Source: an uncultured Helicobacteraceae bacterium
GTDB taxonomy: Bacteria; Campylobacterota; Campylobacteria; Campylobacterales; Sulfurimonadaceae
Length of the DNA stretch: 58,928 bases
Direction of reading: 5' to 3'
Assembly (NCBI GenBank): GCA_947311765.1
Contig: CAMZLS010000018.1
Coordinates: forward strand, 1-58,928
Of this stretch, positions 1 to 58,928 are shown piece by piece (the first letter of the stretch is position 1; every line of letters starts with the position of its first letter). The position numbers and the translations under genes are program-made. A model generated the notes under the pieces. It was given only the letters and a program-made list of their open reading frames with translations, was not told where the DNA came from and searched no databases.

Positions 1-22
1 TACGCATCAAATAGTTAAATAT

Positions 23-946
23 TTGAGTATTTTTGCTATTATATTGCTTTTGGCCTCTATTGTTGGGGTTGCTGGTTATTACTTTGGCTTTGAAGCAGGC
101 AAAGAGCAGATGAAGTCTAAATTTGCACAAGAGCGTCAAAAATTACTTTCACAATTAAAACATGCAAAAAAGAATCGCCCTAAAAAAAGTCGTAAAGAGC
201 GTTTAAATACTCTTCTTAAAAAACATCAATTAGTCAGTGCTTCGCACGAATATGAGAAGAAACCACCCAAGGGAGCTGAGCGAAAAGTTATAAAAACAGT
301 GAAAAAACCTAAGCTCGCTATTATTATTGATGATGTCTCTTTTAGACGAGATGTAGATGCTATTAAAGCCTTGGATATCCCCTTGACAATGTCTTTTTTG
401 CCACCAAATAAAAATCATCCCAATTCTGCGAAGCTCGCCACAAAGCAAGCTTATTATATGGTACATATTCCGTTAGAAGCTATGCACTTTAATGCGCAAG
501 AGAATGGAGTTTTATATGCAAAAGATTCGCAACAGACTATTATGAATCGCATTGAAAGTATTAAAAGAGAGTTTCCAAAAGTAAAATATATCAATAATCA
601 CACAGGCAGTAAGTTTACAGCCAATGAGATTGCGATGAATCGTTTGTTGCTTGCTCTTCGTAAAAAAAATATAATGTTTATAGACAGCCGAACAACAGCT
701 AAGACCATGGTGCCTCGTGTAATGAAAAATTATGGCTTACCTTATATCGCTAGAGATGTATTTTTAGATCATATTGCAGATGTAAAAGAGATTAAAAGGC
801 AGCTAAAAAGAGCAATTGCTATCGCAAAACGTAGTGGAAGTGCTATTGCCATCGGGCATCCTCGCCCTGATACTCTTCAAGCACTTCGTGAGTCTAAACA
901 ACTTTTAAAAGGAGTTGAACTTGTTGGAATTAACGACTACCTCTAA
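23..946 (+). CDS. Divergent polysaccharide deacetylase family protein (YibQ-type), possibly 5'-truncated
   Basis: About 307 residues. A single N-terminal membrane anchor (residues 2-22) is followed by a Lys/Arg-rich linker and then a divergent polysaccharide deacetylase domain from about residue 95. Visible signatures are the strand KLAIIIDDVS, the YMVHIPLEAM segment, INNHTGS and the late motif AIAIGHPRPDT. Family members are periplasmic NodB-fold proteins of unproven substrate. The frame stays open upstream to the window edge and the first start available here is a TTG, so the true start may lie outside the window. The 3' end overlaps the beginning of dprA, suggesting co-transcription. Confidence 0.75.
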   Translation: MSIFAIILLLASIVGVAGYYFGFEAGKEQMKSKFAQERQKLLSQLKHAKKNRPKKSRKERLNTLLKKHQLVSASHEYEKKPPKGAERKVIKTVKKPKLAIIIDDVSFRRDVDAIKALDIPLTMSFLPPNKNHPNSAKLATKQAYYMVHIPLEAMHFNAQENGVLYAKDSQQTIMNRIESIKREFPKVKYINNHTGSKFTANEIAMNRLLLALRKKNIMFIDSRTTAKTMVPRVMKNYGLPYIARDVFLDHIADVKEIKRQLKRAIAIAKRSGSAIAIGHPRPDTLQALRESKQLLKGVELVGINDYL

Positions 947-1718
947 GGAAATTTCTTTAGTGACTTGGGATATTCCTGAGTTGCACAAAATGAAAAAGTA
1001 TCCAAAATCTCTCTATTTCTTAGGCAATCAAACACTTTTAAAAAAACAAAAAGTTTCCATAGTAGGAACACGCAAGCCTAATCAATATACTCGTAATATG
1101 ACAAGCAAATTAGCCCACGCCTTTAGTAAAAGAGATATATGTGTTGTGAGCGGTGCGGCTATGGGTGTGGATGCTCTTGCTCACAAGGGGGCACTTACAT
1201 GTAATACGATTGCAGTTATGGCAAATGGGCTTGATATCCGCTATCCTGCTGTCAATAAATCTCTTATAGAATCCATAGAAAATGAGGGTTTAGTCATAAG
1301 CCAATTTGAGAGAGGTGAGCGTGCGCGTCCTTGGAGTTTCGTTGTGCGTAATGAGCTTGTTGTTGCCTTAGGCGATATACTTATTGTTACACAGGCTGAT
1401 GTTGATAGTGGAACAATGCGAAGTGTAGAGTATGCACTTAGTATGGGTAAGAAAATATATGTTTTATCCCACCGTATCGGCGAGAGTGAAGCTACACAGC
1501 AACTACTAGAGGAAGGCAAGGCTGAGGCTATTTATAATATCGAAGGTTTTTGTAATCAGTTTGCTCCTTTACATGTAGGCAATGATGATATATTGCTTCA
1601 ATTTTGTAAAAGCACTCCCAGTTATGATGAGGTTTTTGCACGTTTTGGAGATAAGATCTTAGAGTATGAACTTGAAGGAAAAGTAGAAATTTTAAATGGA
1701 AAAGTGCACTGCTTATAA
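921..1718 (+). CDS. dprA: DNA-processing protein DprA
   Basis: A Rossmann-fold DprA/Smf protein that loads RecA onto incoming single-stranded DNA during natural transformation. Visible landmarks are VSIVGTRKP, VVSGAAMGVDALAH, IAVMANGLDIRYP and the VDSGTMRSVEYALS segment. The last 55 residues look like the short C-terminal winged helix. At about 265 residues it is compact, lacking the N-terminal SAM domain of longer homologues. The frame opens with a TTG at 915, but a GGAG at 911-914 is correctly spaced only for the TTG codons at 921 or 924, so I place the start at 921. The gene overlaps the upstream deacetylase and converges on queA with a 6-base overlap. Confidence 0.88.
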   Translation: MLELTTTSKEISLVTWDIPELHKMKKYPKSLYFLGNQTLLKKQKVSIVGTRKPNQYTRNMTSKLAHAFSKRDICVVSGAAMGVDALAHKGALTCNTIAVMANGLDIRYPAVNKSLIESIENEGLVISQFERGERARPWSFVVRNELVVALGDILIVTQADVDSGTMRSVEYALSMGKKIYVLSHRIGESEATQQLLEEGKAEAIYNIEGFCNQFAPLHVGNDDILLQFCKSTPSYDEVFARFGDKILEYELEGKVEILNGKVHCL

Positions 1719-2732
1719 AATAAGCATTGCATCGCCGTAGCTAAAAAATCTATACTTCTCTTTTATAGCTTCTTTGTAAATATTTTGGGCTTCTTGTAAG
1801 CCTACAAAAGAAGCTACTAGCATCAAAAGTGTGGATTTGGGAAGATGAAAGTTTGTTAAGAGATGATTGACTCTTATTGGTTGATTGTTGGGATGTAAAA
1901 AGAGATTGGCTTCGCCTGATTGCTCCTGCATTCGTGCGTAGTATTCAATAGTTCGCGTGGATGTTGTTCCAAAAGCAACGATTTTTTCAGATGAGTCCAA
2001 GAGAGTTTTAGCTTCATCTGAAACAGAAAAATACTCCGAGTGCATGGGATGATCTGTTATGGTATCACTTTGAACAGGCTTGAAGGTTCCAGCTCCTACA
2101 TGTAATGTTACAAAGGCGTGTTTGTGCTTTTGACAGATTTTATCAAAAAGAGTATCGCTAAAGTGTAAAGATGCTGTTGGAGCAGCTACTGCTCCTTCAA
2201 ATTTGGCAAAAACACTTTGATAGTTTAGTGCATCTTCGCTATTGTCATTGCGTTGTAGATATGGTGGCAAAGGGATATGACCGATCTTTTCTATGATAGG
2301 CAGCAGCTCTTCAAAGCGTAAGTCAATATCTTTTGTAAAGCGTACATCACGACTTCCGTCTTTATGGAGCTTTAAAACAGTAGCTCTCAACTCTTCATCA
2401 AAAAATATCTCAACATTCTCTTTAACGCGTCCTTTGATATAGACATTTATCGTGTAGGCATCAAGAGGGCGATTGATAAGCAACTCAAGCTTTCCACCAC
2501 TTCTCTTTTTTCCAAAAAGACGTGCCTTAATAACCTTGGTATCATTGAAAATAAGTGCGGCATCTTTAGGAAGATATCTGTTTATATTGTAAAAATAGTC
2601 ATGAGTGATGGAGCTATCGGTACGATTGTAAATTAACAGGCGTGCATTTTCACGGGGCTCTACGGGATGAGTCGCAATGAGCTCATCAGGTAGGTGATAG
2701 TCGTAACTGCTTGTTTTAAGTGGATTTAACAT
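1713..2732 (-). CDS. queA: S-adenosylmethionine:tRNA ribosyltransferase-isomerase
   Basis: QueA transfers and isomerises the ribosyl moiety of SAM onto preQ1-tRNA, giving epoxyqueuosine at the wobble position. Clear family signatures include the N-terminal YDYHLPDELIATHPVEPRE, the FNDTKVIKARLFGKK region, HVGAGTFKPV and the C-terminal FHLPKSTLLMLV. I start at ATG 2732 (339 residues), because the extra 12 residues of the longer frame are read through the acidic tail of tatC and are not family sequence. It overlaps the end of tatC. The order tatB-tatC-queA is conserved in Campylobacterota. Confidence 0.95.
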   Translation of the reverse strand: MLNPLKTSSYDYHLPDELIATHPVEPRENARLLIYNRTDSSITHDYFYNINRYLPKDAALIFNDTKVIKARLFGKKRSGGKLELLINRPLDAYTINVYIKGRVKENVEIFFDEELRATVLKLHKDGSRDVRFTKDIDLRFEELLPIIEKIGHIPLPPYLQRNDNSEDALNYQSVFAKFEGAVAAPTASLHFSDTLFDKICQKHKHAFVTLHVGAGTFKPVQSDTITDHPMHSEYFSVSDEAKTLLDSSEKIVAFGTTSTRTIEYYARMQEQSGEANLFLHPNNQPIRVNHLLTNFHLPKSTLLMLVASFVGLQEAQNIYKEAIKEKYRFFSYGDAMLIL

Positions 2733-3516
2733 CTTGTATGTCGTCATCCTCATTCTCGTCTTCTTCATCTTCTTCGTCTTCAGAGGCAGGATTTACTGCT
2801 TTTACAATCAAGATAGAGATTCCATAAAGAATGATAAGTGGACCAGCCATAAGAATCTGTGTTAGGACATCAGGAGGTGTCAGCATCGCAGAGACAATAA
2901 AAATAAGGATAATAGCATATTTAAAAAAGTTAATCATCTGTTTATCGTTTACCATTCCCAAAAGTGCAAGGAAGTAAGCAAAAATCGGTAACTCAAAAGC
3001 GATACCAAATCCAAACATAATCTTTGTAAAAAAGCCGACATAATCTTCGATATTTATAAGAGGGGTGAACTTAAAGCTACCAAAGGTGATAAGAAAATCA
3101 AAGCCAAAGGGAGTGACGATATAGTATGCAAAGCAGACACCAATAGCAAACATTACTGTACCGCCCACAATAAACGGAATAATCATCTTTTTTTCATTAG
3201 CATAGAGACCGGGCGCAATAAACATCCATATCTGAGAAAGAAGAACAGGTAAAGAGAGTAGTATCGAGGTAAAAAAAGAAACTTTAAGCGCTACAAAAAA
3301 TGCACCACCAACTTGATTTGTGGTGACCATGCCTTCAGCGGCATGAACAGATTTTTTTCCTACTTCTAAAAGGGCAGCATTAAGCGGTTGAACAATCCAC
3401 TCTAAAAGTGCTTCATGAAAGTAAAAAGCTACAAAAAACATAACAACGAGACTTAATACGGAAATACCTAAACGCTTTCGCAGTTCTATTAAATGGGGTT
3501 TTAAATCACTAAACAT
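2716..3516 (-). CDS. tatC: Sec-independent protein translocase TatC
   Basis: Multi-spanning inner-membrane receptor for twin-arginine signal peptides. Family features are the N-terminal DLKPHLIELRKRL, FIAPGLYANEKKM after the second membrane segment, and a six-helix topology. The protein ends in a strikingly acidic Asp/Glu tail of about 25 residues. Start taken at ATG 3516, which overlaps the tatB stop by a few bases; a GTG nine bases upstream is also possible. Tat substrates in this window are PsrA (SRRKF signal) and the metallophosphoesterase at 35987 (RRTF signal). Confidence 0.95.
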   Translation of the reverse strand: MFSDLKPHLIELRKRLGISVLSLVVMFFVAFYFHEALLEWIVQPLNAALLEVGKKSVHAAEGMVTTNQVGGAFFVALKVSFFTSILLSLPVLLSQIWMFIAPGLYANEKKMIIPFIVGGTVMFAIGVCFAYYIVTPFGFDFLITFGSFKFTPLINIEDYVGFFTKIMFGFGIAFELPIFAYFLALLGMVNDKQMINFFKYAIILIFIVSAMLTPPDVLTQILMAGPLIILYGISILIVKAVNPASEDEEDEEDENEDDDIQDVKST

Positions 3517-3901
3517 CTGTATCACTTATATCGGTTTTTTCTTTTTTCTTTTTAAAAGTAACTTCTTCTGGTTCTGTTGATGCGCTTGTGAGGGGAATAT
3601 CTCCAATGACATCAGTAGTAACCTTCTTTTTGATATCATCAATTTCACTTTGAAGATCACCTAAAGAAGTTAGTTTTCCTGTTGTAGAAGTGAGTTCATT
3701 TTTGTAACTCATCATCTCATCACGCATCTCTGCAACATGAAGTTCGCTCTCTATTGAGTCTTTTGCTGAGGTGATTGTCTGTTTTAAATTTTTAAGCAAT
3801 TTAGCGATTTCAACCATAGCCTCAGGAAGTTTATCGGGACCTAAAAACAAAATAGCAATAACGCCGATGATTAATATTTCAGTGAAGCCCATACCAAACA
3901 T
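3509..3901 (-). CDS. tatB: Sec-independent protein translocase TatB
   Basis: A 130-residue protein with one N-terminal membrane helix carrying the TatA/B hallmark FLGPDKLPEAM, then an amphipathic helix and a charged, coiled-coil-prone tail (residues 35-130). The Glu/Gly context of the N terminus (MFGMGFTEILIIGVIAILFL) and the length favour TatB over TatA. It heads the tatB-tatC-queA operon; the intergenic stretch upstream to hemW is about 45 bases and probably carries the promoter. No tatA is present here, so it must be encoded elsewhere. Confidence 0.9.
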   Translation of the reverse strand: MFGMGFTEILIIGVIAILFLGPDKLPEAMVEIAKLLKNLKQTITSAKDSIESELHVAEMRDEMMSYKNELTSTTGKLTSLGDLQSEIDDIKKKVTTDVIGDIPLTSASTEPEEVTFKKKKEKTDISDTDV

Positions 3902-3945
3902 AATATATCCATATTTTAAAGTAAGGGATTTTAGCTAAAGTATGA

Positions 3946-5001
3946 TTATGTCGTAATAAAAAGTGCCAATTCATCGCTAAGGAGATAGTCTAAATTGTAA
4001 TATTTTCCCTCTTTACTTGTAAGTTTACTCTCTGTGGCTAATAAATCCGCTCTATTTCGTTCTTTAATGTTTAAAATACTTTTACTCACTCCAATAAAAG
4101 AGCGTAAACCCAAAAAGATTTTTTCTATCTTGATATCTTCATTTGAGAGTTTTTCTTCATCAATATCAAGAGGATTTTCAATATATTTTTCTAAAGAACT
4201 TGCTGGATAATAGCGTCTATCTTTTAAAAATCCAACCGCACCGCTTCCTAAGCCTATATACTCCTTGTGCTCCCAATAACCTATATTGTGCTTCGATTGA
4301 TAAGAGCCAAAGTTAGATATTTCGTATTGCTTAAAACCCTTACATGTAATATTGTGAAATAACTCTTGTGTCATTGCTAGTTTTTCATGTGACATCTGTG
4401 GAGTTTTTCCAAAAGGTGTTCCCTCCTCGATGGCGAGTGCATAAGCGCTGATATGATTAATAGGAAGTGAAAAAGCGATATCTAAATCATTTTCAATAAG
4501 CCCAGCAGTATCACCAGCAACACCATAGATAATATCTAAAGAGAGATTTTCAAAGCCAATCTCTTTTGCATTATTTACTGTATTGATAGCTGTTTGGCTG
4601 TTGTGGGCACGATTGAGAAGTTTTAATTTTGTATCATCAAAACTCTGCACACCAAAACTGATACGATTAACCCCAAGCGTAAACATCCCCTCTAGCCACT
4701 CTTTTGTAGCACTGTTAGGGTTTGCTTCGGAGGTGATTTCAATATCTTCTTTTAAAAAAGGTTTTAAGATTTTAAAAAGAGGCTCATAGAGTTTAGGCCC
4801 AATCGTAGAGGGTGTCCCTCCACCGATAAAAACTGTCTCGATACTCTTCCCTTCGCACTTAAAACGCCGTAACTCAAAATGTAATTGTTTAAGAAGTGCT
4901 TGCATATAAGCAGTTTGAAGGTGAAATTTGTCCACATAAGTATTAAAAGCACAGTAAGAGCACTTTGAATCACAAAACGGAATATGTATGTATAGAAGCA
5001 T
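3946..5001 (-). CDS. hemW: Radical SAM heme chaperone HemW-like protein
   Basis: A 351-residue radical-SAM protein opening with MLLYIHIPFCDSKCSYCAF, which has the CxxxCxxC cluster motif plus the extra Phe of the HemN/HemW superfamily. GGGTPS, SFGVQSFDD and the GLGSGAVGF segment follow. The short N terminus and overall length fit HemW, a heme-binding chaperone, rather than the oxygen-independent coproporphyrinogen oxidase. A bona fide HemN is encoded separately at 54211, which supports assigning this paralogue as HemW. Confidence 0.85.
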   Translation of the reverse strand: MLLYIHIPFCDSKCSYCAFNTYVDKFHLQTAYMQALLKQLHFELRRFKCEGKSIETVFIGGGTPSTIGPKLYEPLFKILKPFLKEDIEITSEANPNSATKEWLEGMFTLGVNRISFGVQSFDDTKLKLLNRAHNSQTAINTVNNAKEIGFENLSLDIIYGVAGDTAGLIENDLDIAFSLPINHISAYALAIEEGTPFGKTPQMSHEKLAMTQELFHNITCKGFKQYEISNFGSYQSKHNIGYWEHKEYIGLGSGAVGFLKDRRYYPASSLEKYIENPLDIDEEKLSNEDIKIEKIFLGLRSFIGVSKSILNIKERNRADLLATESKLTSKEGKYYNLDYLLSDELALFITT

Positions 5002-5008
5002 AAGCGTT

Positions 5009-5806
5009 TTATTTTAAAAGAGCATTTCTCTCTTTAATAAAAGAGACTTCTTCATCCCAAAAAGTTGGTAGATGAGAAAAGTCTCTATTTGTTATGTAGA
5101 GATTTGTGATATTTTTCTGATTTGCCTCTTGTATAACTGTTCTCATGGTATCTGCATCTGGTATTGTATGGAGGATAATATGTAGTTTTTCATAATCAAG
5201 ACCAACATACTCAGTGCTATTAAATTCATCCCAATATTCGTAATAATTCTCAAATACTAAAAAGTCATCTGCTGTTGATTGTTGAATAAAATCCTTTTGT
5301 ACACCAGAAGAGTTCAGCATAACTTTTTTTACCGAATCGAAAGATTTTGCATAGTTGGTAATCTTATTATAATAATCTGTAAATTGCATATCACCATTGA
5401 CTTCGTCAAAGAAGATGCCGTCAATATCAAAATGATTAGCATAGGCAAGAACATCTGTCTTGACATCTTCTATGTCACGTGAGCCGTTTGTTGTTTCTAC
5501 ATATGCCAATATGCTTGCATTGCCTTCTCGAAGTTTTTTGAGTCCAAGAGTATAATTACTGTTTGGAGTACCAACAGGCGCACCATCTTCGCGGATTACG
5601 CCAAAGATAACAGTTAGAGGAGTCCCGCTAGAAGCCTCTGCTACTGCATCCCATATATTTCCAATAGCATTTTGTTTGTCAGTAGGCTCACTATATAAAG
5701 GAACTAAAAGTTCAGTCGGTGTTGGCTTTGGAGCACTTTTTGAGTCTGTTGAACCACATCCGAGAGAAAATAGGGTCAAAATTAGGCTAAGGTATTTTAT
5801 AATCAT
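5009..5806 (-). CDS. Spherulation-specific family 4 (GH135-like) lipoprotein A
   Basis: About 265 residues from ATG 5806, with a lipoprotein signal peptide ending FSLGC (Cys17). The longer open frame adds 33 unlikely residues. The mature part resembles the Spherulin-4 family, a TIM-barrel group that includes GH135 endo-alpha-1,4-N-acetylgalactosaminidases. Visible motifs are ELLVPLYSEP near the N terminus, ILAYVETTNGSRD and DIDGIFFDEVNGD, the last holding the expected acidic residues. The family's usual N-P-x-x-G motif is not evident here, unlike in the neighbour at 5835, so activity may differ. It is divergent from that paralogue with only 28 bases between the start codons. Inference: outer-membrane-anchored hydrolase that trims or modifies the polymer made by the adjacent Pel-like operon. 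Confidence 0.72.
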   Translation of the reverse strand: MIIKYLSLILTLFSLGCGSTDSKSAPKPTPTELLVPLYSEPTDKQNAIGNIWDAVAEASSGTPLTVIFGVIREDGAPVGTPNSNYTLGLKKLREGNASILAYVETTNGSRDIEDVKTDVLAYANHFDIDGIFFDEVNGDMQFTDYYNKITNYAKSFDSVKKVMLNSSGVQKDFIQQSTADDFLVFENYYEYWDEFNSTEYVGLDYEKLHIILHTIPDADTMRTVIQEANQKNITNLYITNRDFSHLPTFWDEEVSFIKERNALLK

Positions 5807-5834
5807 GAAATAATTATACACTAAAAGAGTAACA

Positions 5835-6647
5835 ATGTTTCGTAAAAGATATTTTTTAAGCTTTTTCTTGGTTTTTGTGATAGCTTTTTGTGCTAGTGCC
5901 TGCAAAAGTTCGTCTGAGTTTGGCAGTAAAGAGATGGTTTCGCTACTTGTCCCATTTTACATCTACCCAACAACAATAAATCCTCAAACAGGAAATCTCT
6001 ACTGGAGTGATCTTGCAAAGAGTTCCTCAAATATTACAAAAATAAGTGCTATCATCAACCCAAATAACGGTGATCATGGAAAATATTGTGATGAAAATTT
6101 TAAAAAGGGAGTGAGGCAACTCAAGGCATCTGGAATATCTGTTTTGGGTTATACATATACAAAATATGCTCATAGAGATCAGGCATTGATAGAAAAAAGT
6201 GTTGATTTTTATAAAGATAAGTATCATGTGGATGCTTTTTTTCTTGATGAGGCAAACAGCTCTCAAAGAGCAATGCTTTATTATGAAGAGTTGCGAGCGT
6301 ATATAAATAAAGATGCTTCAGATAGTGAGATAGTGCTTAATTATGGTGTAAAACCAGATGAAAAAGTTATAAAAAATGATAAGATGAAAAGTGTTGTTTT
6401 TGAAGGGGAGTATAAAACTTTCATCAGTGATAAAAATCGAATAGTATCAAAATTGTCTCAAAAAAATAGTGTATGCTTCGTTTATAATGTTGCAAGAGAA
6501 AAGATGAAAGACACCATTGATTTAGCAATTGCAAAAGGGTGCGCACAACTTTACCTTACTGATGATTCAGGAGAAAATCCTTGGGATACGCTTCCAAGTT
6601 ATTGGAATGCAATGTTGTCGTATATAAACAAGTTTAATTGGCTATAA
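5835..6647 (+). CDS. Spherulation-specific family 4 (GH135-like) lipoprotein B
   Basis: A 270-residue protein with an N-terminal hydrophobic signal and probable lipidation Cys23 (CASAC). It shows the canonical Spherulin-4 pattern: SLLVPFYIYPTTINP, IINPNNGDHG, VLGYTYTKYAHRD and DAFFLDEANSS. The family is a TIM-barrel glycoside-hydrolase clan; GH135 enzymes cut alpha-1,4-linked galactosamine-rich polymers. It reads toward, and ends 46 bases before, the Pel-like operon, which makes it a plausible substitute for the hydrolase domain of PelA. It is clearly paralogous to the divergent gene at 5009-5806, though the two are quite diverged. Confidence 0.78.
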   Translation: MFRKRYFLSFFLVFVIAFCASACKSSSEFGSKEMVSLLVPFYIYPTTINPQTGNLYWSDLAKSSSNITKISAIINPNNGDHGKYCDENFKKGVRQLKASGISVLGYTYTKYAHRDQALIEKSVDFYKDKYHVDAFFLDEANSSQRAMLYYEELRAYINKDASDSEIVLNYGVKPDEKVIKNDKMKSVVFEGEYKTFISDKNRIVSKLSQKNSVCFVYNVAREKMKDTIDLAIAKGCAQLYLTDDSGENPWDTLPSYWNAMLSYINKFNWL

Positions 6648-6648
6648 T
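6643..6648 (+). promoter_or_regulatory. Candidate -10 element for the Pel-like operon
   Basis: TATAAT overlaps the stop codon of the upstream Spherulin-4 gene and is followed by a T-rich stretch; a second weaker candidate (TATAAA) lies about 20 bases further on. Campylobacterota promoters depend mostly on the -10 box with poorly conserved -35 regions, so this is a reasonable but unproven start for the 6694-15924 operon. Confidence 0.35.
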
Positions 6649-6693
6649 ATTTTTTTAATTCAATTATAAAATTTTTCATAAATAGGGTCTTAT

Positions 6694-7986
6694 ATGTCTA
6701 AAATATTTTTGCTATTTTCTTTAAGTTTTTGTACCTTTCTCTTACATGCAGATGAAGCTATGAGTTATACATTGCAAACATATCTATCTGAGTTGCTAGA
6801 AGAAGATTTAGAGTATAAAAATCGAAATCTTGATGCCAAAGTGACTCTGATAAACTCTCTATTAGAGCAAAATCGTTATAATCCAAATATCTATTTAGGG
6901 GGAGAAGTTCAAGCATCGAGGGCTTTGGATTTTTCAAGAGGAATTTCTCGAGTAGAGATGAAAGCACTTGGGAGTATTCATCTTAATATGCATCTTTATG
7001 ATGCACAGCATAATACTTATATGAATACAAGAAAAGATATTTTTCAAGACTTGAGTGCTTTAAAACTTATTGATGCTAAAGAGCAGTTGCAACTTTTAGG
7101 CATTGGTATATATGTTGAACTTTTACAGATACAAAGAACAATCAAGCAATACAATATTTTATTAAAATATCAAAATATTATTACAGATATAGCACTGACT
7201 CGTGCTTCAAAAGGTTTAGGAGGTATTTATGACAAAACACAGGCGCAAAACGATCTTATTAATATTCAGTTGCGTTTAAGTGATTTGAAAGAGTTGCTTA
7301 TACAAAAAGAATACCTTTTTCGTCAGTCTATTAATTTAGAATCTGGAGCTCCTCTTGTCTTAAAAGATATTGAGTATACAAAAATTACAAGTTCTTTGGA
7401 AAACTTACAGCATGCAGCAATACATAATAATGCACGCTTACATGTAAAAGAGAAACAATATGAGTTAGCACAAAGCGATATAAAACTTGAAGTTGACAGA
7501 AGGGGACTTGGAATAGATTGGACATCTCATCTTGGATTTGGTCATGCTGAACAGTTAGATTCTCCTTATCGTTCAAGAGATGGTGAAGATTGGCAAGTGC
7601 TATTAAGTATAAACTATCCTCTTTATGAACGCGGCGATATATCAATGAAAGTACAAGAGAAAAAAATTCAAGCCTTGCAGTCAAAAAATAATCTTGCCAT
7701 TGAAAGAAGGTTGCTCAGTAGAACAATTAATCGCCTTTACAATTCTCTTCAAAAACATAAAATAAAACACCAACTCTACGCACAGCAAAAAGATGTGCTT
7801 CTTGAGAGAATTACCATTACATATAATCGTTATAAGGAAGCACTAGAAACGTATAAGCCTTATTCAGATTCTCTTCGGGATATGGCTATGAGCGATGAGG
7901 CTTATATACGAAATTCACTTTTACTTGATATGAATACTTTAGAGTTGCATATTTTAACTGGGGAGAAGTTATTTGTCTCGCATTAA
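6694..7986 (+). CDS. TolC-like outer-membrane efflux protein of the Pel-like locus
   Basis: A 430-residue protein with an N-terminal signal peptide (cleavage near LLHADEA). Long heptad-rich helices carry the TolC/OEP pattern of paired repeats: the segments around residues 40-70, 120-210 and 300-420 are coiled-coil-like and separated by short beta-rich stretches such as IYLGGEVQ and WQVLLSINYPLYERG, the latter a typical outer-membrane strand. It is the first gene of a tight operon with pelF and pelG homologues. Canonical Pel systems use PelB and PelC for outer-membrane passage and neither is visible here. I infer that this channel exports the polymer or works with a periplasmic adaptor. The stop overlaps the pelF start. 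Confidence 0.75.
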   Translation: MSKIFLLFSLSFCTFLLHADEAMSYTLQTYLSELLEEDLEYKNRNLDAKVTLINSLLEQNRYNPNIYLGGEVQASRALDFSRGISRVEMKALGSIHLNMHLYDAQHNTYMNTRKDIFQDLSALKLIDAKEQLQLLGIGIYVELLQIQRTIKQYNILLKYQNIITDIALTRASKGLGGIYDKTQAQNDLINIQLRLSDLKELLIQKEYLFRQSINLESGAPLVLKDIEYTKITSSLENLQHAAIHNNARLHVKEKQYELAQSDIKLEVDRRGLGIDWTSHLGFGHAEQLDSPYRSRDGEDWQVLLSINYPLYERGDISMKVQEKKIQALQSKNNLAIERRLLSRTINRLYNSLQKHKIKHQLYAQQKDVLLERITITYNRYKEALETYKPYSDSLRDMAMSDEAYIRNSLLLDMNTLELHILTGEKLFVSH

Positions 7987-9475
7987 AGTAGCACTTACGG
8001 GAGAGGGAACATACCCTTATGTGACAGGTGGCGTAAGCACTTGGGCTGACCTTATTGTGAATGAGCTTAAAAATATTGATTTTGTTTTAATGCCTATTTT
8101 GATGCATCCTTATGTAAAATTGAAATTTGAAATTCCAAAAAATGTAGTAAAACTTGTAAAAATTCCTCTATGGGGTACGGAAGAGCCTACTGAATATGTA
8201 AAAGAGATAGATTTTTCAGATACCTATCAGATGAAGATAAAAACCAAACAAGAGTATGAGGCACAAAAAAAGTTAATAGAAATTATAGAGGTATTATTAG
8301 ACTTTATCTATAAAAAAAATGATGATTATGAGATGCTTGGTGATTATATTGTAGAGTTTCATGATTTTTTTATCACCTTTGACTATCATGAATCTTTTAG
8401 ATCTCCAGAAGTATGGGATGCGTATAAGAAAAAGTTACAAAAAGTTTTGGATTTGCAAGAAGAAGATTTACCAACAGTCCATGACATGATAGAAGGTCTT
8501 CGTTTTTTATATCGTTTTTTTATAACACTTTTAGCTCCTGTAGAGAAGTGTGATATTTACCACTCTTCTGCTGCTGCGTTTTGTGGTCTGCCTTGTATTA
8601 TTGCGAAGAAGAAATATGGAAGTAAATTTATCTTAACCGAACACGGTATATATGCTAGAGAGCAGTATCTTTTTGCTTCAAGAGAGGGTGTGCCCGTTCG
8701 TACAAAAGAGTTTTTATTAGGACTTATCTATATGATTGTAAAACTTAATTATCATTTTGCAGATGTGATAAATCCTGTTTGTGATTATAATAAACGCTGG
8801 GAATTACAGTGGGGAGCTAGCGAAGAAAAACTACATACTATCTATAATGGTATAGATACTTTTATATTTAAAAAGATGGAACGCAAAAGTAACCAAAGAC
8901 CTACGGTTGTTATGGTTGCTAGGATTGATCCTTTAAAAGATATTGAGACCTATATCAAAACATGCGCAAAAGTAAAAGAAGAGATACCTAATGTGCTTTT
9001 TAAATTATATGGTCCTATAGTAGATAAAGATTATTTTGAGCTATGCCATAAGATGTATGAGACACTTGAACTTAAAGATAATTTTGAGTTTTCAGGATTA
9101 ACAAACAATCCTTCACTTGCTTACAATGAAGGCGATGTGGTTATGCTGACAAGTATTTCTGAAGCTTTCCCTTTTGTTGTTATTGAGGCAATGGCATGTG
9201 AAAAAGTTGTTGTTTCATCTGATGTTGGAGGCACTAAAGAGGTGCTTGAAGGATTTGGATCAGTTATTCGTCCAAAAGATATCGAAGGGTTTTCAGATGC
9301 AATAGTGAATGTTTTAACAAATAGATATGAAAGTGCAGAGATGGGAGTATTAGCAAGAGAGCATATTTTAAACGGATTTACGATTGACGATATGGTTGAA
9401 AATTATCAGAAACTATATACATCCTTATATATGCAAAAAGGACAAAATAACAATGCAAATGGGATTTACTTTTAA
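7973..9475 (+). CDS. pelF: PelF-like family 4 glycosyltransferase
   Basis: A 500-residue cytosolic GT4 enzyme. The N-terminal VALTGEGTYPYVTGGVSTWADLIV strongly resembles PelF (positions about 6-29). The C-terminal half holds the nucleotide-sugar domain with VVMVARIDPLKDIETYI and the E-x7-E motif SEAFPFVVIEAMA at Glu397/Glu405, followed by SSDVGGTKEVLEG. PelF polymerises UDP-N-acetylhexosamines into the Pel polysaccharide. The start is a TTG at 7973, placed 6 bases after a GGGGAG ribosome-binding site and overlapping the preceding gene. The stop overlaps the pelG start as TAATG, so translation of the two is coupled. Confidence 0.9.
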   Translation: MSRIKVALTGEGTYPYVTGGVSTWADLIVNELKNIDFVLMPILMHPYVKLKFEIPKNVVKLVKIPLWGTEEPTEYVKEIDFSDTYQMKIKTKQEYEAQKKLIEIIEVLLDFIYKKNDDYEMLGDYIVEFHDFFITFDYHESFRSPEVWDAYKKKLQKVLDLQEEDLPTVHDMIEGLRFLYRFFITLLAPVEKCDIYHSSAAAFCGLPCIIAKKKYGSKFILTEHGIYAREQYLFASREGVPVRTKEFLLGLIYMIVKLNYHFADVINPVCDYNKRWELQWGASEEKLHTIYNGIDTFIFKKMERKSNQRPTVVMVARIDPLKDIETYIKTCAKVKEEIPNVLFKLYGPIVDKDYFELCHKMYETLELKDNFEFSGLTNNPSLAYNEGDVVMLTSISEAFPFVVIEAMACEKVVVSSDVGGTKEVLEGFGSVIRPKDIEGFSDAIVNVLTNRYESAEMGVLAREHILNGFTIDDMVENYQKLYTSLYMQKGQNNNANGIYF

Positions 9476-11049
9476 TGCTAAAATCAAAAGAAGAGTTACT
9501 AGAACTTTATAATATTATTACAAAAGATAAAGGGAAACCATTAGATCATTGGGAAATAACAGCTTTGCTTGAGACCTATGGTTTGCGTGATGTGGATGCG
9601 TTTAATGAGTATGGTGTCGAAAATTTATTTGAGCTAGCAGATTATTTAGTACCCTTTATTAATACTAGAGATGATTATAAACTCCACTCCATACAGACTA
9701 TTCATGAGAGCAATATCTATAAGCGTGTATTCTCTAACTACATAAAAGGTCTAGCATTTTCAGTACCTATGCTTATTCAAATTATTTCTACCTTAGCTGT
9801 TGGCTATGCTCTTTGGTCTTCTATCCATGCTGGTAACGCAAGTGCTACTGCTGTGTCATTGGGCACTTTTGCCGCCTTGGTTGTTACGGGAGGCTCAGTA
9901 CAAGCTATTGGGCGTAAAGGACTTTTCTATTATAAGATGGGAGAAAATGTATTAACAAAAAATGTTACCTTACTGTTATATGGGATAGGAGTAGCTTTGA
10001 TAGTTTTTTTCTTACTATTTATGAGTGTTGTAAATTTCTTTTTCAATATATATCCATTGGATTTGTATCTTATGAGCATGGGGTATTATCTGCTTTTAGC
10101 ACTCTTTTTTCTAACACTTTCTATCTTTTATATCTTTGAAGATTATCTTTCTATTGTTCTTGTAACATCTGCTGGACTGCTTTTTGTTTATCTTTTTCGT
10201 ACTGTTTTTCATAACTCTTTGGTCTCTTCTCAGATGTACGGACTTATTATGCTAAATATTTTTGTAATGTTTGTAGCGTTTGTAAAACTACTGCGTTTGA
10301 AAGACAAAAATGGCTCTGCTGAAGGAGCAAATCTCCCTAAAGCATCTATTCTTTTTTACTCTTTGCTTCCTTATTATGGATATGGCCTCTTTTATTTTTC
10401 TTTTTTAATTGTTGATAGAATTATTGCATGGAGTGCTGATGCGGAGCACAATCCTTACATCGTTTGGTTTAATGTAAGCTACGAGCTTGGCTTGGACTGG
10501 GCATTGATATCTCTTGTTTTAATGATGGGGATAACGGAGGTAAGTATAGCTGAATTTATGTATAGACTCAACGATCGTGTTGTGAAGAGATCTTTTCTTG
10601 AAGCAGAAGCTTTTAGCAAAGAGATTTATCAATTTTTTAAAAAATTCAATATAGCTTTTATGCTTTTTTCTATACTTGTTATATTGGCAACTTTCTTTTT
10701 TATGTATTATTTACATGTAAATCTTCGCATAGAGTTTGTTGAAAATTTTATGCGCCAACCAACTATGGCAATTTTTATAATAGCTTCTATAGCCTATTTT
10801 TTGCTTGTGAATAGTTTAATGAATATCTTACTAATGTTTTCACTATCTAGGCATCATGTTCCCGTGAAAGCAGTAGGATATGGGCTTTTTGTAAATATTT
10901 TTGTTGGTATGATTCTTAGTCGTGCTTTTGGTTATGAATATGCTGTTGTTGGTCTATTGTTAGGTTCTTTGGTCTTGTGGATAGTCGTATTTCGTGAGAT
11001 TATGGCTATGTTTAAAAATTTAGATTATTATTATTATTCGGCGTATTAG
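9475..11049 (+). CDS. pelG: PelG-like polysaccharide transporter/synthase membrane subunit
   Basis: A 524-residue protein with about 12 membrane segments after an unusual soluble N-terminal region of roughly 85-100 residues rich in acidic and aromatic residues. Pattern and position immediately after PelF identify it as PelG, a Wzx/MATE-like inner-membrane partner of PelF. The membrane region opens FSNYIKGLAFSVPMLIQII and includes GTFAALVVTGGSVQAIGRKG. The N-terminal extension is longer than I expect for PelG and may replace contacts normally made by PelD or PelE. The gene shares a TAATG junction with pelF. Confidence 0.82.
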   Translation: MLKSKEELLELYNIITKDKGKPLDHWEITALLETYGLRDVDAFNEYGVENLFELADYLVPFINTRDDYKLHSIQTIHESNIYKRVFSNYIKGLAFSVPMLIQIISTLAVGYALWSSIHAGNASATAVSLGTFAALVVTGGSVQAIGRKGLFYYKMGENVLTKNVTLLLYGIGVALIVFFLLFMSVVNFFFNIYPLDLYLMSMGYYLLLALFFLTLSIFYIFEDYLSIVLVTSAGLLFVYLFRTVFHNSLVSSQMYGLIMLNIFVMFVAFVKLLRLKDKNGSAEGANLPKASILFYSLLPYYGYGLFYFSFLIVDRIIAWSADAEHNPYIVWFNVSYELGLDWALISLVLMMGITEVSIAEFMYRLNDRVVKRSFLEAEAFSKEIYQFFKKFNIAFMLFSILVILATFFFMYYLHVNLRIEFVENFMRQPTMAIFIIASIAYFLLVNSLMNILLMFSLSRHHVPVKAVGYGLFVNIFVGMILSRAFGYEYAVVGLLLGSLVLWIVVFREIMAMFKNLDYYYYSAY

Positions 11050-11059
11050 GAGTTTTGAT

Positions 11060-12241
11060 ATGAAAAAGATGTTTATTGCAAGTGTTGCAGTGTTTTTGTT
11101 ACTCGGATGTACACAAAAAAATTTAGATATTAGTGATGTAGAAAAAGAGTTACAAGCAGAAGATAAAACAGTTATTTATGATATAAAAATGCAAGATATA
11201 AGCCAAACGCTTGAAGCGAGTATCTCTAAGTTTTCAAAGTTTCCATTTATATCAGAAGCAGTGCGTAGTGATTTTAAAGGACATTATTCTCCAGAGTTTT
11301 ATGCCAAGCATTCTGTTTCTCTGCATGCACAAAGAATGGATAGAGTTGATTATTGGAGTTTACAAAAAGATTTTAAGAGTTTAGATGTTATCTACACAAA
11401 AGCAATCTGGATAAATCAATACAAGCAAGTTAGTAATGATGTATTCGTTAATCTGAGTTATGCGCATAAACTTTCTACTAAAGAGCAGAAAGTTTTACGA
11501 GATTGGATTGCTCAAGGTGGTGTTCTTTGGATAGAAAATGGCTTGTATGCAACAGGAAATGAGTTAAGTGTTCCTGCATTGAAGTCTGAAAATCTAAAAT
11601 TTTTAAATTTTCAAGTTTCACCTTGTACCTATGATAATACAAAAGAGTTTGTTTTTACAGATATGAAAAGTATTGCACAATTACATCCTCTAAAATCGCT
11701 TGAGTTATTAGTAACAAAAAGGAAGCAGATACATTATATTTTAAAAGGAAAAGTACTTGTAAGTTCATCTAAAAATCCTCTAGTCTCACTTAATGAGTAT
11801 GGAAAAGGAAAGATCTTTTCTCTACTTCCTTTTGAATATACAAGTCTCTATCGAGATGGAGAATTTTTACGCTGGAAACTTTTAGAGATCATAAAAAATA
11901 ATACAAAAGTAGTAGGACTTCAAGCAGAAAAACCAATCAAAAAAGAAGTGCTCAAGGTAGAAAAAAAAGATACAAAAGAGATACAAAAAGATGAAACTTT
12001 AAAAACTTCTCCTCAAGAGGCTTATTGTATTCAACTTTTTAGTACATATGTATATAAAGATGCCAAAAAAGAGATGCTCTATTATAAAAATTTCCCACTC
12101 TCACGAATTGAAAAGCGAAAAAAACAGTATGTTGGTCGTGTTGGTATGTATGAGCATTTTAAAGAGGGACTAGGAGATTTAGAAAAACTACAAAAAATCT
12201 ACCCCAATGCCTTTATGCGTCGCTGTCACTACTCGAAGTAG
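11060..12241 (+). CDS. Lipoprotein with GATase-like fold and C-terminal SPOR-like domain
   Basis: A 393-residue predicted lipoprotein (signal peptide ending FLLLGC, Cys17). Residues about 90-290 look like an alpha/beta domain of the class-I GATase/DUF4159 type: IYTKAIWINQY, then LRDWIAQGGVLWIENG and YGKGKIFSLLPFEY. A Lys/Glu-rich linker (about 295-325) leads to a last 70 residues that look like a SPOR domain (AYCIQLFSTYVYKDAKKEM and YVGRVGMYEHFKEG). SPOR domains bind denuded peptidoglycan glycan strands. I infer a periplasmic or outer-membrane scaffold that ties the export machinery to the cell wall. It follows pelG by 10 bases and precedes the next gene by 4. No canonical Pel gene matches it. 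Confidence 0.65.
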   Translation: MKKMFIASVAVFLLLGCTQKNLDISDVEKELQAEDKTVIYDIKMQDISQTLEASISKFSKFPFISEAVRSDFKGHYSPEFYAKHSVSLHAQRMDRVDYWSLQKDFKSLDVIYTKAIWINQYKQVSNDVFVNLSYAHKLSTKEQKVLRDWIAQGGVLWIENGLYATGNELSVPALKSENLKFLNFQVSPCTYDNTKEFVFTDMKSIAQLHPLKSLELLVTKRKQIHYILKGKVLVSSSKNPLVSLNEYGKGKIFSLLPFEYTSLYRDGEFLRWKLLEIIKNNTKVVGLQAEKPIKKEVLKVEKKDTKEIQKDETLKTSPQEAYCIQLFSTYVYKDAKKEMLYYKNFPLSRIEKRKKQYVGRVGMYEHFKEGLGDLEKLQKIYPNAFMRRCHYSK

Positions 12242-12245
12242 ATAG

Positions 12246-14438
12246 ATGCTTATTGATACGGCTATAATGAGTGATGTCTTTGAGACATCTTTATGGAATT
12301 TTTTCAAACTATCTATAATGAATTTTGTATTTTTTCATTGGATACCAAAGAGGGTATTTCCTCAGTTTATGATAAAAGATAGGCTTGATAATGTGATGTT
12401 GAATATTCTCTATATGTTAGGGTTTGTTATGCTGAGTGTTCCTATTTTGATTCAGTTTCATATTTTTTCTCTCCCTCTCTTTTTATTATTATTGCTACTA
12501 TTAAAGGTGTATTTTTTACATCGCTTTGAGAAGAAACGTTTTTTTGATGTAGCTATTGATTGGTTTCGAGAATCGCTGATTGCAGTATTGGATTATATGG
12601 ATAATTTTCATCTTAAGCAAAAAAAAACTTTTAAAGCAGGTCCTAGCAATTATCTCTCGAAAATAGAAAAAAAACTTTCACCCGAATCACTTCAAACACT
12701 TTTAATATTTCTAGTATTTGGATATATTTTATATCTAGTCTCTCTTGGTGGATTTATTAGCTACGCAGATGCTGTTCCTGATACGGCCCAGTTTGTAGAG
12801 TGGGTTAATACCATGCAGAGCAATGTTCTCTTTAAAGATCATAAAACTGCAGGTGCAGACTTTTTTGGACAGGCAACAATTGTCTTCTTTTTTCAGATGA
12901 TTAGCCATATTGACTCTATTGTTTTATTTAATATATACCCTATTTATTTAGTGTTTTTTCTTCTTTTTGGTCTCTATTATGTTGTTTATAAGATAACAGA
13001 TTCTAACTACAGCGCTTTTTTTAGTGTTGCACTTTTTGGGATAGTTCTTTTGTCTCCTTTGGCAGATACATTTTTAGGCTATATCTATATAAGTACAAGT
13101 CCACCCCTAACAAGTATGTATGGATTTAATTTCTATCTTTTGTGGGATGATGAAGTAAGCAAGGAGATGTTTAAAGAGTTTATCTCTAATCAGCATATAC
13201 CTTATGAGCGTTATGCTGCTGGACTTGCTTATGAATTTGCCTCTTCAATGTTTCTTATCAATAACTATTTTATAGCAAAAAGTTTAGTGACAAAAAGTAA
13301 AGCTTATATTTTTCTTTATGGATTAACGCTCTTTTTGGTATTTGTATTTCATGGGGGAGGCGCTATTTACCTTGTCGTTTCCAATGCCTTTATCTTCCTA
13401 GCTGCCATAGTATTTAGACAGCTAAGCTGGAAAACTTTTAAACAAGGTCTCTTTATCATTGCTATAGCTTCTGTGCTGGGAAATCTTTGGATGCTCTCTG
13501 TTATTAAATATGGAATTCCTCAAGACTTTGGGGCAGCAGCACCTTTTTTAGATAGTCTGTTTGAGACAAAAGAGAGTGTTGCAAATGTAGCTGATGGTGG
13601 AGAGATGGTTAGTTTTGTCGTGACAAATAGCGTGCAGATGTTTATGGTTGTATGTATGCTTTTTTTACCTCTCTTTGCACTTTTTACAAGGAAAAAATTT
13701 CTTTTTCTCTCAATGAGTTTGAGTGTAATTGCTGTTTTATTAATATATTTTGCGGCTAATCTTGGTCTGCCTCGTGCTGCAAAACAGTTTCGTGCAGCGG
13801 AGTATCTTCTTTTAGTGTATGCTATGGGTTTTGGCTTCTACTTTTCTCTACTTATCGCAAAACCATTGGAATTTTTAAACTCACGCATTGCAAAATATAG
13901 TGCCCTTTTGGTAAGCGTAATGATTCTAGCGATTATTATTGTGCAAGTACCTAGATGGATTGATAGTAAGCGTTTTATGGAAATTACTAACTCTTTGGAA
14001 TACAATAACCTTGCATATATGCTATATAAATTATCGCAAGAAAATGAGCCTTTCACTTGGACAATAGTATCTTATGTGCAATCGTATCCTAAGGTTTTAG
14101 GAAAAGGTTTTCATATTAACACTCCTGTTTTTTTATTAAAGTTTGACCCAAGAGAGCATTTTTTGAAGATTGGTATGTCCGAAAAAATATTTATATTTGT
14201 TGAAAATAAACCAAATTCATATATGGGAACACACCAGTGGTACTATAGATGGCGTCCTGAAATTCAAGGAAAACTTAAAGAATGGATTAGCATCTATCAG
14301 ATGTTCCACAACAATATCTCTATCTATTATCAAAACAATATTGTGAGTATATACGAGATTGATAATAGAGAATATGTAGAGTATGAGACAAAAAGATTAA
14401 AAAAGCTCAAGGAGAGTAAACGCAATGCAAGCGATTGA
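12246..14438 (+). CDS. Large multi-spanning membrane protein of the Pel-like locus, function unknown
   Basis: 730 residues with about 12-14 hydrophobic segments between residues 15 and 570, then a hydrophilic C-terminal region of about 150 residues rich in aromatics. I do not recognise a named family. The size, many helices, long loops and soluble C terminus are reminiscent of GT-C-fold glycosyltransferases or O-antigen-polymerase-type proteins, but no diagnostic DxD-type first-loop motif is clear. The loop near residues 170-185 (SYADAVPDTAQFVEW) contains acidic residues worth testing. It starts 4 bases after the SPOR-like lipoprotein and overlaps the HD-GYP gene, so it belongs to the operon and may take the place of PelE. 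Confidence 0.6.
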   Translation: MLIDTAIMSDVFETSLWNFFKLSIMNFVFFHWIPKRVFPQFMIKDRLDNVMLNILYMLGFVMLSVPILIQFHIFSLPLFLLLLLLLKVYFLHRFEKKRFFDVAIDWFRESLIAVLDYMDNFHLKQKKTFKAGPSNYLSKIEKKLSPESLQTLLIFLVFGYILYLVSLGGFISYADAVPDTAQFVEWVNTMQSNVLFKDHKTAGADFFGQATIVFFFQMISHIDSIVLFNIYPIYLVFFLLFGLYYVVYKITDSNYSAFFSVALFGIVLLSPLADTFLGYIYISTSPPLTSMYGFNFYLLWDDEVSKEMFKEFISNQHIPYERYAAGLAYEFASSMFLINNYFIAKSLVTKSKAYIFLYGLTLFLVFVFHGGGAIYLVVSNAFIFLAAIVFRQLSWKTFKQGLFIIAIASVLGNLWMLSVIKYGIPQDFGAAAPFLDSLFETKESVANVADGGEMVSFVVTNSVQMFMVVCMLFLPLFALFTRKKFLFLSMSLSVIAVLLIYFAANLGLPRAAKQFRAAEYLLLVYAMGFGFYFSLLIAKPLEFLNSRIAKYSALLVSVMILAIIIVQVPRWIDSKRFMEITNSLEYNNLAYMLYKLSQENEPFTWTIVSYVQSYPKVLGKGFHINTPVFLLKFDPREHFLKIGMSEKIFIFVENKPNSYMGTHQWYYRWRPEIQGKLKEWISIYQMFHNNISIYYQNNIVSIYEIDNREYVEYETKRLKKLKESKRNASD

Positions 14439-15924
14439 GAATGTCCGCTATTTTTTAGATGTTATATTTCCAAAAAGCATTTTAGATACATTATATGTCA
14501 TAGATGCTTTTATGAGTTCTACAGTAGCCTGGATACTTCTATTATTTTTAATAATTTCTCTGTATTGTCTCTATATATTTATGAAACGACTTGCAAAGGC
14601 TCATGAATTAGAACAAGGTTTAGATGAAATTTTACTTTTGAGTGCAAGAGCAAGCTCTGTAAATGAGCTCTATAATAATTTTATTAATCTAGGTTTATAT
14701 TTAGGGGGTGAATATATTGTTATGTACCAGCTTCAGGGTGAAACTTATGTTTTATTAACAGCTAATATTGATTTAAATAGCGACAACTCACCCGTAGCAG
14801 CATCCTTACATGTAAGCAAAAGAGAAGTCAAGGAGTTTCATGATTCAGGAAACTATAAAATCATCACATACAAAACAGAAAATGAAAAATACCTTCTCTC
14901 TCTTTATGCTAGAAATGAGATTGATATCAGACGCTATGAAGGAAAAATTGAGTCTCTTTTTTCACGATACGCTTCACTTAAAAATAGTGATGAAAACAGT
15001 ACAGAACTCCAGTTAGCTAAAACATCAAGACTGCTTTTTGACACTATAAACGGAACCCGTTTTGGTGATGATGGTTACATGCGCTATCTCTTATCAATGG
15101 TAAAAAAAGTCATTCATGCACAACAGGTAAAACTTTTTTCTAAAAATCAACTTAAAATTGAAATCGGAGATTGCGCTGAGTGTCTTACAAAAGTGTTTTA
15201 TATTCGTAATACAAGCTACAGAGTTGAGATTGGAACGCTAGAAGAGATTAGCATACATAATCAAAGTACAGTAGGCTCTTTTTTAGATTTAACGGGTGTT
15301 TTTATGTCCACATTAAGCCAAGAGGGTGCAATCGCTAAAAATTATATCACTTTCTTAGAAGAGGCAAATCATTTATTAGAAAGTGAAGATGAGTTTAAAA
15401 AGCTACATAGTGAAAAAGTTACTACCGTCTCTCTTGAAGTAGGCAAAGTACAATTTTTAACAACTCAAGAACTCAGTGCTCTCAAACATGCCTCAAGACT
15501 TCATGATATAGGCAGTATTACTAATTTGAATGATTTAATTGAAGAGGGGCATGATATAAATGAAAACTATAAACTACACCCATTGATAGGATCTATAATC
15601 CTAGAACCAGTTGCTAATATTTATCCTATAGCCTCTATTATAAAATACCATCATGAACGCTATGATGGAAAAGGCTATCCTTTTGGTATAAAAGGAGACG
15701 CTATTCCAAAACTTGCACAGATTTTAGCTCTTGGGGAATACTATATTGGACTCATTAGCAATCGTTCATCAAAGCAAGCTTATACTCATGATGAAGCGAT
15801 AAAGTTAGTGGCGAAAAGCTCAAACAAGATGTTTGAAAAAATTATCGTTGACTCTTTCTTGAGTGTTCATGAAAAAATCAATAAGAAAATAATACAACTA
15901 GAGCTGAAAAATTCTAAGCCTTGA
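14425..15924 (+). CDS. Membrane-anchored GAF-like/HD-GYP-type protein, HD-GYP motifs degenerate (PelD analogue?)
   Basis: 499 residues. A membrane segment lies at about 30-52, a GAF-like alpha/beta region at about 60-190, a second such region at about 205-310 and an HD-GYP domain from about 325. HD-GYP landmarks present are His328, H360-D361 (LHDIG), a later LHPLIG, and H409-H410-E411 with D414-G-x-G417-Y418-P419. Deviations are HDIGS instead of HDIGK and GEYYIG at 437-442 where active members have an Asp-containing ADxxDA segment. Active HD-GYP domains hydrolyse c-di-GMP; these changes suggest binding without efficient hydrolysis. As last gene of the operon it may act as the c-di-GMP receptor, as PelD does with a degenerate GGDEF. 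It converges on the deacetylase gene with an 11-base overlap. Confidence 0.75.
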   Translation: MQAIENVRYFLDVIFPKSILDTLYVIDAFMSSTVAWILLLFLIISLYCLYIFMKRLAKAHELEQGLDEILLLSARASSVNELYNNFINLGLYLGGEYIVMYQLQGETYVLLTANIDLNSDNSPVAASLHVSKREVKEFHDSGNYKIITYKTENEKYLLSLYARNEIDIRRYEGKIESLFSRYASLKNSDENSTELQLAKTSRLLFDTINGTRFGDDGYMRYLLSMVKKVIHAQQVKLFSKNQLKIEIGDCAECLTKVFYIRNTSYRVEIGTLEEISIHNQSTVGSFLDLTGVFMSTLSQEGAIAKNYITFLEEANHLLESEDEFKKLHSEKVTTVSLEVGKVQFLTTQELSALKHASRLHDIGSITNLNDLIEEGHDINENYKLHPLIGSIILEPVANIYPIASIIKYHHERYDGKGYPFGIKGDAIPKLAQILALGEYYIGLISNRSSKQAYTHDEAIKLVAKSSNKMFEKIIVDSFLSVHEKINKKIIQLELKNSKP

Positions 15925-16717
15925 GCCCATATTGCAATAGTTTTTCTAACTTATTTTGCGTGACTGAAGTCTCTGCAAAAGCGAGAATATAGGCTATATT
16001 TATCTTTATATCTTCTCTCATCGAGAGAGGCATATATCTACCTTGCATCTCATAAGGGTGTGTATAGATGATAGGTTTATGAGCTTTATTTAGTAGTGAT
16101 TTCATTAAAATTTTATGGAGCACAAGAGGCAAAACACGCAGATAAAAACCACCACTAAAAGGAAGCAGAGATTTTAAAAGTGGAATCTCTCTGATTGTAC
16201 CAGAATCAGTTGTAATTTCAAAAGGTTCTTTTCTATCAATACTATTTCCATACATGTAAGTTTTAAAAGGGAAGTATGAAGAGCTATAGCTATAGCCCTC
16301 TTGCACAAGTGCTTCATAATATTTTTTTTCAAAAGGAAGCGACCAACTAGCACTACGATACCCATTAATCTGTTTTTGTGTGGTATTTTCTAAAATTTTT
16401 TTTGATTCAGAGATGGAATTTTTAAAAGAATCAAAAGTGTCTTCGTAAACAAGATTGTGTTTAAGCCCATGAGAGGCTACTTCATGCCCATTGAGGCTAA
16501 GTTTTTCTATAGATTTTGGAAATTTTTTTGCAAAACTACCTAGAACAAAGCAGGTTGATTTTATCTGCCACTGTTCACACTTCTCTATCCATCTATCAAT
16601 AATATCTTCATAATCTATCTTTGGGCTAGAGTGCATGCTAACACCAAAGTTTGCATCTTGAAGTTGTTCGACATCCATGGTAAGCCAGAGTGGATATTTT
16701 TCATATATATGACTCAT
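15914..16717 (-). CDS. Polysaccharide deacetylase (CE4, exosortase/EPS-associated type)
   Basis: 267 residues from ATG 16717. The longer frame is read through the neighbouring membrane-protein gene and is rejected. The NodB-type domain shows WLTMDVEQ (catalytic/metal Asp), STCFVLGSFAKKFP, SLNGHEVASHGLKH (metal-binding His pair) and GYRSASWSLP. The tail with PIIYTHPYEMQGR is the DUF3473-like extension seen in EPS-cluster deacetylases. Likely role: N-deacetylation of an exported aminosugar polymer, a step done by the second domain of PelA in canonical Pel systems. The start overlaps the end of the upstream flippase-like gene, so the three genes 18530-15914 form an operon. Confidence 0.85.
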   Translation of the reverse strand: MSHIYEKYPLWLTMDVEQLQDANFGVSMHSSPKIDYEDIIDRWIEKCEQWQIKSTCFVLGSFAKKFPKSIEKLSLNGHEVASHGLKHNLVYEDTFDSFKNSISESKKILENTTQKQINGYRSASWSLPFEKKYYEALVQEGYSYSSSYFPFKTYMYGNSIDRKEPFEITTDSGTIREIPLLKSLLPFSGGFYLRVLPLVLHKILMKSLLNKAHKPIIYTHPYEMQGRYMPLSMREDIKINIAYILAFAETSVTQNKLEKLLQYGLKA

Positions 16718-17643
16718 ACTAGTAACTCTTTGAGAGAGAGTTTTTTTCTCTGTATGATCATAAGAGAGACAATAGAAGAGGGTAAGACCATAATCAACTG
16801 CAGCACAATACTCCCTATAAGTGCTTCCTCTTTTGTGATACCGTACTGGGTTAAGATAAAAATAATCCCTGCTTGGAATGTACCACTGCCAGCAGGAAGT
16901 AGTGGTATAGAAAATGCGATAAAAGAGACCATAGTCGCAACAAAGAGCTGTGTAAAGCTTAAGGGTAAATCCATAACCGCATAAAAAAAGAGCATGGTGG
17001 TAAAGATGTACGAAAACCATAAAAGTGCGGACCAGAGACTAAGTGTTATTACAGATTTTTTTGCAAGAACAATCTGAAAATGGTGATAAAGACGAATGAG
17101 CCATTTTCTTAAAAAAGTAGTAGGTATCCAATGGATTAATTTTCGAGAAACAGGGTGCTTTATCAAGAAAAAGAGCGTAACAATACAAAAGACACTGAGC
17201 CATCCAAGCATCTGTATCTTCACATCATTCCAATAAATCTGTGCACTAATAACAACAAGAATGCCAAGGACTAAAACATCAAAAAAACGCTCCGTCAACA
17301 TTAGCGAGAAGCCGTGCGAAAGTTTTGTGTTATAGAGCTTTTTGAGATAAAAAAGTTTTGCAACTTCACCAAGTTTAGCAGGAAGTAGGGTGTTTGTTAA
17401 GACAGAAAAGACAATAGATTCAAAAGAGGCTTGCAAAGAGCAACTATTTTGTGAGAGTGAACGCCAACGCAGTGCTAAGACAAAGTCACTTCCGATAACG
17501 CTTAAGATACTCACGCTAAGCCAAAAAAGAGAGTATGAATTTAAAGCAGGCAGTAAAAGCGAGACCTCTATATCATGAAAAATATAGTAACCAAGCCCAA
17601 AAAGCACAATGGTTTTAAGCAGTAATGAGAAGATTTTTTTCAT
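16714..17643 (-). CDS. Flippase-like (YbhN/UPF0104, lysylphosphatidylglycerol synthase TM-domain) membrane protein
   Basis: 309 residues with about eight membrane helices. Family landmarks are LALRWRSLSQ after the second helix, NTLLPAKLGEVAKLFYLKK, MLTERFFDVLVLGILV and PLLPAGSGTFQAGII. Members are implicated in lipid or lipid-linked-sugar translocation, often in exopolysaccharide or glycolipid clusters. It overlaps both neighbours (4 bases at its start with the FemAB-like gene, 4 bases at its end with the deacetylase), pointing to translational coupling. Confidence 0.8.
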   Translation of the reverse strand: MKKIFSLLLKTIVLFGLGYYIFHDIEVSLLLPALNSYSLFWLSVSILSVIGSDFVLALRWRSLSQNSCSLQASFESIVFSVLTNTLLPAKLGEVAKLFYLKKLYNTKLSHGFSLMLTERFFDVLVLGILVVISAQIYWNDVKIQMLGWLSVFCIVTLFFLIKHPVSRKLIHWIPTTFLRKWLIRLYHHFQIVLAKKSVITLSLWSALLWFSYIFTTMLFFYAVMDLPLSFTQLFVATMVSFIAFSIPLLPAGSGTFQAGIIFILTQYGITKEEALIGSIVLQLIMVLPSSIVSLMIIQRKKLSLKELLV

Positions 17644-18530
17644 AAATCAGCTAGATATTTTGTAAGATTTGGTCCAAGTCTGTCAACAAAGAAACGCGGT
17701 AATTTTTTCCATATATTTGAGGCAAGAGAGTATTTGTTGTAGATATCTTCTGCGTGCGGTTTTATAAGATCTATCTTGATAGGGGTTGCTCCAAATTGTG
17801 ATTTAAACTTATAGGTGGGTCCATTGTAGGGAGAGCGACCAAAATCAAACACCTCTATATCAAATTTTTGTGTAACTCTTTTGATGATTTCAAAGTAGAG
17901 AAAATAGCCTGCAAATTTTTTCGTATAACTCTCTTCTACGCCTCCCCATGGGCAACAGGCAAGCTTTCCATCTATGCAGGTGGACATGGCGGCAGCTGGT
18001 CTATTATTTTCATCATAGACGACAAAAAAGATAATATCATCTTGCAAGTTTTTTTGCATATTGTAAAAAAGCTCTTTTTTAAGCATAGGCGTACCATGAC
18101 GATAGTATGTCTGTGAAACGATGGTATAAAAATCTTCAATACACTCACTACCCTCACGTAGGGTATAGTTGTAGTTTTTATGAGATTTACGAACCTTATT
18201 ACGACATCTCGATTTTAAAAGCATCATCAGATCTTCGCTCTTATTTGACTCTATAGCAAGTCGCATTGTAACGGGGTCGTTATCTTTATAAGAGGTATAT
18301 TGAGGATTGAGTGTGCGTATAAGATAGTTACTCTCTTTGGCAAGTTCTTGTAAGTCCTCAATAGAGTCACTTGTTCGGTCTGTATAGTTGATAAAAGGCA
18401 GATAGCTAAGAGTTGGTTTTGATGTTAAAGAGGGAACAACAAGAAAATCCATATACATCTCATACCCGTATGTATCTTGAATGGTTTGTCTAAATTTTTG
18501 TATATATTCTGGTGTATGGATGCGTGTCAT
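17640..18530 (-). CDS. FemAB-like/GNAT-fold acyltransferase of an exopolysaccharide cluster
   Basis: 296 residues resembling the FemAB-related proteins that accompany EPS/exosortase gene clusters. Diagnostic segments are the N-terminal YGYEMYMDFLVVPSL, RNKVRKSHKNYNY before the acyl-CoA domain, and FDFGRSPYNGPTYKFKSQFGA near residue 245. The family transfers amino-acyl or acyl groups, but the acceptor here is unknown. It is first gene of the minus-strand operon FemAB-like, flippase-like, deacetylase. A 70-base region separates it from the divergent glycosyltransferase at 18601, which must hold both promoters. Confidence 0.75.
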   Translation of the reverse strand: MTRIHTPEYIQKFRQTIQDTYGYEMYMDFLVVPSLTSKPTLSYLPFINYTDRTSDSIEDLQELAKESNYLIRTLNPQYTSYKDNDPVTMRLAIESNKSEDLMMLLKSRCRNKVRKSHKNYNYTLREGSECIEDFYTIVSQTYYRHGTPMLKKELFYNMQKNLQDDIIFFVVYDENNRPAAAMSTCIDGKLACCPWGGVEESYTKKFAGYFLYFEIIKRVTQKFDIEVFDFGRSPYNGPTYKFKSQFGATPIKIDLIKPHAEDIYNKYSLASNIWKKLPRFFVDRLGPNLTKYLADL

Positions 18531-18600
18531 TAGTAACCTTAAAACTTTGTTTGCTATTATATCGATCTATTATTAAAAATACTTTATTTTTGGAGGCTTT

Positions 18601-19284
18601 ATGAGTAAAAAAATTGCTGTTGTTATTGCCATGTATAATGAGTCGCAATCGATACAGTCTGTATTGAAATCTCTACGGGAAGTGCGACCTGATGATATGG
18701 TTATAGTTGTAGATGATGGCTCGGCAGACAACTCTTGTGAAATGGCAACGAAAGTTGAGAGGATTCATCTTTTAAAGCATATTTACAACTTGGGACAAGG
18801 TGCAGCTTTGCAAACAGGCATAGAGTATGCGAAGCGCTTAGATGTTGATTATGTTGTCACATATGATGCTGATGGACAGCATAATCCCCACGATATAGAA
18901 CCTTTCGTTAAAGAGATGCAAGAGGGTGATTATGATATTATCCTAGGTTCTCGATTTCTTGGCAAGACAGTCAATATGAGCAAAAACAAATATTATGTCT
19001 TGAAGCTTTCTATCTGGTTTGGCTATCTTTTTGGTGGTATAAAACTGACTGATTCACATAATGGGTTTCGGCTTATCAATATTGCAAAATTTCCATCCTT
19101 CGAGATGACACAAAATGAGATGGCACATGCCTCTGAGGTGATTGATATTATCAAGGCAAATGATCTTCACTATAAAGAGATGCCTTGCACTATCACTTAT
19201 ACCGACTACTCAATGGAAAAAGGGCAGTCGATTTTCAATAGTATCAGTATTATGATGCAGTATCTTATAGGAAAGGCACAGTAA
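18601..19284 (+). CDS. Family 2 glycosyltransferase (dolichyl-phosphate-mannose-synthase-like)
   Basis: 227 residues, GT-A fold. The N-terminal AVVIAMYNESQSIQSVLKSL, VVDDGSADNS and the metal-binding YDADGQHNPHDI are typical of polyprenyl-phosphate glycosyltransferases, as is GSRFLGKT. No C-terminal membrane helices are present; the following DUF2304 gene probably provides the membrane anchor, a common pairing. An excellent ribosome-binding site (GGAGG) precedes ATG 18601. It overlaps the next gene by one base. Likely role: making a lipid-linked sugar donor for the envelope glycan. Confidence 0.85.
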   Translation: MSKKIAVVIAMYNESQSIQSVLKSLREVRPDDMVIVVDDGSADNSCEMATKVERIHLLKHIYNLGQGAALQTGIEYAKRLDVDYVVTYDADGQHNPHDIEPFVKEMQEGDYDIILGSRFLGKTVNMSKNKYYVLKLSIWFGYLFGGIKLTDSHNGFRLINIAKFPSFEMTQNEMAHASEVIDIIKANDLHYKEMPCTITYTDYSMEKGQSIFNSISIMMQYLIGKAQ

Positions 19285-19607
19285 TGATAGCAATAAAAAT
19301 AATTTTAATTCTTATGTTTAGTATCGCAATTTTAGTGATTACTCTCTCTGAAAAATATAAAACACACAAGCGTTTTTTGGCTTTGCTTTTGTATGCTAGT
19401 GCAGTCTTGATGATAGTTTCACCTCGTATTGCCGACACAGTTGCAAACTGGTTTTCTATAGAGTATGGCTCTGATTTGGCTGTGTATCTCTCTATTGCTA
19501 TTTTGATTATGTTTGGTGCGATTAACTTTGCTCGTGGCCATAGACAAGGACGCATAACAACAAAAATTATACGAGAACTTGCTATAAAAGACGTGAAAGT
19601 AACTTAG
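19284..19607 (+). CDS. DUF2304-family small membrane protein
   Basis: 107 residues with three hydrophobic helices (about 5-20, 32-48 and 68-84) and a basic tail. Length, topology and position directly after a GT2 gene match the DUF2304 family, thought to assist or anchor the neighbouring glycosyltransferase. The start shares one base with the upstream stop. It ends at a hairpin shared with the convergent HlyD gene. Confidence 0.75.
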   Translation: MIAIKIILILMFSIAILVITLSEKYKTHKRFLALLLYASAVLMIVSPRIADTVANWFSIEYGSDLAVYLSIAILIMFGAINFARGHRQGRITTKIIRELAIKDVKVT

Positions 19608-19621
19608 GAGTTACCTTTCAC
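19593..19621. terminator. Inverted repeat between convergent genes, probable bidirectional terminator
   Basis: GTGAAAGTAACT pairs with AGTTACCTTTCAC around a 4-base loop, with one bulged base. It covers the two facing stop codons of the DUF2304 and HlyD genes. No long T-run follows, so termination strength is uncertain. Confidence 0.5.
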
Positions 19622-20600
19622 CTATATCCGAATTTATTTCTACGATTTTTTGCTCTTTTTTATCTATAAAAAACTTTTTTACTTTGTCTTGGTACTCTTT
19701 TTTGAGTCCAATTTTCACCATTGCTCTCATGCCATCTTGCAAGATATAATCACGATTTTCAAGAGCTATATCAACAACCATTCTTCCTAATTCAGGATCT
19801 ATTATAGGTACGATTTTGGTGATATTTGCCTCAACACTGTAAGGCGGCGTAACGATAAAATCAATATGAACACTATCTCCCTTATGAATAAAAGGATATA
19901 GCCCTGATGCAAGGCCTGCTTTTACAGTCACATTGCTAATATTTATAATTGTTCCCATATTAGAGTATTTTGCTACTTGAGCGCCTATTTTGATATGAGA
20001 ATTTACAAGGTAGCCATCATAGTCACTTGCAACAGTTGCATTTTTGATTTCATATTGGATTTTTTGAAGTTGGGATTTTTTATCATCAAGCAACATAAGT
20101 AGACTGTCTCTAGCTTTTTCTTGATTCAAAGCCCTATCTGTAGTAATCTCTTTTTGAGCATAATACTCTTTTTTTGCATTAAATAACTCTGCTTGTGTTG
20201 CATATCCTTGAGCATGAAGTGCTGTAATCTTTTCAAGGTACAATTTTGTATTATTTCTTATGTATTGATTGTCTTGATATTTATTGTCTGCGTCAATCTG
20301 TTTTTCTAAAATTTTAATCTCATTTTTTAATTTTTTGATATCAATTTTGGAATTTTTTAGATCAAATTGATATAAAACATCACCTTTTTTTACGACGGAG
20401 CCATTTTTCTTAAAAACCTTACTTATCTCACCCTCGAAAGGAGAGAGGATATCTTGATTGATGCTTGGGTAAACAACTGCCTCGAGTTGTATGGTGATGT
20501 TTTTATCATCTTTTACAAGTTGTTTTTCTTCAATGCTTTGAGCGCAACCTATAAAAATGAGTGTTGTAATGGTTAATGTTAAAAGATATAATAGATTCAT
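19611..20600 (-). CDS. HlyD/RND-type periplasmic adaptor lipoprotein
   Basis: 329 residues with a lipoprotein signal peptide (LIFIGC, Cys19). The biotinyl-lipoyl half-motifs SPFEGEISKVFKKNGSVVKKG (about 56-76) and ASDYDGYLVNSHIKIGAQV flank a coiled-coil hairpin of about 100 residues, then a beta-barrel region (ANITKIVPIIDPELGRMV). Adaptors of this class join an inner-membrane pump to a TolC-like channel. No pump gene is adjacent. The nearest TolC-like protein is the one at 6694, raising the possibility that this adaptor serves it. It is convergent with the GT2-DUF2304 pair. Confidence 0.8.
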   Translation of the reverse strand: MNLLYLLTLTITTLIFIGCAQSIEEKQLVKDDKNITIQLEAVVYPSINQDILSPFEGEISKVFKKNGSVVKKGDVLYQFDLKNSKIDIKKLKNEIKILEKQIDADNKYQDNQYIRNNTKLYLEKITALHAQGYATQAELFNAKKEYYAQKEITTDRALNQEKARDSLLMLLDDKKSQLQKIQYEIKNATVASDYDGYLVNSHIKIGAQVAKYSNMGTIINISNVTVKAGLASGLYPFIHKGDSVHIDFIVTPPYSVEANITKIVPIIDPELGRMVVDIALENRDYILQDGMRAMVKIGLKKEYQDKVKKFFIDKKEQKIVEINSDIGER

Positions 20601-20658
20601 GAGTGCAATTTTACACTAAATAATTGTGATTCACCTTATGTCCTTAAAATTCTTTAGC

Positions 20659-20664
20659 TATAAT
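20659..20664 (+). promoter_or_regulatory. Candidate -10 element for rppH-lysC-hobA-holB-folP
   Basis: TATAAT preceded by TTTAGC lies 33 bases upstream of the rppH ATG in the divergent intergenic region. It is the best -10 match there and heads a run of overlapping or abutting genes. Confidence 0.5.
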
Positions 20665-20696
20665 TGCGCAAGTAAATTATATAAGTGAATCTTAAA

Positions 20697-21167
20697 ATGA
20701 GTAAAGACAAATTGTACCGTCCAAATGTAGCCGCTATTATCGTTTCTAGTGATTATCCTCAAGATAGAGAGATTTTTATTGCTGAGCGTAATGATATGCA
20801 AGATGTATGGCAATTTCCTCAAGGTGGGATTGATGCTGATGAAAGTGCCAAAGAAGCCCTTTTTCGTGAACTCAAAGAAGAGATAGGAACCAACAAGGTG
20901 GAAATTATCGCCAAGTATCCAGAGTGGATCTCTTATGAATTTCCCGAGGGTTCTGCTAAGAAAATGAAACCTTTCGTTGGGCAAAAGCAGAAATATTATC
21001 TCGTCAGATTAAAGAAAAAAGCAAAGATAAATCTTGACACAAAACATCCTGAATTTATGAATTATAAATTTGTCTCTGTTGATAAGGTGATGAAATATTT
21101 TACACATTTTAAAAAACCTATATATAAGCAAGTGATAAAGTATTTTAAAAAAGAAGGTTACCTCTAA
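20697..21167 (+). CDS. rppH: RNA pyrophosphohydrolase (Nudix)
   Basis: 156 residues from ATG 20697; a GTG 12 bases upstream is less likely. The Nudix box runs from GGIDADESAKEALFRELKEE onward, matching GX5EX7REUXEEXGU. KLYRPNVAAIIVSSDYP at the N terminus and WQFPQGGI are typical of RppH/NudH. The enzyme removes pyrophosphate from RNA 5' ends and also cuts dinucleoside polyphosphates. The stop is directly followed by lysC, and H. pylori has the same neighbour order as I recall it. Confidence 0.92.
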   Translation: MSKDKLYRPNVAAIIVSSDYPQDREIFIAERNDMQDVWQFPQGGIDADESAKEALFRELKEEIGTNKVEIIAKYPEWISYEFPEGSAKKMKPFVGQKQKYYLVRLKKKAKINLDTKHPEFMNYKFVSVDKVMKYFTHFKKPIYKQVIKYFKKEGYL

Positions 21168-22378
21168 TGTTGATAGTACAAAAATTTGGTGGCACAAGTG
21201 TTGGTGATTTAGAGTGTATTCAAAATGTTGCTAACCGTATCGCTCAAACAGTTGCGCAAGGTCATACGGTTGTTGCAGTTGTGTCGGCTATGAGCGGTGA
21301 GACAAATAAGCTTGTCTCTTATGCAGAGCATTTTTCAGACAATCCTGTACGGGCGGAAGTAGATATGCTCCTCAGTTCTGGAGAGCGTGTAACTGCTTCA
21401 TTATTGGCTATTGCGCTTAATGAAATGGGTCATAAGGCTACATCTATGACGGGACGTCGTGCTGGAATATTAACAAATTCTTGGCATACAAAAGCACGCA
21501 TAGAACATATAGACCCAACTATAATGCATACAGCCTTAGATGATGGAAACATTATTGTTGTGGCAGGTTTTCAAGGTATTGCTGAAGATGGTCGAGTGAC
21601 AACTTTAGGGCGCGGAGGGAGTGATCTCTCTGCTGTGGCTATTGCAGGAGCTTTAAAAGCTAATTTGTGCGAAATTTATACAGATGTGGAGGGTATATAT
21701 ACTACTGACCCTAGAATTGAGCCTAATGCGCGTAAGATTGATAAAATATCTTATGATGAGATGTTAGAGCTTGCATCTTTAGGGGCAAAAGTATTACAAA
21801 CTCGCTCTGTTGAAATGGCAAAAAAATTAAATGTAAACTTAGTTACACGCTCAAGTTTCTCAAATGCTGAGGGAACACTAATAACAAATGAAGAGGATAT
21901 TATGGAACAAGCACTTGTAAGTGGTATTGCACTCGATAAAAATCAGGCTCGTGTTTCAATGCGCGGTGTTGTAGATAGACCAGGCATTGCGTCAGACATT
22001 TTTACAGCTTTGGCTAAAAGTGGCGTAAATGTTGATATGATCATTCAAACAGTAGGATATGATGGTACTACGCACCTTGGTTTCACTGTGCCTACAACGG
22101 AGATAGGTGATGCTAAAAATATTGTGCAGATTTTTATTGATAATAACGAAGTGCAAGAAGCGGAGTATGATGATAGTATATGTAAAGTTTCTGTCGTAGG
22201 TGTTGGAATGAAGTCTCACACAGGTGTTGCCGCCAAAGGCTTTAGCACTATGGCGGATGAAAATATAAACATTATGATGATCTCTACATCAGAGATTAAA
22301 ATTTCCATGATTATAGAAGAGAAATACGCAGAACTAGCAGTACGCTCTTTACATAGTACTTATGAGCTTGAAAAATAA
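21167..22378 (+). CDS. lysC: Aspartate kinase
   Basis: 403 residues. The kinase domain opens VQKFGGTSVGD, with SSGERVTASLLA, TLGRGGSDLSAVA and the ATP-site region YTDVEGIYTTDPR. Two ACT domains occupy the last 140 residues (GVVDRPGIASDIFTALAKSG and VGVGMKSHTGVAAKGFSTM). It catalyses the first step of the lysine/threonine/methionine and diaminopimelate pathways and is probably feedback-inhibited through the ACT domains. It shares one base with the rppH stop. Confidence 0.96.
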   Translation: MLIVQKFGGTSVGDLECIQNVANRIAQTVAQGHTVVAVVSAMSGETNKLVSYAEHFSDNPVRAEVDMLLSSGERVTASLLAIALNEMGHKATSMTGRRAGILTNSWHTKARIEHIDPTIMHTALDDGNIIVVAGFQGIAEDGRVTTLGRGGSDLSAVAIAGALKANLCEIYTDVEGIYTTDPRIEPNARKIDKISYDEMLELASLGAKVLQTRSVEMAKKLNVNLVTRSSFSNAEGTLITNEEDIMEQALVSGIALDKNQARVSMRGVVDRPGIASDIFTALAKSGVNVDMIIQTVGYDGTTHLGFTVPTTEIGDAKNIVQIFIDNNEVQEAEYDDSICKVSVVGVGMKSHTGVAAKGFSTMADENINIMMISTSEIKISMIIEEKYAELAVRSLHSTYELEK

Positions 22379-22380
22379 CA

Positions 22381-22929
22381 ATGACAAACTTTGGGACTTG
22401 GACTTTAGAAGCAATACGTTCAGAGGGAGCATCTTTAAGTTGGCTTGAGGAGCTGCGTTTTGAGTGGCTGCCAGCAACTCAAAATGCTATTGCTCAAATT
22501 TTAGACTCTAAAACTATTGTGCTTATTCTTGATGAAGAGTATATGTGGTTAGAAAAATATATTATTACTTCACTTAATAAATCTACGCATGGACGCCCAT
22601 TAATTCCTATTGTTCCTATTGATTCGATATATCCACGATATAATGAAATTATTGGTGGCGAGATGATTGACATGTTTGAAGATATGCTTTCGCTCGCATA
22701 TAAGGATGAATATTTCTTCTGGTATATCGGACGTGGAGAGTGTAGACGCTCTGATATTGCAAAACGAAATGATCATAGCTACCTCTGGATGATGGATGAA
22801 AATTTTCAAAATGCTATGACTTTAAAATCTTATGATAAACATATTGATATAAAATTACTACAATTATATAGACTTTTTGATGAATCTTTGAGCGCAGTTC
22901 TTTTTGGAGAAACAAGCATAGATGGCTGA
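22381..22929 (+). CDS. hobA: DnaA-binding replication initiation protein HobA
   Basis: 182 residues matching HobA, the Campylobacterota protein that tetramerises and bridges DnaA monomers at oriC (functional counterpart of DiaA). Characteristic stretches are the N-terminal WTLEAIRSEGASLSWLEE, HGRPLIPIVPI and FFWYIGRGECRRSDIAKR. It starts 2 bases after lysC and overlaps holB by 8 bases. The gene is phylum-specific and is strong evidence for taxonomic placement. Confidence 0.93.
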   Translation: MTNFGTWTLEAIRSEGASLSWLEELRFEWLPATQNAIAQILDSKTIVLILDEEYMWLEKYIITSLNKSTHGRPLIPIVPIDSIYPRYNEIIGGEMIDMFEDMLSLAYKDEYFFWYIGRGECRRSDIAKRNDHSYLWMMDENFQNAMTLKSYDKHIDIKLLQLYRLFDESLSAVLFGETSIDG

Positions 22930-23545
22930 TTTGCCTAAGAGTCACATCTATATATGTGAAAATATAGAAGAATATGCCGAGCAGTTAAAAGAAGATATAA
23001 AGCCTTATCGTTGCGTGACTTATATGCGTGAGGACTTTCTTATAGAAGATGCTAAAGCAGTTATTGCGGAAGCTTATATTAGTGAAGAGAGAGAAAAATT
23101 TCTTATCTTAGGTGCAAAAAGTTTTAATGCCATCTCTCAAAATTCTCTTTTAAAAATCATTGAAGAACCTCCAAAAAATATAGTTTTTATTCTTTTAGCA
23201 TCTTCAAAATCTATCTTTTTACCGACTATACGCTCACGACTGCCTATGGTACATGTAAAAGATAAAAACAGTACTGCTCTTCTTAATATATCACTAAAAA
23301 ATTTGGATTTGAAAGCACTTTTTGCTTTTGTAAAAGAGAATGAAAAATTAAAAAAACATGATTTGCAAGAGTTAATAGAGCAGATATATCATCACGCTTT
23401 TATGGTAGAGATGATGGAGCTAAATCAAGAGCAGTTAGACGCTTTTGATTTAGCCTATCGTCTTACTCCCCTCAATGGACGCTCACAAAGTATTTTAGTG
23501 ATGTTGCTTATGACTTTTATAGCGGAGCCTCGCCGTGCTTCTTGA
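22922..23545 (+). CDS. holB: DNA polymerase III subunit delta'
   Basis: 207 residues, much shorter than the roughly 330-residue delta' of gammaproteobacteria but normal for this phylum. It retains the central clamp-loader segment KSFNAISQNSLLKIIEEPP, FILLASSKSIFLPTIRSR (sensor/Ser-Arg-Cys-like region) and a reduced C-terminal helical part. It starts within hobA and overlaps folP by 11 bases, a compact arrangement that couples replication initiation and elongation factors. Confidence 0.85.
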   Translation: MADLPKSHIYICENIEEYAEQLKEDIKPYRCVTYMREDFLIEDAKAVIAEAYISEEREKFLILGAKSFNAISQNSLLKIIEEPPKNIVFILLASSKSIFLPTIRSRLPMVHVKDKNSTALLNISLKNLDLKALFAFVKENEKLKKHDLQELIEQIYHHAFMVEMMELNQEQLDAFDLAYRLTPLNGRSQSILVMLLMTFIAEPRRAS

Positions 23546-24674
23546 GAAACTTCCAACATCCTTACATGTAAGAGAAGTATTAAAAAAACTCGGTGTTGAT
23601 GGAGGGGGCGTTAGTATCCTCTCTTCAAAGATGAAGCTACATTTTTTTTATATAAAAGCCTTACATGTAGGGGGTGCAAATATCTTAAAACAAGATGCGC
23701 TCTCTATCGGTGCTGATTTAGCAGTGCCAAAGGGAACGGTACTTGCCACAACCTCACATGTTGATGCCCTTTTAATTGCTAACACTAAACAACTCAAAGA
23801 GTTAAGTCGTAAAGAGTTGGCACAGCCTTTTGGACTCAAAGCCTTAGCCTTAGAGTTAGAGCAGTTTTTAAAATCACACACTCCAAAACTTCCAGAGGTA
23901 ATGGGCGTGATAAATGCCAATGATGATAGCTTTTACGCTTCGAGTCGTTTCAAAGACAAAGAAGCCTTGCATGTAACGATGCAGATGATAGAAGAGGGCG
24001 CTGATATTATTGATATTGGAGGTGTCTCTTCACGCCCTGGGAGTGCTTTTGTTAGCGAAAAAGAAGAGCTTGAGCGAGTAAGACCTATTATTGACTTACT
24101 CTATCAGCAAAAAGTTTATGAGAGTAAGCCATTAAGCATTGATAGCTATACTCCAAGCGTGGTTCGATACGCACTTGATAATGGTTTTTCAATTGTCAAT
24201 GATATTACAGGCTTACAAGATGATGCCATTTGTGGTTTATGCGCGCAATATCAGGCAAGAGCTATCATTATGCACATGCAAGGTACGCCACAAACGATGC
24301 AAAAAAATCCCTCTTATGAAAGCGTAATCACAGATGTGAGTAGTTTCTTTCAAGAGAGAATCCAAAAAGCAAAAAGATTTAATATCGAAAATATTATCTT
24401 AGATGTGGGAATAGGTTTTGGTAAAACGCTTGAAGATAATATCGCTCTTATCGCACAGCTAGAGCATTTTTTAAAACTTGGCTATCCTCTTTTAGTGGGA
24501 GCAAGTCGAAAATCAATGATAGATGCCATCTCTGCTTCAGCTCCCGAGGAACGCTTAGGTGGCAGCATAGCCTTACATGTAAAGGCTATTGAAAATGGTG
24601 CAGAGATTATCCGTGCACATGATGTCAAAGAGCATGTGCAAGCGATTAAAGTATGGCAGGTATTACAAGGATAA
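23535..24674 (+). CDS. folP: Dihydropteroate synthase with N-terminal extension
   Basis: 379 residues. A GTG start gives an extra N-terminal domain of about 125 residues before the DHPS barrel, as in Helicobacter-type FolP. The barrel begins VMGVINANDDSFYASSRF (standard NVTPDSF replaced by NANDDSF), then ADIIDIGGVSSRPGS, LSIDSYTPSVV, IVNDITG, IIMHMQGTPQTMQ, DVGIGFGKT and LLVGASRKS. It condenses p-aminobenzoate with the pterin pyrophosphate in folate synthesis and is the sulfonamide target. It holds two perfect copies and one near copy of the TTACATGTAA palindrome. Confidence 0.93.
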   Translation: MLLEKLPTSLHVREVLKKLGVDGGGVSILSSKMKLHFFYIKALHVGGANILKQDALSIGADLAVPKGTVLATTSHVDALLIANTKQLKELSRKELAQPFGLKALALELEQFLKSHTPKLPEVMGVINANDDSFYASSRFKDKEALHVTMQMIEEGADIIDIGGVSSRPGSAFVSEKEELERVRPIIDLLYQQKVYESKPLSIDSYTPSVVRYALDNGFSIVNDITGLQDDAICGLCAQYQARAIIMHMQGTPQTMQKNPSYESVITDVSSFFQERIQKAKRFNIENIILDVGIGFGKTLEDNIALIAQLEHFLKLGYPLLVGASRKSMIDAISASAPEERLGGSIALHVKAIENGAEIIRAHDVKEHVQAIKVWQVLQG

Positions 24675-24724
24675 TAGCTTTGTGGTATTATTGCGAAAAT
24701 ATAATAATTTTGGTATAGGACTTT

Positions 24725-25672
24725 ATGGACATTTTAATTATCATTGCGCTTATCAGCGCTTCGGGTATGTTTTCTGGTTTAACAATCGGGCTTATGGGGC
24801 TTGGCGTTGATGAGGTACAGCGCTCTTCTGATCTTGGTGATAGAAATGCTATGCGTGTTTTGCCTATTGTTAAACAAGGCAATCTGCTTCTTGTGACTCT
24901 TCTTCTTGGCAATACTGCTGTAAATGCTACGCTCTCCATTTTTCTCGGCGGGGTTGTAGGTGAGGGTGTGATGGCAGGGATTATCTCTACCGCACTTATT
25001 TTACTTTTTGGCGAGGTTCTTCCTGCTGCTATTCTCACGCGTCATGCTCTTTTTGTTGGTGCGCGTGTTGCTGGTGTCGTTCGTGTTTTGATGTTTGTTT
25101 TTTACCCTTTTGCAGGACCAATAGCCTTTATTCTTGATAAAACCTTGGGGGCTGAACTTCCTGATCTTTTAAATCGTCGTGAGCTTCGCCATGTCATTGA
25201 AACACACCACAAGTCTGAAGAGAGTGATATAGACGCACTTGATCGCAATATCCTTCTTGGAGCGCTTTCACTGCAAGATATCACAGTAGAGAGTATTATG
25301 ACACCTAAAGAGAAAGTACATACGGTTAGATTAAAAGATGAACTTGATGAAGAGAAAATAGAGCAGCTGAAAAAGAGTGGTTATACCCGTTTTCCTGTTG
25401 TTCAAGATGACCGTATTGTAGGTGTTTTAAATATAAAAAGATTGCTAGGCTTAGGTGATAAGTTAGGAAGTGTAGAAAATTTTACGGCAGGTCATAAATT
25501 TGTACATGTACAAGCCGATGCAAAAGCTGATGATATGCTTCACCGTATGATTAAGGGCAAGGTACATATGGCAACCGTAGTGGGTCAGTCAGAGTGGATA
25601 GGAATTGTCACTATGGAAGACATTCTAGAAAAGATAGTCGGGCATGAAATCTCTGATGAGTTTGGGCATTAA
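24725..25672 (+). CDS. CNNM/CorB-type transporter-like protein with CBS pair
   Basis: 315 residues. An N-terminal CNNM (DUF21) domain of three to four helices shows ASGMFSGLTIGLMGLGVDEV and GNTAVNATLSIFLGG, followed by FGEVLPAAILTRHA. A CBS pair follows (about 190-305) with VESIMTPKEKVHTVRL and GYTRFPVVQDDRIVGVLN. Related proteins are implicated in Mg2+/Co2+ export. The HlyC/CorC C-terminal domain is absent, which is common in short bacterial members. It stands alone 50 bases after folP, possibly with its own promoter. Confidence 0.85.
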   Translation: MDILIIIALISASGMFSGLTIGLMGLGVDEVQRSSDLGDRNAMRVLPIVKQGNLLLVTLLLGNTAVNATLSIFLGGVVGEGVMAGIISTALILLFGEVLPAAILTRHALFVGARVAGVVRVLMFVFYPFAGPIAFILDKTLGAELPDLLNRRELRHVIETHHKSEESDIDALDRNILLGALSLQDITVESIMTPKEKVHTVRLKDELDEEKIEQLKKSGYTRFPVVQDDRIVGVLNIKRLLGLGDKLGSVENFTAGHKFVHVQADAKADDMLHRMIKGKVHMATVVGQSEWIGIVTMEDILEKIVGHEISDEFGH

Positions 25673-25770
25673 TCACCCAAATCTATCAGTAATATACTCT
25701 TCTGTTAAACGCTCTTTTTAAGTTCAATAACAAGTTTTTCAATGCCTTGTGGAGTTGAAGATAAGTGATT

Positions 25771-27216
25771 CTAACTTATCTTATCGTTCTTATAAATAAT
25801 CTCAAACAGAGCACCACGGTCGCTATTTTTAATTTTTAATTCTCCACCACTTTTCTTTTCCACAATTGTTTTACACATATATAGACCAATACCAGTACCA
25901 ATGCTTGGATGTTTTGTTGTGAAGTAAGGTTCAAAAATTTTGTCCATGATATCAGAAGCTATTCCTCCTCCATTGTCTTCGATAGAGATGATTTTTTGTT
26001 TCTCTTCTTGATGAGTTTTGAGTATAATTTTTTTATTTTTTATTTTGTTCTCAACAAGCGCATCTTTTGCATTGTTTATGATATTGATAATGACTTGTGT
26101 TAAGTCGTTTGGACAGCCATACAGTGAAAAATTATCAGTAATTATAGTTTCTAAGGTGATTTTGTTTTCATTGAGAGAAGCTGAAACAAGATGCTCTACA
26201 TGTTCTATTATTTCATTTATAAAAAAATCTTTATCATGTTGGTTTTTAAGATAGAAATTTCGAAAATCGTCAATAGTATTAGACATGAAAGATATTTGTT
26301 CGTTTGCTTCTATGATTTTATCTTTAAGAATTTCTTTTGTAAGTTTATCTTTTCCCCATCTAAGTTCAATATTTATTAAAATCGCAGATAATTGTGCAAG
26401 GGGTTGTCTCCATTGATGAGCAATATTATTTATCATTTCCCCCATGGACGCTAATTTATTCTGATTTTGAAGCAATTTTTCTCTTTTGTCTTGTAGCGTT
26501 TTCTCTTTTTTATAGAGTGCATAAATAAAGAGTAAAAAGATGACAAAAACAACAAACATAGCAATGCCACCTATAACAAACTGCTTAAGATGAAATTTTA
26601 TTATATCTCCAACTGGAGCTTTTAAGGATATAAGTGCTCTTAAATCGCCAGTTCTCTCATAAAAACCGTTTTGGTCACCATATTTTTTAATCATCGCTTT
26701 AGGTGCAACCGATGGAATGCCGTGGCACTCTAGGCAAGATTCTCTATTTCTGCTTGTTGGTAGGGCGATATAAAAATAATTCGTACCATTTTCATTTTGG
26801 ATTGCAAAATATTTATCCAGTTCTTTATTTTGAAATTTTTTCAAGATTGAAGCTTCAAATGCATTGGCTTTATTGCTTGGATTTGTTGGATTGATTGCTG
26901 CTAGATTGTACTCATAATTTATTTTTTTGTTAGCTAGTAATATATCATAGACATTCTTTGTTATATAAGAAGAAGATAATATTTTTGAGCTAAAAAAGTT
27001 TTCATCAAGCTTGCCTTCTGATTTTAGTTTTTCTATCAAAGGGCGTTGTGTATTTTCTATGTAGCTTCTGAGGGCATTCATTGTGCTTAAAATTGAAATT
27101 GCCTCTTGTTTTGTATCTTGTATAGATAGATTTTTATAAAAATTAAAAAAGACAATAGTGACAAGCATATATGCAATTGTAAAAAAAAGTATAATTAATT
27201 TGAAATTTTCTTTCAT
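25771..27216 (-). CDS. Sensor histidine kinase with periplasmic heme-c (DUF3365-type) domain
   Basis: 481 residues. A first membrane helix (8-27) leads to a periplasmic DUF3365/Tll0287-like domain with ALPTSRNRESCLECHG, a CxxCH motif predicted to bind heme c, then a second helix (about 213-232). The cytoplasmic part shows NIAHQWRQPLAQLSAI (H-box), an N-box (INIINNAKDALVENKI), DNGGGI and GTGIGLYMCKTIVEKKSGG. The H-box style HQWRQPL is common in Campylobacterota kinases. The heme suggests sensing of redox state, oxygen or NO. Start overlaps the end of the regulator gene by 4 bases, so the pair is co-expressed. Confidence 0.87.
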   Translation of the reverse strand: MKENFKLIILFFTIAYMLVTIVFFNFYKNLSIQDTKQEAISILSTMNALRSYIENTQRPLIEKLKSEGKLDENFFSSKILSSSYITKNVYDILLANKKINYEYNLAAINPTNPSNKANAFEASILKKFQNKELDKYFAIQNENGTNYFYIALPTSRNRESCLECHGIPSVAPKAMIKKYGDQNGFYERTGDLRALISLKAPVGDIIKFHLKQFVIGGIAMFVVFVIFLLFIYALYKKEKTLQDKREKLLQNQNKLASMGEMINNIAHQWRQPLAQLSAILINIELRWGKDKLTKEILKDKIIEANEQISFMSNTIDDFRNFYLKNQHDKDFFINEIIEHVEHLVSASLNENKITLETIITDNFSLYGCPNDLTQVIINIINNAKDALVENKIKNKKIILKTHQEEKQKIISIEDNGGGIASDIMDKIFEPYFTTKHPSIGTGIGLYMCKTIVEKKSGGELKIKNSDRGALFEIIYKNDKIS

Positions 27217-27905
27217 GCTTCTAAAGTATAACCTATGCCATAAACATTTTTTATGAAATTTTTACCTATCTTCTTTCTTAGATCTTTTACAACTGATTTT
27301 ATAGCTTCTTTGCTAGGTGCCTCGTATTCCCATACATACTCATAGATATCTTCAAATGAGACAATATGATTTTTTCTCTTAAGTAGGTATTCAAGAAAAC
27401 GCACCTCTTTTTTTGATAATTTGGAGATTTTATGATCTTTTATGATGTTTTTTTGCATACAGTCGTATTGTGTATTTTCTGTCAAATTTACTATGACATT
27501 GTAATTAACTAATTCAAGTGCCACGGCCTTTAAGGCATCGCTTAGGATATCGATATTATATGGCTTAGTCAGGTATTTGACAATTTTCAATTCAACTGCA
27601 CGCCAAAGATATTCTTGTTGATTGAAAGCAGAAAGAATAATAATTGGCACTTGTCTGTCGTGAGAGCGAATCTTTGCAATGGCTTCAAGTCCATCCATAT
27701 TCGGCATGCAGATATCTAAAATGAGTACATCATGCTTGTTGTACAGAAATTCATCCAATGCTTCCTGCCCATCTTTGACATAGACTACTTTCTCAAAAAA
27801 AAGCTCTAATATTTCAATAGTATTTCTAGCAATACCTTCTTCATCTTCAGCATAAAGGACTTTTTTTGTATTTAATATGTTTAAAATATCTTGATTATTT
27901 TTCAT
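27213..27905 (-). CDS. OmpR-type response regulator
   Basis: 230 residues. Receiver domain 10-125 has the acidic pair (AEDEEG), phospho-acceptor in DVLILDICMPNMDG and Lys in YLTKPYN. The C-terminal winged helix (about 150-230) shows LSKKEVRFLEYLLKRKNHIVSFEDIYEYVW and RKKIGKNFIKNVYGIGYTLE. It is the cognate regulator of the heme-containing kinase downstream. The 233-base region upstream, shared with divergent pyrD, holds its promoter. Confidence 0.9.
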   Translation of the reverse strand: MKNNQDILNILNTKKVLYAEDEEGIARNTIEILELFFEKVVYVKDGQEALDEFLYNKHDVLILDICMPNMDGLEAIAKIRSHDRQVPIIILSAFNQQEYLWRAVELKIVKYLTKPYNIDILSDALKAVALELVNYNVIVNLTENTQYDCMQKNIIKDHKISKLSKKEVRFLEYLLKRKNHIVSFEDIYEYVWEYEAPSKEAIKSVVKDLRKKIGKNFIKNVYGIGYTLEA

Positions 27906-28073
27906 AGTACAAATGATACCATAACTTTCATTACCGTCTTTAGCTATTTTTTAAAGTTGTGATTTTCTATATGATAACTTCAGTAACTCAACTTTTTTTC
28001 TGCTCTTTTGAAAATTTTTTAATGCATAATTCGAATTAAAAATATATGATATAAATAAGGGTGACAAAAGCTT

Positions 28074-28082
28074 CCCCCCCCC
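28074..28082. repeat. Poly-C tract (9 C) upstream of pyrD
   Basis: Nine consecutive C residues in otherwise AT-rich DNA, 56 bases before the pyrD ATG and about 170 bases from the divergent regulator gene. Homopolymeric G/C tracts are the main slipped-strand phase-variation elements in Campylobacter and Helicobacter. Here the tract is intergenic, so any effect would be on promoter spacing or the leader rather than reading frame. Confidence 0.7.
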
Positions 28083-28138
28083 TTTTCTCCCTCACTTTTA
28101 TTGTATAAACTTACTTAGATAATTACGGGAAAAATATC

Positions 28139-29194
28139 ATGTATCAAAACATTAAAAAGTATATATATAAATTGGATCCAGAAACCGCCCACAATTTAAT
28201 CGAAAAGAGTTTATATTTTTTAGGAGAGTATTTACCATATCTACTTAAGCCAATGAGTGAAAAATTTTCTTATGAAGATAGAATGTTAGAACAAAAAATC
28301 CTAGGTATGACTTTTCAAAATCCTGTTGGATTAGCTGCAGGATTTGATAAAAATGCAAGTATGTTACCTGCCTTAAAAGCACTTGGATTTGGTTTTGTAG
28401 AGTTTGGCACAGTGACACCAAGACCGCAGGAAGGAAATCCAAAACCAAGACTATTTCGTTATCCGAAGTACAACTCTATACAAAATGCAATGGGTTTTAA
28501 TAATGAAGGGCTTGAAGAAGTGAAATCTAATCTATTAAAACACTATTCTTTAAATATGCCAATTGCTGCAAATATAGGAAAAAATAGAACATCTAAAGAT
28601 AAAAAGATAGTAGAAGATTATGAGGTTCTCATTGATGGTTTTAAAGATATATCAGATTTTTTAGTTATCAATCTCTCATCCCCAAATACTCCTGGCTTAA
28701 GAGACTTACAGAGTAAACAGTTTATAGAAGAACTTTTCTGTATGGCGCAAGAGAAGACAGATAAACCACTCTTTTTAAAGATTGCTCCTGATTTAGATAT
28801 TGTTGATGTTTTTGAGATTTGCCATGTTGCTATTGAAAACGGTGCAAAAGGAATCGTAGCTACTAATACAACTACTGATTATTCATTATTACCAGGTGCT
28901 CAAAATTTTGGCGGTATTAGTGGAGAGGTGTTGTGTGAAAAAAGTTTTGAACTCTTTGAGGCTTTGGCTCAGGAGTTTTTTACAAAAACAGTACTTGTGT
29001 CTGTTGGCGGTATCAGTAGCGCAGAAGAAGTTTATCGGCGATTGAAAGCTGGTGCATCTCTTGTCGAGTTGTATAGTGCTTTAATCTTTGAGGGTCCTTC
29101 GGTCACAAAAAATATCAACTGTGACTTGCTAGAATTGATGAAAAAAGATGGTTTTAAAGATATATCAGAAGTGATAGGAATAGATAGAAAATAA
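28139..29194 (+). CDS. pyrD: Dihydroorotate dehydrogenase (quinone), class 2
   Basis: 351 residues. An N-terminal helical membrane-association segment (1-45) marks class 2, which donates electrons to quinone. FMN-site motifs are NPVGLAAGFDKNA, GFVEFGTVTPRPQ, NAMGFNNEG, FLVINLSSPNTPGLRDLQ (active-site Ser region) and LVSVGGISSAEEVYRRLKAGASLVELYSALI. It catalyses the only redox step of pyrimidine synthesis. It is followed 11 bases later by the GlcD-like gene. A poly-C tract lies in its upstream region. Confidence 0.95.
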   Translation: MYQNIKKYIYKLDPETAHNLIEKSLYFLGEYLPYLLKPMSEKFSYEDRMLEQKILGMTFQNPVGLAAGFDKNASMLPALKALGFGFVEFGTVTPRPQEGNPKPRLFRYPKYNSIQNAMGFNNEGLEEVKSNLLKHYSLNMPIAANIGKNRTSKDKKIVEDYEVLIDGFKDISDFLVINLSSPNTPGLRDLQSKQFIEELFCMAQEKTDKPLFLKIAPDLDIVDVFEICHVAIENGAKGIVATNTTTDYSLLPGAQNFGGISGEVLCEKSFELFEALAQEFFTKTVLVSVGGISSAEEVYRRLKAGASLVELYSALIFEGPSVTKNINCDLLELMKKDGFKDISEVIGIDRK

Positions 29195-29205
29195 AGGAAC
29201 TTTTT

Positions 29206-30588
29206 ATGATAGAAAAAAAACATATAAACTCTTTCGAGGATATGCTAGGAAAAGAAAATGTATATAGCGATAAGGCTCATCTTATTGCATACTCTTATGA
29301 TGCAACAAGAACAAGATTTGAACCTGATGCAGTTGTTTTTCCAAGAGATGAAGAAGATGTGTGTCGGATTTTACTCTATTGCAGTAATCATAAGATAGTT
29401 GTTATTCCGCGAGGTGCTGGTTCTGGTTTTACGGGCGGGGCATTACCTGTTAGTGGTGGTATCACGCTAGCAATGGAAAAACATATGAATAAGATTCTTG
29501 AAATCGATGAAAAAAATATGGTTGCAGTTGTGCAACCGGGAGTTATTAACAAAGATCTACAAAATGCTGTAGAAAAGTTGGGGCTTTTTTACCCACCAGA
29601 TCCTGCAAGTGAAGAGTATTCGACGCTAGGGGGAAATGTTAGTGAAAATGCAGGTGGCATGAGAGCAGCTAAATATGGAATCACTAAAGATTATGTAATG
29701 GCACTAAGAGCAGTTAGAGCAAGCGGAGAGATAATAAGGGCTGGAAAGCGGACAATAAAAGATGTTGCAGGCTATAATGTAGCAGGATTATTAACGGCTA
29801 GTGAAGGAACATTGGCGGTTATTACAGAAATTACGCTAAAGTTGATTTCAAAGCCAAAATATACAAAAGCTTATATGGGAATATTTTCCTCTGTTGAAGA
29901 TGCTATGAATGCAGTCTTTAAATCCCTCTCTAGTGGAGCAAATCCTGTGGCCATGGAGTTTATGGATTCTTTGGTAGTAAAAGCTCTAAAAGAGAAGTTA
30001 GATATTGAATTACCAGATGGTGCTGGAGCTTTACTGATAGGAGATGTTGATGGAAATGTTCCGCAGGAGATAGAGTTTCAACTTGAGACACTTAAAAACT
30101 CATTTAAGGAGAATGGAGCACAAGATTTTATAGTTTCAAAAGATCAAAAGCAAAGAGATGAGCTTTGGTATGCGAGAAAAAATGCTTCACCGTCAATCAC
30201 GATATATGGGTCTAAAAAACTCAATGAAGATATCTCAGTTCCTAGAAGTATGCTACCAGTTGCACTAAAAAAGATATATGCTATTGGTGAAAAGTATGGA
30301 TTTAAAGTACCATGTTTTGGTCACGCAGGTGATGGCAATATTCATGTTAATGTTATGGTGGATGGTTCAAATGAAAAAGAGCTAGAGGAAGGTCATAAAG
30401 CTATTGAAGAGATTTTTAAAATGGTAGTAGAACTTGGAGGTACACTTAGTGGTGAGCATGGGATTGGATTAAGCAAAGCACCTTTTATGGATATAGCTTT
30501 TACACATGCTGAAATGGAGCTTTTTAGAGATATTAAAAAAGCTCTTGACCCAAATAATATATTAAATCCTGCAAAAATGGGACTTTAA
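29206..30588 (+). CDS. glcD: FAD-linked oxidase, glycolate/lactate oxidase GlcD-like subunit
   Basis: 460 residues. The PCMH-type FAD domain shows VVIPRGAGSGFTGGALP and LGGNVSENAGGMRAAKYG; the C-terminal oxidase domain has FGHAGDGNIHVNVM and GTLSGEHGIGLSKAPFM and ends PNNILNPAKMGL. These are standard for GlcD and D-lactate dehydrogenases, which feed electrons to quinone with a GlcF partner. A GlcF-like subunit lies at 34475, separated by a secreted protein and an ABC importer, an odd arrangement. The actual 2-hydroxyacid substrate cannot be told from sequence alone. Confidence 0.88.
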   Translation: MIEKKHINSFEDMLGKENVYSDKAHLIAYSYDATRTRFEPDAVVFPRDEEDVCRILLYCSNHKIVVIPRGAGSGFTGGALPVSGGITLAMEKHMNKILEIDEKNMVAVVQPGVINKDLQNAVEKLGLFYPPDPASEEYSTLGGNVSENAGGMRAAKYGITKDYVMALRAVRASGEIIRAGKRTIKDVAGYNVAGLLTASEGTLAVITEITLKLISKPKYTKAYMGIFSSVEDAMNAVFKSLSSGANPVAMEFMDSLVVKALKEKLDIELPDGAGALLIGDVDGNVPQEIEFQLETLKNSFKENGAQDFIVSKDQKQRDELWYARKNASPSITIYGSKKLNEDISVPRSMLPVALKKIYAIGEKYGFKVPCFGHAGDGNIHVNVMVDGSNEKELEEGHKAIEEIFKMVVELGGTLSGEHGIGLSKAPFMDIAFTHAEMELFRDIKKALDPNNILNPAKMGL

Positions 30589-30656
30589 TAAAGAGAAAAT
30601 ATAAAGTATTTTTTCATAACATATTTGGGATAAAAATTTAAAAAGAGAGTTTGATT

Positions 30657-31289
30657 ATGCTAGGAAAAAAAAGTATATTACTAGGAAGTTTATTCATTTG
30701 TATTTCACTGCAAGCAAAAATGTATCAAGAGAATTTTGAATCGCTAAAGCTTGGTTCAATACCAAAATCATGGGAAGTTGTTTCTGTATGGGAGACGCAA
30801 AAATTTACACAAGCACCTTCTGGTGAAAAAGTTTTCTCAATGAAAGATAACAAAAAAGGTTTTTTAGGATTTGGTAGTGGTTTTAACCTCGCTTTCACAA
30901 AAGTTATTCCTTTTAAAGATGGTGAGATAAGTGTTAAATTTCATGCAAATAGTGGACGAATCGATCAAGGAGGAGGAATTATCTGGAGAGTAAAAGATAA
31001 GGATAATTACTATGTTGCAAGATTTAATCCCCTTGAAGACAATTTTAGATTTTACAAAGTTATTGATGGTAGTCGTTCAGAGTTAAAATCAGCTAATGTT
31101 AAGCTTTCAAAAGCTTGGCACTCAATGAAAATTATTCAAAAAGAAGATCATTTTGAAGGATATCTTGATGGTGAAAAAATTCTTGATGTATATGATGATA
31201 GCATCCAACAAAGCGGTGGTGTAGGGCTTTGGACAAAGGCAGATGCTAAAACATCTTTTGATGATTTTGTAGTGAAGAGTGGAAAATGA
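30657..31289 (+). CDS. Secreted concanavalin-like (DUF1080/LamG-type) protein
   Basis: 210 residues from ATG 30657, chosen over TTG 30651 because an AAGAGAG ribosome-binding site is correctly spaced for it. A signal peptide ends near LQAK. The mature protein looks like a single beta-sandwich of the DUF1080/laminin-G type: YQENFESLKLGSIPKSWEV, GGGIIWRVKDKDNYYVARFNP, FEGYLDGEKILDVYDD and GGVGLWTKADAKTSFDDF. Such folds bind carbohydrates or act as ligand-binding modules. It overlaps the start of the solute-binding protein gene by 4 bases, so it is probably part of the same periplasmic system. Confidence 0.7.
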   Translation: MLGKKSILLGSLFICISLQAKMYQENFESLKLGSIPKSWEVVSVWETQKFTQAPSGEKVFSMKDNKKGFLGFGSGFNLAFTKVIPFKDGEISVKFHANSGRIDQGGGIIWRVKDKDNYYVARFNPLEDNFRFYKVIDGSRSELKSANVKLSKAWHSMKIIQKEDHFEGYLDGEKILDVYDDSIQQSGGVGLWTKADAKTSFDDFVVKSGK

Positions 31290-32281
31290 GTAGAATAATT
31301 TTAATATGTTTGTTAAGTTTTTTGACTCTCGGAGCTTCCCAAAATGGCTCTGTAACCGTGTATGTTTCACAAGATCAAGTCTTTTCTGAGCCTATTTTAA
31401 AAGATTTTGAAAAAGAGACAGGCATCAAAGTTAAGGCTCTGTACGATAGTGAAGAGTCAAAAAGCACAGGTGTTATGAACCGTCTTTTAGCTGAGAAGAG
31501 AAATCCTCAAGCAGATATATATTGGGCAAACGAGCCTATTCGTGCAGAAATTTTGAGAAACAGAGGAATTCTTGCTCCTTATAAAAGCCCAAATGCAAAA
31601 GGCATTGATAAAGTATTTAAGAGCAGCGACAATACATGGTGTGGTTTTTCTGCAAGAGTCAGGTTGTTTATTGTGCATAAAGATGCTATTATGAAGCCTT
31701 ATTCTGTGATGGATTATGCAAATTCAGCACTTGAAGGAAAAGGAGTTATAGCAAATCCTCTCTTTGGAACAAGTACATCTCATATCTCTGCTCTTTTTAC
31801 ATATTTAGGAGAGAAGACAGCCAAAGCTTTTATGAAAAAGATGAAGATTAATAATATAGCTATCTCTACAAGTAATGGTGAGAGTGCAGACTTTGTTGCT
31901 TCTGGAAAATATGACTTTGCATTAGTGGACAGTGATGATGCTATTAGTAGGCTTCGTTCAGGGAAACCTGTAGAGTTTATCTATCCAGATCAAAAAGATA
32001 GACAGATGGGTGTATTCGTAGTGCCAAATGCAGTGATGCTAATTAAGGGAGCAAAACATTCAACAAATGCCAAAAAACTTTTTGATTACTTACTAAGTAG
32101 AGATACAGAAGCAAAACTTGCCAAAGCTGATTGTGCACAAATACCACTTCACAAAGGAGTGGAAGGTCCAAAAGAATTGAAGTCAATCTCAGATTTAAGA
32201 GTGATGCAAGTTGATTATGCTCAAGTTGCAAAAGAGATGGTGAAAATTCAACCTTATCTAAAAGATTGGTTGGCTAAATAG
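31286..32281 (+). CDS. ABC transporter substrate-binding protein, ferric-type family but lacking the Tyr pair
   Basis: 331 residues with a signal peptide (cleavage near LTLGAS). Family-1 extracellular binding-protein pattern: VTVYVSQDQVFSEPIL, EKETGIKVKALYDSEESKSTG, ADIYWANEPIRAEILRNRG and GVIANPLFGTSTSHISALFTYLG. The closest recognisable group is ferric/phosphonate-type binders. The Tyr-Tyr pair that coordinates iron in FbpA-like proteins is not found where expected; instead there is FALVDSDDAISRL. The substrate is therefore open. The gene abuts the permease gene (stop then ATG with no gap). Confidence 0.8.
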   Translation: MSRIILICLLSFLTLGASQNGSVTVYVSQDQVFSEPILKDFEKETGIKVKALYDSEESKSTGVMNRLLAEKRNPQADIYWANEPIRAEILRNRGILAPYKSPNAKGIDKVFKSSDNTWCGFSARVRLFIVHKDAIMKPYSVMDYANSALEGKGVIANPLFGTSTSHISALFTYLGEKTAKAFMKKMKINNIAISTSNGESADFVASGKYDFALVDSDDAISRLRSGKPVEFIYPDQKDRQMGVFVVPNAVMLIKGAKHSTNAKKLFDYLLSRDTEAKLAKADCAQIPLHKGVEGPKELKSISDLRVMQVDYAQVAKEMVKIQPYLKDWLAK

Positions 32282-33811
32282 ATGTCACAAAAACTCTTTT
32301 CTTGGATAGTTTTCACTATTATATTTTTTATCTGTGTATCACCTGTAGCGGTCATGGTGATTGAGGCGATAGGAAAAGAAGATATATTGATACAACTATT
32401 GCACAGCAAAGAGAGTCTTGACAGTTTTTTTAACTCACTAATACTTTCTGTATTTGTCTCTTTTATGACGACATTGATAGGGACTTTAGTAGGTTTGATT
32501 TTAGGAAAGACTAATATATCTCTAAAAAAAGCCATACTGTTTTTAATGCTTATACCTCTTCTTTTACCACCCTATATCTTAGCATTAGGCTGGGTTGATA
32601 TGTTGGGAGTTGTTGGTTTTTTTAGTGAGTTACTGTTTGGTTTCTTGGGTGTTAGCTTGGTTCTTTTTACGCTATATTTGCCTATACCTGTTCTATTTGT
32701 TCTGTTTTATCTTAAACATATCAATCCACATTTAGAAGAGGCAGCATATATCTATTGTGATAAAAAATATGTTCTTTCGCGAGTAACTATTCCTTTGATC
32801 TTACCTTCAATTATACTCTCCTTTTTGTTGGTTTTTATCTTATCTTTTGGCGAATATAGTGTTGCCAATGTGCTTCGATACTCAGTTTTTCCTTTAGAGA
32901 GTTTTGTTCAGTTTAGCGCATTTTATAACTTTGATGGTGCTATTATGATGGCAATGCCGATGCTATTGATTGCTCTATTTGTGCTTTTTATTGAGCAGTT
33001 TTACCTTGAAAAACGAATTTTTAAATATAAATCTTTTGACTATATTCATATCTTTAAACTTGAAAATAATCAAAAGATCTATATTGTAGCTATTATGATT
33101 TTTTGTGCTTTTTTTATGGTAGTTGTGCCTTTTTGGGGTTTGTTTAGTAAGATAGGTAGTGTTGATATTTTTTTAATTGCCTTTGTGAAATGTTTAGATT
33201 CATTACTGCACTCTTTGCTATTTGCAAGCGTTAGTGCAACTATATTAACTTTTTTTGCCTTCATAGCAGCATATATTGTTTACTCAAAGGTCTTTTTAGT
33301 CAGCAAATTGATTGATATGAGTTTAATCTTTTTATTTATTGTACCTTCTACTGTATTAGGGATAGCTCTTATTTTGTTTTGGAATAGACCTTGGATCGAT
33401 TTTGTTTATACCTCCGTGTTGATTGTGTTTTTTGGATATTTTGCAAAATATCTTTTTTTGGGAAGTAAACTCATTCAGCACAGGTTCACGCAGATGCCAT
33501 ACTCTATGGTGGAGGCAGCTATGATTTTTGGTGCAGATTGGAAAAAGATACTTAAGTATATATTTTTACCGGCTAGCTATAAAGTTTTGGGTGTTGTATT
33601 TATTGTCTTTTACATATTTATTTTAAGAGAAAATACGATTACAATGCTAGTGTATCCTCCAGGATATGAGACGCTACCTGTTTATATTGTAACACAGATG
33701 GCAAATGGAAAAGAGGAGATCATTGCTGCGCTTTGTATTATTATGACGCTTAGTGCTTTGATACCTTTTTTGTTAGCCATGATGCTGTTTAGAAAAAAGG
33801 AGAGAGCATGA
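32282..33811 (+). CDS. ABC transporter permease, two fused permease domains (ferric-type)
   Basis: 509 residues with about 12 membrane helices, arranged as two BPD_transp_1 units. EAA-like loops are seen in each half: EEAAYIYCDKKYVLSRVTIPLILPS (about 155-180) and VEAAMIFGADWKKILKYIFLP (about 410-430). This fused layout is typical of FbpB/SfuB-type ferric importers. It sits between the binding protein (0 bases) and the ATPase (4-base overlap). Confidence 0.88.
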   Translation: MSQKLFSWIVFTIIFFICVSPVAVMVIEAIGKEDILIQLLHSKESLDSFFNSLILSVFVSFMTTLIGTLVGLILGKTNISLKKAILFLMLIPLLLPPYILALGWVDMLGVVGFFSELLFGFLGVSLVLFTLYLPIPVLFVLFYLKHINPHLEEAAYIYCDKKYVLSRVTIPLILPSIILSFLLVFILSFGEYSVANVLRYSVFPLESFVQFSAFYNFDGAIMMAMPMLLIALFVLFIEQFYLEKRIFKYKSFDYIHIFKLENNQKIYIVAIMIFCAFFMVVVPFWGLFSKIGSVDIFLIAFVKCLDSLLHSLLFASVSATILTFFAFIAAYIVYSKVFLVSKLIDMSLIFLFIVPSTVLGIALILFWNRPWIDFVYTSVLIVFFGYFAKYLFLGSKLIQHRFTQMPYSMVEAAMIFGADWKKILKYIFLPASYKVLGVVFIVFYIFILRENTITMLVYPPGYETLPVYIVTQMANGKEEIIAALCIIMTLSALIPFLLAMMLFRKKERA

Positions 33812-34488
33812 TATCCATAGAAGATGTATATTTTAATCATTTAGACGAATCTAAAGAGATACTTAAGGGACTTAATTTACAAATCAAATCGGCACAAAGA
33901 GTGGTGATAATAGGTGCTTCTGGTTCTGGAAAGACAACAATATTAAGACTCATAGCAGGATTTATAGCCCCGACAAAAGGTCTTATTAAGTTTGATGAAG
34001 TAATTATTGCAAAAGATGCTAAAAGTTATCTTCCTCCATACAAGAGAGGTATTTCTATGGTATTTCAAGACTTAGCACTTTGGCCACATATGAATGTGGA
34101 GGAAAATGTTGCATTTGGTTTAAAAATGAAAAATATACCGAAAAATCAGATAAACGAGGATGTCAAACGTTATTTATCTATGGTTGATCTTCAAAACTAC
34201 AACTATAAACGCATAGAAAATCTCTCTGGTGGAGAGCAACAAAGAGTAGCACTTGCTAGGGCATTGATAGTCAAACCAAAGATAGTATTGATGGACGAAC
34301 CACTTTCTAGCTTGGATGAAGATCTTAATAAACAACTCAGAAGAAAAATAGTCTCTTTGCAAAAAAAGTTAGGTTTTTCACTTTTATATGTTACTCATAA
34401 TAAAGAAGAGGCAAAAGAGATAGGCGAGAGAATTATTGTTATGAAAGATGGAGTTATTCGTGAAAAGGTAGAGAATGTTCGATTATAG
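33808..34488 (+). CDS. ABC transporter ATP-binding protein
   Basis: 226 residues. Walker A GASGSGKTT, Q-loop region MVFQDLALWPHM, signature LSGGEQQRVALARAL, Walker B IVLMDEPLSSLDEDL and switch His in LLYVTHNKEEA are all intact. It is short, ending soon after the nucleotide-binding domain and lacking the TOBE domain found in longer FbpC/PotA proteins. Overlaps the permease gene upstream and the GlcF-like gene downstream (14 bases), so all five genes look co-translated. Confidence 0.9.
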   Translation: MISIEDVYFNHLDESKEILKGLNLQIKSAQRVVIIGASGSGKTTILRLIAGFIAPTKGLIKFDEVIIAKDAKSYLPPYKRGISMVFQDLALWPHMNVEENVAFGLKMKNIPKNQINEDVKRYLSMVDLQNYNYKRIENLSGGEQQRVALARALIVKPKIVLMDEPLSSLDEDLNKQLRRKIVSLQKKLGFSLLYVTHNKEEAKEIGERIIVMKDGVIREKVENVRL

Positions 34489-35734
34489 TAAAATAAGTGA
34501 TGCCTGCATTAAATGCGGAAAATGCATACCTGTTTGTACGATTCATAATATACATGCTGATGAAACAACAAGCCCAAGAGGATTTATAGATCTTTTGGGT
34601 GCTTATCAAAGAGGTTCTCTTGAGTTAGATAAAAATGCAAAAAATATTTTTGAGAGTTGTTTTTTGTGTACTGCTTGCGTTGAAGTGTGTCCCAACGATT
34701 TGCAAACTGATATGATAATCGAGCAAGTAAGAAAAGATATAGGTGAAAAATTTGGTATTGCTTGGTATAAACGGCTAGCCTTTTTCTTTTTAAGAAATAG
34801 AAAAGTGATGGATATCGCAGCAAAATTTGGATATGTATTTCAATCATGTGCTTTTACACTTGATGAAAAGAGAAAATCCATGTATCTTCGAAATTTTCCT
34901 TTGATAAAGTATGATCGCCTCTTTCCAAGTTTGGCAAAAAAAAGCTTTTTAAACTCCCAGAGCGAAGAGATTATCTATAATGGTGGCAAAGGAAAAGTTG
35001 GTCTTTTTATCGGATGTTTGGCAAACTACATGTACACGGATATCGGCGTTGCTCTTTTAAAGGTGTTAAAAGCTCTTGAAATTGATGTTTATCTGATTAA
35101 GCAGCAAAAGTGTTGCGGTGCTCCTTCGTATTTTACAGGTGATTTTGAAAGCGTGAATGCTTTAGCAAAGTTTAACATCGAATATATTGAGGGATTTATG
35201 GATGAATTAGATGCTATTCTTATACCTGAAGCAACATGCTCTGCTATGATAAAGGTTGATTATATGCATTTTTTTCACGACCAACCTCAATGGTATGAGA
35301 GGGCTAAAAAGATAAGCCCGTTTGTACATATGGCAAGCCATTGGCTCTATCATAACAGCAATCTTCAAGAGATATTATCTCAAAAGGGAGTTGATAAAAA
35401 TATACTTGTAACTTATCATGATGCCTGTCACGCTAAGAAAGTTCAAGGTATAGAAAAAGAACCGAGGGGACTATTGAAACAAAATTATAAACTTGTAGAG
35501 ATGGAAGATCCAAACCAATGCTGTGGATTTGGTGGTGTAACGATACAAATAGAGAAGTTTCATCTTGCACAAAAAGCTGGAGAATCAAAAGCAAAAATGA
35601 TAAAAGATACTGAGGCAAAAATAGTGAGTGCTGAATGTAGTGCCTGTCGCATGCAGATAGGAAACTCTCTTCATGTATCTAAACTTGATGTTGTATTTAA
35701 AAATCCAATTGAGTTGATCGCTGATGTGCTGTAA
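34475..35734 (+). CDS. glcF: GlcF-like (Fe-S)-binding oxidoreductase subunit, copy 1
   Basis: 419 residues. Two 4Fe-4S motifs occur near the N terminus (CIKCGKCIPVC and CFLCTACVEVCPN). Two CCG domains follow, with GLFIGCLANYMY ... QKCCGAP and YHDACHAKK ... NQCCGFGG, plus a final CSACRMQ. This architecture is that of GlcF/GlpC/LutA-type electron-transfer subunits linking a flavoprotein to quinone. It is close to the paralogue at 55585 (nearly identical N-terminal motifs). The partner flavoprotein is probably the GlcD-like protein at 29206. It overlaps the ABC ATPase gene. Confidence 0.88.
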   Translation: MFDYSKISDACIKCGKCIPVCTIHNIHADETTSPRGFIDLLGAYQRGSLELDKNAKNIFESCFLCTACVEVCPNDLQTDMIIEQVRKDIGEKFGIAWYKRLAFFFLRNRKVMDIAAKFGYVFQSCAFTLDEKRKSMYLRNFPLIKYDRLFPSLAKKSFLNSQSEEIIYNGGKGKVGLFIGCLANYMYTDIGVALLKVLKALEIDVYLIKQQKCCGAPSYFTGDFESVNALAKFNIEYIEGFMDELDAILIPEATCSAMIKVDYMHFFHDQPQWYERAKKISPFVHMASHWLYHNSNLQEILSQKGVDKNILVTYHDACHAKKVQGIEKEPRGLLKQNYKLVEMEDPNQCCGFGGVTIQIEKFHLAQKAGESKAKMIKDTEAKIVSAECSACRMQIGNSLHVSKLDVVFKNPIELIADVL

Positions 35735-35739
35735 AATAC

Positions 35740-35770
35740 TTTACTTCCCTTCTCTTCTCTTCTCTTCTCA
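35740..35770. repeat. TTCTC-type simple-sequence tract
   Basis: A pyrimidine-only stretch of imperfect TTCTC/TCTTC repeats immediately after the glcF stop codon. The units are short and interrupted, so variation in length is possible but not shown. It lies between glcF and a small membrane ORF. Confidence 0.4.
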
Positions 35771-35807
35771 CCTCTTTGTGTGTTAAAATAATAAAAAAGG
35801 AGAAGTA

Positions 35808-35909
35808 TTGAAAATAATAAAAAATCTACTCTATTTTGTTTTTTTATTTACGATCTTATTAGTAGCGTATATGCTTTATGAAGAATATTTTAAAACATTT
35901 TTTTCATAA
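35808..35909 (+). CDS. Putative 33-residue single-helix membrane protein
   Basis: A TTG-initiated frame preceded by a strong AAAAAAGGAG ribosome-binding site 5 bases upstream. It encodes a basic N terminus (KIIKN), about 18 hydrophobic residues (LLYFVFLFTILLVAYMLY) and an acidic/aromatic tail (EEYFKTFFS). No family is recognised. Its size resembles small subunits or stabilising peptides of membrane complexes. It lies between the oxidase/ABC cluster and the metallophosphoesterase. The strong ribosome-binding site is the main argument that it is real. Confidence 0.5.
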   Translation: MKIIKNLLYFVFLFTILLVAYMLYEEYFKTFFS

Positions 35910-35986
35910 AGTTTCTTCCCCTCTTTTTCCCCTTAACTTGGTTTATCATTAGCATGCGTTAAAAAATTTTACAAAAAGAGGATGTT

Positions 35987-36835
35987 ATGAAAGACAATTC
36001 AAGAAGAACATTTATAAAAACCGCTGCTGTATTAGGAAGTATGTCTTTAATTGCAAGTGAAAGTGAAAAAGTAAATACACCTACTTTGAAATTTATCCAC
36101 GCAACTGATACTCATATGGATTTAAGTAATAAATCATCTGTAAAATCTATGGAGTTGATGGTTTCGCACATAAACAAAAATTACAAAGATCTTGATTTTG
36201 TTATTTTAGGAGGGGATAATTTCAACAACAATACTCCAGGGATAAAAGATGCATTACTTTATAAAGAGATACTTTCAAAACTTCATTGTCCATTTTATCT
36301 GGTTCGAGGAAATAAAGAGTCGTCACCAAAGCCAAAAGATGGCTTAGATGCTAAAGGCTTTGCAAAACTATTTTTTGATTCTGAAAATATGATTATCAGT
36401 GATAGAGACTGGGCAGTGCAAAAAAAAGGATGTCAGATTTTGGGTCTTGATAGCAGTATAGATGGTCAAAATAATGGTCTATATAAAAAAGAAACTATTA
36501 CTTTCGCCAAAAAGATGCTCTCAAAGGGATTGCCTACAATAATTCTTAATCACCACCCATATAGTAACTATTGGGGAGGAACAGAACCAGATGATATTCA
36601 TAAATATGTACTTGGCAATAGTGATGAGGTAAAAAAAGAGTTTTTTGGATATAAAAATTTATTAATGACGCTATCTGGTCATAAGCATATAGATTCGGTT
36701 TCAAAAGTAGGACATGTTAATGTGATAGCTACAAGAGCATACAAGAGACCACTTGATGGGCTTCGATATCCTATGAGATATGTTGAAGTAACTGGGGCTG
36801 ATATATTAGAAAAACTAATCTATACCGTAGCATAA
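35987..36835 (+). CDS. Tat-exported calcineurin-like metallophosphoesterase
   Basis: 282 residues. A twin-arginine signal (SRRTFIKTAAVLGS) precedes a metallophosphoesterase domain: FIHATDTHMD (metal Asp/His), VILGGDNF, LVRGNKES, ILNHHPY and LSGHKHID. The usual GNH(D/E) motif reads GNKE here, so the transition-state His is replaced by Lys; the other metal ligands look intact. Tat export implies folding, perhaps with metals, in the cytoplasm. It precedes a small cytochrome gene by 10 bases, and the two may be co-expressed. Substrate unknown. Confidence 0.83.
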   Translation: MKDNSRRTFIKTAAVLGSMSLIASESEKVNTPTLKFIHATDTHMDLSNKSSVKSMELMVSHINKNYKDLDFVILGGDNFNNNTPGIKDALLYKEILSKLHCPFYLVRGNKESSPKPKDGLDAKGFAKLFFDSENMIISDRDWAVQKKGCQILGLDSSIDGQNNGLYKKETITFAKKMLSKGLPTIILNHHPYSNYWGGTEPDDIHKYVLGNSDEVKKEFFGYKNLLMTLSGHKHIDSVSKVGHVNVIATRAYKRPLDGLRYPMRYVEVTGADILEKLIYTVA

Positions 36836-36845
36836 GAGAGAAAAA

Positions 36846-37322
36846 ATGAAAAAACTATATCTTATATGTATGATTTTCGGTTTATTGCACGCAGGTAACA
36901 ACTACTCTACTAGATCGGACTGGTTGCTTGATATAAATACAACTAATGGAAAATTTATGGCAATTCAAAAACAGTTTAGAGGATTTGATTTAGCCATGGT
37001 TGAGGTTGGATATCGATTTAATACTTTCTATTATTCAATTAAAGATAAAAATTATGATCTTGCGCTTTATAATTGGGATAAAATCAAGAAAGCTATGGAA
37101 AATGGTATTATTCGAAGACCTAAGCGAGCATTGGATGCCAAATCTATGTTTTTGAATAGCCAATATAATGTTATGAGAAAAGCTCTTCAGAAACATGATG
37201 CCAAAGCAGTAGCTGAGGCCTACGAGGAGACAAAAATATTATGTAACGCTTGTCATATATCACAAAAAGTGCCATTCATAGAGGTAATAGACCCAGAATA
37301 TAGATGGCAACCTATACGATAA
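36846..37322 (+). CDS. Small periplasmic c-type cytochrome-like protein
   Basis: 158 residues, with a signal peptide ending near LLHAG and a single CxxCH heme motif near the C terminus (ILCNACHIS). The preceding helices (FDLAMVEVGYRFNTFYYSI, KKAMENGIIRRP) are compatible with a four-helix cytochrome c'-like fold, where the heme motif is also C-terminal, but I do not claim that family firmly. Located 10 bases after the metallophosphoesterase. Together with the upstream oxidase cluster it may be part of an electron-transfer module. Confidence 0.65.
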   Translation: MKKLYLICMIFGLLHAGNNYSTRSDWLLDINTTNGKFMAIQKQFRGFDLAMVEVGYRFNTFYYSIKDKNYDLALYNWDKIKKAMENGIIRRPKRALDAKSMFLNSQYNVMRKALQKHDAKAVAEAYEETKILCNACHISQKVPFIEVIDPEYRWQPIR

Positions 37323-37400
37323 TTAGTAAACAAGAGAGAACCTTCTTAGAGACTCTTTAAAAACCGTACCTGCCACTTTTTGTGGCACACGCAATGGGCA

Positions 37401-38240
37401 TTAAGAAAAAATATCCTGCAATTTATTCGCATCTTGCATTCGTTTGTTGAGCGCTTTGAAATCTTCGTTTTTAATCTCATTTTTCATTTTGTCTAGTTCA
37501 TTTTCAAAAAGCCCTATCGCTTCGAGAATATTTTTAGAGTTATGCTTAAAAACATCTTCCCACATCTTAGGTGAACTTTTTGCGAGACGGCTCATAGAGC
37601 GAAACCCTCCAGAAGCGAGTGTTAAGATGCTCTCTTTGTTCTCTTGATCCATAACAGTATTGGCGATGGAGTAGGAGATGGCATGAGGCATGTGTGATAT
37701 AAAAGCGGCGTGACGATCATGTTCATGAGCGCGCATATAGTGTATCTGCATGTGTAAGGCTGAAAAGAGACGCACTGCAAGCTCTTTTTGGTGCTCACCG
37801 CTCTGCTCTAAATCACATAAAACAACAACTTTATCAGTGTAGAGATTTTCAATGGCAGCGCTTGGACCAAAGTTTTCTGTTCCTGCCATAGGGTGTGCGG
37901 CTACAAGGTTATGGCGAAACTTGGGTGCTATAGCTTTGATGATACTCTCTTTTGTGCTTCCTAAGTCGATAATAGTGGCGGACTCTTTAATCTTATCAAG
38001 AGTGGATAATGTTTTAATAACACCACTCACAGGAACAGCTAAGATAATAATATCGCACTCTTTAATAGTATCAAACTCTACAAATTTTTCTACAAGATTG
38101 AGTGAAAGTGCCTCTTTTTGATGCTCTTTATTGTGATCACAGCCTAAGATAGTAGAGATAAAAGGGATTTTTTTGGCACTCAGCGCTAGAGAGCCTCCCA
38201 TAAGTCCAAGACCAACAATTCCTAATGTCATTTGATTCAT
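37401..38240 (-). CDS. tyrA: Prephenate dehydrogenase
   Basis: 279 residues from ATG 38240; ATG 38231 is an alternative and the longer open frame is not family-like. The N-terminal NAD-binding motif is LGIVGLGLMGGSLAL, with LAVPVSGV, AHPMAGTENFGPSAA and HDRHAAFISHMPHAISY. It converts prephenate to 4-hydroxyphenylpyruvate in tyrosine synthesis. Divergent from bamA, an arrangement also found in other Campylobacterota. A TTACATGTAA copy lies upstream of its start. Confidence 0.93.
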   Translation of the reverse strand: MNQMTLGIVGLGLMGGSLALSAKKIPFISTILGCDHNKEHQKEALSLNLVEKFVEFDTIKECDIIILAVPVSGVIKTLSTLDKIKESATIIDLGSTKESIIKAIAPKFRHNLVAAHPMAGTENFGPSAAIENLYTDKVVVLCDLEQSGEHQKELAVRLFSALHMQIHYMRAHEHDRHAAFISHMPHAISYSIANTVMDQENKESILTLASGGFRSMSRLAKSSPKMWEDVFKHNSKNILEAIGLFENELDKMKNEIKNEDFKALNKRMQDANKLQDIFS

Positions 38241-38354
38241 AATATCTGCCAATGTGTATAAGATGTGCAATCTTACATGTAAAATTGTTAGAAAGTCTTG
38301 ATATTTACTCAATATTAATCACTAAGGCGGTAGAATCTTTTCTATTTTTTAAAT

Positions 38355-40646
38355 TTGGACAGATATTTGATACGATTTTGGCTTGCATTATTTACATTTT
38401 TACTTAGTACTCAACTTTTGGGTACCACCATAAACTCTATTAAATTTGAAGGTATGGTTCATATCTCACAGAGTGTGGCTAAGCGGATGATTGATTTTAA
38501 AGTTGGTGATACATTGAGCGATGAAGCAGTTGATAAAGGGATAAAAACCTTTTTTAAACAGGGATACTTTTCTGATATTTGGGTTGAGGAAGATGCTGGC
38601 AATCTTATTTTTCATTTTAAAGAAAAACCTATTATCTCTAAGGTTGAGATGAAGGGCTATAAAGAGAATGATGAAGAGGCACAATCTGCCCTTTTACAGA
38701 TAAAAAAAGGCGCTATGTATGATGAAAAGCGTCTTGAATCTGTCAAAAAACGCATCATAGATGCCTTAAGTCAAGAGGGCAAGATTGATTCTGTTGTGGA
38801 GATAGAGACAGAGCAGCTTGATAATGGCAGTGTAAAAGTCACCTTTCGTGTTAATGAGGGTGAAAATATTCTTATAGAAGAGCTTAAATTTAGCGGTACA
38901 AAAGGCTTAGACCCTGAACTTTTTGATGGGGTTCTAGCAAATAAAGAGCATCAATGGATGGGCTGGTTTTGGGGACGAAATGATGGTAAGATGCAACTCG
39001 CTCAGATGCAGTATGACCCCTTGCGTATTCGTGATTTATATATGCAGTATGGATATCTTGATGCTAGAGTTGATGAGCCTTTTGTTCGCGTGGACTTTGA
39101 CCACTATACAGCGCAGATGAGTTATCAGCTTATCGAGGGTGAAGTCTATCGTGTGAATGATATTATCTTGCAACAACGAGTTGAAGTAATGGACGATAAA
39201 GCACTTCGTGATGTTATCAAACTAAAGATGAATGAAGCTTTTAATATCAAAACTTTTCGTGAAGATTCAGAGCGCATCAAAACAGCTATTGCGGATTTAG
39301 GCTATGCGTTTGTGCAGGTTGTTCCTGATTTACGAAAAGATAAAGAGAAAAAAACAGTTGAGGTAATTTACAGTATTCAGCCAGGTGAAAAAGTGCGTAT
39401 TCGTAATGTCATTATCGCTGGAAATAGCCGTACACTCGATCGTATTGTCCGTCGTGAACTTTATTTAGGGCCGGGAGATATGTATAATCTTACTGATTTA
39501 AAAGATTCGCGAAACTCTCTAGGTCGTACAGGGTATTTTGAAAACACAACTATCGAAGAGAAGCGTATAGACACGCACACTATGGACTTAATAGTAAAAG
39601 TAAAAGAGGCACCAACGGGTAATATTCAACTTGGCGGTGGATATGGTAGTTATGGTGGTATTCTTTTAACGGTAGGGGTTAATGATAGAAATATCTTTGG
39701 TTCGGGTATCAACATGGGAATAAAGCTAGAAAAATCGCAACTAACACAAAACTACTCTTTTAATATCTCAAATCCACGCCTTAATGACAGTGATTTTAGC
39801 GGAAATTTTTCTATCTATCATTCGAGTTATCAGTACAATGATTATACGGTAAACTCTGAGGGTATTTCACTAGGAACAGGGCACCGTTTTACGCGTCATA
39901 TTACAGGGTATTTAGGCTATTCGTATGCAGATACAGGCTATCAAGATTATGCCTCAAGCGTTTTTGATAGCTACTATGCAGTTTTCTTTGAAGGTTATTC
40001 AAAGAGTTCTATTACGGTGAGCGCTACATTTGACAATACTGATGATTATTATCTTCCACGAGAAGGTTTTGTGGCAAGTCAGAGCTTTGAGCGATCTGGT
40101 ATTGGTGCGGACGCGGATTATTTTAAAAGTAGAACAACTTTTAATGCGTATAAAGGTCTGAAGCCTTTAATAGGTGTTGATATTATTGCCCGCTATAAAG
40201 CGCGTTATAACCATGCAGAGGATAAAGGATATTTGCCACTTGCAGAGCGTTTTTATATGGGTGGCATGCGTTCGGTGCGTGGTTACCAATCGTATTCACT
40301 TGCACCTTCTTATGTTGATGAAAACGGGAACCAGCGTCGCATAGGTGGGAAGCAAACTTTTTCAAATAACTTTGAGTTGAGTGCTCCTTTGCTTCCTAAG
40401 GCAAGGATGCGTCTTGCTGCTTTTTATGATTGGGGTTGGATTACAGGTTCAGTGCCACAGCATGTTGCTTATAACAATATCCCTACAGAGGGAAATGAGC
40501 AAGATATTACACGCTCTTCGTATGGATTATCTCTTGAATGGTTCTCTCCTATGGGTCCAATTCAGCTTATCTATGCAAATGCTATCAACCCACAACCAGG
40601 GGATAGAACAACACACTTTGAGTTTACTATCGGACAAAGGTTTTAA
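38355..40646 (+). CDS. bamA: Outer-membrane protein assembly factor BamA
   Basis: 763 residues. A signal peptide (cleavage near LLGTT) is followed by five POTRA domains (about 25-430), recognisable from IKFEGMVHISQSVAKRMI, VRIRNVIIAGNSRTLDRIVRREL and neighbouring repeats. A 16-strand barrel follows, with the lid motif RFYMGGMRSVRGYQ (the VRGF-type loop) and a terminal strand ending TIGQRF (C-terminal Phe). It inserts beta-barrel proteins into the outer membrane. Start is a TTG at 38355; another TTG at 38367 is possible. It is followed 2 bases later by a lipoprotein gene. Confidence 0.95.
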   Translation: MDRYLIRFWLALFTFLLSTQLLGTTINSIKFEGMVHISQSVAKRMIDFKVGDTLSDEAVDKGIKTFFKQGYFSDIWVEEDAGNLIFHFKEKPIISKVEMKGYKENDEEAQSALLQIKKGAMYDEKRLESVKKRIIDALSQEGKIDSVVEIETEQLDNGSVKVTFRVNEGENILIEELKFSGTKGLDPELFDGVLANKEHQWMGWFWGRNDGKMQLAQMQYDPLRIRDLYMQYGYLDARVDEPFVRVDFDHYTAQMSYQLIEGEVYRVNDIILQQRVEVMDDKALRDVIKLKMNEAFNIKTFREDSERIKTAIADLGYAFVQVVPDLRKDKEKKTVEVIYSIQPGEKVRIRNVIIAGNSRTLDRIVRRELYLGPGDMYNLTDLKDSRNSLGRTGYFENTTIEEKRIDTHTMDLIVKVKEAPTGNIQLGGGYGSYGGILLTVGVNDRNIFGSGINMGIKLEKSQLTQNYSFNISNPRLNDSDFSGNFSIYHSSYQYNDYTVNSEGISLGTGHRFTRHITGYLGYSYADTGYQDYASSVFDSYYAVFFEGYSKSSITVSATFDNTDDYYLPREGFVASQSFERSGIGADADYFKSRTTFNAYKGLKPLIGVDIIARYKARYNHAEDKGYLPLAERFYMGGMRSVRGYQSYSLAPSYVDENGNQRRIGGKQTFSNNFELSAPLLPKARMRLAAFYDWGWITGSVPQHVAYNNIPTEGNEQDITRSSYGLSLEWFSPMGPIQLIYANAINPQPGDRTTHFEFTIGQRF

Positions 40647-40648
40647 TA

Positions 40649-41233
40649 ATGAAAACAACACTTTTAGCAACGCTGCTGCTTTTTTTAATAGCCTTATTTA
40701 ATTCTGGATGTGAAATCGGTGATAGCACAGATAGTAATATCACAATGTCTTTGCGTGTATCAGCACTCACATATGTAAAAGAAAACAATGAAACTAATGA
40801 GACAAAAGTCACTATAAATGATACACTTCAAGGCACTTATATTACCTTAGGACGCTATGATTTTTATGATAAAAACATAACAGGTAAGCGTAAAATTGTA
40901 AAAGGTATTTATCAGCAGACAAGTGATGTAAATTGCACAAGTTATCCTGATATTAACCTGAGTGAAAATGCACCAGCACCAACTATGAAAGCCCCAGATA
41001 AAAATAGTTCAAATAGTAAGTTTGCGTATATTAATATAAACCCTTTCACAACTTTATTAGCTGATGGTCTCTATTCCAAAGAGAATCTTCAAAATCGTTT
41101 TCCTGAAGCGGCAAGTGTTGATAAGGATTTTAATTTTGATACGGCAACTGCCAGATTTGATCGTGATTTTAATGGCACCCGTTTAACAAATGAGATATGT
41201 GAAGCACTGAGTGAGATTATATCTCTACAGTAG
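40649..41233 (+). CDS. Putative lipoprotein of unknown function downstream of bamA
   Basis: 194 residues with a hydrophobic signal and probable lipidation Cys21 (FNSGC). The mature part is rich in Asn, Thr and Asp with no family I recognise. The central segment TLQGTYITLGRYDFYDKNIT might be a small beta domain. The two-base gap to bamA suggests coupling, which raises the possibility of a BAM-accessory or outer-membrane lipoprotein, but no BamD/E-like motif is visible. Confidence 0.6.
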   Translation: MKTTLLATLLLFLIALFNSGCEIGDSTDSNITMSLRVSALTYVKENNETNETKVTINDTLQGTYITLGRYDFYDKNITGKRKIVKGIYQQTSDVNCTSYPDINLSENAPAPTMKAPDKNSSNSKFAYININPFTTLLADGLYSKENLQNRFPEAASVDKDFNFDTATARFDRDFNGTRLTNEICEALSEIISLQ

Positions 41234-41270
41234 TCTTCATATATAAACTTCTTACATGTAAGGTCTTTCA

Positions 41271-43847
41271 ATGTCTCAAGCAAGAGTAAATTATCTTAAA
41301 GATTATACCCCTAGTGCCTTCTCAATCACAAAATGTGATCTGATTTTTGATATATTTGACACACATACTTGTGTTACAAATACTATGCAGATGCAGTGTA
41401 AATCTGATAATGAAGTATTGATTTTAAATGGTGAAGGCTTGCAGTTAGAAACTCTTACATGTAATGGTGAAAATATTGACACGCATGACTTAAGTGATAC
41501 CTTTTTGTCCGTAAGAAATCTCCCTAAAGTGTTCACCTTAGAGATAGTCACTATAATCTATCCTCATAAAAATACAGAGCTTGAAGGTCTGTATCGTTCA
41601 TCAGATATATACTGCACGCAAAATGAGCCAGAGGGTTTTCGTCGAATAACATACTTCTTAGATCGCCCTGATGTAATGAGTGTCTTTACAACAAAAATTA
41701 TTGCGGATAAGAAAACAGCGCCAATTTTACTGAGTAATGGAAATTTTCTTGAGAGTGGTGATATGGAAAATGGGCGTCATTTTGTAAAATGGCATGACCC
41801 CTTTATGAAGCCTACCTATCTTTTTGCCTTGGTTGCAGGAGATTTAGGTTTTATAAATGATAGTTTTATAACTATGAGCGGTCGAGAGATAGAGCTCAAT
41901 ATTTACTGCGACCATGGCAATGAAAACCGTTGCTATCATGCAATGAATTCACTGAAAAAGTCCATGAAGTGGGATGAAGAGATGTACGGGCGTGAATATG
42001 ATTTAGATATTTATAATATTGTCGCAGTAGATAGCTTCAATATGGGAGCTATGGAAAATAAAGGACTCAATATCTTTAACTCTGCCTATGTTTTAGCAGA
42101 TGAAGACCGCGCAACTGATCAAAATTTTTTAGGAATAGAGAGTGTTATCGCTCATGAGTATTTTCATAACTGGACAGGAAATCGCATTACATGTAGGGAT
42201 TGGTTTCAACTTACTCTCAAAGAGGGTTTAACTGTTTTTCGTGATCAGTGCTTTAGTGCAGATATGAATTCGGCAGTGACACAGCGAATTTCTGATGTAA
42301 AATCTCTGCGTGAGCGTCAGTTCGTAGAGGACGCTTCTGCAACGTCACACCCGATAAAGCCTGAAAAATATATGGAGATAAATAACTTCTATACGGCAAC
42401 TATTTATGAAAAAGGTGCGGAGGTCATTCGCATGATTTATACCATGCTAGGCGAAGAACGGTTTCGTGATGCAATGGATCTGTATTTCAAAACCTTTGAT
42501 GCGCAGGCGGTGCGGACTGAAGATTTTCTTTGGGCGATGCAAGAGGGTGGTAAGATTGATTTAACACAGTTTGAGAGATGGTATCATCAAGAGAGAACTC
42601 CACTCTTACATGTAAAAGAGTTTTATGATGCAAGCGAGCAGACTTATAGACTTGAATTAACTCAAGAAATTCCTAACAGTCTTGCTAGCACACCACAATT
42701 TCCTTACTATTATCCTCTAGCGATTGCTCTTTTTGATGAAAAGGGTAAAGAGTTTGATCTCAAACTTGAACGATCACTCTTACATGTAAGCAAAGAGAGA
42801 GAGACTTTTGTATTTGAAGATATCACTACAAAACCTATTCTTTCAATCAATAGAAATTTTACAGCACCAATCAAAGTAAATTTTCAAGACAATAATCATG
42901 CATTTTTAATGCGTTATGATAGTGATGGTTTTAATCGCTATGAGGCTTCTATGAGTTTTGCTTTGGAGGTGCTTTTTAAGCTTATGGAGTCCAAAGAGAA
43001 TGTTGATGAAGCCTATTTAGATGCTTTTGGAACAGTTTTAGCAGACAAAAACCTAGATTTAATGTTAAAATCACAGATTTTAGAACTACCTTCTACAACT
43101 CTTATTATGCAAGCACAAGAGATTGTTGATGTTGATGCTATTTGTAGAGCTAAAAAAGTTTTAAAAAAAGCTCTATTTGAGCGCTTTAATGAAGAGATGA
43201 CAAGGCAGTATTTAGAGCTTCACAGTCCTAAAAATAGTGATATCAATAGTCTCAATATTGGCAAAAGAGCCTTAAAAAATCTTCTATTGCAATATCTTGT
43301 ATCATCAAAAAGAAGTGATAAAATATCACTTGCTCTCTCACAGTTTGAAAAAAGTGTGACTATGACAGATAGAATTATTGCCTTAGATTTATTGGAAAAT
43401 TATGCTCCGCTAAAAGCAGAAAAATATCTTAACAAATTTTATAAGATGTATAAAAATGATACCTTGGTAATGAATAAATATTTCTCTATCTTAGCTGCAG
43501 CAGATAGGGATGATGTCTTAGAGCGTGTTCAAGCACTTCAAGATGATCCTGTGTATGATATGAAGGTTCCTAATCTTGTGCGTTCGCTTATAGGTACTTT
43601 TGCGCGGAATATGCTCCATTTTCATTCTCAAACAGGGTGTGGATACAGTTTTATTGCTGATAAAATCATACAATTAGATGAAATAAATCCTATGATTGCT
43701 GCAAGCTTATCAGGAGCATTTAAGAGTTATAGTCGCTTAGATAAGTTGCATAAAAATTTAATGCGTCATGAATTAGAACGAATTTTGGCAGTGAAATCTA
43801 TTTCAAAAAATGTATTTGAAATTGTGCAAAAGATATTAAGGAATTGA
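41271..43847 (+). CDS. pepN: Aminopeptidase N (M1 metallopeptidase)
   Basis: 858 residues. The M1 exopeptidase motif is NMGAMENKGLNIFN; the zinc site is HEYFHNWTGNR (His295, Glu296, His299) with the downstream LKEGLTVFRDQ Glu. The C-terminal half matches bacterial PepN (DUF3458 regions). It removes N-terminal residues from peptides in the cytoplasm or periplasm. Three perfect copies of the TTACATGTAA palindrome lie inside the gene and a fourth just before its start codon, supplying part of the AAGG ribosome-binding sequence. Confidence 0.95.
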   Translation: MSQARVNYLKDYTPSAFSITKCDLIFDIFDTHTCVTNTMQMQCKSDNEVLILNGEGLQLETLTCNGENIDTHDLSDTFLSVRNLPKVFTLEIVTIIYPHKNTELEGLYRSSDIYCTQNEPEGFRRITYFLDRPDVMSVFTTKIIADKKTAPILLSNGNFLESGDMENGRHFVKWHDPFMKPTYLFALVAGDLGFINDSFITMSGREIELNIYCDHGNENRCYHAMNSLKKSMKWDEEMYGREYDLDIYNIVAVDSFNMGAMENKGLNIFNSAYVLADEDRATDQNFLGIESVIAHEYFHNWTGNRITCRDWFQLTLKEGLTVFRDQCFSADMNSAVTQRISDVKSLRERQFVEDASATSHPIKPEKYMEINNFYTATIYEKGAEVIRMIYTMLGEERFRDAMDLYFKTFDAQAVRTEDFLWAMQEGGKIDLTQFERWYHQERTPLLHVKEFYDASEQTYRLELTQEIPNSLASTPQFPYYYPLAIALFDEKGKEFDLKLERSLLHVSKERETFVFEDITTKPILSINRNFTAPIKVNFQDNNHAFLMRYDSDGFNRYEASMSFALEVLFKLMESKENVDEAYLDAFGTVLADKNLDLMLKSQILELPSTTLIMQAQEIVDVDAICRAKKVLKKALFERFNEEMTRQYLELHSPKNSDINSLNIGKRALKNLLLQYLVSSKRSDKISLALSQFEKSVTMTDRIIALDLLENYAPLKAEKYLNKFYKMYKNDTLVMNKYFSILAAADRDDVLERVQALQDDPVYDMKVPNLVRSLIGTFARNMLHFHSQTGCGYSFIADKIIQLDEINPMIAASLSGAFKSYSRLDKLHKNLMRHELERILAVKSISKNVFEIVQKILRN

Positions 43848-44046
43848 ATTTGAATTCCTAAAGGGGTAGAAAATACTCTTTTAATTCATTTTTTTTTAAT
43901 ATTTTCTTTAGAAAATCTTCTCTTATACCTAACTTTATGCTACACTTTAAGGTAATATTACTTGTTGTAATACTTAGGTTTATATTTATTATGCTCAGCA
44001 CTTAATAGCTTGTATTTATAGCTATTTATATACAAAGGGGAAATAA

Positions 44047-45522
44047 ATGGCAAGATTGGTAATTCTTGGCGCAGGTGTTGCAGGTCATACAGCAGCATCA
44101 TTTGCGGCAAAATGGCTCAGCGAAACAGAAGATGAAGTAGTAGTAGTAACGCCAAATGCTTTGTGGAACTGGATTCCATCAAATATTTGGGTTGGCGTTG
44201 GTGAAATGGGTAAAGAAGAGGTGACTTTTGATCTCGCACCTGTTTATGAAAAAGCAGGTGCTATTTATAAACAAGCCAAAGCAGTTTCTATTAATCCTGA
44301 AGGTTCAGCAGATACAAATAAATCATTTGTAACTATTGAATTTACAGGACAAGACAAAGAGGGCGAAAGTGAAAATATCGAATACGATTACCTTATTAAC
44401 GCAACTGGACCAAAACTAAACTTTGATGCAACACCTGGTTTAGGTGATGGTAATGGACATCTTGGTGAACATACTGTTTCAGTTTGTACGGCAGATCACG
44501 CGATTCATGCTTCACATGTTCTTGATGAAACAATTGAACAGATGCGTAAAGGTGAGCGTAAGAAATTCTTAATTGGTACTGGTCACGGCATGTGTACATG
44601 TCAAGGTGCGGCATTTGAGTATATTTTTAACATTGAGCATAAACTTAAAGAAGAGGGTGTCCGTGATATGGCGGATATGACTTGGATTTCAAATGAGTCT
44701 TTTTTAGGCGATTTTGGTATGGGTGGACTTCACTTCAATATGGGTGGATTTGTAACATCATCTAAGGTATTTGCTGAGTCTCTTTATGCAGAACGTGGTA
44801 TGGATTGGATTATCGGTGCTCATGTTAATAAAGTTGAAGCAGGCAAGGTGACTTATGAAACACTTGATGGTGAAATTGATGAGCAAGAGTTTGATTTTGC
44901 AATGTTAATTCCTCCTTTTGCAGGTGTTGGCTTAAAAGCATATAATAAGGCTGGTGAGGATATTACAGATACTGTATTTGCTCCAAATGGCTTTATGAAA
45001 GTCGATGCTGATTACACTGTTAAACCTTATGAAGAGTGGTTGCCATCGGATTGGCCGCGTACACTTCAAAATCCAACATATAAAAATATGTTTGCAGTTG
45101 GTATTGCATTTGCGCCACCGCACCCGATTTCAAAACCAATGAAATCTCCAAATGGTACACCAATCATACCAACACCTCCAAGAACTGGTATGCCATCAGC
45201 AATGATGGGTAAAGCAGTTGTGTCAAGTATCGTCGATATGATGAAAGGCAAGGCAACAGAGCCTACGCATACATCATCTATGGCAGAAATGGGAGCGGCT
45301 TGTGTTGCTTCTGCTGGTAAGGGTCTTTTTTCCGGAACTGCTGCGGCAATGACAGTATTTCCTATTGTTCCTGATTTTAAAAAATATCCGGGAACAGGGC
45401 GTGATATTAACGGCACAACGGGTGAAATTGGTCTTGCTGCGCATTGGGTAAAACACCTATTACACCACGCATTTATTTGGAAAGCAAAGCTCAAACCAGG
45501 CTGGACGCTCATTCCTGAATAG
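44047..45522 (+). CDS. sqr: Sulfide:quinone oxidoreductase family flavoprotein
   Basis: 491 residues. FAD-binding ARLVILGAGVAGHTAAS at the N terminus; redox-candidate cysteines in VSVCTADHA, HGMCTCQGAAFEY and GAACVASAGKG; a second Rossmann segment (FLIGTGHGM) and a C-terminal hydrophobic/aromatic membrane-association stretch. The SQR family oxidises sulfide to polysulfur and passes electrons to quinone. I cannot fix the SQR type (I-VI) by eye. Preceded by a strong AAAGGGG ribosome-binding site, and by a 199-base intergenic region with AT-rich promoter-like boxes. Followed by a small ORF and a hairpin. Confidence 0.82.
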   Translation: MARLVILGAGVAGHTAASFAAKWLSETEDEVVVVTPNALWNWIPSNIWVGVGEMGKEEVTFDLAPVYEKAGAIYKQAKAVSINPEGSADTNKSFVTIEFTGQDKEGESENIEYDYLINATGPKLNFDATPGLGDGNGHLGEHTVSVCTADHAIHASHVLDETIEQMRKGERKKFLIGTGHGMCTCQGAAFEYIFNIEHKLKEEGVRDMADMTWISNESFLGDFGMGGLHFNMGGFVTSSKVFAESLYAERGMDWIIGAHVNKVEAGKVTYETLDGEIDEQEFDFAMLIPPFAGVGLKAYNKAGEDITDTVFAPNGFMKVDADYTVKPYEEWLPSDWPRTLQNPTYKNMFAVGIAFAPPHPISKPMKSPNGTPIIPTPPRTGMPSAMMGKAVVSSIVDMMKGKATEPTHTSSMAEMGAACVASAGKGLFSGTAAAMTVFPIVPDFKKYPGTGRDINGTTGEIGLAAHWVKHLLHHAFIWKAKLKPGWTLIPE

Positions 45523-45584
45523 AGAAGTCTTTATGGGGCTTCTTTTGAGTTAGAATAAAAATATATATAATAGGGGAGAAAACT

Positions 45585-45767
45585 ATGGCAGAAATAAATA
45601 AAGAGAGCAAGCACGTTAAGCATGTTGAACCATATAGCCCACAATCTGGAACTATGATTCCATTAGGAACACAAAAATTCCTTAGAACATGTGTACTATG
45701 GCAACTTATTAGATTTGTTGCAATTAATATTAAGATGACTATTCTTATTGTAAAAAGTCACCGCTAA
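45585..45767 (+). CDS. Small 60-residue protein downstream of sqr
   Basis: A short frame with a good AGGGGAG ribosome-binding site 7 bases before its ATG. The N-terminal half is charged (AEINKESKHVKHVEPYSPQSG) and the C-terminal half is amphipathic/hydrophobic with basic residues (LRTCVLWQLIRFVAINIKMTILIVKSH). It is followed directly by a stem-loop, as expected for the end of a transcript. I do not recognise a family. Its position suggests co-expression with sqr and perhaps a membrane-associated accessory role. Confidence 0.6.
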   Translation: MAEINKESKHVKHVEPYSPQSGTMIPLGTQKFLRTCVLWQLIRFVAINIKMTILIVKSHR

Positions 45768-45774
45768 AACTTTT

Positions 45775-45797
45775 AAATACAGCATTGTGCTGTATTT
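45775..45797 (+). terminator. Stem-loop terminator after sqr and the small ORF
   Basis: AAATACAGCA and TGCTGTATTT form a perfect 10-bp stem around a 3-base TTG loop, 7 bases after the small ORF's stop codon. The stem ends in TTT but no longer T-run follows, so it is a likely but imperfect intrinsic terminator. Confidence 0.65.
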
Positions 45798-45819
45798 AAC
45801 TTCAATTGCTTATCCACAT

Positions 45820-46108
45820 CTAACTTCCTAAAAGATAATAACTCGCTCCAAAAATAGTTGCTGTCATTAAAAAGTATTTTGTAGAAACTGCAGTAAAGCT
45901 AATAACCTGACACCCCGTACAAGAGATAACTTTGTCCGCTTCATGCAGTCTCTTTCATATTGTCTATTAATTTAGGAATTGATTCATCAAAAACTCTTAC
46001 ATCTGCTGAAGCAAGGTTGATTCTATCATAAGGATAGGTTGCAAGGTCATATCCACAAGTGTTCAACCATAATAAATGCAATATGATATTTATTATGGTT
46101 GAACACTT
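45820..46108 (-). pseudogene. Frameshifted remnant of an unidentified gene
   Basis: Within the only gene-free stretch longer than 300 bases (45768-46213), the minus strand carries coding-like sequence in two frames. From about 46108 to 45941 it reads through HLLWLNTCGYDLATYPYDR and IPKLIDNMKE to a stop. A neighbouring frame then continues with ADKVISCTGCQVISFTAVST and a membrane-like tail ending YYLLGS and a stop at 45820. The switch falls near 45941-45955. No start codon is apparent, and the upstream end runs into an inverted repeat. I do not recognise the family. Confidence 0.45.
46057..46108. repeat. Perfect 21-bp inverted repeat with 10-base spacer
   Basis: Positions 46057-46077 and 46088-46108 are exact reverse complements (arm core GTTCAACCATAATAAAT) around a 10-base spacer. 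No T-run follows either arm, so it does not look like an ordinary terminator. One arm overlaps the coding-like remnant. It may be the footprint of a small mobile element or recombination event, or a strong RNA hairpin. Confidence 0.75.
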
Positions 46109-46138
46109 ACATTACTCTCTTTGAATTTTTTACAGTAT

Positions 46139-46171
46139 TATAATGATTAATAATAAAAGAGGAAAATAGTG
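46139..46171 (+). promoter_or_regulatory. Orphan -10 box, ribosome-binding site and start codon
   Basis: TATAAT (46139-46144), an AGAGGAAAA ribosome-binding-like sequence and a GTG codon at 46169 are correctly ordered, but the frame stops after seven codons. This looks like the 5' end of a lost gene on the plus strand, or a leader peptide with nothing to lead. It sits between the inverted repeat and the psrC stop. Confidence 0.35.
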
Positions 46172-46213
46172 AAAGGTTTACATGCAAGCTAGGCTTACAT
46201 GTAAAGGCATACT

Positions 46214-47416
46214 CTAGTGATGCTCATCTGCATCAAGGTTAAAGACTTTTGTTCCTACATAATACATAGCAAGACAGAGCCCAAGTCCACCTAGTGAAAT
46301 CATTACCTCAGTAGAAGATGGTAGATAATGAACCCACTCAGGTGTTAATTGATACTCAGTTTTTTTAAGCATCTGTAGCGGTTTGAGTTGTGTGTCATGC
46401 ACAAGATTGTAGCGCATAAACATAATTCCAACCATTCCGCTCATAGAAGCCCAAAACATTCCTAAGACATTGCGTCCCATATCTTTGAGGATAATAAACA
46501 GAGGGATAAATATAGCCAAGATGACCTCTGCCCAGAATGTCCAACTTTCAAAGATATGTACGCCTACTTCAGCGCGATTTGGCATCCCACCATAAACATC
46601 TGTGAGCATTTTCCAAGTCACAAAGAATATTAAAATTGATAGCAATAGACCTTGAATTTTCCCTAGATTTACAAGCATCTTTGTTGCATTTTCTGGAAAT
46701 TTGAGCTTATATCGAAAACCATACATAATAAATGCTAAATAGATTCCCGTAATAAATGCTGTTAAGATAAAGTAGGTAGGATAATAGACGCCATTAGAGA
46801 TAGGACGGGCATTTAAAAATCCAAAAACACTCCCAAGGTTTGAGTGTGCTGAAAGACCTACAAGAAGACCTGTGAGACCAAAATACTTAGCCATTTTCAT
46901 GTCATTTTTAAGTAAAAATACAAACTCAATAATCATAAAAGTTAAGTACATACCATAGAGAGTTCCCATCCACCAGATTGCTGAAGTGAAGCCTGGAGTT
47001 AAGACATTGTATATCAACATGGTAACTGGGTGACCTATTTCAAAAGCGATAACTGCAAAACCTGCTAATATAGTGACAATAGAGCCAAAGATGGCACGTT
47101 TGGAGATCATCATATAGTCTTTAAATCCAAAAACATCACCTAATGAACCAACGATACATAGACCAGTACTAGAGACAACAAAGAAAATATATACAGCAAT
47201 AAGCAGTCCCCAAGGATGCTCGCGTGTTACACCATATGCGTGATGCCCATGTTTAAGATAGATAGCAACACCTATAACAAACATGGCTAAAAAGGCGACA
47301 ATCAATACAGCAAGAAGCATATTTCTTGGTGTCTTTTCAAAAGCCAACAAATCTTTGATAGAAACTTTATTGTAAGGAATCGTTGCCACAAACTCTTTAA
47401 TATCTTTTATATTCAT
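46214..47416 (-). CDS. psrC: NrfD/PsrC-type membrane subunit of polysulfide/thiosulfate reductase
   Basis: 400 residues from ATG 47416, which has an AAGGAG ribosome-binding site; the longer frame runs back through the ferredoxin gene and is rejected. Predicted nine to ten helices of the NrfD family: VSSTGLCIVGSLGDVFG, ISKRAIFGSIVTILAGFAVIAFEIGHP, LSAHSNLGSVFGFLNARP. It anchors the PsrAB catalytic dimer and exchanges electrons with (mena)quinone. Last gene of psrABC. Confidence 0.88.
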   Translation of the reverse strand: MNIKDIKEFVATIPYNKVSIKDLLAFEKTPRNMLLAVLIVAFLAMFVIGVAIYLKHGHHAYGVTREHPWGLLIAVYIFFVVSSTGLCIVGSLGDVFGFKDYMMISKRAIFGSIVTILAGFAVIAFEIGHPVTMLIYNVLTPGFTSAIWWMGTLYGMYLTFMIIEFVFLLKNDMKMAKYFGLTGLLVGLSAHSNLGSVFGFLNARPISNGVYYPTYFILTAFITGIYLAFIMYGFRYKLKFPENATKMLVNLGKIQGLLLSILIFFVTWKMLTDVYGGMPNRAEVGVHIFESWTFWAEVILAIFIPLFIILKDMGRNVLGMFWASMSGMVGIMFMRYNLVHDTQLKPLQMLKKTEYQLTPEWVHYLPSSTEVMISLGGLGLCLAMYYVGTKVFNLDADEHH

Positions 47417-47426
47417 CTTACGCTCC

Positions 47427-47990
47427 TTATAATAGGTAGAAAAGTTTTGGATTAGTACCAAGATGAGCTTTGAGTGTTTTTGACTCACGCTCTCGTAGAA
47501 CTTGTGAGATTTCACTCTCTGGATCATCAAGATCACCAAAAATACGCACTTTTGTTGGGCATGTGGCTTGACATGCTGTTGTGACTTCACCACGATCAAG
47601 ACGAGTGTCGGTACAGAAGTTACATTTATCTACAGTAACAGTTCTGTCATCCACATAACGTGCATCATAAGGGCAAGCATTCATACAGTAGCTACAAAGA
47701 ATACATTTCTCAGGATCAACACGAACAATACTATTTTCATCATAATATGTTGCATTGGTAGGACAGACCTCTTGACAAGGTGCATCATCACAGTGTTGAC
47801 ATTGGCTAGGATAAAAAGTATTTGAAGCGATACTAAGAAGAGGATACTCTCCCTCTATCTCTCCAGTTCCTACCCAGATTCTGTGTTTATCAGCACCCAT
47901 AAGAATTCCATTTTCTTCTTTACAGGCGACTTCACACGCTTTACAGTTTATGCAATTTTTATAATCGAGTGCCATTCCATATCTAGCCAT
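47427..47990 (-). CDS. psrB: PsrB-type 4Fe-4S ferredoxin subunit
   Basis: 187 residues with four cysteine clusters: CINCKACEVACKEENG, CQHCDDAPCQEVCPTNA, CILCSYCMNACPYDARY, and a fourth formed by CNFC and TACQATCPT. This is the DmsB/PsrB/NrfC pattern that carries electrons between the membrane subunit and the molybdenum subunit. Two bases separate it from psrA and 10 bases from psrC. Confidence 0.92.
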   Translation of the reverse strand: MARYGMALDYKNCINCKACEVACKEENGILMGADKHRIWVGTGEIEGEYPLLSIASNTFYPSQCQHCDDAPCQEVCPTNATYYDENSIVRVDPEKCILCSYCMNACPYDARYVDDRTVTVDKCNFCTDTRLDRGEVTTACQATCPTKVRIFGDLDDPESEISQVLRERESKTLKAHLGTNPKLFYLL

Positions 47991-47992
47991 GA

Positions 47993-50386
47993 TTATACCT
48001 TTCTAATTTCTACGTTTGTTTCATGCATTGCTGCAGCACCATATACTGGTTCTGTATGGTCTTCGATAATTGCATTATCATTACCACCAGAACGATATGC
48101 CCATGTGAGTGCCTCACTCTCCTCACCAAATCCATGAATAAAAAAGACAGCGTCAGGAGCAATTTTTTCAGTTGGATAGGCACGAAGTTTTGTTTTGCCT
48201 ACAGAACTTGATACTTCAATCATATCTGCAAATTCAATACCCTTCTCTTTGGCAATACGTTTGTTAATCCAGATAAAATTTTCTGGCATCAAATCTCTTA
48301 GTTTAGCATTATTTGAAGTTCCACTTTGCGTAAATTGTGCATGGCGACCTGTTAGCATTCTAAACTTACCTTCAGGGATAGTGTATTCATACTCTTTGCG
48401 CCAGATAGGCATCGGATCAATCCCTTTTTTAGCAAGATTTGAAAGATTACATTCAACTTTTCCTGATCTAGTTTTTGGTTTTCCGCCGCGAACTGTATAT
48501 GCTTTTTCTGATTCAGGATAGTATTCATGTTCATTGACGGAGAGTTGTTTGAAATACTTATCCATATTTGGATAGAAAACACCTCTTGTTGCTAAGGCTT
48601 CCGCCGCACCAGGATATTGTGACACTTCGTGTTCATTAAAATGCTCTTGATTCTCTCTAAAAGGTAAGTTAATATCAAATTCAGCAAATACTTTTGCTTC
48701 ACCTGATTCTTCAATCTCCTCTTGAACCATTTCGTCGTATTTCTTTGTAATCTCAAATATTGGCTTGGAGAGCATTCTTGTGAGAGAACGTAATATATCT
48801 CTTACAGGTTTTGTTTCATACATAGGCTCAATAACCTTATTGCGTTGCGCAATAGAAGGTTCAAGCCCACCAAAGGTCTTCACAGGGTCAGTACGTTCTA
48901 AGTAATGTGCTTCAGGAAGAACAACATCGGCGTACATTACAGTATCGCTAGGCATGGTATCGATAGCAACAACAAGCTCCATTTTTTTCAGCATCTCTAT
49001 TGTTTTTGCACTGTTTGGCGTATTCATAACAGGGTTGTGCTTATAGATGAACATTCCACGTACCTTATAAGGCATTTTTCCTTCTAAGAAACGGTTACGC
49101 CAGCCTATCCATGAACCTCCACTAGCGACAATGGCACAGTCTTCATAGCCTGTTTGGCCTTTTGCTTTTTTAACCTTTTTACCCATAGCACGACCTTGCG
49201 CTCTATCATATAGGGGGGCAAGGCTTTCACGAGTTTTTAATTTGAGTTTTTTACCAAAGATAAGACCACCTTTGGTATCAATACCACCGCCTAAACCTTG
49301 GAAAATTGCCATAGCACGGCGTAGTTGAAAGTCATTTTTAGCAAAGGTACTACGACGACCTGGATAGTAGATGGCTTTTGGAGCGTGAGCCATAAATTCT
49401 CTAGCTATCTTTGTAATCTCTTTAGAAGGAATATTCGTAATGCGTGATGCCCATTCTGGGGTGTATAAATTATTAATAACTGTTGATTTGTATTCATCGA
49501 AACCATTGAAATTTTCTGCAACATACTTTTTGTCGTACAGCTCCTCTGTCAAAACAACATAAGTAAGTGCTAAAACAAAGGCGAGATCGGTTCCTGGCTT
49601 AATAGCGAGCCAAGTGTCAGCTTTTGCAGCAGTATTTGTAAAACGTGGATCTACACAGATAAGTTTTGCACCGCGTCGTTTCGTACGTTTAAAAAGATCC
49701 ATAGTGTCAGGAGTCACAATGGCTTCAGCGCGGTTGGCTCCTGCCATGATAATATATTCTGCATTTTCCATATCTGCTTGAGGATAGCCACCTAGAGTAA
49801 CACCATATCCTGATACAACGGTTTGAAGGCATACTGAAGCGTGGTTGAGCCAGTTAGCTGAGCCAAAGGCTTCGTAGAAAGACTTAAAGGTATGTTCAGC
49901 CATCCCCTCACCAGCACAAAAAAGAAATGAAGAGCGATTATCTTTCTCCTCATCTAATATTTTAAGAGTTTTTTCTTTAATGTAATCATAAGCCTCATCC
50001 CATGTAACACGCTTAAATTTTCCTTCACCCTTTTCGCCTGCGCGAATCATTGGATATTTGAGACGGTCAGGGTCATAGAGTGCTGCTATACCAGCATTTC
50101 CTCTTGGACAGAGCATATTACGTGATTTTGGAAAGAGGGGGTTAGGATCAAGTTTGGTGATGACACCATTTTCAACACGCGCCAAGGCAGCACATTTATT
50201 TACACACATCTCACAGAGTGTTGGTACAACCTTCGTATTAGCACCAGTACCAGTTTTACTAATAATAGATGGTTTAGCGGCATGTTCGTTAGATAGGAGA
50301 TTAGGAGCAGTTACCGCAGTTCCTCCAAGGATAGTCATGGCGACACTTCCTTGAAGAAATTTACGTCTAGAAACTTCTGCTTTCAT
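47993..50386 (-). CDS. psrA: Molybdopterin-dependent polysulfide/thiosulfate reductase catalytic subunit
   Basis: 797 residues. A twin-arginine signal (SRRKFLQGSVAMTILG) shows periplasmic export. The N-terminal 4Fe-4S ligand set is CEMCVNKC ... MLCPRGNAG, then the molybdopterin domains with FLFCAGEGMAEH and Cys in ASVCLQTVV as the expected molybdenum ligand, and YYPGRRSTF. Together with PsrB and PsrC this is a PsrA/PhsA-type enzyme that reduces polysulfide, sulfur or thiosulfate using hydrogen or formate-derived electrons. Exact substrate cannot be settled by eye. The 224-base region upstream is shared with a divergent sensor kinase. Confidence 0.9.
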   Translation of the reverse strand: MKAEVSRRKFLQGSVAMTILGGTAVTAPNLLSNEHAAKPSIISKTGTGANTKVVPTLCEMCVNKCAALARVENGVITKLDPNPLFPKSRNMLCPRGNAGIAALYDPDRLKYPMIRAGEKGEGKFKRVTWDEAYDYIKEKTLKILDEEKDNRSSFLFCAGEGMAEHTFKSFYEAFGSANWLNHASVCLQTVVSGYGVTLGGYPQADMENAEYIIMAGANRAEAIVTPDTMDLFKRTKRRGAKLICVDPRFTNTAAKADTWLAIKPGTDLAFVLALTYVVLTEELYDKKYVAENFNGFDEYKSTVINNLYTPEWASRITNIPSKEITKIAREFMAHAPKAIYYPGRRSTFAKNDFQLRRAMAIFQGLGGGIDTKGGLIFGKKLKLKTRESLAPLYDRAQGRAMGKKVKKAKGQTGYEDCAIVASGGSWIGWRNRFLEGKMPYKVRGMFIYKHNPVMNTPNSAKTIEMLKKMELVVAIDTMPSDTVMYADVVLPEAHYLERTDPVKTFGGLEPSIAQRNKVIEPMYETKPVRDILRSLTRMLSKPIFEITKKYDEMVQEEIEESGEAKVFAEFDINLPFRENQEHFNEHEVSQYPGAAEALATRGVFYPNMDKYFKQLSVNEHEYYPESEKAYTVRGGKPKTRSGKVECNLSNLAKKGIDPMPIWRKEYEYTIPEGKFRMLTGRHAQFTQSGTSNNAKLRDLMPENFIWINKRIAKEKGIEFADMIEVSSSVGKTKLRAYPTEKIAPDAVFFIHGFGEESEALTWAYRSGGNDNAIIEDHTEPVYGAAAMHETNVEIRKV

Positions 50387-50578
50387 TCAAAGTCCTTTCA
50401 ATTTTAAAATAATCTGAGAGTATGCAATAATGAATAAAAATTTATATTACATAGGCTATTTGTGAGTATACATTTTTATACTTATATAAAAGATAAATTT
50501 TAGTTATTTGTTGAAAAAAAGTGATTATTTTGTGATTATGTGTAGATATGTAAAATAGGTTATTTTGTAAATATATCC

Positions 50579-50584
50579 TATAAT
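50579..50584 (+). promoter_or_regulatory. Candidate -10 element for the hybrid kinase gene
   Basis: TATAAT 27 bases upstream of the GTG start at 50611, with an AAGGAA ribosome-binding site between. It lies in the 224-base divergent region shared with psrA. Confidence 0.45.
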
Positions 50585-50610
50585 TCTATACTTTTATAAA
50601 AGGAATTATA

Positions 50611-53271
50611 GTGTTTCATGATGCATCTGCAACTTTAACTCAGGCTATTGAAGAACTTTTACAACTTAAAGATGAAATATTAGAGCAGTGGATAGAGAAT
50701 GAAGAGGTAGCGTATATTTTACATAATCATGATATAGCTTCTGAATTTTTTAAAAAAAGATATGCCTCAGGCGTCTTTGACTTTTTCTTTGATATATATA
50801 AAGGAAAAATGGAGGTAGGTGTTTGTCCTGTTATTGGAAATTTTTTAGAGTATTTAAAAGATCGTGAGATTTGTGCTGAAGAACTCTTTATGCTTTGTAG
50901 TCAATTTCGTCAATCTATGATTGATCATGCGATTACAATTGCAGATGAGCCCATAAGTCTTTCAAGAGAGCTTGGTCAAATTTTTGATAAGAATTTTGCT
51001 GGAGTTTTGAAAATTTACACAGATACTATTTTTCAAAAAGAGCAAGAGATAGCCAAGAGTGTTAAATTATTAAATGAATATAAAAAAGCAATTGATGAAA
51101 GTGCTATTGTTTCAAAAACAGATCCTGATGGAGTTTTGATTTTTATAAATGATAATTTTATGCAATGCTGTGGTTATAGCGAAGAAGAACTATTAGGATC
51201 TCGTCGTGACATGCTTTGTGATACCAAGCAAAACACAGATTTATTTGAACGGATACATAATAAAATAGTCGAAAGGAAAGTTTTTCATGAAACTATAAAA
51301 AATCGTAAGAAAAATGGTGACTATTATTATGTAGATATGACTATGATTGCCATATACGATTATAATGGAAATTTGAGTGAATATATGGAAATTAGCTATG
51401 AGGTTACAAGCTTAATAGAAGCTACACATAAGGCAATTGCCGCTGATAAAGCTAAAGAATATTTTCTTTCAAATATGTCTCATGAAATTCGTACACCACT
51501 CAATGCCATTTTAGGCTTTGTTTCACTTTTGGAAGATGAGGCACTATCACAACGGCATAAACAGTATCTTAATATTATTCATAATAGCGGTGAAAATCTT
51601 TTAAGTATTATGAATGATATTTTAGATTTTTCAAAGCTTCAAAGTGGTGAGTTTATAGTGGAGCCTCAAGCTTTTAATATTCATGAAGAGCTTAGTAAGA
51701 CTTTGGAACTTTTTGTATCAAGTGCTAATGAAAAGCAGATTACACTTTTGAGTTATTTTGATCCAAGTATTCCACATATTTTGATTGCAGATATCTTGCG
51801 AGTAAAGCAGATTGTCTCAAATTTTATTAGTAATGCAATCAAGTTTTCAGCACCATCTTCAATTGTAGAAGTAAGCGTTTCTTATCAAAACTCTTTTTTA
51901 TCTATAAGTATTCAAGATTGGGGTATAGGATTGAGTCAAAGTGATATTTGCCGTATTTTTAATCCTTTTTCTCAAGTAAAATCTGATGTTGAACAGCTTG
52001 TGGCTGGGACAGGACTAGGACTCTCAATTTGTAAAAAATTGGCTAAACATATGGATGGAAATATTAGTGTAGAATCAGTCAAAGGGGAGGGCAGTCTTTT
52101 TAGGCTAACAATTCCAGTTGAGATTCAAGAAAGTTGTTGCACTAATCTTTTTGATCCTAAACCTTTTAGAAGTATGAAAGTGGGAATTGTAAGGTTTACA
52201 GATAACAAATCTAAGACCTTGGATTCTTTAGAATATTATTTTGATTATTTTGATTTCAATCGAGATATTATTAGTGACAAAGAAGTTGAAAACTATGATT
52301 TAGTTCTTTTTTTAGATGAAGAGATGGATGCAAAATCATTGGAGACAATCAAGACCTATAAGAAGCCTATGATTGCCATTATGGAACATTTAAGCAGTCG
52401 CTATGATGATGAATCTCTCGTAGCACCACTCTTTTTTCCTTTTTATTGTGCCAAGATATATGATGTTTTTGTTAAAGCAATTAGTGGTGATAAGGTGCAT
52501 GTGGCTTTGCAGACAAAATCACAACGCCGTTTCAAGGGTAAGGTTTTAGTTGCTGAGGATAACACGGCAAATCAAGAATTGATGAAAGTATTTCTAGAGC
52601 GTTATGGCATAGAATTTTCTATTGTATCCAATGGTTTAGAAGCCTTAAAAAAGTTTAAAGAGATGCCTTTTGATATGGTTTTAATGGATGAACAGATGCC
52701 TATCAAAACAGGTCTTGAGGCGACTAAAGAGATTATAATTTATGAGCATAAGCATCAACAGCGTCACACTCCTATTGTCGCTTTGACTGCAAATGTTATA
52801 AAAGGTGCCAAAGAGCGTAGTATGCAGAGCGGCTACAGTGATTTTTTAGGAAAACCCATTGTCATAAAAGAGTTAGAGCATGTTTTTGAAATTTACCTAG
52901 AAGAACTTGAAAGTGAGACAAGAGAAGCAGTAGAATATCATATTGTGCATAATACCTCAGGAATTGATTATGAAGCATTACAGAGTGAACTTCAGTTAGA
53001 TATTGATCAGTTAAAAGTTCTTCTAGGTATATATATTAAAAAAATGGATGAGATTTTACCGAAGTTACTAATAGAGATAAAAGGGAAAAATCTTGAAAAA
53101 ATCAGAAATCTAGCACATAATATAAAAGGCTCTAGTGCTAATTTTCGTTTTAGTGAGATACAGCGTATTGCTAGCGTTATTGAAGAGAGTGCAGCAGAGA
53201 ATGATGCTTATTTTGAATACGAAGAAGCTTACAGGGTATTAGAGTTAGAGTATCAAAAAATAATACTCTAG
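50611..53271 (+). CDS. Cytosolic hybrid histidine kinase (PAS-HK-REC-HPt)
   Basis: 886 residues with no membrane helices. Residues 1-140 form a helical sensor-like region of unknown family; a PAS domain follows (about 150-275: YKKAIDESAIVSKTDPDG). The kinase has His291 (MSHEIRTPLNAILGF), an N-box (SNFISNAIKFS) and GTGLGLSICKKLAKHM. A degenerate receiver-like segment (about 520-630) precedes a true receiver with phospho-acceptor Asp693 (MVLMDEQMP) and a C-terminal HPt with His836 (LAHNIKGSSANF). GTG start. The full relay on one chain needs an output regulator; the convergent OmpR-type gene is the obvious candidate. Divergent from psrA, so control of psr is plausible. Confidence 0.87.
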   Translation: MFHDASATLTQAIEELLQLKDEILEQWIENEEVAYILHNHDIASEFFKKRYASGVFDFFFDIYKGKMEVGVCPVIGNFLEYLKDREICAEELFMLCSQFRQSMIDHAITIADEPISLSRELGQIFDKNFAGVLKIYTDTIFQKEQEIAKSVKLLNEYKKAIDESAIVSKTDPDGVLIFINDNFMQCCGYSEEELLGSRRDMLCDTKQNTDLFERIHNKIVERKVFHETIKNRKKNGDYYYVDMTMIAIYDYNGNLSEYMEISYEVTSLIEATHKAIAADKAKEYFLSNMSHEIRTPLNAILGFVSLLEDEALSQRHKQYLNIIHNSGENLLSIMNDILDFSKLQSGEFIVEPQAFNIHEELSKTLELFVSSANEKQITLLSYFDPSIPHILIADILRVKQIVSNFISNAIKFSAPSSIVEVSVSYQNSFLSISIQDWGIGLSQSDICRIFNPFSQVKSDVEQLVAGTGLGLSICKKLAKHMDGNISVESVKGEGSLFRLTIPVEIQESCCTNLFDPKPFRSMKVGIVRFTDNKSKTLDSLEYYFDYFDFNRDIISDKEVENYDLVLFLDEEMDAKSLETIKTYKKPMIAIMEHLSSRYDDESLVAPLFFPFYCAKIYDVFVKAISGDKVHVALQTKSQRRFKGKVLVAEDNTANQELMKVFLERYGIEFSIVSNGLEALKKFKEMPFDMVLMDEQMPIKTGLEATKEIIIYEHKHQQRHTPIVALTANVIKGAKERSMQSGYSDFLGKPIVIKELEHVFEIYLEELESETREAVEYHIVHNTSGIDYEALQSELQLDIDQLKVLLGIYIKKMDEILPKLLIEIKGKNLEKIRNLAHNIKGSSANFRFSEIQRIASVIEESAAENDAYFEYEEAYRVLELEYQKIIL
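53246..53270. terminator. Stem-loop at the convergent end of the kinase and regulator genes
   Basis: TAGAGTAT and ATACTCTA form a perfect 8-bp stem with a 9-base A-rich loop right at the kinase stop codon. Without a T-run this is only a tentative terminator. Confidence 0.35.
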
Positions 53272-53273
53272 TT

Positions 53274-54023
53274 CTAGTCTTGTATATAATAGCCTACTCC
53301 AGAGGCATTTTTAATAATATTGGTAGGAAGTTTGTTTCGTAGCCGCCAGACAAGAGTGCGCACACTGTTTTCAGTAGCATTACTTCCATCCCAAACATAT
53401 TTTATTACTTGCTCAAAGGTGACAACACCACCAAGTTGTGCCACTAAAAGACGAATAAAAGCATTCTCTTTTCGAGTGAGTTTAATTTTAGAATTTTCAT
53501 AGAAAGTTTCACACACACTAATATCAAGATAATAAACTGATCCAAAAGGAACGATAGGTTTATCAGAAACTCTTTTTGCGTAGAGTAACTTTTCAAGATT
53601 ATTTTTATCATGTTTGAATGTGCTAAGATTTGAATTTCGTTTTTTCTCTTCTTTATGACGATGAAGAGCCATAATAATAGTAGTATTAAGATTTACAGGG
53701 TCGAAAGGCTTTATAATATAACCATAAGGTTCTGTGAATTTTGCCTTATCGATGATATCGCTATCAGTATGGGAGGTTAAGTAGATAAAAGGTTTTTTCA
53801 AGTTTTCATTTATGTAGTGTGCCAAATCAATGCCATCGGTGCTTTTTTGTAGCGAAATATCAATAAAAATGACATCAGGATTGTAAATTTTTATTTTACT
53901 GCGTGCTTGAGTTGCGTTATCTGTGATAGCAACAACATCATAATCGTATTTATCAAGTGAAAGCTTAAGATTTATTGCTGTGACCTTGTCATCTTCAACA
54001 ATAAGTATTTTAGTTTTTGACAT
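53274..54023 (-). CDS. Response regulator with OmpR-type DNA-binding domain
   Basis: 249 residues. Receiver 4-120 has the acidic pair (VEDDKV), phospho-acceptor in DVIFIDISL, Thr in YLTSHTD and Lys in YIIKPFD. A linker with several Lys leads to a winged-helix domain (about 175-249: KLTRKENAFIRLLVAQLGGVVTFEQVIKYVW; SVRTLVWRLRNKLP). The receiver sequence style resembles regulators with extended alpha4 regions rather than classical OmpR. It converges on the hybrid kinase with a 2-base gap, making the two a probable relay pair. Confidence 0.87.
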   Translation of the reverse strand: MSKTKILIVEDDKVTAINLKLSLDKYDYDVVAITDNATQARSKIKIYNPDVIFIDISLQKSTDGIDLAHYINENLKKPFIYLTSHTDSDIIDKAKFTEPYGYIIKPFDPVNLNTTIIMALHRHKEEKKRNSNLSTFKHDKNNLEKLLYAKRVSDKPIVPFGSVYYLDISVCETFYENSKIKLTRKENAFIRLLVAQLGGVVTFEQVIKYVWDGSNATENSVRTLVWRLRNKLPTNIIKNASGVGYYIQD

Positions 54024-54210
54024 TATAATTCTCCATATAAAACTATTATAACAAATTTTTGATAAAATATTTTTAAGCTAATCAAGAAAAGTTATAAAAA
54101 ACTTCAATTTTTAAAGACTCAATTATCTTTTAACCCCATCTTTAATTCTAAAAGGTATAATCACGATTAAATAGACTTAAAGTCTTATACCTTACATGTA
54201 ATGGAATAAT

Positions 54211-55581
54211 ATGCTTGATTTTGCTAAATTCACAACCTATTCAAAACCTGGACCACGCTATACGAGTTACCCTACAGCCTTAGAGTTCAGTGATGCTTTT
54301 GCCTATGATACTTATATTCAAAAATTAGAAAACAGAGATAAGAAGCGTCCGCTTTCTCTCTATTTCCACCTTCCTTTTTGTCGTAATGCCTGTTATTTTT
54401 GTGGATGTAATGTTGTTTTTACCTCTAAAGAAGAGAAACTACTGCGCTATATAGATTATCTTAAGCGTGAGATGGAAATTTTAGTGAAACATGTTGATAC
54501 CTCTCGTGAGGTGATTCAGATGCATTTTGGTGGAGGAACTCCGACATTTTTTACAGCAGAGCAGCTAGAGAATATTATTAAGATGATTAAAGGACATTTT
54601 AAAAATTTTGCCAAAAATGCTGAGATTAGTTGCGAGATTGATCCGCGTCATATTAATGAAGAGCAGATGAAAGTAATGAGTGAGGCTGGATTTAATCGTG
54701 TGAGTTTTGGTATCCAAGATTTTAATGAAAAAGTACAAATCGCAGTACACCGTGTCCAACCTTATGATATTACACAAAAAGCGATGGATCTAGCACGAAA
54801 ATATAATATGCTTAGTGTTAATGTGGACTTAATTTACGGACTGCCTTATCAGACCTTGGAGACTTTTAAAGAGACATTAGATAAGGTTATTACGCTTAAT
54901 CCTAACCGTTTTGCAGTCTTTAACTATGCCCATGTACCTTGGCTTAAAAAGACAATGCGAAAAATTGATGAAACAACACTTCCTCGTCCTGATGTAAAAC
55001 TCCAAATCATGCAATATACTATAGAATTTATGGAGTCGCATGGTTACAAGATGATAGGAATGGATCACTTTGCTAAACCTGATGATGAGCTTTTTATGGC
55101 TATCGAAAAAGGGGAGCTTCATCGTAATTTCCAAGGCTATACCACCAAAGGTGGCGCTGATTTAATTGGTATTGGCTTGACATCTATTGGCGAAGGTGCA
55201 GCGGACTATTATGCGCAAAACTTTAAGGATATGTATGCTTATGAAGCAGCTATTGATGCAGGTAGGCTTCCGTTTGAGCGTGGCGCAACCCTCAATGAAG
55301 ATGATAAAATCCGTCAATTCGTGATTATGGAATTAATGAGTAATTTTAAACTTGATATCAAGCGTTTTGAAAAGACTTTTAATCTTGTTTTTAGTGAATA
55401 TTTTGCAGATGCCTTAATAGAACTTCAACCACTTGCCGAGGATGGTATCATTAAAATCACTGATGAATATATTACATGTAATCAGACAGGAACGCTACTG
55501 ATTCGTAATATTTCCATGCCTTTTGATGCTTATATGGGTAAACATGCGCAGAGCAAGAAAACCTTTTCTAAGACGGTCTAG
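54211..55581 (+). CDS. hemN: Oxygen-independent coproporphyrinogen III oxidase
   Basis: 456 residues. Family hallmarks are the N-terminal YSKPGPRYTSYPTALEF, the radical-SAM motif FCRNACYFCGCN (CxxxCxxCxC), HFGGGTPTF, NRVSFGIQDFNEKVQ and DLIYGLPYQT. It decarboxylates coproporphyrinogen III under anoxic conditions. A TTACATGTAA copy lies 10 bases upstream of its ATG and another is inside the gene. The glcF-like gene follows after 3 bases; the same neighbour order exists in H. pylori as I recall it. Confidence 0.95.
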   Translation: MLDFAKFTTYSKPGPRYTSYPTALEFSDAFAYDTYIQKLENRDKKRPLSLYFHLPFCRNACYFCGCNVVFTSKEEKLLRYIDYLKREMEILVKHVDTSREVIQMHFGGGTPTFFTAEQLENIIKMIKGHFKNFAKNAEISCEIDPRHINEEQMKVMSEAGFNRVSFGIQDFNEKVQIAVHRVQPYDITQKAMDLARKYNMLSVNVDLIYGLPYQTLETFKETLDKVITLNPNRFAVFNYAHVPWLKKTMRKIDETTLPRPDVKLQIMQYTIEFMESHGYKMIGMDHFAKPDDELFMAIEKGELHRNFQGYTTKGGADLIGIGLTSIGEGAADYYAQNFKDMYAYEAAIDAGRLPFERGATLNEDDKIRQFVIMELMSNFKLDIKRFEKTFNLVFSEYFADALIELQPLAEDGIIKITDEYITCNQTGTLLIRNISMPFDAYMGKHAQSKKTFSKTV

Positions 55582-55584
55582 TGT

Positions 55585-56871
55585 ATGAATAAAAAGCTTG
55601 AAGATATTTTCAATTTTTCTGAAATTTCAGATGAGTGCGTAAAGTGCGGAAAGTGTATTCCTGTCTGTACTATCTATAATGTCAATGCAGATGAGGTAAC
55701 GACACCACGAGGATTTATCGACCTTTTAGGGGCGTACCAGCGTGGGGATTTGGAGCTTGATAAAACGCTAAAAGATATCTTTGAGAGCTGTTTCTTGTGT
55801 ACGGCTTGTGTAGAAGTTTGTCCTAATAGTTTGCCAACAGATATGGTGATAGAACAAGTTCGCTCTGATATTGCAGATAAATTTGGCCTTGCCTTTTTTA
55901 AAAAAGCATTCTTTTATCTGCTTCGTCATCGTTTTGCTATGGATGTTTTATTTAAGATGGGCTATGTTTTTCAGACTTGCGGTTTTAAGATTAAAGAGGC
56001 GCAAAACTCTATGCAGCCGCGTTTTAATCTTCCTCTTATCAAAAAAGAGCGACTACTTCCAAGTATGGGAAAAACCTCATTTTTAAACTCTTATCCTGAA
56101 GAGACAAGCAATGGTGGGCGAAGAAAAGTCGCTATCTTTATCGGCTGTTTGTCAAACTACAACTACACTGAGACGGGTAAAGCTTTGATGGATGTTTTAG
56201 AAAAACTAGAGATTGATGTGCTTATTCCTAAAAAACAGCTCTGTTGCGGTGCGCCTGCTTATTTTACAGGTGATAGTGCTACCGTAGAGCATAATGCCAA
56301 GAAAAACATCCGTTATTTTGAAACCTTTATAGATGAGGTTGAGGCGATTATTATCCCTGAAGCGACTTGCAGTGCAATGATAAAGATTGATTATGAACAC
56401 TTTTTCCATGATGATGTGGAGTGGCGAACAAGAGCAAAATTGCTCAAAGATAAGATATTTATGGCAACAGAATGGCTAGAGCAGAAAACAGAGCTTCATG
56501 ATCTTCTTTCACAGAAAAAAGCACAAGATTTTAGTATCACTTATCATGATGCCTGTCATGCTAAAAAGATGCAAGGCATTTATCAAGAACCGCGTAAACT
56601 GCTCAAGCAAAACTATGCCATTACAGAGATGAGTGACTCTAACGCTTGTTGTGGTTTTGGTGGTGTAACGATGCAGACAGAAAAATTTCATTTCGCAGAG
56701 GCAGTAGGGCGACCAAAAGCAGCTATGATACGAAATACAGGTGCAAAAGTTGTTTCATCAGAGTGTTCGGCATGCCGCATGCAGATAACAAACTCTCTGC
56801 ATGAAGCCGATGTGGATGTACTTTTTAAAAACCCAATAGAGCTAATTGCTGATGCTTTGAAGGAGAGATAA
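55585..56871 (+). CDS. glcF: GlcF/GlpC-like (Fe-S)-binding oxidoreductase subunit, copy 2
   Basis: 428 residues, closely similar throughout to the gene at 34475. Two 4Fe-4S motifs (CVKCGKCIPVC and CFLCTACVEVCPN), then CCG domains (IGCLSNYNY ... KQLCCGAP; YHDACHAKKM ... NACCGFGG) and CSACRMQ. In H. pylori the gene next to hemN is annotated glpC, and this copy is probably its orthologue and the ancestral one. It shares one base with the next gene's start. No flavoprotein partner lies nearby, so it may share the GlcD-like protein at 29206 or use another. Confidence 0.87.
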   Translation: MNKKLEDIFNFSEISDECVKCGKCIPVCTIYNVNADEVTTPRGFIDLLGAYQRGDLELDKTLKDIFESCFLCTACVEVCPNSLPTDMVIEQVRSDIADKFGLAFFKKAFFYLLRHRFAMDVLFKMGYVFQTCGFKIKEAQNSMQPRFNLPLIKKERLLPSMGKTSFLNSYPEETSNGGRRKVAIFIGCLSNYNYTETGKALMDVLEKLEIDVLIPKKQLCCGAPAYFTGDSATVEHNAKKNIRYFETFIDEVEAIIIPEATCSAMIKIDYEHFFHDDVEWRTRAKLLKDKIFMATEWLEQKTELHDLLSQKKAQDFSITYHDACHAKKMQGIYQEPRKLLKQNYAITEMSDSNACCGFGGVTMQTEKFHFAEAVGRPKAAMIRNTGAKVVSSECSACRMQITNSLHEADVDVLFKNPIELIADALKER

Positions 56872-57665
56872 TGCGTTTTATAGGATTGTTCTTTATGACA
56901 ATCTCTTTTCTGTACGGACAGATAGAGATAAGAGATATTGAAGTAGAAAAGCTTGATGAAGCTTCAGGCTTGTTAGTAAGTCAAAAATATCCAAATATTT
57001 TTTGGAGTCATAATGATTCAGGTGACAAGGCAAGACTCTATGCTTTTGATAAAAATACTCTCAAAAAAGTCAAGAAGATTAAGATAAAAAAAGCTGACAA
57101 TATTGACTGGGAAGATATCACTTATCATAAGGGAAATATCGTTATAGGCGATTTTGGAAATAATAAAAACAAACGCAAGGATTTAACTCTCTATACAATT
57201 AAAGAGCCAAATCCTTATAAAGATAAAAAAGTCAAAATTATTTCCAAGCAGAGGTTTGTTTTTTCAGATCAAAAATCCTTACCGCCCAAACGAAAAAATT
57301 TCGACTGCGAGGCGATATTTTCCTTTGATAATGAACTCTATCTTTTCACAAAACATAGAGCAGACAATAATACGACTCTCTATCATTTACAGGGAGATAA
57401 GGCAGTAAAACTTGCTAGTTTTGAGATGGATAGGCGTGTTACAGGAGCCGATAGTGATGGAGAGAGAGTTGTTATCCTAACTTACGGTTCGCTCTATCTC
57501 TTTAGGCCAAAAAAGATAGATAAAAACTTTTTTAAGGAGACATTTAGTCGTGTAAAGCTTAGGGATGTTGGGCAAGTTGAAGGTGTTGCTTTGGATGGAA
57601 AATATCTACATGTAATTAGTGAAGAGGGTAGGTTATACACTTTACATGTAAGTGATTTGAAATAA
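56871..57665 (+). CDS. Secreted beta-propeller-like protein of unknown function
   Basis: 264 residues with a signal peptide (cleavage near FLYGQ). Recurring motifs such as SGLLVSQKYPNIFWSHNDSGD, DWEDITYHKGNIVIGDFGNN, NFDCEAIFSFDNELYLFTKH and VEGVALDGKYLHVISEEG suggest several blades of a beta-propeller of the SdiA-regulated/esterase-like type. I see no catalytic residues. It overlaps the GlcF gene and is followed by lgt 8 bases later, so it probably sits in the same transcript. It carries a perfect TTACATGTAA near its 3' end. Confidence 0.6.
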   Translation: MRFIGLFFMTISFLYGQIEIRDIEVEKLDEASGLLVSQKYPNIFWSHNDSGDKARLYAFDKNTLKKVKKIKIKKADNIDWEDITYHKGNIVIGDFGNNKNKRKDLTLYTIKEPNPYKDKKVKIISKQRFVFSDQKSLPPKRKNFDCEAIFSFDNELYLFTKHRADNNTTLYHLQGDKAVKLASFEMDRRVTGADSDGERVVILTYGSLYLFRPKKIDKNFFKETFSRVKLRDVGQVEGVALDGKYLHVISEEGRLYTLHVSDLK

Positions 57666-57673
57666 GGAATTTT

Positions 57674-58498
57674 ATGGAATTTTGGAACAATATTTACAGC
57701 AATTTTGACCCCGTAGCCTTTGATATCTTTGGCTTAGCAGTGCATTGGTATGGCATGATGTATGTTTTAGCGCTTCTAACGGCGCTTTACGCTGGAAAGT
57801 GGATAGCTAAATATGACAAAGAAGATGTGACTCAAAAACAGTTAGATGACTATTTTATCTATGTTGAAATAGGTGTTATTTTAGGTGCGCGTATCGGTTA
57901 TATAGTCTTTTATGACCCCAATGCTATGGACTATCTCTTTGAGCCGTGGCAGATATTTAACCCTTACTCTCATGGTGAGTTTGTAGGTATTCGTGGGATG
58001 AGTTTTCATGGGGCGGTTATTGGCTTCTTTGCGGGTTCATTTATTTACTATTATGTCTCAAAAGCACCAATTTGGCGTATCTTGGATATTGCGGTGATTG
58101 CTGTTCCTGTAGGATATGTCTTTGGACGGATAGGAAATTTCCTTAACCAAGAACTTGTAGGACGAGTTACTGACTCACCTTTGGGCATCTATGTAGATGG
58201 CGTTTTGCGTCACCCCTCACAACTCTATGAGGCACTGCTTGAAGGTGTGGTTGTTTTTATTGTTCTTTTTCTTTATAGAAAACATAAGCACTATGAAGGT
58301 GAGCTTGTCTTAGTCTATGGTTTTATGTATGGAGCGATGCGTTTTCTTGCAGAATTTTGGAGACAACCAGACCCACAACTGGGATTTATCTGCTGTGGCT
58401 GGCTAACAAAAGGACAAGAATTAAGCTCGTTTATGATTATCGGTTCTGCTATTTTGTTAGTCTATTTTTATAAAAAGAGTTTAAAAAAATCCTTTTAG
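57674..58498 (+). CDS. lgt: Prolipoprotein diacylglyceryl transferase
   Basis: 274 residues with seven predicted helices. Signatures include FDIFGLAVHWYGMMYVLAL, ILGARIGYIVFYDP, GMSFHGAVIGFFAG and the Lgt consensus GRIGNFLNQELVGRVTDSP, with RHPSQLYEALLEG. It attaches diacylglycerol to the lipobox cysteine of prolipoproteins, several of which are encoded in this window. Confidence 0.96.
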   Translation: MEFWNNIYSNFDPVAFDIFGLAVHWYGMMYVLALLTALYAGKWIAKYDKEDVTQKQLDDYFIYVEIGVILGARIGYIVFYDPNAMDYLFEPWQIFNPYSHGEFVGIRGMSFHGAVIGFFAGSFIYYYVSKAPIWRILDIAVIAVPVGYVFGRIGNFLNQELVGRVTDSPLGIYVDGVLRHPSQLYEALLEGVVVFIVLFLYRKHKHYEGELVLVYGFMYGAMRFLAEFWRQPDPQLGFICCGWLTKGQELSSFMIIGSAILLVYFYKKSLKKSF

Positions 58499-58534
58499 GA
58501 GATTTCCTAACTCTTTTTCTATCGCTTTGCCTGC

Positions 58535-58540
58535 TATAAT
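58535..58540 (+). promoter_or_regulatory. Candidate extended -10 element upstream of hsdM
   Basis: TATAAT preceded by TGC (an extended -10 arrangement) about 90 bases before the hsdM ATG, in a region otherwise free of genes. Best promoter match between lgt and hsdM. Confidence 0.45.
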
Positions 58541-58631
58541 TTTTGAGGACTTCTGAAAGATGAAAAAACTTTCTTCTTTATAATGATAAACAGTTATAAT
58601 CATATAACTATTTATCTACGAGAATTTAACT

Positions 58632-58856
58632 ATGGCAAGCGTCCAACAACGCAAAGAGTTACAACGCCAGATTTGGCAAATCGCAAATGATGTTAGAGGC
58701 TCTGTGGATTGGTGGGACTTTAAGCAGTATGTTTTAGGCACTCTGTTTTATCGTTTTATCTCTGAAAACTTTTCGCTCTACATAGAAGGGGGCGATCCAG
58801 TTTACTGTACCTTGAAAAGCAAATCTCAATGTAGATTGGTTAGTTGTTTCATGTAA
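58632..58856 (+). pseudogene. hsdM: Type I restriction-modification methyltransferase HsdM, N-terminal fragment interrupted
   Basis: The first 55 residues (RKELQRQIWQIANDVRGSVD onward, then FKQYVLGTLFYRFISENF and YIEGGD) are unmistakably HsdM. After YIEGGD the frame continues only 19 unrelated residues (PVYCTLKSKSQ...) to a stop, where intact HsdM runs to about 500. The sequence after the break contains two close copies of GTGTAAACC (around 58878-58896), compatible with the end of an insertion sequence, though the window ends too soon to see a transposase. HsdM methylates DNA with HsdS. Confidence 0.75.
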
Positions 58857-58928
58857 TTTTTCGAGAGTGTAAACCTAACTGTGTAAACCCACCTCTTATT
58901 CCTAAATCACTTCGTATATTTTGACATA

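Follow-up and report, generated by a model that had tools for sequence, protein, structure and literature searches.

Genomic uptake tags have been described only in Neisseriaceae and Pasteurellaceae (PMC5031613). The DUS of the former and the USS of the latter generally occur at least 1,000 times per genome (PMC1852404; PMC3630211). Neisserial DUS dialects are variants of one core and have ComP as their receptor (PMC3630211), and ComN/PpdA is the predicted receptor for the pasteurellacean USS (PMC12616744). A further dispersed word is the cyanobacterial HIP1, GCGATCGC, which has alternates in other species together with a matching methyltransferase (PMC4390886).

Our analysis concerns the palindromic 10-mer TTACATGTAA, which is found in 16 perfect copies at positions 1195-57651 of the window, the whole stretch of 58,928 nucleotides that was analysed (Table 1). 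One hundred dinucleotide-preserving shuffles gave a mean of 0.15 copies and a maximum of 1. The core 8-mer, TACATGTA, occurs 25 times in the window, against ~1.3 expected on a trinucleotide basis. The source is a Sulfurimonadaceae-like Campylobacterota MAG, representing a sulfur-cycling environmental bacterium; the closest named LysC is that of Helicobacteraceae bacterium S010_53 (86%), followed by Sulfuricurvum, among Sulfurimonadaceae-type MAGs. This draft genome (1.98 Mb, 148 contigs, 94% complete) carries 866 copies of TTACATGTAA in 1,980,870 bases, where ~5 are expected, a density of ~1 per 2.3 kb. Spacing is near-random with slight clustering (gap CV 1.17). A reversed control word has no copies across the 1.98 Mb of this genome, and a congener, G001, has 896 copies of TTACATGTAA. 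The word is a real genome-wide tag, and its excess is far larger than first estimated. The genomes compared here are, save a few, drafts or MAGs, and genes were called simply as open reading frames.

Table 1. Perfect copies of TTACATGTAA in the window, with the position of dprA
Feature	Coordinates	Strand	Context
Copy 1	1195..1204		inside dprA
Copy 2	4340..4349		radical SAM gene, - strand
Copy 3	7438..7447		TolC-like gene
Copy 4	10711..10720		T and A flanks; ORF 9475-11049, no Pfam match
Copy 5	14806..14815		HD-domain gene; full CTTACATGTAAG form
Copy 6	23562..23571		folP-like gene; full CTTACATGTAAG form
Copy 7	24573..24582		folP-like gene
Copy 8	38273..38282		prephenate dehydrogenase gene
Copy 9	41252..41261		intergenic, 9 bp ahead of called pepN start; full CTTACATGTAAG form
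Copy 10	41455..41464		pepN
Copy 11	42606..42615		pepN
Copy 12	42780..42789		pepN; full CTTACATGTAAG form
Copy 13	46195..46204		intergenic
Copy 14	54192..54201		intergenic, 9 bp ahead of called hemN-like start
Copy 15	55472..55481		hemN-like gene
Copy 16	57642..57651		terminal part of ORF 56871-57665
dprA	915..1718	+	DNA recombination-mediator protein A, used in transformation; PF02481, E 8e-55

The anatomy of the word was resolved in 302 kb of its own genome, which holds 114 copies of TTACATGTAA and 141 of the core TACATGTA. Perfect copies greatly outnumber one-base variants there (0 to 14 per substitution); the most frequent have C at position 1 (14 copies) or G at position 3 (13 copies), and several are not found at all. 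The base adjoining the word is C or G in 68% of half-sites, and just 4 of the 16 copies in the window have this flank at both half-sites. At the next position A is avoided, and 4-7 bases out it is mildly favoured; no conserved context was found outside the 12-14 bp word among the copies of this genome. In G055, which belongs to another family and is likely Sulfurospirillum-like, the adjacent base is T or A in 81% and the next is C in 54%, giving CTTTACATGTAAAG. Because this flank differs from that of the source genome, the flank is itself dialectal.

Most copies (90 of 114, 79%) lie in genes. They are read as L-H-V in frame 0 (55 copies) or as x-T-C-[KN] in frame 1 (34), with a single copy in the third frame; this preference is nearly forced, because the third frame would carry an in-frame TAA. 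Intergenic copies are nevertheless in excess, by 2.7-fold in the source genome (24 versus 9 expected) and 4-fold in G055 (71 of 205 versus 8.6%). Some of them lie 8-12 bp ahead of called starts, where the TAAGG end could act as a ribosome-binding sequence. Close pairs are rare, with 5 among 114 copies in the source genome and 8 among 84 in Sulfurospirillum. Thus terminator use, which is common though not strictly defining in DUS and USS genomes, is weak here.

The word is maintained between species. In DNA alignments of the source genome with its congener (75% identity), all 13 aligned copies are identical, compared with 7.7% of random 10-mers, and in coding alignments of the same pair 11 of 11 copies are identical, compared with 18.2% of codon triplets that specify identical residues in the two genomes. 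Against G005, of a different genus (g5), four of five copies are identical in the DNA alignment (70% identity) and three of five in the coding alignment. Two Sulfurospirillum loci at 75% identity keep 10 of 15 copies over a background of ~14%. The sequence is thus maintained as a DNA word, irrespective of protein context.

The original prediction, made from the sequence alone, had put at least 16 perfect copies against about 0.2 expected, had placed them in unrelated genes with a preferred LHV or TCN reading, and had proposed that the DNA word rather than a protein motif is kept. All of this held, with the qualification that the reading is nearly forced. Its claim that many copies are extended held only in part, the C/G flank being a preference and not a requirement. 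Neither the genome-wide count, which is far above the Markov expectation, nor the distribution of the excess, which is not confined to the window, refutes it, and the single-base variants that it had singled out for counting are rare beside perfect copies in the 302 kb.

The force that maintains the word can also be lost. Two sister genomes of genus g16, G016 and G029, have 367 and 48 copies, respectively. Across 52.7 kb the two share 81% identity and 16% of random 10-mers are identical, yet none of the 11 copies compared is retained; the difference from the 13 of 13 kept between the source genome and its congener is significant (Fisher 4e-7). No obvious replacement word was detected in 60 kb of G029. 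The core TACATGTA occurs 99 times in G029 compared with 262-1151 times in the other g16 genomes sampled. Because those genomes are core-rich, the contrast is read most simply as loss in G029, but gain in G016 stays possible, given that the sites diverge more than background between the two genomes.

Within one family, related genomes bear other words at similar density, namely CCACATGCC, AAACGCAG, CTCACGCA and GATGCTAAG, which are non-palindromic, and TAGTACTA, which is palindromic. In a set of 80 named loci, TACATGTA ranks first in Sulfurospirillum and in several Sulfurimonas-like genomes, and other loci have CCACATGCC, AAACGCAG, GATGCTAAG or TAGTACTA at ~0.4-1.5 per kb. The word of G002 is CTCACGCA. 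Three words were counted genome-wide in 58 genomes of genus g2. Nine of these genomes have 440-848 copies of TACATGTA, four have 1344-2331 copies of AAACGCAG (361 in one more), and six have 924-1668 copies of CACATGCC, with two weaker (410 and 337). None of the 58 shows strong enrichment of more than one of the three words. One genome, G147, is moderate in both TACATGTA (271) and CACATGCC (109) and may be intermediate. At these numbers, exclusivity by itself reaches only modest significance; the weightier evidence is the filling of one niche by distinct words within a single genus.

When dialect labels are placed on a LysC tree, 17 changes are needed compared with 25.2 for shuffled labels, and none of 200 shuffles is as low. 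Dialects are thus inherited yet repeatedly switched. In one close pair (89% identity), none of the six aligned AAACGCAG sites is the same in both genomes, and five have T for C (P 5e-5 against a CG-to-TG background of 10%). The numbers are small, but they hint at a concerted shift from AAACGCAG to AAATGCAG. De novo searches in single pieces of 8-20 kb from 20 further g2 genomes mostly gave nothing strong, and so many relatives either lack a detectable dialect or have one too sparse for pieces of this size. Most de novo searches covered ~20 kb per genome, and sparse words are missed at that scale. Some over-represented words have the look of clustered repeat arrays, for example CCGATACACG in G051 and CTGTTGATTC in G021.

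A piece of a G055 plasmid, amounting to half the plasmid, contains one copy of the word where 9.4 are expected (P 0.0009), although this is a single element only. The piece carries transposases and defence-type genes, and a D12 enzyme is present on a plasmid of the same genome. The word-poor piece is akin to the DUS-poor islands of Neisseria (PMC7371117), with the reservation that only one half plasmid is involved.

The system shares with neisserial DUS the presence of hundreds to thousands of exact 10-12-mers in coding and intergenic DNA, family-wide dialects of which normally one is used per genome, and perhaps, to judge from one half plasmid only, depletion in foreign DNA. The word departs from DUS in being a perfect palindrome, in having dialects that extend to unrelated and non-palindromic words, in seldom forming terminator pairs, and in belonging to a different phylum; moreover, neither a receptor nor an uptake assay is known for it. 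Likenesses to the pasteurellacean USS are a density of ~1 per 1-2 kb, a strong peak of perfect copies, and a flanking AT preference. However, the USS is asymmetric (AAGTGCGGT), the Campylobacterota machinery has not been shown to be orthologous, and the receptor has not been identified. With HIP1 the word shares perfect palindromy, very high density, occurrence in and between genes, and a patchy distribution in which some species have replacements. HIP1 and its alternates are tied to methyltransferases for palindromic sites, whereas here there are non-palindromic replacements and no common methyltransferase in the two families searched.

On balance, and by a modest margin, we favor the interpretation that TTACATGTAA serves a DNA-uptake system of this bacterium as its self-recognition word, a palindromic counterpart of DUS and USS. 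Enrichment, maintenance at the level of the word, dialects, lineage-specific loss, and the presence of DprA and ComEC are shown; the uptake bias, the existence of a receptor, and the role of recombination in maintaining the word are inferred. In the proposed mechanism, some component that binds DNA, in the competence pseudopilus or at the outer-membrane step, would prefer word-bearing fragments; these would enter the cell more often and be integrated into the chromosome by recombination. The word would thereby accumulate and persist, mostly at permissive sites in and between genes. Drift in the preference of the receptor would lead to genome-wide replacement by another dialect, and loss of the preference, or of competence, would leave the word to decay. 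The word has most of the genomic features by which such systems can be tested, and its functional features are inferred; thus it works like an uptake-sequence system but is not yet a proven member. There are no data on uptake or transformation in this organism, and none were found for its relatives in the open-licence literature. The original prediction had raised an uptake sequence as its lead, with a methylation site or nucleoid-protein site as alternatives, and had pointed to dprA in the window. The lead is supported, with uptake itself unproven, and the dprA assignment held through its Pfam match, although dprA by itself is weak evidence for a role in transformation.

Candidate competence components did not discriminate word-bearing genomes. 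ComEC is found in the source genome and in 56 of 60 relatives; because these include relatives without a detected word, competence genes do not discriminate, and near-universal ComEC was rejected as a marker. A pilin cluster adjoins what we take to be flagellar basal-body genes and priA-ispG-dnaB-comEC. Its first pilin, ahead of priA, is wholly different in G016, which has the word, and G029, which has lost it, while the flanking genes are alike. A pilin with a GTLNR motif is common to G004, G074, G085, G086, G117 and G173, and to G055 of another family. However, a profile of pilin 1 matches 33 of 151 genomes, many of them without the word, and has no match in G000 (the source genome), G001, G005 or G016. 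The word is common to 43 of 126 pairs with similar pilins, compared with 138 of 435 among all pairs. This hypervariable pilin was therefore rejected as the receptor, because neither the distribution of the profile nor pilin similarity tracks the word.

Among other explanations, the one that survives best, though we regard it as unlikely, resembles HIP1: the word would be the target of an orphan methyltransferase and would be both created and kept through repair or signalling that depends on methylation. Like HIP1, which also has alternates (PMC4390886), the word is a palindrome scattered across genes. However, non-palindromic sister words occur at similar density, whereas the described alternate HIPs are palindromic. 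The adenine-methyltransferase families PF01555 and PF02384 were tried as cognate enzymes and show no pattern with the word: PF01555 is missing from G016, G055, G075, G139 and G160, all five of them word-rich and essentially complete, and PF02384 has no match in G001, a weak one in G016 and a similarly weak one in the word-losing G029. The methylation hypothesis loses weight on two counts, namely that the palindrome gives way to non-palindromic words and that neither family tracks the word; the partly non-palindromic replacements in sister lineages favor uptake over methylation. It remains possible, and is not excluded, since the D12, C5 and Eco57I classes were outside the genome-wide search.

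A second possibility, likewise improbable, is that the word is bound by a protein of the nucleoid, or one that organises the chromosome, for which a site is needed every 2-3 kb. Genome-wide spread, palindromy suggestive of a dimer, conserved positions in close relatives, and the intergenic enrichment in the source genome and G055 are consistent with this function. Against it stand the fast swap for unrelated, non-palindromic words within one genus and the almost complete disappearance of the word from G029, where the 60 kb searched revealed no obvious replacement. This hypothesis is weakened because an important organiser should not be so freely lost. A transcription-factor operator or a promoter or terminator element is very improbable: the copies shortly ahead of called starts fit such a role, but 79% of copies are intragenic, which largely refutes it, and close pairs able to form stems are rare. 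An artefact of mutation or mobile elements (transposon ends, CRISPR, or copies of a codon or peptide motif) is suggested only by the other over-represented words that resemble clustered repeat arrays, and it is all but excluded, because the copies are widely dispersed through unrelated genes in two reading frames and no homology extends past the 12-14 bp word.

If the uptake interpretation is taken further, these words would constitute a third, independently evolved uptake-sequence system, in Campylobacterota, a proposal for which we see the case as evenly balanced. The additional features that this bolder reading would claim, an unusual palindromic word and a fast turnover of palindromic and non-palindromic dialects within one genus, could equally well prove right or wrong. 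No paper on such words or on uptake sequences in Sulfurimonas, Sulfurospirillum or Campylobacterota was found in the open-licence literature (subscription papers and preprints were outside the scope of the search). The uptake reading implies that a fragment bearing TTACATGTAA would be preferred over one bearing AATGTACATT or a wordless fragment. If it is true, adding the word should improve transformation of the Sulfurospirillum and Sulfurimonas strains used in biogeochemistry. The pair of 81% identical genomes, one with the word and the other with nearly none, would then provide a natural contrast for finding the receptor. If the bolder reading is true, dialect switching would be observable between sister genomes, and a third case in another phylum would show how uptake tags start, switch and die.

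No copy of TTACATGTAA, the palindromic word proposed to serve in DNA uptake, occurs over 13.7 kb of the window; nowhere else in the portion of the genome that was sampled are neighbouring copies so far apart. This block carries a two-component pair and dihydroorotate-dehydrogenase-like, glcD-like, ABC-transporter and ferredoxin genes, and might be DNA acquired more recently. Elsewhere in the window, two adjacent, divergently transcribed Spherulin4 family genes adjoin a glycosyltransferase/TolC-like cluster, three proteins of which have no Pfam match.

Coordinates of features in the window and in related loci
Locus	Feature	Position	Strand
Window	Spherulin4 family gene	5009-5905	-
Window	Spherulin4 family gene	5835-6647	+
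Window	Three proteins, glycosyltransferase/TolC-like cluster	9475-14438	
Window	TTACATGTAA-free block	24583-38272	
L123	Pseudopilins upstream of priA	2535-4000	
L124	Pseudopilins upstream of priA	1854-3377	

All six aligned AAACGCAG sites differ between the closely paired loci L041 and L044, five by C-to-T, a pattern that could reflect a set-wise shift to AAATGCAG. Another Campylobacterales MAG (L055) has a distinct palindrome, TTAGTACTAA, with 12 core copies in 21 kb versus <1 expected. We regard it as the counterpart of the window word, with the same role, itself only a proposal without uptake data.

Long over-represented words CCGATACACG, AGGCAGCTTA and CTGTTGATTC (L134-L137 from G051 and G039; L115-L117 from G021) resemble repeat arrays, probably CRISPR, and were treated separately from dispersed words. 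The dense, REP-like CGTCATTGCGAG and CGCGGGAATGACG (L056, L081) differ from uptake-like words by sharing extended context.

In the other-family genome G055, contig C2 (39.9 kb) is plasmid-like; L265, which covers half its length, encodes a McrBC component, D12 methyltransferase, AbiEii, SIR2, ADP-ribosylglycohydrolase and transposases.

The pseudopilins upstream of priA have C-terminal domains that are hypervariable across sister genomes, whereas the last pilin of the set is conserved (L123, L124; also L195-L220). Because similar variants recur in distant genomes, exchange or diversifying selection of these pseudopilins is suggested as a possibility.

Follow-up and report, generated by a model that had tools for sequence, protein, structure and literature searches.

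A conserved PelF/PelG-containing gene set of Campylobacterota as a possible second kind of Pel-type exopolysaccharide machine

The window analysed, a whole stretch of 58,928 nucleotides from an uncultured Helicobacteraceae bacterium, contained at positions 6694-15924 six near-overlapping genes coding, in this order, for a TolC-like channel, PelF, a divergent PelG, a lipoprotein whose C-terminus is SPOR-like, a membrane protein of 730 amino acids (730 aa), and a protein of GAF/HD-GYP type. All open reading frames listed by the initial annotation were retrieved, at identical or nearly identical coordinates. The same six genes were present in identical order in 13 other loci that have the whole core, every one of them from Campylobacterota, indicating that this core arrangement is not due to chance. 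Indeed, the tight overlaps remarked upon earlier were repeated across relatives for the tolC-pelF and pelF-pelG pairs and for the genes of the 730-aa and GAF/HD-GYP proteins, and the gap between the lipoprotein gene and the 730-aa protein gene was 1-30 bp in 21 loci. Core and accessory genes occurred together as a set of 12 in 11 loci; this is a conserved gene set of sulfur-cycling Campylobacterota from vents and sulfidic zones. Co-occurrence of the neighbouring genes with pelFG, set beforehand as a test, was thus borne out as strict recurrence in the gene-neighbourhood comparison of relatives. Scans for promoters and terminators gave no more matches than in shuffled sequence, and no paper describing the locus was found in the open-licence literature.

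The second core gene (7973..9475, +) codes for PelF, a GT4 polymerase that scored 175.2 bits with NF038011, above the NCBIfam cut-off of 100 for PelF of Pel systems. Both PelF and PelG had initially been called clear, which holds for PelF and was overstated for PelG. The third core gene (9475..11049, +), coding for a putative MOP-type translocase of 524 aa with an extra N-terminal cytosolic domain, did not match PF16933 even at E<=10, nor any other family. Among its homologues, 16 of 19 matched PF16933 (best E-value 2e-9), the two for which scores were given being below the 29-bit cut-off of that family. When the profile of the window PelG family was compared with three canonical PelG proteins, no significant match emerged. 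An AlphaFold2 (AF2) model (pLDDT 80.7) matched MATE, MurJ, and WzxE in Foldseek, corresponding to a MOP/MATE fold. Through its homologues and this predicted MOP-flippase fold, the window protein is identified as a probable divergent PelG. In the PelF tree, PelF of these loci formed a clade of its own, apart from canonical PelF, including that of canonical Campylobacterota loci. This suggests that the locus was probably not built by swapping parts into a resident canonical pel operon.

The remainder of the source genome, which is 94% complete, yielded no canonical PelA, PelB, PelD, or PelG. A full PelA query gave no match there, while it retrieved PelA of other Campylobacterota at 365-606 bits; similarly, a PelB query gave none, while it found PelB in the Campylobacterota loci L070 and L071 by a more sensitive protein search, and the PelD model PF16963, which detects known PelD at 89.6 bits, remained silent. 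Hence, PelA, PelB, and PelD, described initially as unrecognisable, were absent from the locus and, as set beforehand for testing, from the rest of this 94%-complete genome. No genome of the class was seen to carry both the variant and a canonical pel locus, in numbers too small to speak for mutual exclusion. The adjacent PelF polymerase and distant PelG MOP-type translocase are shared, in the same order, with the canonical Gram-negative pelABCDEFG operon, also found in L070 and L071. In contrast with that operon, the window has TolC and HlyD proteins in place of PelB and PelC, an HD-GYP protein in place of a degenerate GGDEF domain, and an added GT-C protein and lipid-donor module. To our knowledge, the Gram-negative Pel loci described so far export through a dedicated TPR/beta-barrel protein and have PelD as their receptor. 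In Gram-positive bacteria, PelFG occurs with altered partners, its own hydrolase gene, and a variable or missing c-di-GMP receptor domain, as in Bacillus cereus (pelDEADAFG) and Streptococcus intermedius (PMC7112168, PMC12345266). The changed partners and separate hydrolase gene resemble the window, whereas the Gram-positive systems keep PelD, PelE, and the PelA deacetylase, none of which is recognisable in the window, where an outer-membrane channel is present.

Export of the polymer may involve three proteins. The first core gene (6694..7986, +) matched the OEP/TolC family (PF02321, 62 bits), in agreement with the TolC-like channel proposed initially; in relatives, this protein carries an additional N-terminal SPOR-like or SH3 module. 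The lipoprotein encoded by the fourth core gene (11060..12241, +) has a lipobox (LLGC), a conserved N-terminal domain, and a C-terminal SPOR-like peptidoglycan-binding module. The SPOR assignment was weak for the window protein itself (E 0.054) but was backed by close homologues with two and four SPOR domains (L038, 1e-11; L039, 1e-31), and homologues of the Sulfurimonas clade carry an OmpA module instead. A peptidoglycan-binding module was thus nearly always present, either at the N-terminus of TolC (SPOR, SH3) or at the C-terminus of the lipoprotein (SPOR, OmpA), which implies that both proteins act at one site. Profile comparison of the lipoprotein with PelA gave no match. The third protein is an HlyD/RND-type periplasmic adaptor lipoprotein (19611..20600, -; PF16576 and PF13437), whose gene has housekeeping genes as neighbours in the window and, by appearance, in relatives too. 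This orphan adaptor is linked with an orphan TolC. Export would be better explained by TolC plus this adaptor, encoded outside the initially delimited interval 5009-15924. The OEP channel and HlyD_D23 adaptor are shared with HlyD-TolC tripartite exporters; unlike in those, no ABC, RND, or MFS pump was seen adjoining, so that the inner-membrane partner would be PelG.

The sixth core gene (14425..15924, +) codes for a membrane-anchored GAF/HD-GYP protein, a putative c-di-GMP receptor or phosphodiesterase. Its HD part was confirmed (HD_5, PF13487, 74 bits; GYP motif), while the GAF domain that had also been proposed found no Pfam confirmation. The nearest solved relative is 4mcw/4mdz/4me4 (E 2e-27). 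H328, HD360-361, H385, HH409-410, and the GYP motif are invariant and D414 is kept; the last Asp is replaced by an invariant E438, and the Lys of HDIGK by Ser (Met in most relatives). No profile match with PelD was obtained. The gene is absent from a Sulfuricurvum relative (L062), indicating that the HD-GYP protein is not always needed.

At the head of the locus, two Spherulin-4 (GH135-like) lipoproteins had been noticed, and both matched PF12138. The first, a putative lipoprotein (5009..5806, -; 119.7 bits for the open reading frame 5009-5905), is divergent from the operon; it probably starts at an internal Met at about 5806 rather than at 5905, which would leave about 28 bp between the starts of the two genes. 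The second (5835..6647, +; 130.5 bits) aligned with the solved Spherulin-4/Sph3 chains 5d6t and 5c5g and retains the DE and FE motifs, and the first has the acidic motifs FFDEVN and LVFENY where the catalytic region of Sph3 aligns. Family match and catalytic acids thus both place them in GH135. Homologues of the second protein stand at the operon head in L039, L050, L056, L064, and L012; Spherulin-4 genes were found in some loci only, outside the invariant core. Spherulin-4/Sph3 is an endo-alpha-1,4-N-acetylgalactosaminidase (PMC8546845), and Sph3 breaks up Pel of S. intermedius but not the Pel biofilms of Pseudomonas aeruginosa (PMC12345266). These neighbours lend indirect support to an alpha-1,4-linked GalNAc/GalN polymer.

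The fifth core gene (12246..14438, +) codes for the 730-aa membrane protein, a putative lipid-donor glycosyltransferase. The protein itself matched no family, no Pfam match was found among its 21 homologues, and its family, like those of PelG and the lipoprotein, gave no usable match with profiles of solved structures. Its AF2 model (pLDDT 82.3, pTM 0.84) matched STT3, PglB, AftA, and PMT in Foldseek (E 2e-6 to 3e-3, probability 1.00), with low TM-scores of about 0.3-0.4, which indicate the GT-C fold class and neither acceptor nor donor. D179, Q182, and W186 are invariant in the 21 homologues, in a loop following a K/R-rich loop; by the positive-inside rule, the loop with the invariant Asp is placed outside the cytoplasm. 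Proteins of about 700 aa beside PelF in Deinococcus, Streptomyces, and Thermus were considered as relatives and rejected, having signal-peptide-like starts, no transmembrane segments by hydropathy, and no profile match. On its predicted fold, the 730-aa protein is no stand-in for PelE or PelD, and would bring an extra activity without counterpart among PelA-E. This bears on the one-to-one replacement proposed initially, with Spherulin-4 as the PelA hydrolase, TolC as PelB, the lipoprotein as PelC, the 730-aa protein as PelE, and the HD-GYP protein as PelD. The PelF-PelG pair, the lack of canonical PelA, PelB, and PelD in the genome, and the strict recurrence of the neighbours stood, and gene count and cellular compartments agree with such an exchange; the GT-C fold, the six further genes accompanying the core, the separate PelF clade, and the lack of relation of the HD-GYP protein to PelD and of the lipoprotein to PelA argue against it, making it improbable.

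Besides the HlyD adaptor, the accessory module comprises a CE4-type polysaccharide deacetylase of the DUF3473/XrtA type (15914..16717, -; PF01522, PF11959; TIGR03006, 142.7 bits, below cut-off), a flippase-like LPG_synthase_TM membrane protein (16714..17643, -; PF03706, 125 bits; TIGR00374, above cut-off), a putative flippase by family name, a FemAB/GNAT-like protein (17640..18530, -; PF13480; TIGR03019, 114.7 bits, below cut-off), a GT2 protein (18601..19284, +), and a small DUF2304 membrane protein (19284..19607, +; PF10066, 45 bits). The deacetylase, compared in an alignment of nine sequences, has no signal peptide, which makes deacetylation of the exported polymer unlikely. The GT2 protein is a candidate PpgS-like polyprenyl-P-GalNAc synthase, matching NF058614 over its full length (E 1.4e-53; 181.7 bits, with an equivalog cut-off of 370), the sole family match at E<=1e-20 in 11 of 11 GT2 homologues. 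In Mycobacterium tuberculosis, galactosamine is put on arabinogalactan by PpgS acting with Rv3632, a small membrane protein of 114 aa, and Rv3779, a GT-C protein, the flippase and deacetylase of that pathway being without an assigned gene (PMC9671496, PMC3485146, PMC6487176). The window resembles this and other three-component systems (GT2, flippase, GT-C) in its PpgS-nearest GT2, adjoining small membrane protein, GT-C fold, recognised by the fold search only, and candidate flippase and deacetylase. It differs in that the set is tied to a PelF/PelG operon and the GT2 protein scores below the equivalog cut-off; the 730-aa protein and Rv3779 are compared here at the level of fold class.

That the GT-C, GT2, DUF2304, and deacetylase proteins perform an independent envelope modification, for instance of LPS or protein, and merely travel with the Pel-like operon, is quite unlikely. 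Paralogues of the 730-aa protein stand alone in Nitratiruptor, adjoining a secreted hydrolase-like protein (472 aa, with a weak hint of similarity to the PelA hydrolase at 11% probability), and in Arcobacteraceae the GT2 group lies apart from the core. However, every core locus has the GT-C gene within its core operon, overlapping the HD-GYP gene wherever the latter is present, and in the Arcobacteraceae genome the six accessory genes are all together on a separate contig, so that the module goes with the core even without linkage. Alternatively, the GT-C protein may act as an oligosaccharyltransferase or ligase transferring the PelF/PelG glycan onto an envelope protein, lipid, or the wall, with the peptidoglycan-binding lipoprotein and TolC holding a cell-bound glycan and no free exopolysaccharide being made. 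In structure, the 730-aa protein matches the oligosaccharyltransferases STT3 and PglB best, the SPOR, OmpA, and SH3 modules suggest the wall, and the accessory module includes a FemAB-like gene. Yet a WWDYG-type oligosaccharyltransferase motif was not seen in the 730-aa sequence, AftA and PMT match its fold too, the neighbouring dedicated lipid-P-sugar synthase suits a monosaccharide donor better, and the TolC channel and GH135 hydrolase imply an exported polymer. A cell-bound glycan is therefore rather unlikely.

The interpretation that we favour, and consider evenly balanced between right and wrong, is that the locus encodes a second kind of Pel-type machine for exopolysaccharide, with a PelFG polymer, GT-C decoration, export by HlyD, lipoprotein, and TolC, and HD-GYP control. 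PelF would polymerise a GalNAc-type polymer in the cytoplasm, which the divergent PelG, with its MOP fold, would move over the inner membrane. Meanwhile, the PpgS-like GT2 and DUF2304 proteins may load a sugar, probably GalNAc, on polyprenyl phosphate, the CE4 enzyme possibly deacetylating it to GalN; the flippase-like protein would turn the lipid-carried sugar over, and, within the periplasm, the GT-C protein would attach it to the polymer. The HlyD adaptor, peptidoglycan-anchored lipoprotein, and TolC-like channel, replacing PelB and PelC, would conduct the polymer across the cell wall and the outer membrane. The GAF/HD-GYP protein in the membrane might bind c-di-GMP and take PelD's place as controller of the complex, and the Spherulin-4 lipoproteins may trim the polymer. 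More tentatively, the locus may represent a separate Pel-type lineage defined by all of these features at once, namely an HlyD-TolC conduit for the PelF/PelG polymer, periplasmic GT-C glycosylation from polyprenyl-P-GalNAc/GalN, and an HD-GYP receptor. A known kind of polymerase would here be wired to a TolC-type channel, lipid-carrier glycosylation, and an HD-GYP protein in Campylobacterota of vents and sulfidic zones. If so, the PelFG synthesis core would be a portable module, a decorated GalNAc polymer would be predicted in biofilms of these bacteria, and the locus would offer a compact gene set for studying the flipping and deacetylation of lipid-linked GalNAc, with candidates for the flippase and deacetylase of the mycobacterial galactosamine pathway.

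Outside the Campylobacterota, PelF is likewise followed by a membrane protein of about 420-505 aa in loci of Deinococcus, Thermus, Streptomyces, and Kocuria plasmids, and in the first three this protein shares its N-terminal domain with the window PelG. The PelF tree placed the variant preferentially neither with the Deinococcus/Streptomyces type nor with canonical PelF. No TolC, GT-C, or HD-GYP protein is annotated in these loci, unlike in the window. Spherulin-4 and a polygalactosaminidase adjoin PelF in Streptomyces and Kocuria, as does a polygalactosaminidase in Thermus, and several of the loci contain sugar-nucleotide epimerases.

All reading frames claimed by the initial annotation were present in the window. 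Two genes coding for Spherulin-4 (GH135) lipoproteins (both strong family assignments), on the minus strand (5009-5806) and on the plus strand (5835-6647), diverge from each other and are followed by six tightly packed plus-strand genes (6694-15924). The latter code for a TolC-like protein (6694-7986; strong family assignment), PelF (7973-9475; 175 bits versus an NCBIfam equivalog cut-off of 100 bits), a PelG-like protein (9475-11049), a lipoprotein with a SPOR-like C-terminal end (11060-12241), a 730-aa membrane protein (12246-14438), and a GAF/HD-GYP protein (14425-15924). The likely starts of the divergent Spherulin-4 genes are about 28 bp apart (5806-5835); if begun at its listed TTG, the first gene overlaps the second.

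This gene set is a real, recurring one. PelF matches (E <= 1e-60) occurred in five of 298 genomes of the class and 730-aa family matches in nine of 397. Across 84,980 species genomes, a pattern-based scan, which more distant members could escape, retrieved the 730-aa protein at 29 loci, all in Campylobacterota (Sulfurimonas, Nitratiruptor, Sulfuricurvum, Arcobacteraceae, and further MAGs). The whole six-gene core was found in identical order in 13 loci, so the pelFG neighbours do recur in relatives. In these loci, tolC and pelF, pelF and pelG, and the 730-aa and GAF/HD-GYP genes overlap, other gaps being mostly short; the remaining loci were partial (mostly at contig ends) or standalone 730-aa paralogues. 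The pelG-lipoprotein gap amounts to about 277 bp in three loci (L039:7390-7668, L045:8325-8605, and L040), compared with 3-61 bp elsewhere.

The locus extends beyond the interval first delimited, as a second conserved group adjoins the core (15914-20600), coding for a CE4 deacetylase, a flippase-like LPG_synthase_TM protein, a FemAB-like protein, a GT2 glycosyltransferase, a DUF2304 protein, and an HlyD adaptor. All twelve genes occurred together in 11 fetched loci. Furthermore, one Arcobacteraceae genome carries the core alone at one locus (L055) and the entire second group together on another contig. That the two groups are inherited together even when unlinked strongly supports a joint function.

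The initial annotation was right in outline in proposing a Pel-type locus with different partners. A simple replacement of Pel parts does not hold, given the separate PelF clade and the co-inherited second group. In the genome that the window comes from (94% complete), neither complete PelA and PelB queries nor the models for the PelD GGDEF domain and for PelG gave a hit. The canonical families are detectable in Campylobacterota, since PelG was over threshold in 16 of 298 genomes; pelC-D-E-F-G-A was retrieved in three fetched loci, with PelB recognisable in two of them (L070 and L071). In the PelF tree, the variant sequences are united in a single clade (support 99/100), separate from the canonical one (98/97), where PelF from canonical Campylobacterota loci falls together with that of Proteobacteria. 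Because of this separation, the locus probably did not arise by exchange of parts in a resident pel operon. It is best read as a separate Pel-type system, in which a PelF/PelG polymer would be exported by TolC/HlyD and glycosylated from a lipid carrier. This reading builds on gene content, families, folds, and co-inheritance, all shown here, from which activity, chemistry, and export are inferred.

The PelG-like protein is probably a divergent PelG. The Pfam model PF16933 does not recognise it and matches 16 of 19 homologues (best 2e-9), spanning nearly the full model where coordinates were given; its AlphaFold2 model (pLDDT 80.7) matches MATE, MurJ, and WzxE. Its extra N-terminal domain is common to the PelF partner in Deinococcus, Streptomyces, and Thermus plasmid loci. 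The plasmid-borne PelF loci of Streptomyces, Kocuria, Deinococcus, and Thermus (L032, L073, L030, and L031) encode a membrane partner without PelG annotation, and several encode uncharacterised secreted proteins of about 700 aa. The neighbours of pelF include Spherulin-4 and polygalactosaminidase genes in Streptomyces and Kocuria, and a gene for polygalactosaminidase in Thermus. Apparently, these loci represent a further PelF system, of which we know of no description.

The role first given to the 730-aa protein was wrong, its predicted fold being GT-C. No family consistently matches its 21 homologues. Its model (pLDDT 82.3, pTM 0.84) matches, at probability 1.00, the oligosaccharyltransferases STT3 and PglB, the arabinosyltransferase AftA, and a protein mannosyltransferase, with all other matches far behind; as the TM-scores are 0.29-0.39, these matches indicate the fold class rather than the substrate. 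The invariant residues D179, Q182, F183, and W186 follow a loop rich in K/R (11 in 94-146), and are therefore predicted to be periplasmic by the positive-inside rule. The catalytic acids of GT-C enzymes lie on the periplasmic side. Tandem copies of the 730-aa gene occur in L049 (three; 7648-15636) and L058 (two; 6511-10541); two frame-broken look-alike copies in L010 (13420-18010) may be an assembly artefact.

Concerning the donor sugar, the sole strong family match of the GT2 protein, in the window (E 1.4e-53) as in 10 of 10 relatives tested, is the polyprenyl-phospho-GalNAc synthase PpgS. Since the window protein falls below the equivalog cut-off (181.7 of 370 bits), a PpgS-type donor is assigned tentatively. 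The mycobacterial PpgS acts together with Rv3632, a membrane protein of 114 aa, after which galactosamine is transferred to arabinogalactan by the GT-C protein Rv3779; no flippase or deacetylase has been assigned to that pathway (PMC9671496, PMC3485146, PMC6487176). Here, the GT2, a 107-aa DUF2304 membrane protein, the GT-C protein, a flippase-like protein, and a deacetylase are inherited together. In L046 (19600-20613), a GalE-like sugar epimerase, as judged from its N-terminal sequence, adjoins the HlyD gene; an epimerase is also used in the mycobacterial galactosamine pathway.

TolC-like channels are parts of tripartite exporters. No pump was found beside the HlyD adaptor in the window or, judging from neighbouring reading frames, in relatives; in L063, the HlyD gene directly adjoins tolC. 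Almost all systems contain a peptidoglycan-binding module, whose position and type shift (TolC N-termini and lipoprotein C-termini, L038-L064). The TolC N-terminus is SPOR-like in Nitratiruptor and others and SH3 in Arcobacteraceae; the lipoprotein ends in SPOR in the window's clade and in OmpA in the Sulfurimonas clade. The SPOR match of the window lipoprotein, weak on its own (E 0.054), gains support from close relatives, in which two and four SPOR domains are recognised. Sulfuricurvum (L062) is an exception, such a module being recognised in neither protein. Module swapping of this kind would be expected of a TolC and a lipoprotein that belong to one wall-spanning complex.

Signal input may occur through the GAF/HD-GYP protein. 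The closest solved chain to its HD-GYP domain is 4mcw/4mdz/4me4 (E 2e-27), and all 15 homologues keep H328, H360, D361, H385, H409, H410, D414, and GYP. The last metal-binding Asp is replaced by an invariant Glu (E438), and the lysine of HDIGK is Ser or Met. Like PelD, whose GGDEF domain is degenerate, the protein may bind c-di-GMP while hydrolysing it weakly or not at all. In Sulfuricurvum (L062), the core lacks an adjacent GAF/HD-GYP gene, and a search of that genome yielded no full-length copy.

The presence of PelF and of two Spherulin-4 proteins with their acidic motifs kept points to a GalNAc-rich polymer, which probably stays largely acetylated, as no exported PelA-type deacetylase was found. 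The Spherulin-4 enzyme Sph3 is an endo-alpha-1,4-N-acetylgalactosaminidase acting on acetylated GalNAc stretches (PMC8546845), and disrupts Pel of S. intermedius but not of P. aeruginosa (PMC12345266). The cluster end in the Sulfurimonas clade, where Spherulin-4 was not seen, encodes a secreted hydrolase-like protein of 472 aa. This family of about 472 aa (L042:17191-18609, L045:17203-18630, and L009:18423-19862), with the motifs FFDW, TNQGFR, and YDMTESY, is weakly similar to the PelA hydrolase region, and its L009 member has no Pfam or NCBIfam match; it is possibly a new glycoside hydrolase family. In Nitratiruptor-type genomes (L052:8755-12115, L053:8749-12121, and L057:6195-9576), a lone 730-aa paralogue forms a two-gene unit behind a secreted protein of about 415 aa, a homologue (E 1e-51) of the 472-aa protein in the Sulfurimonas clusters.
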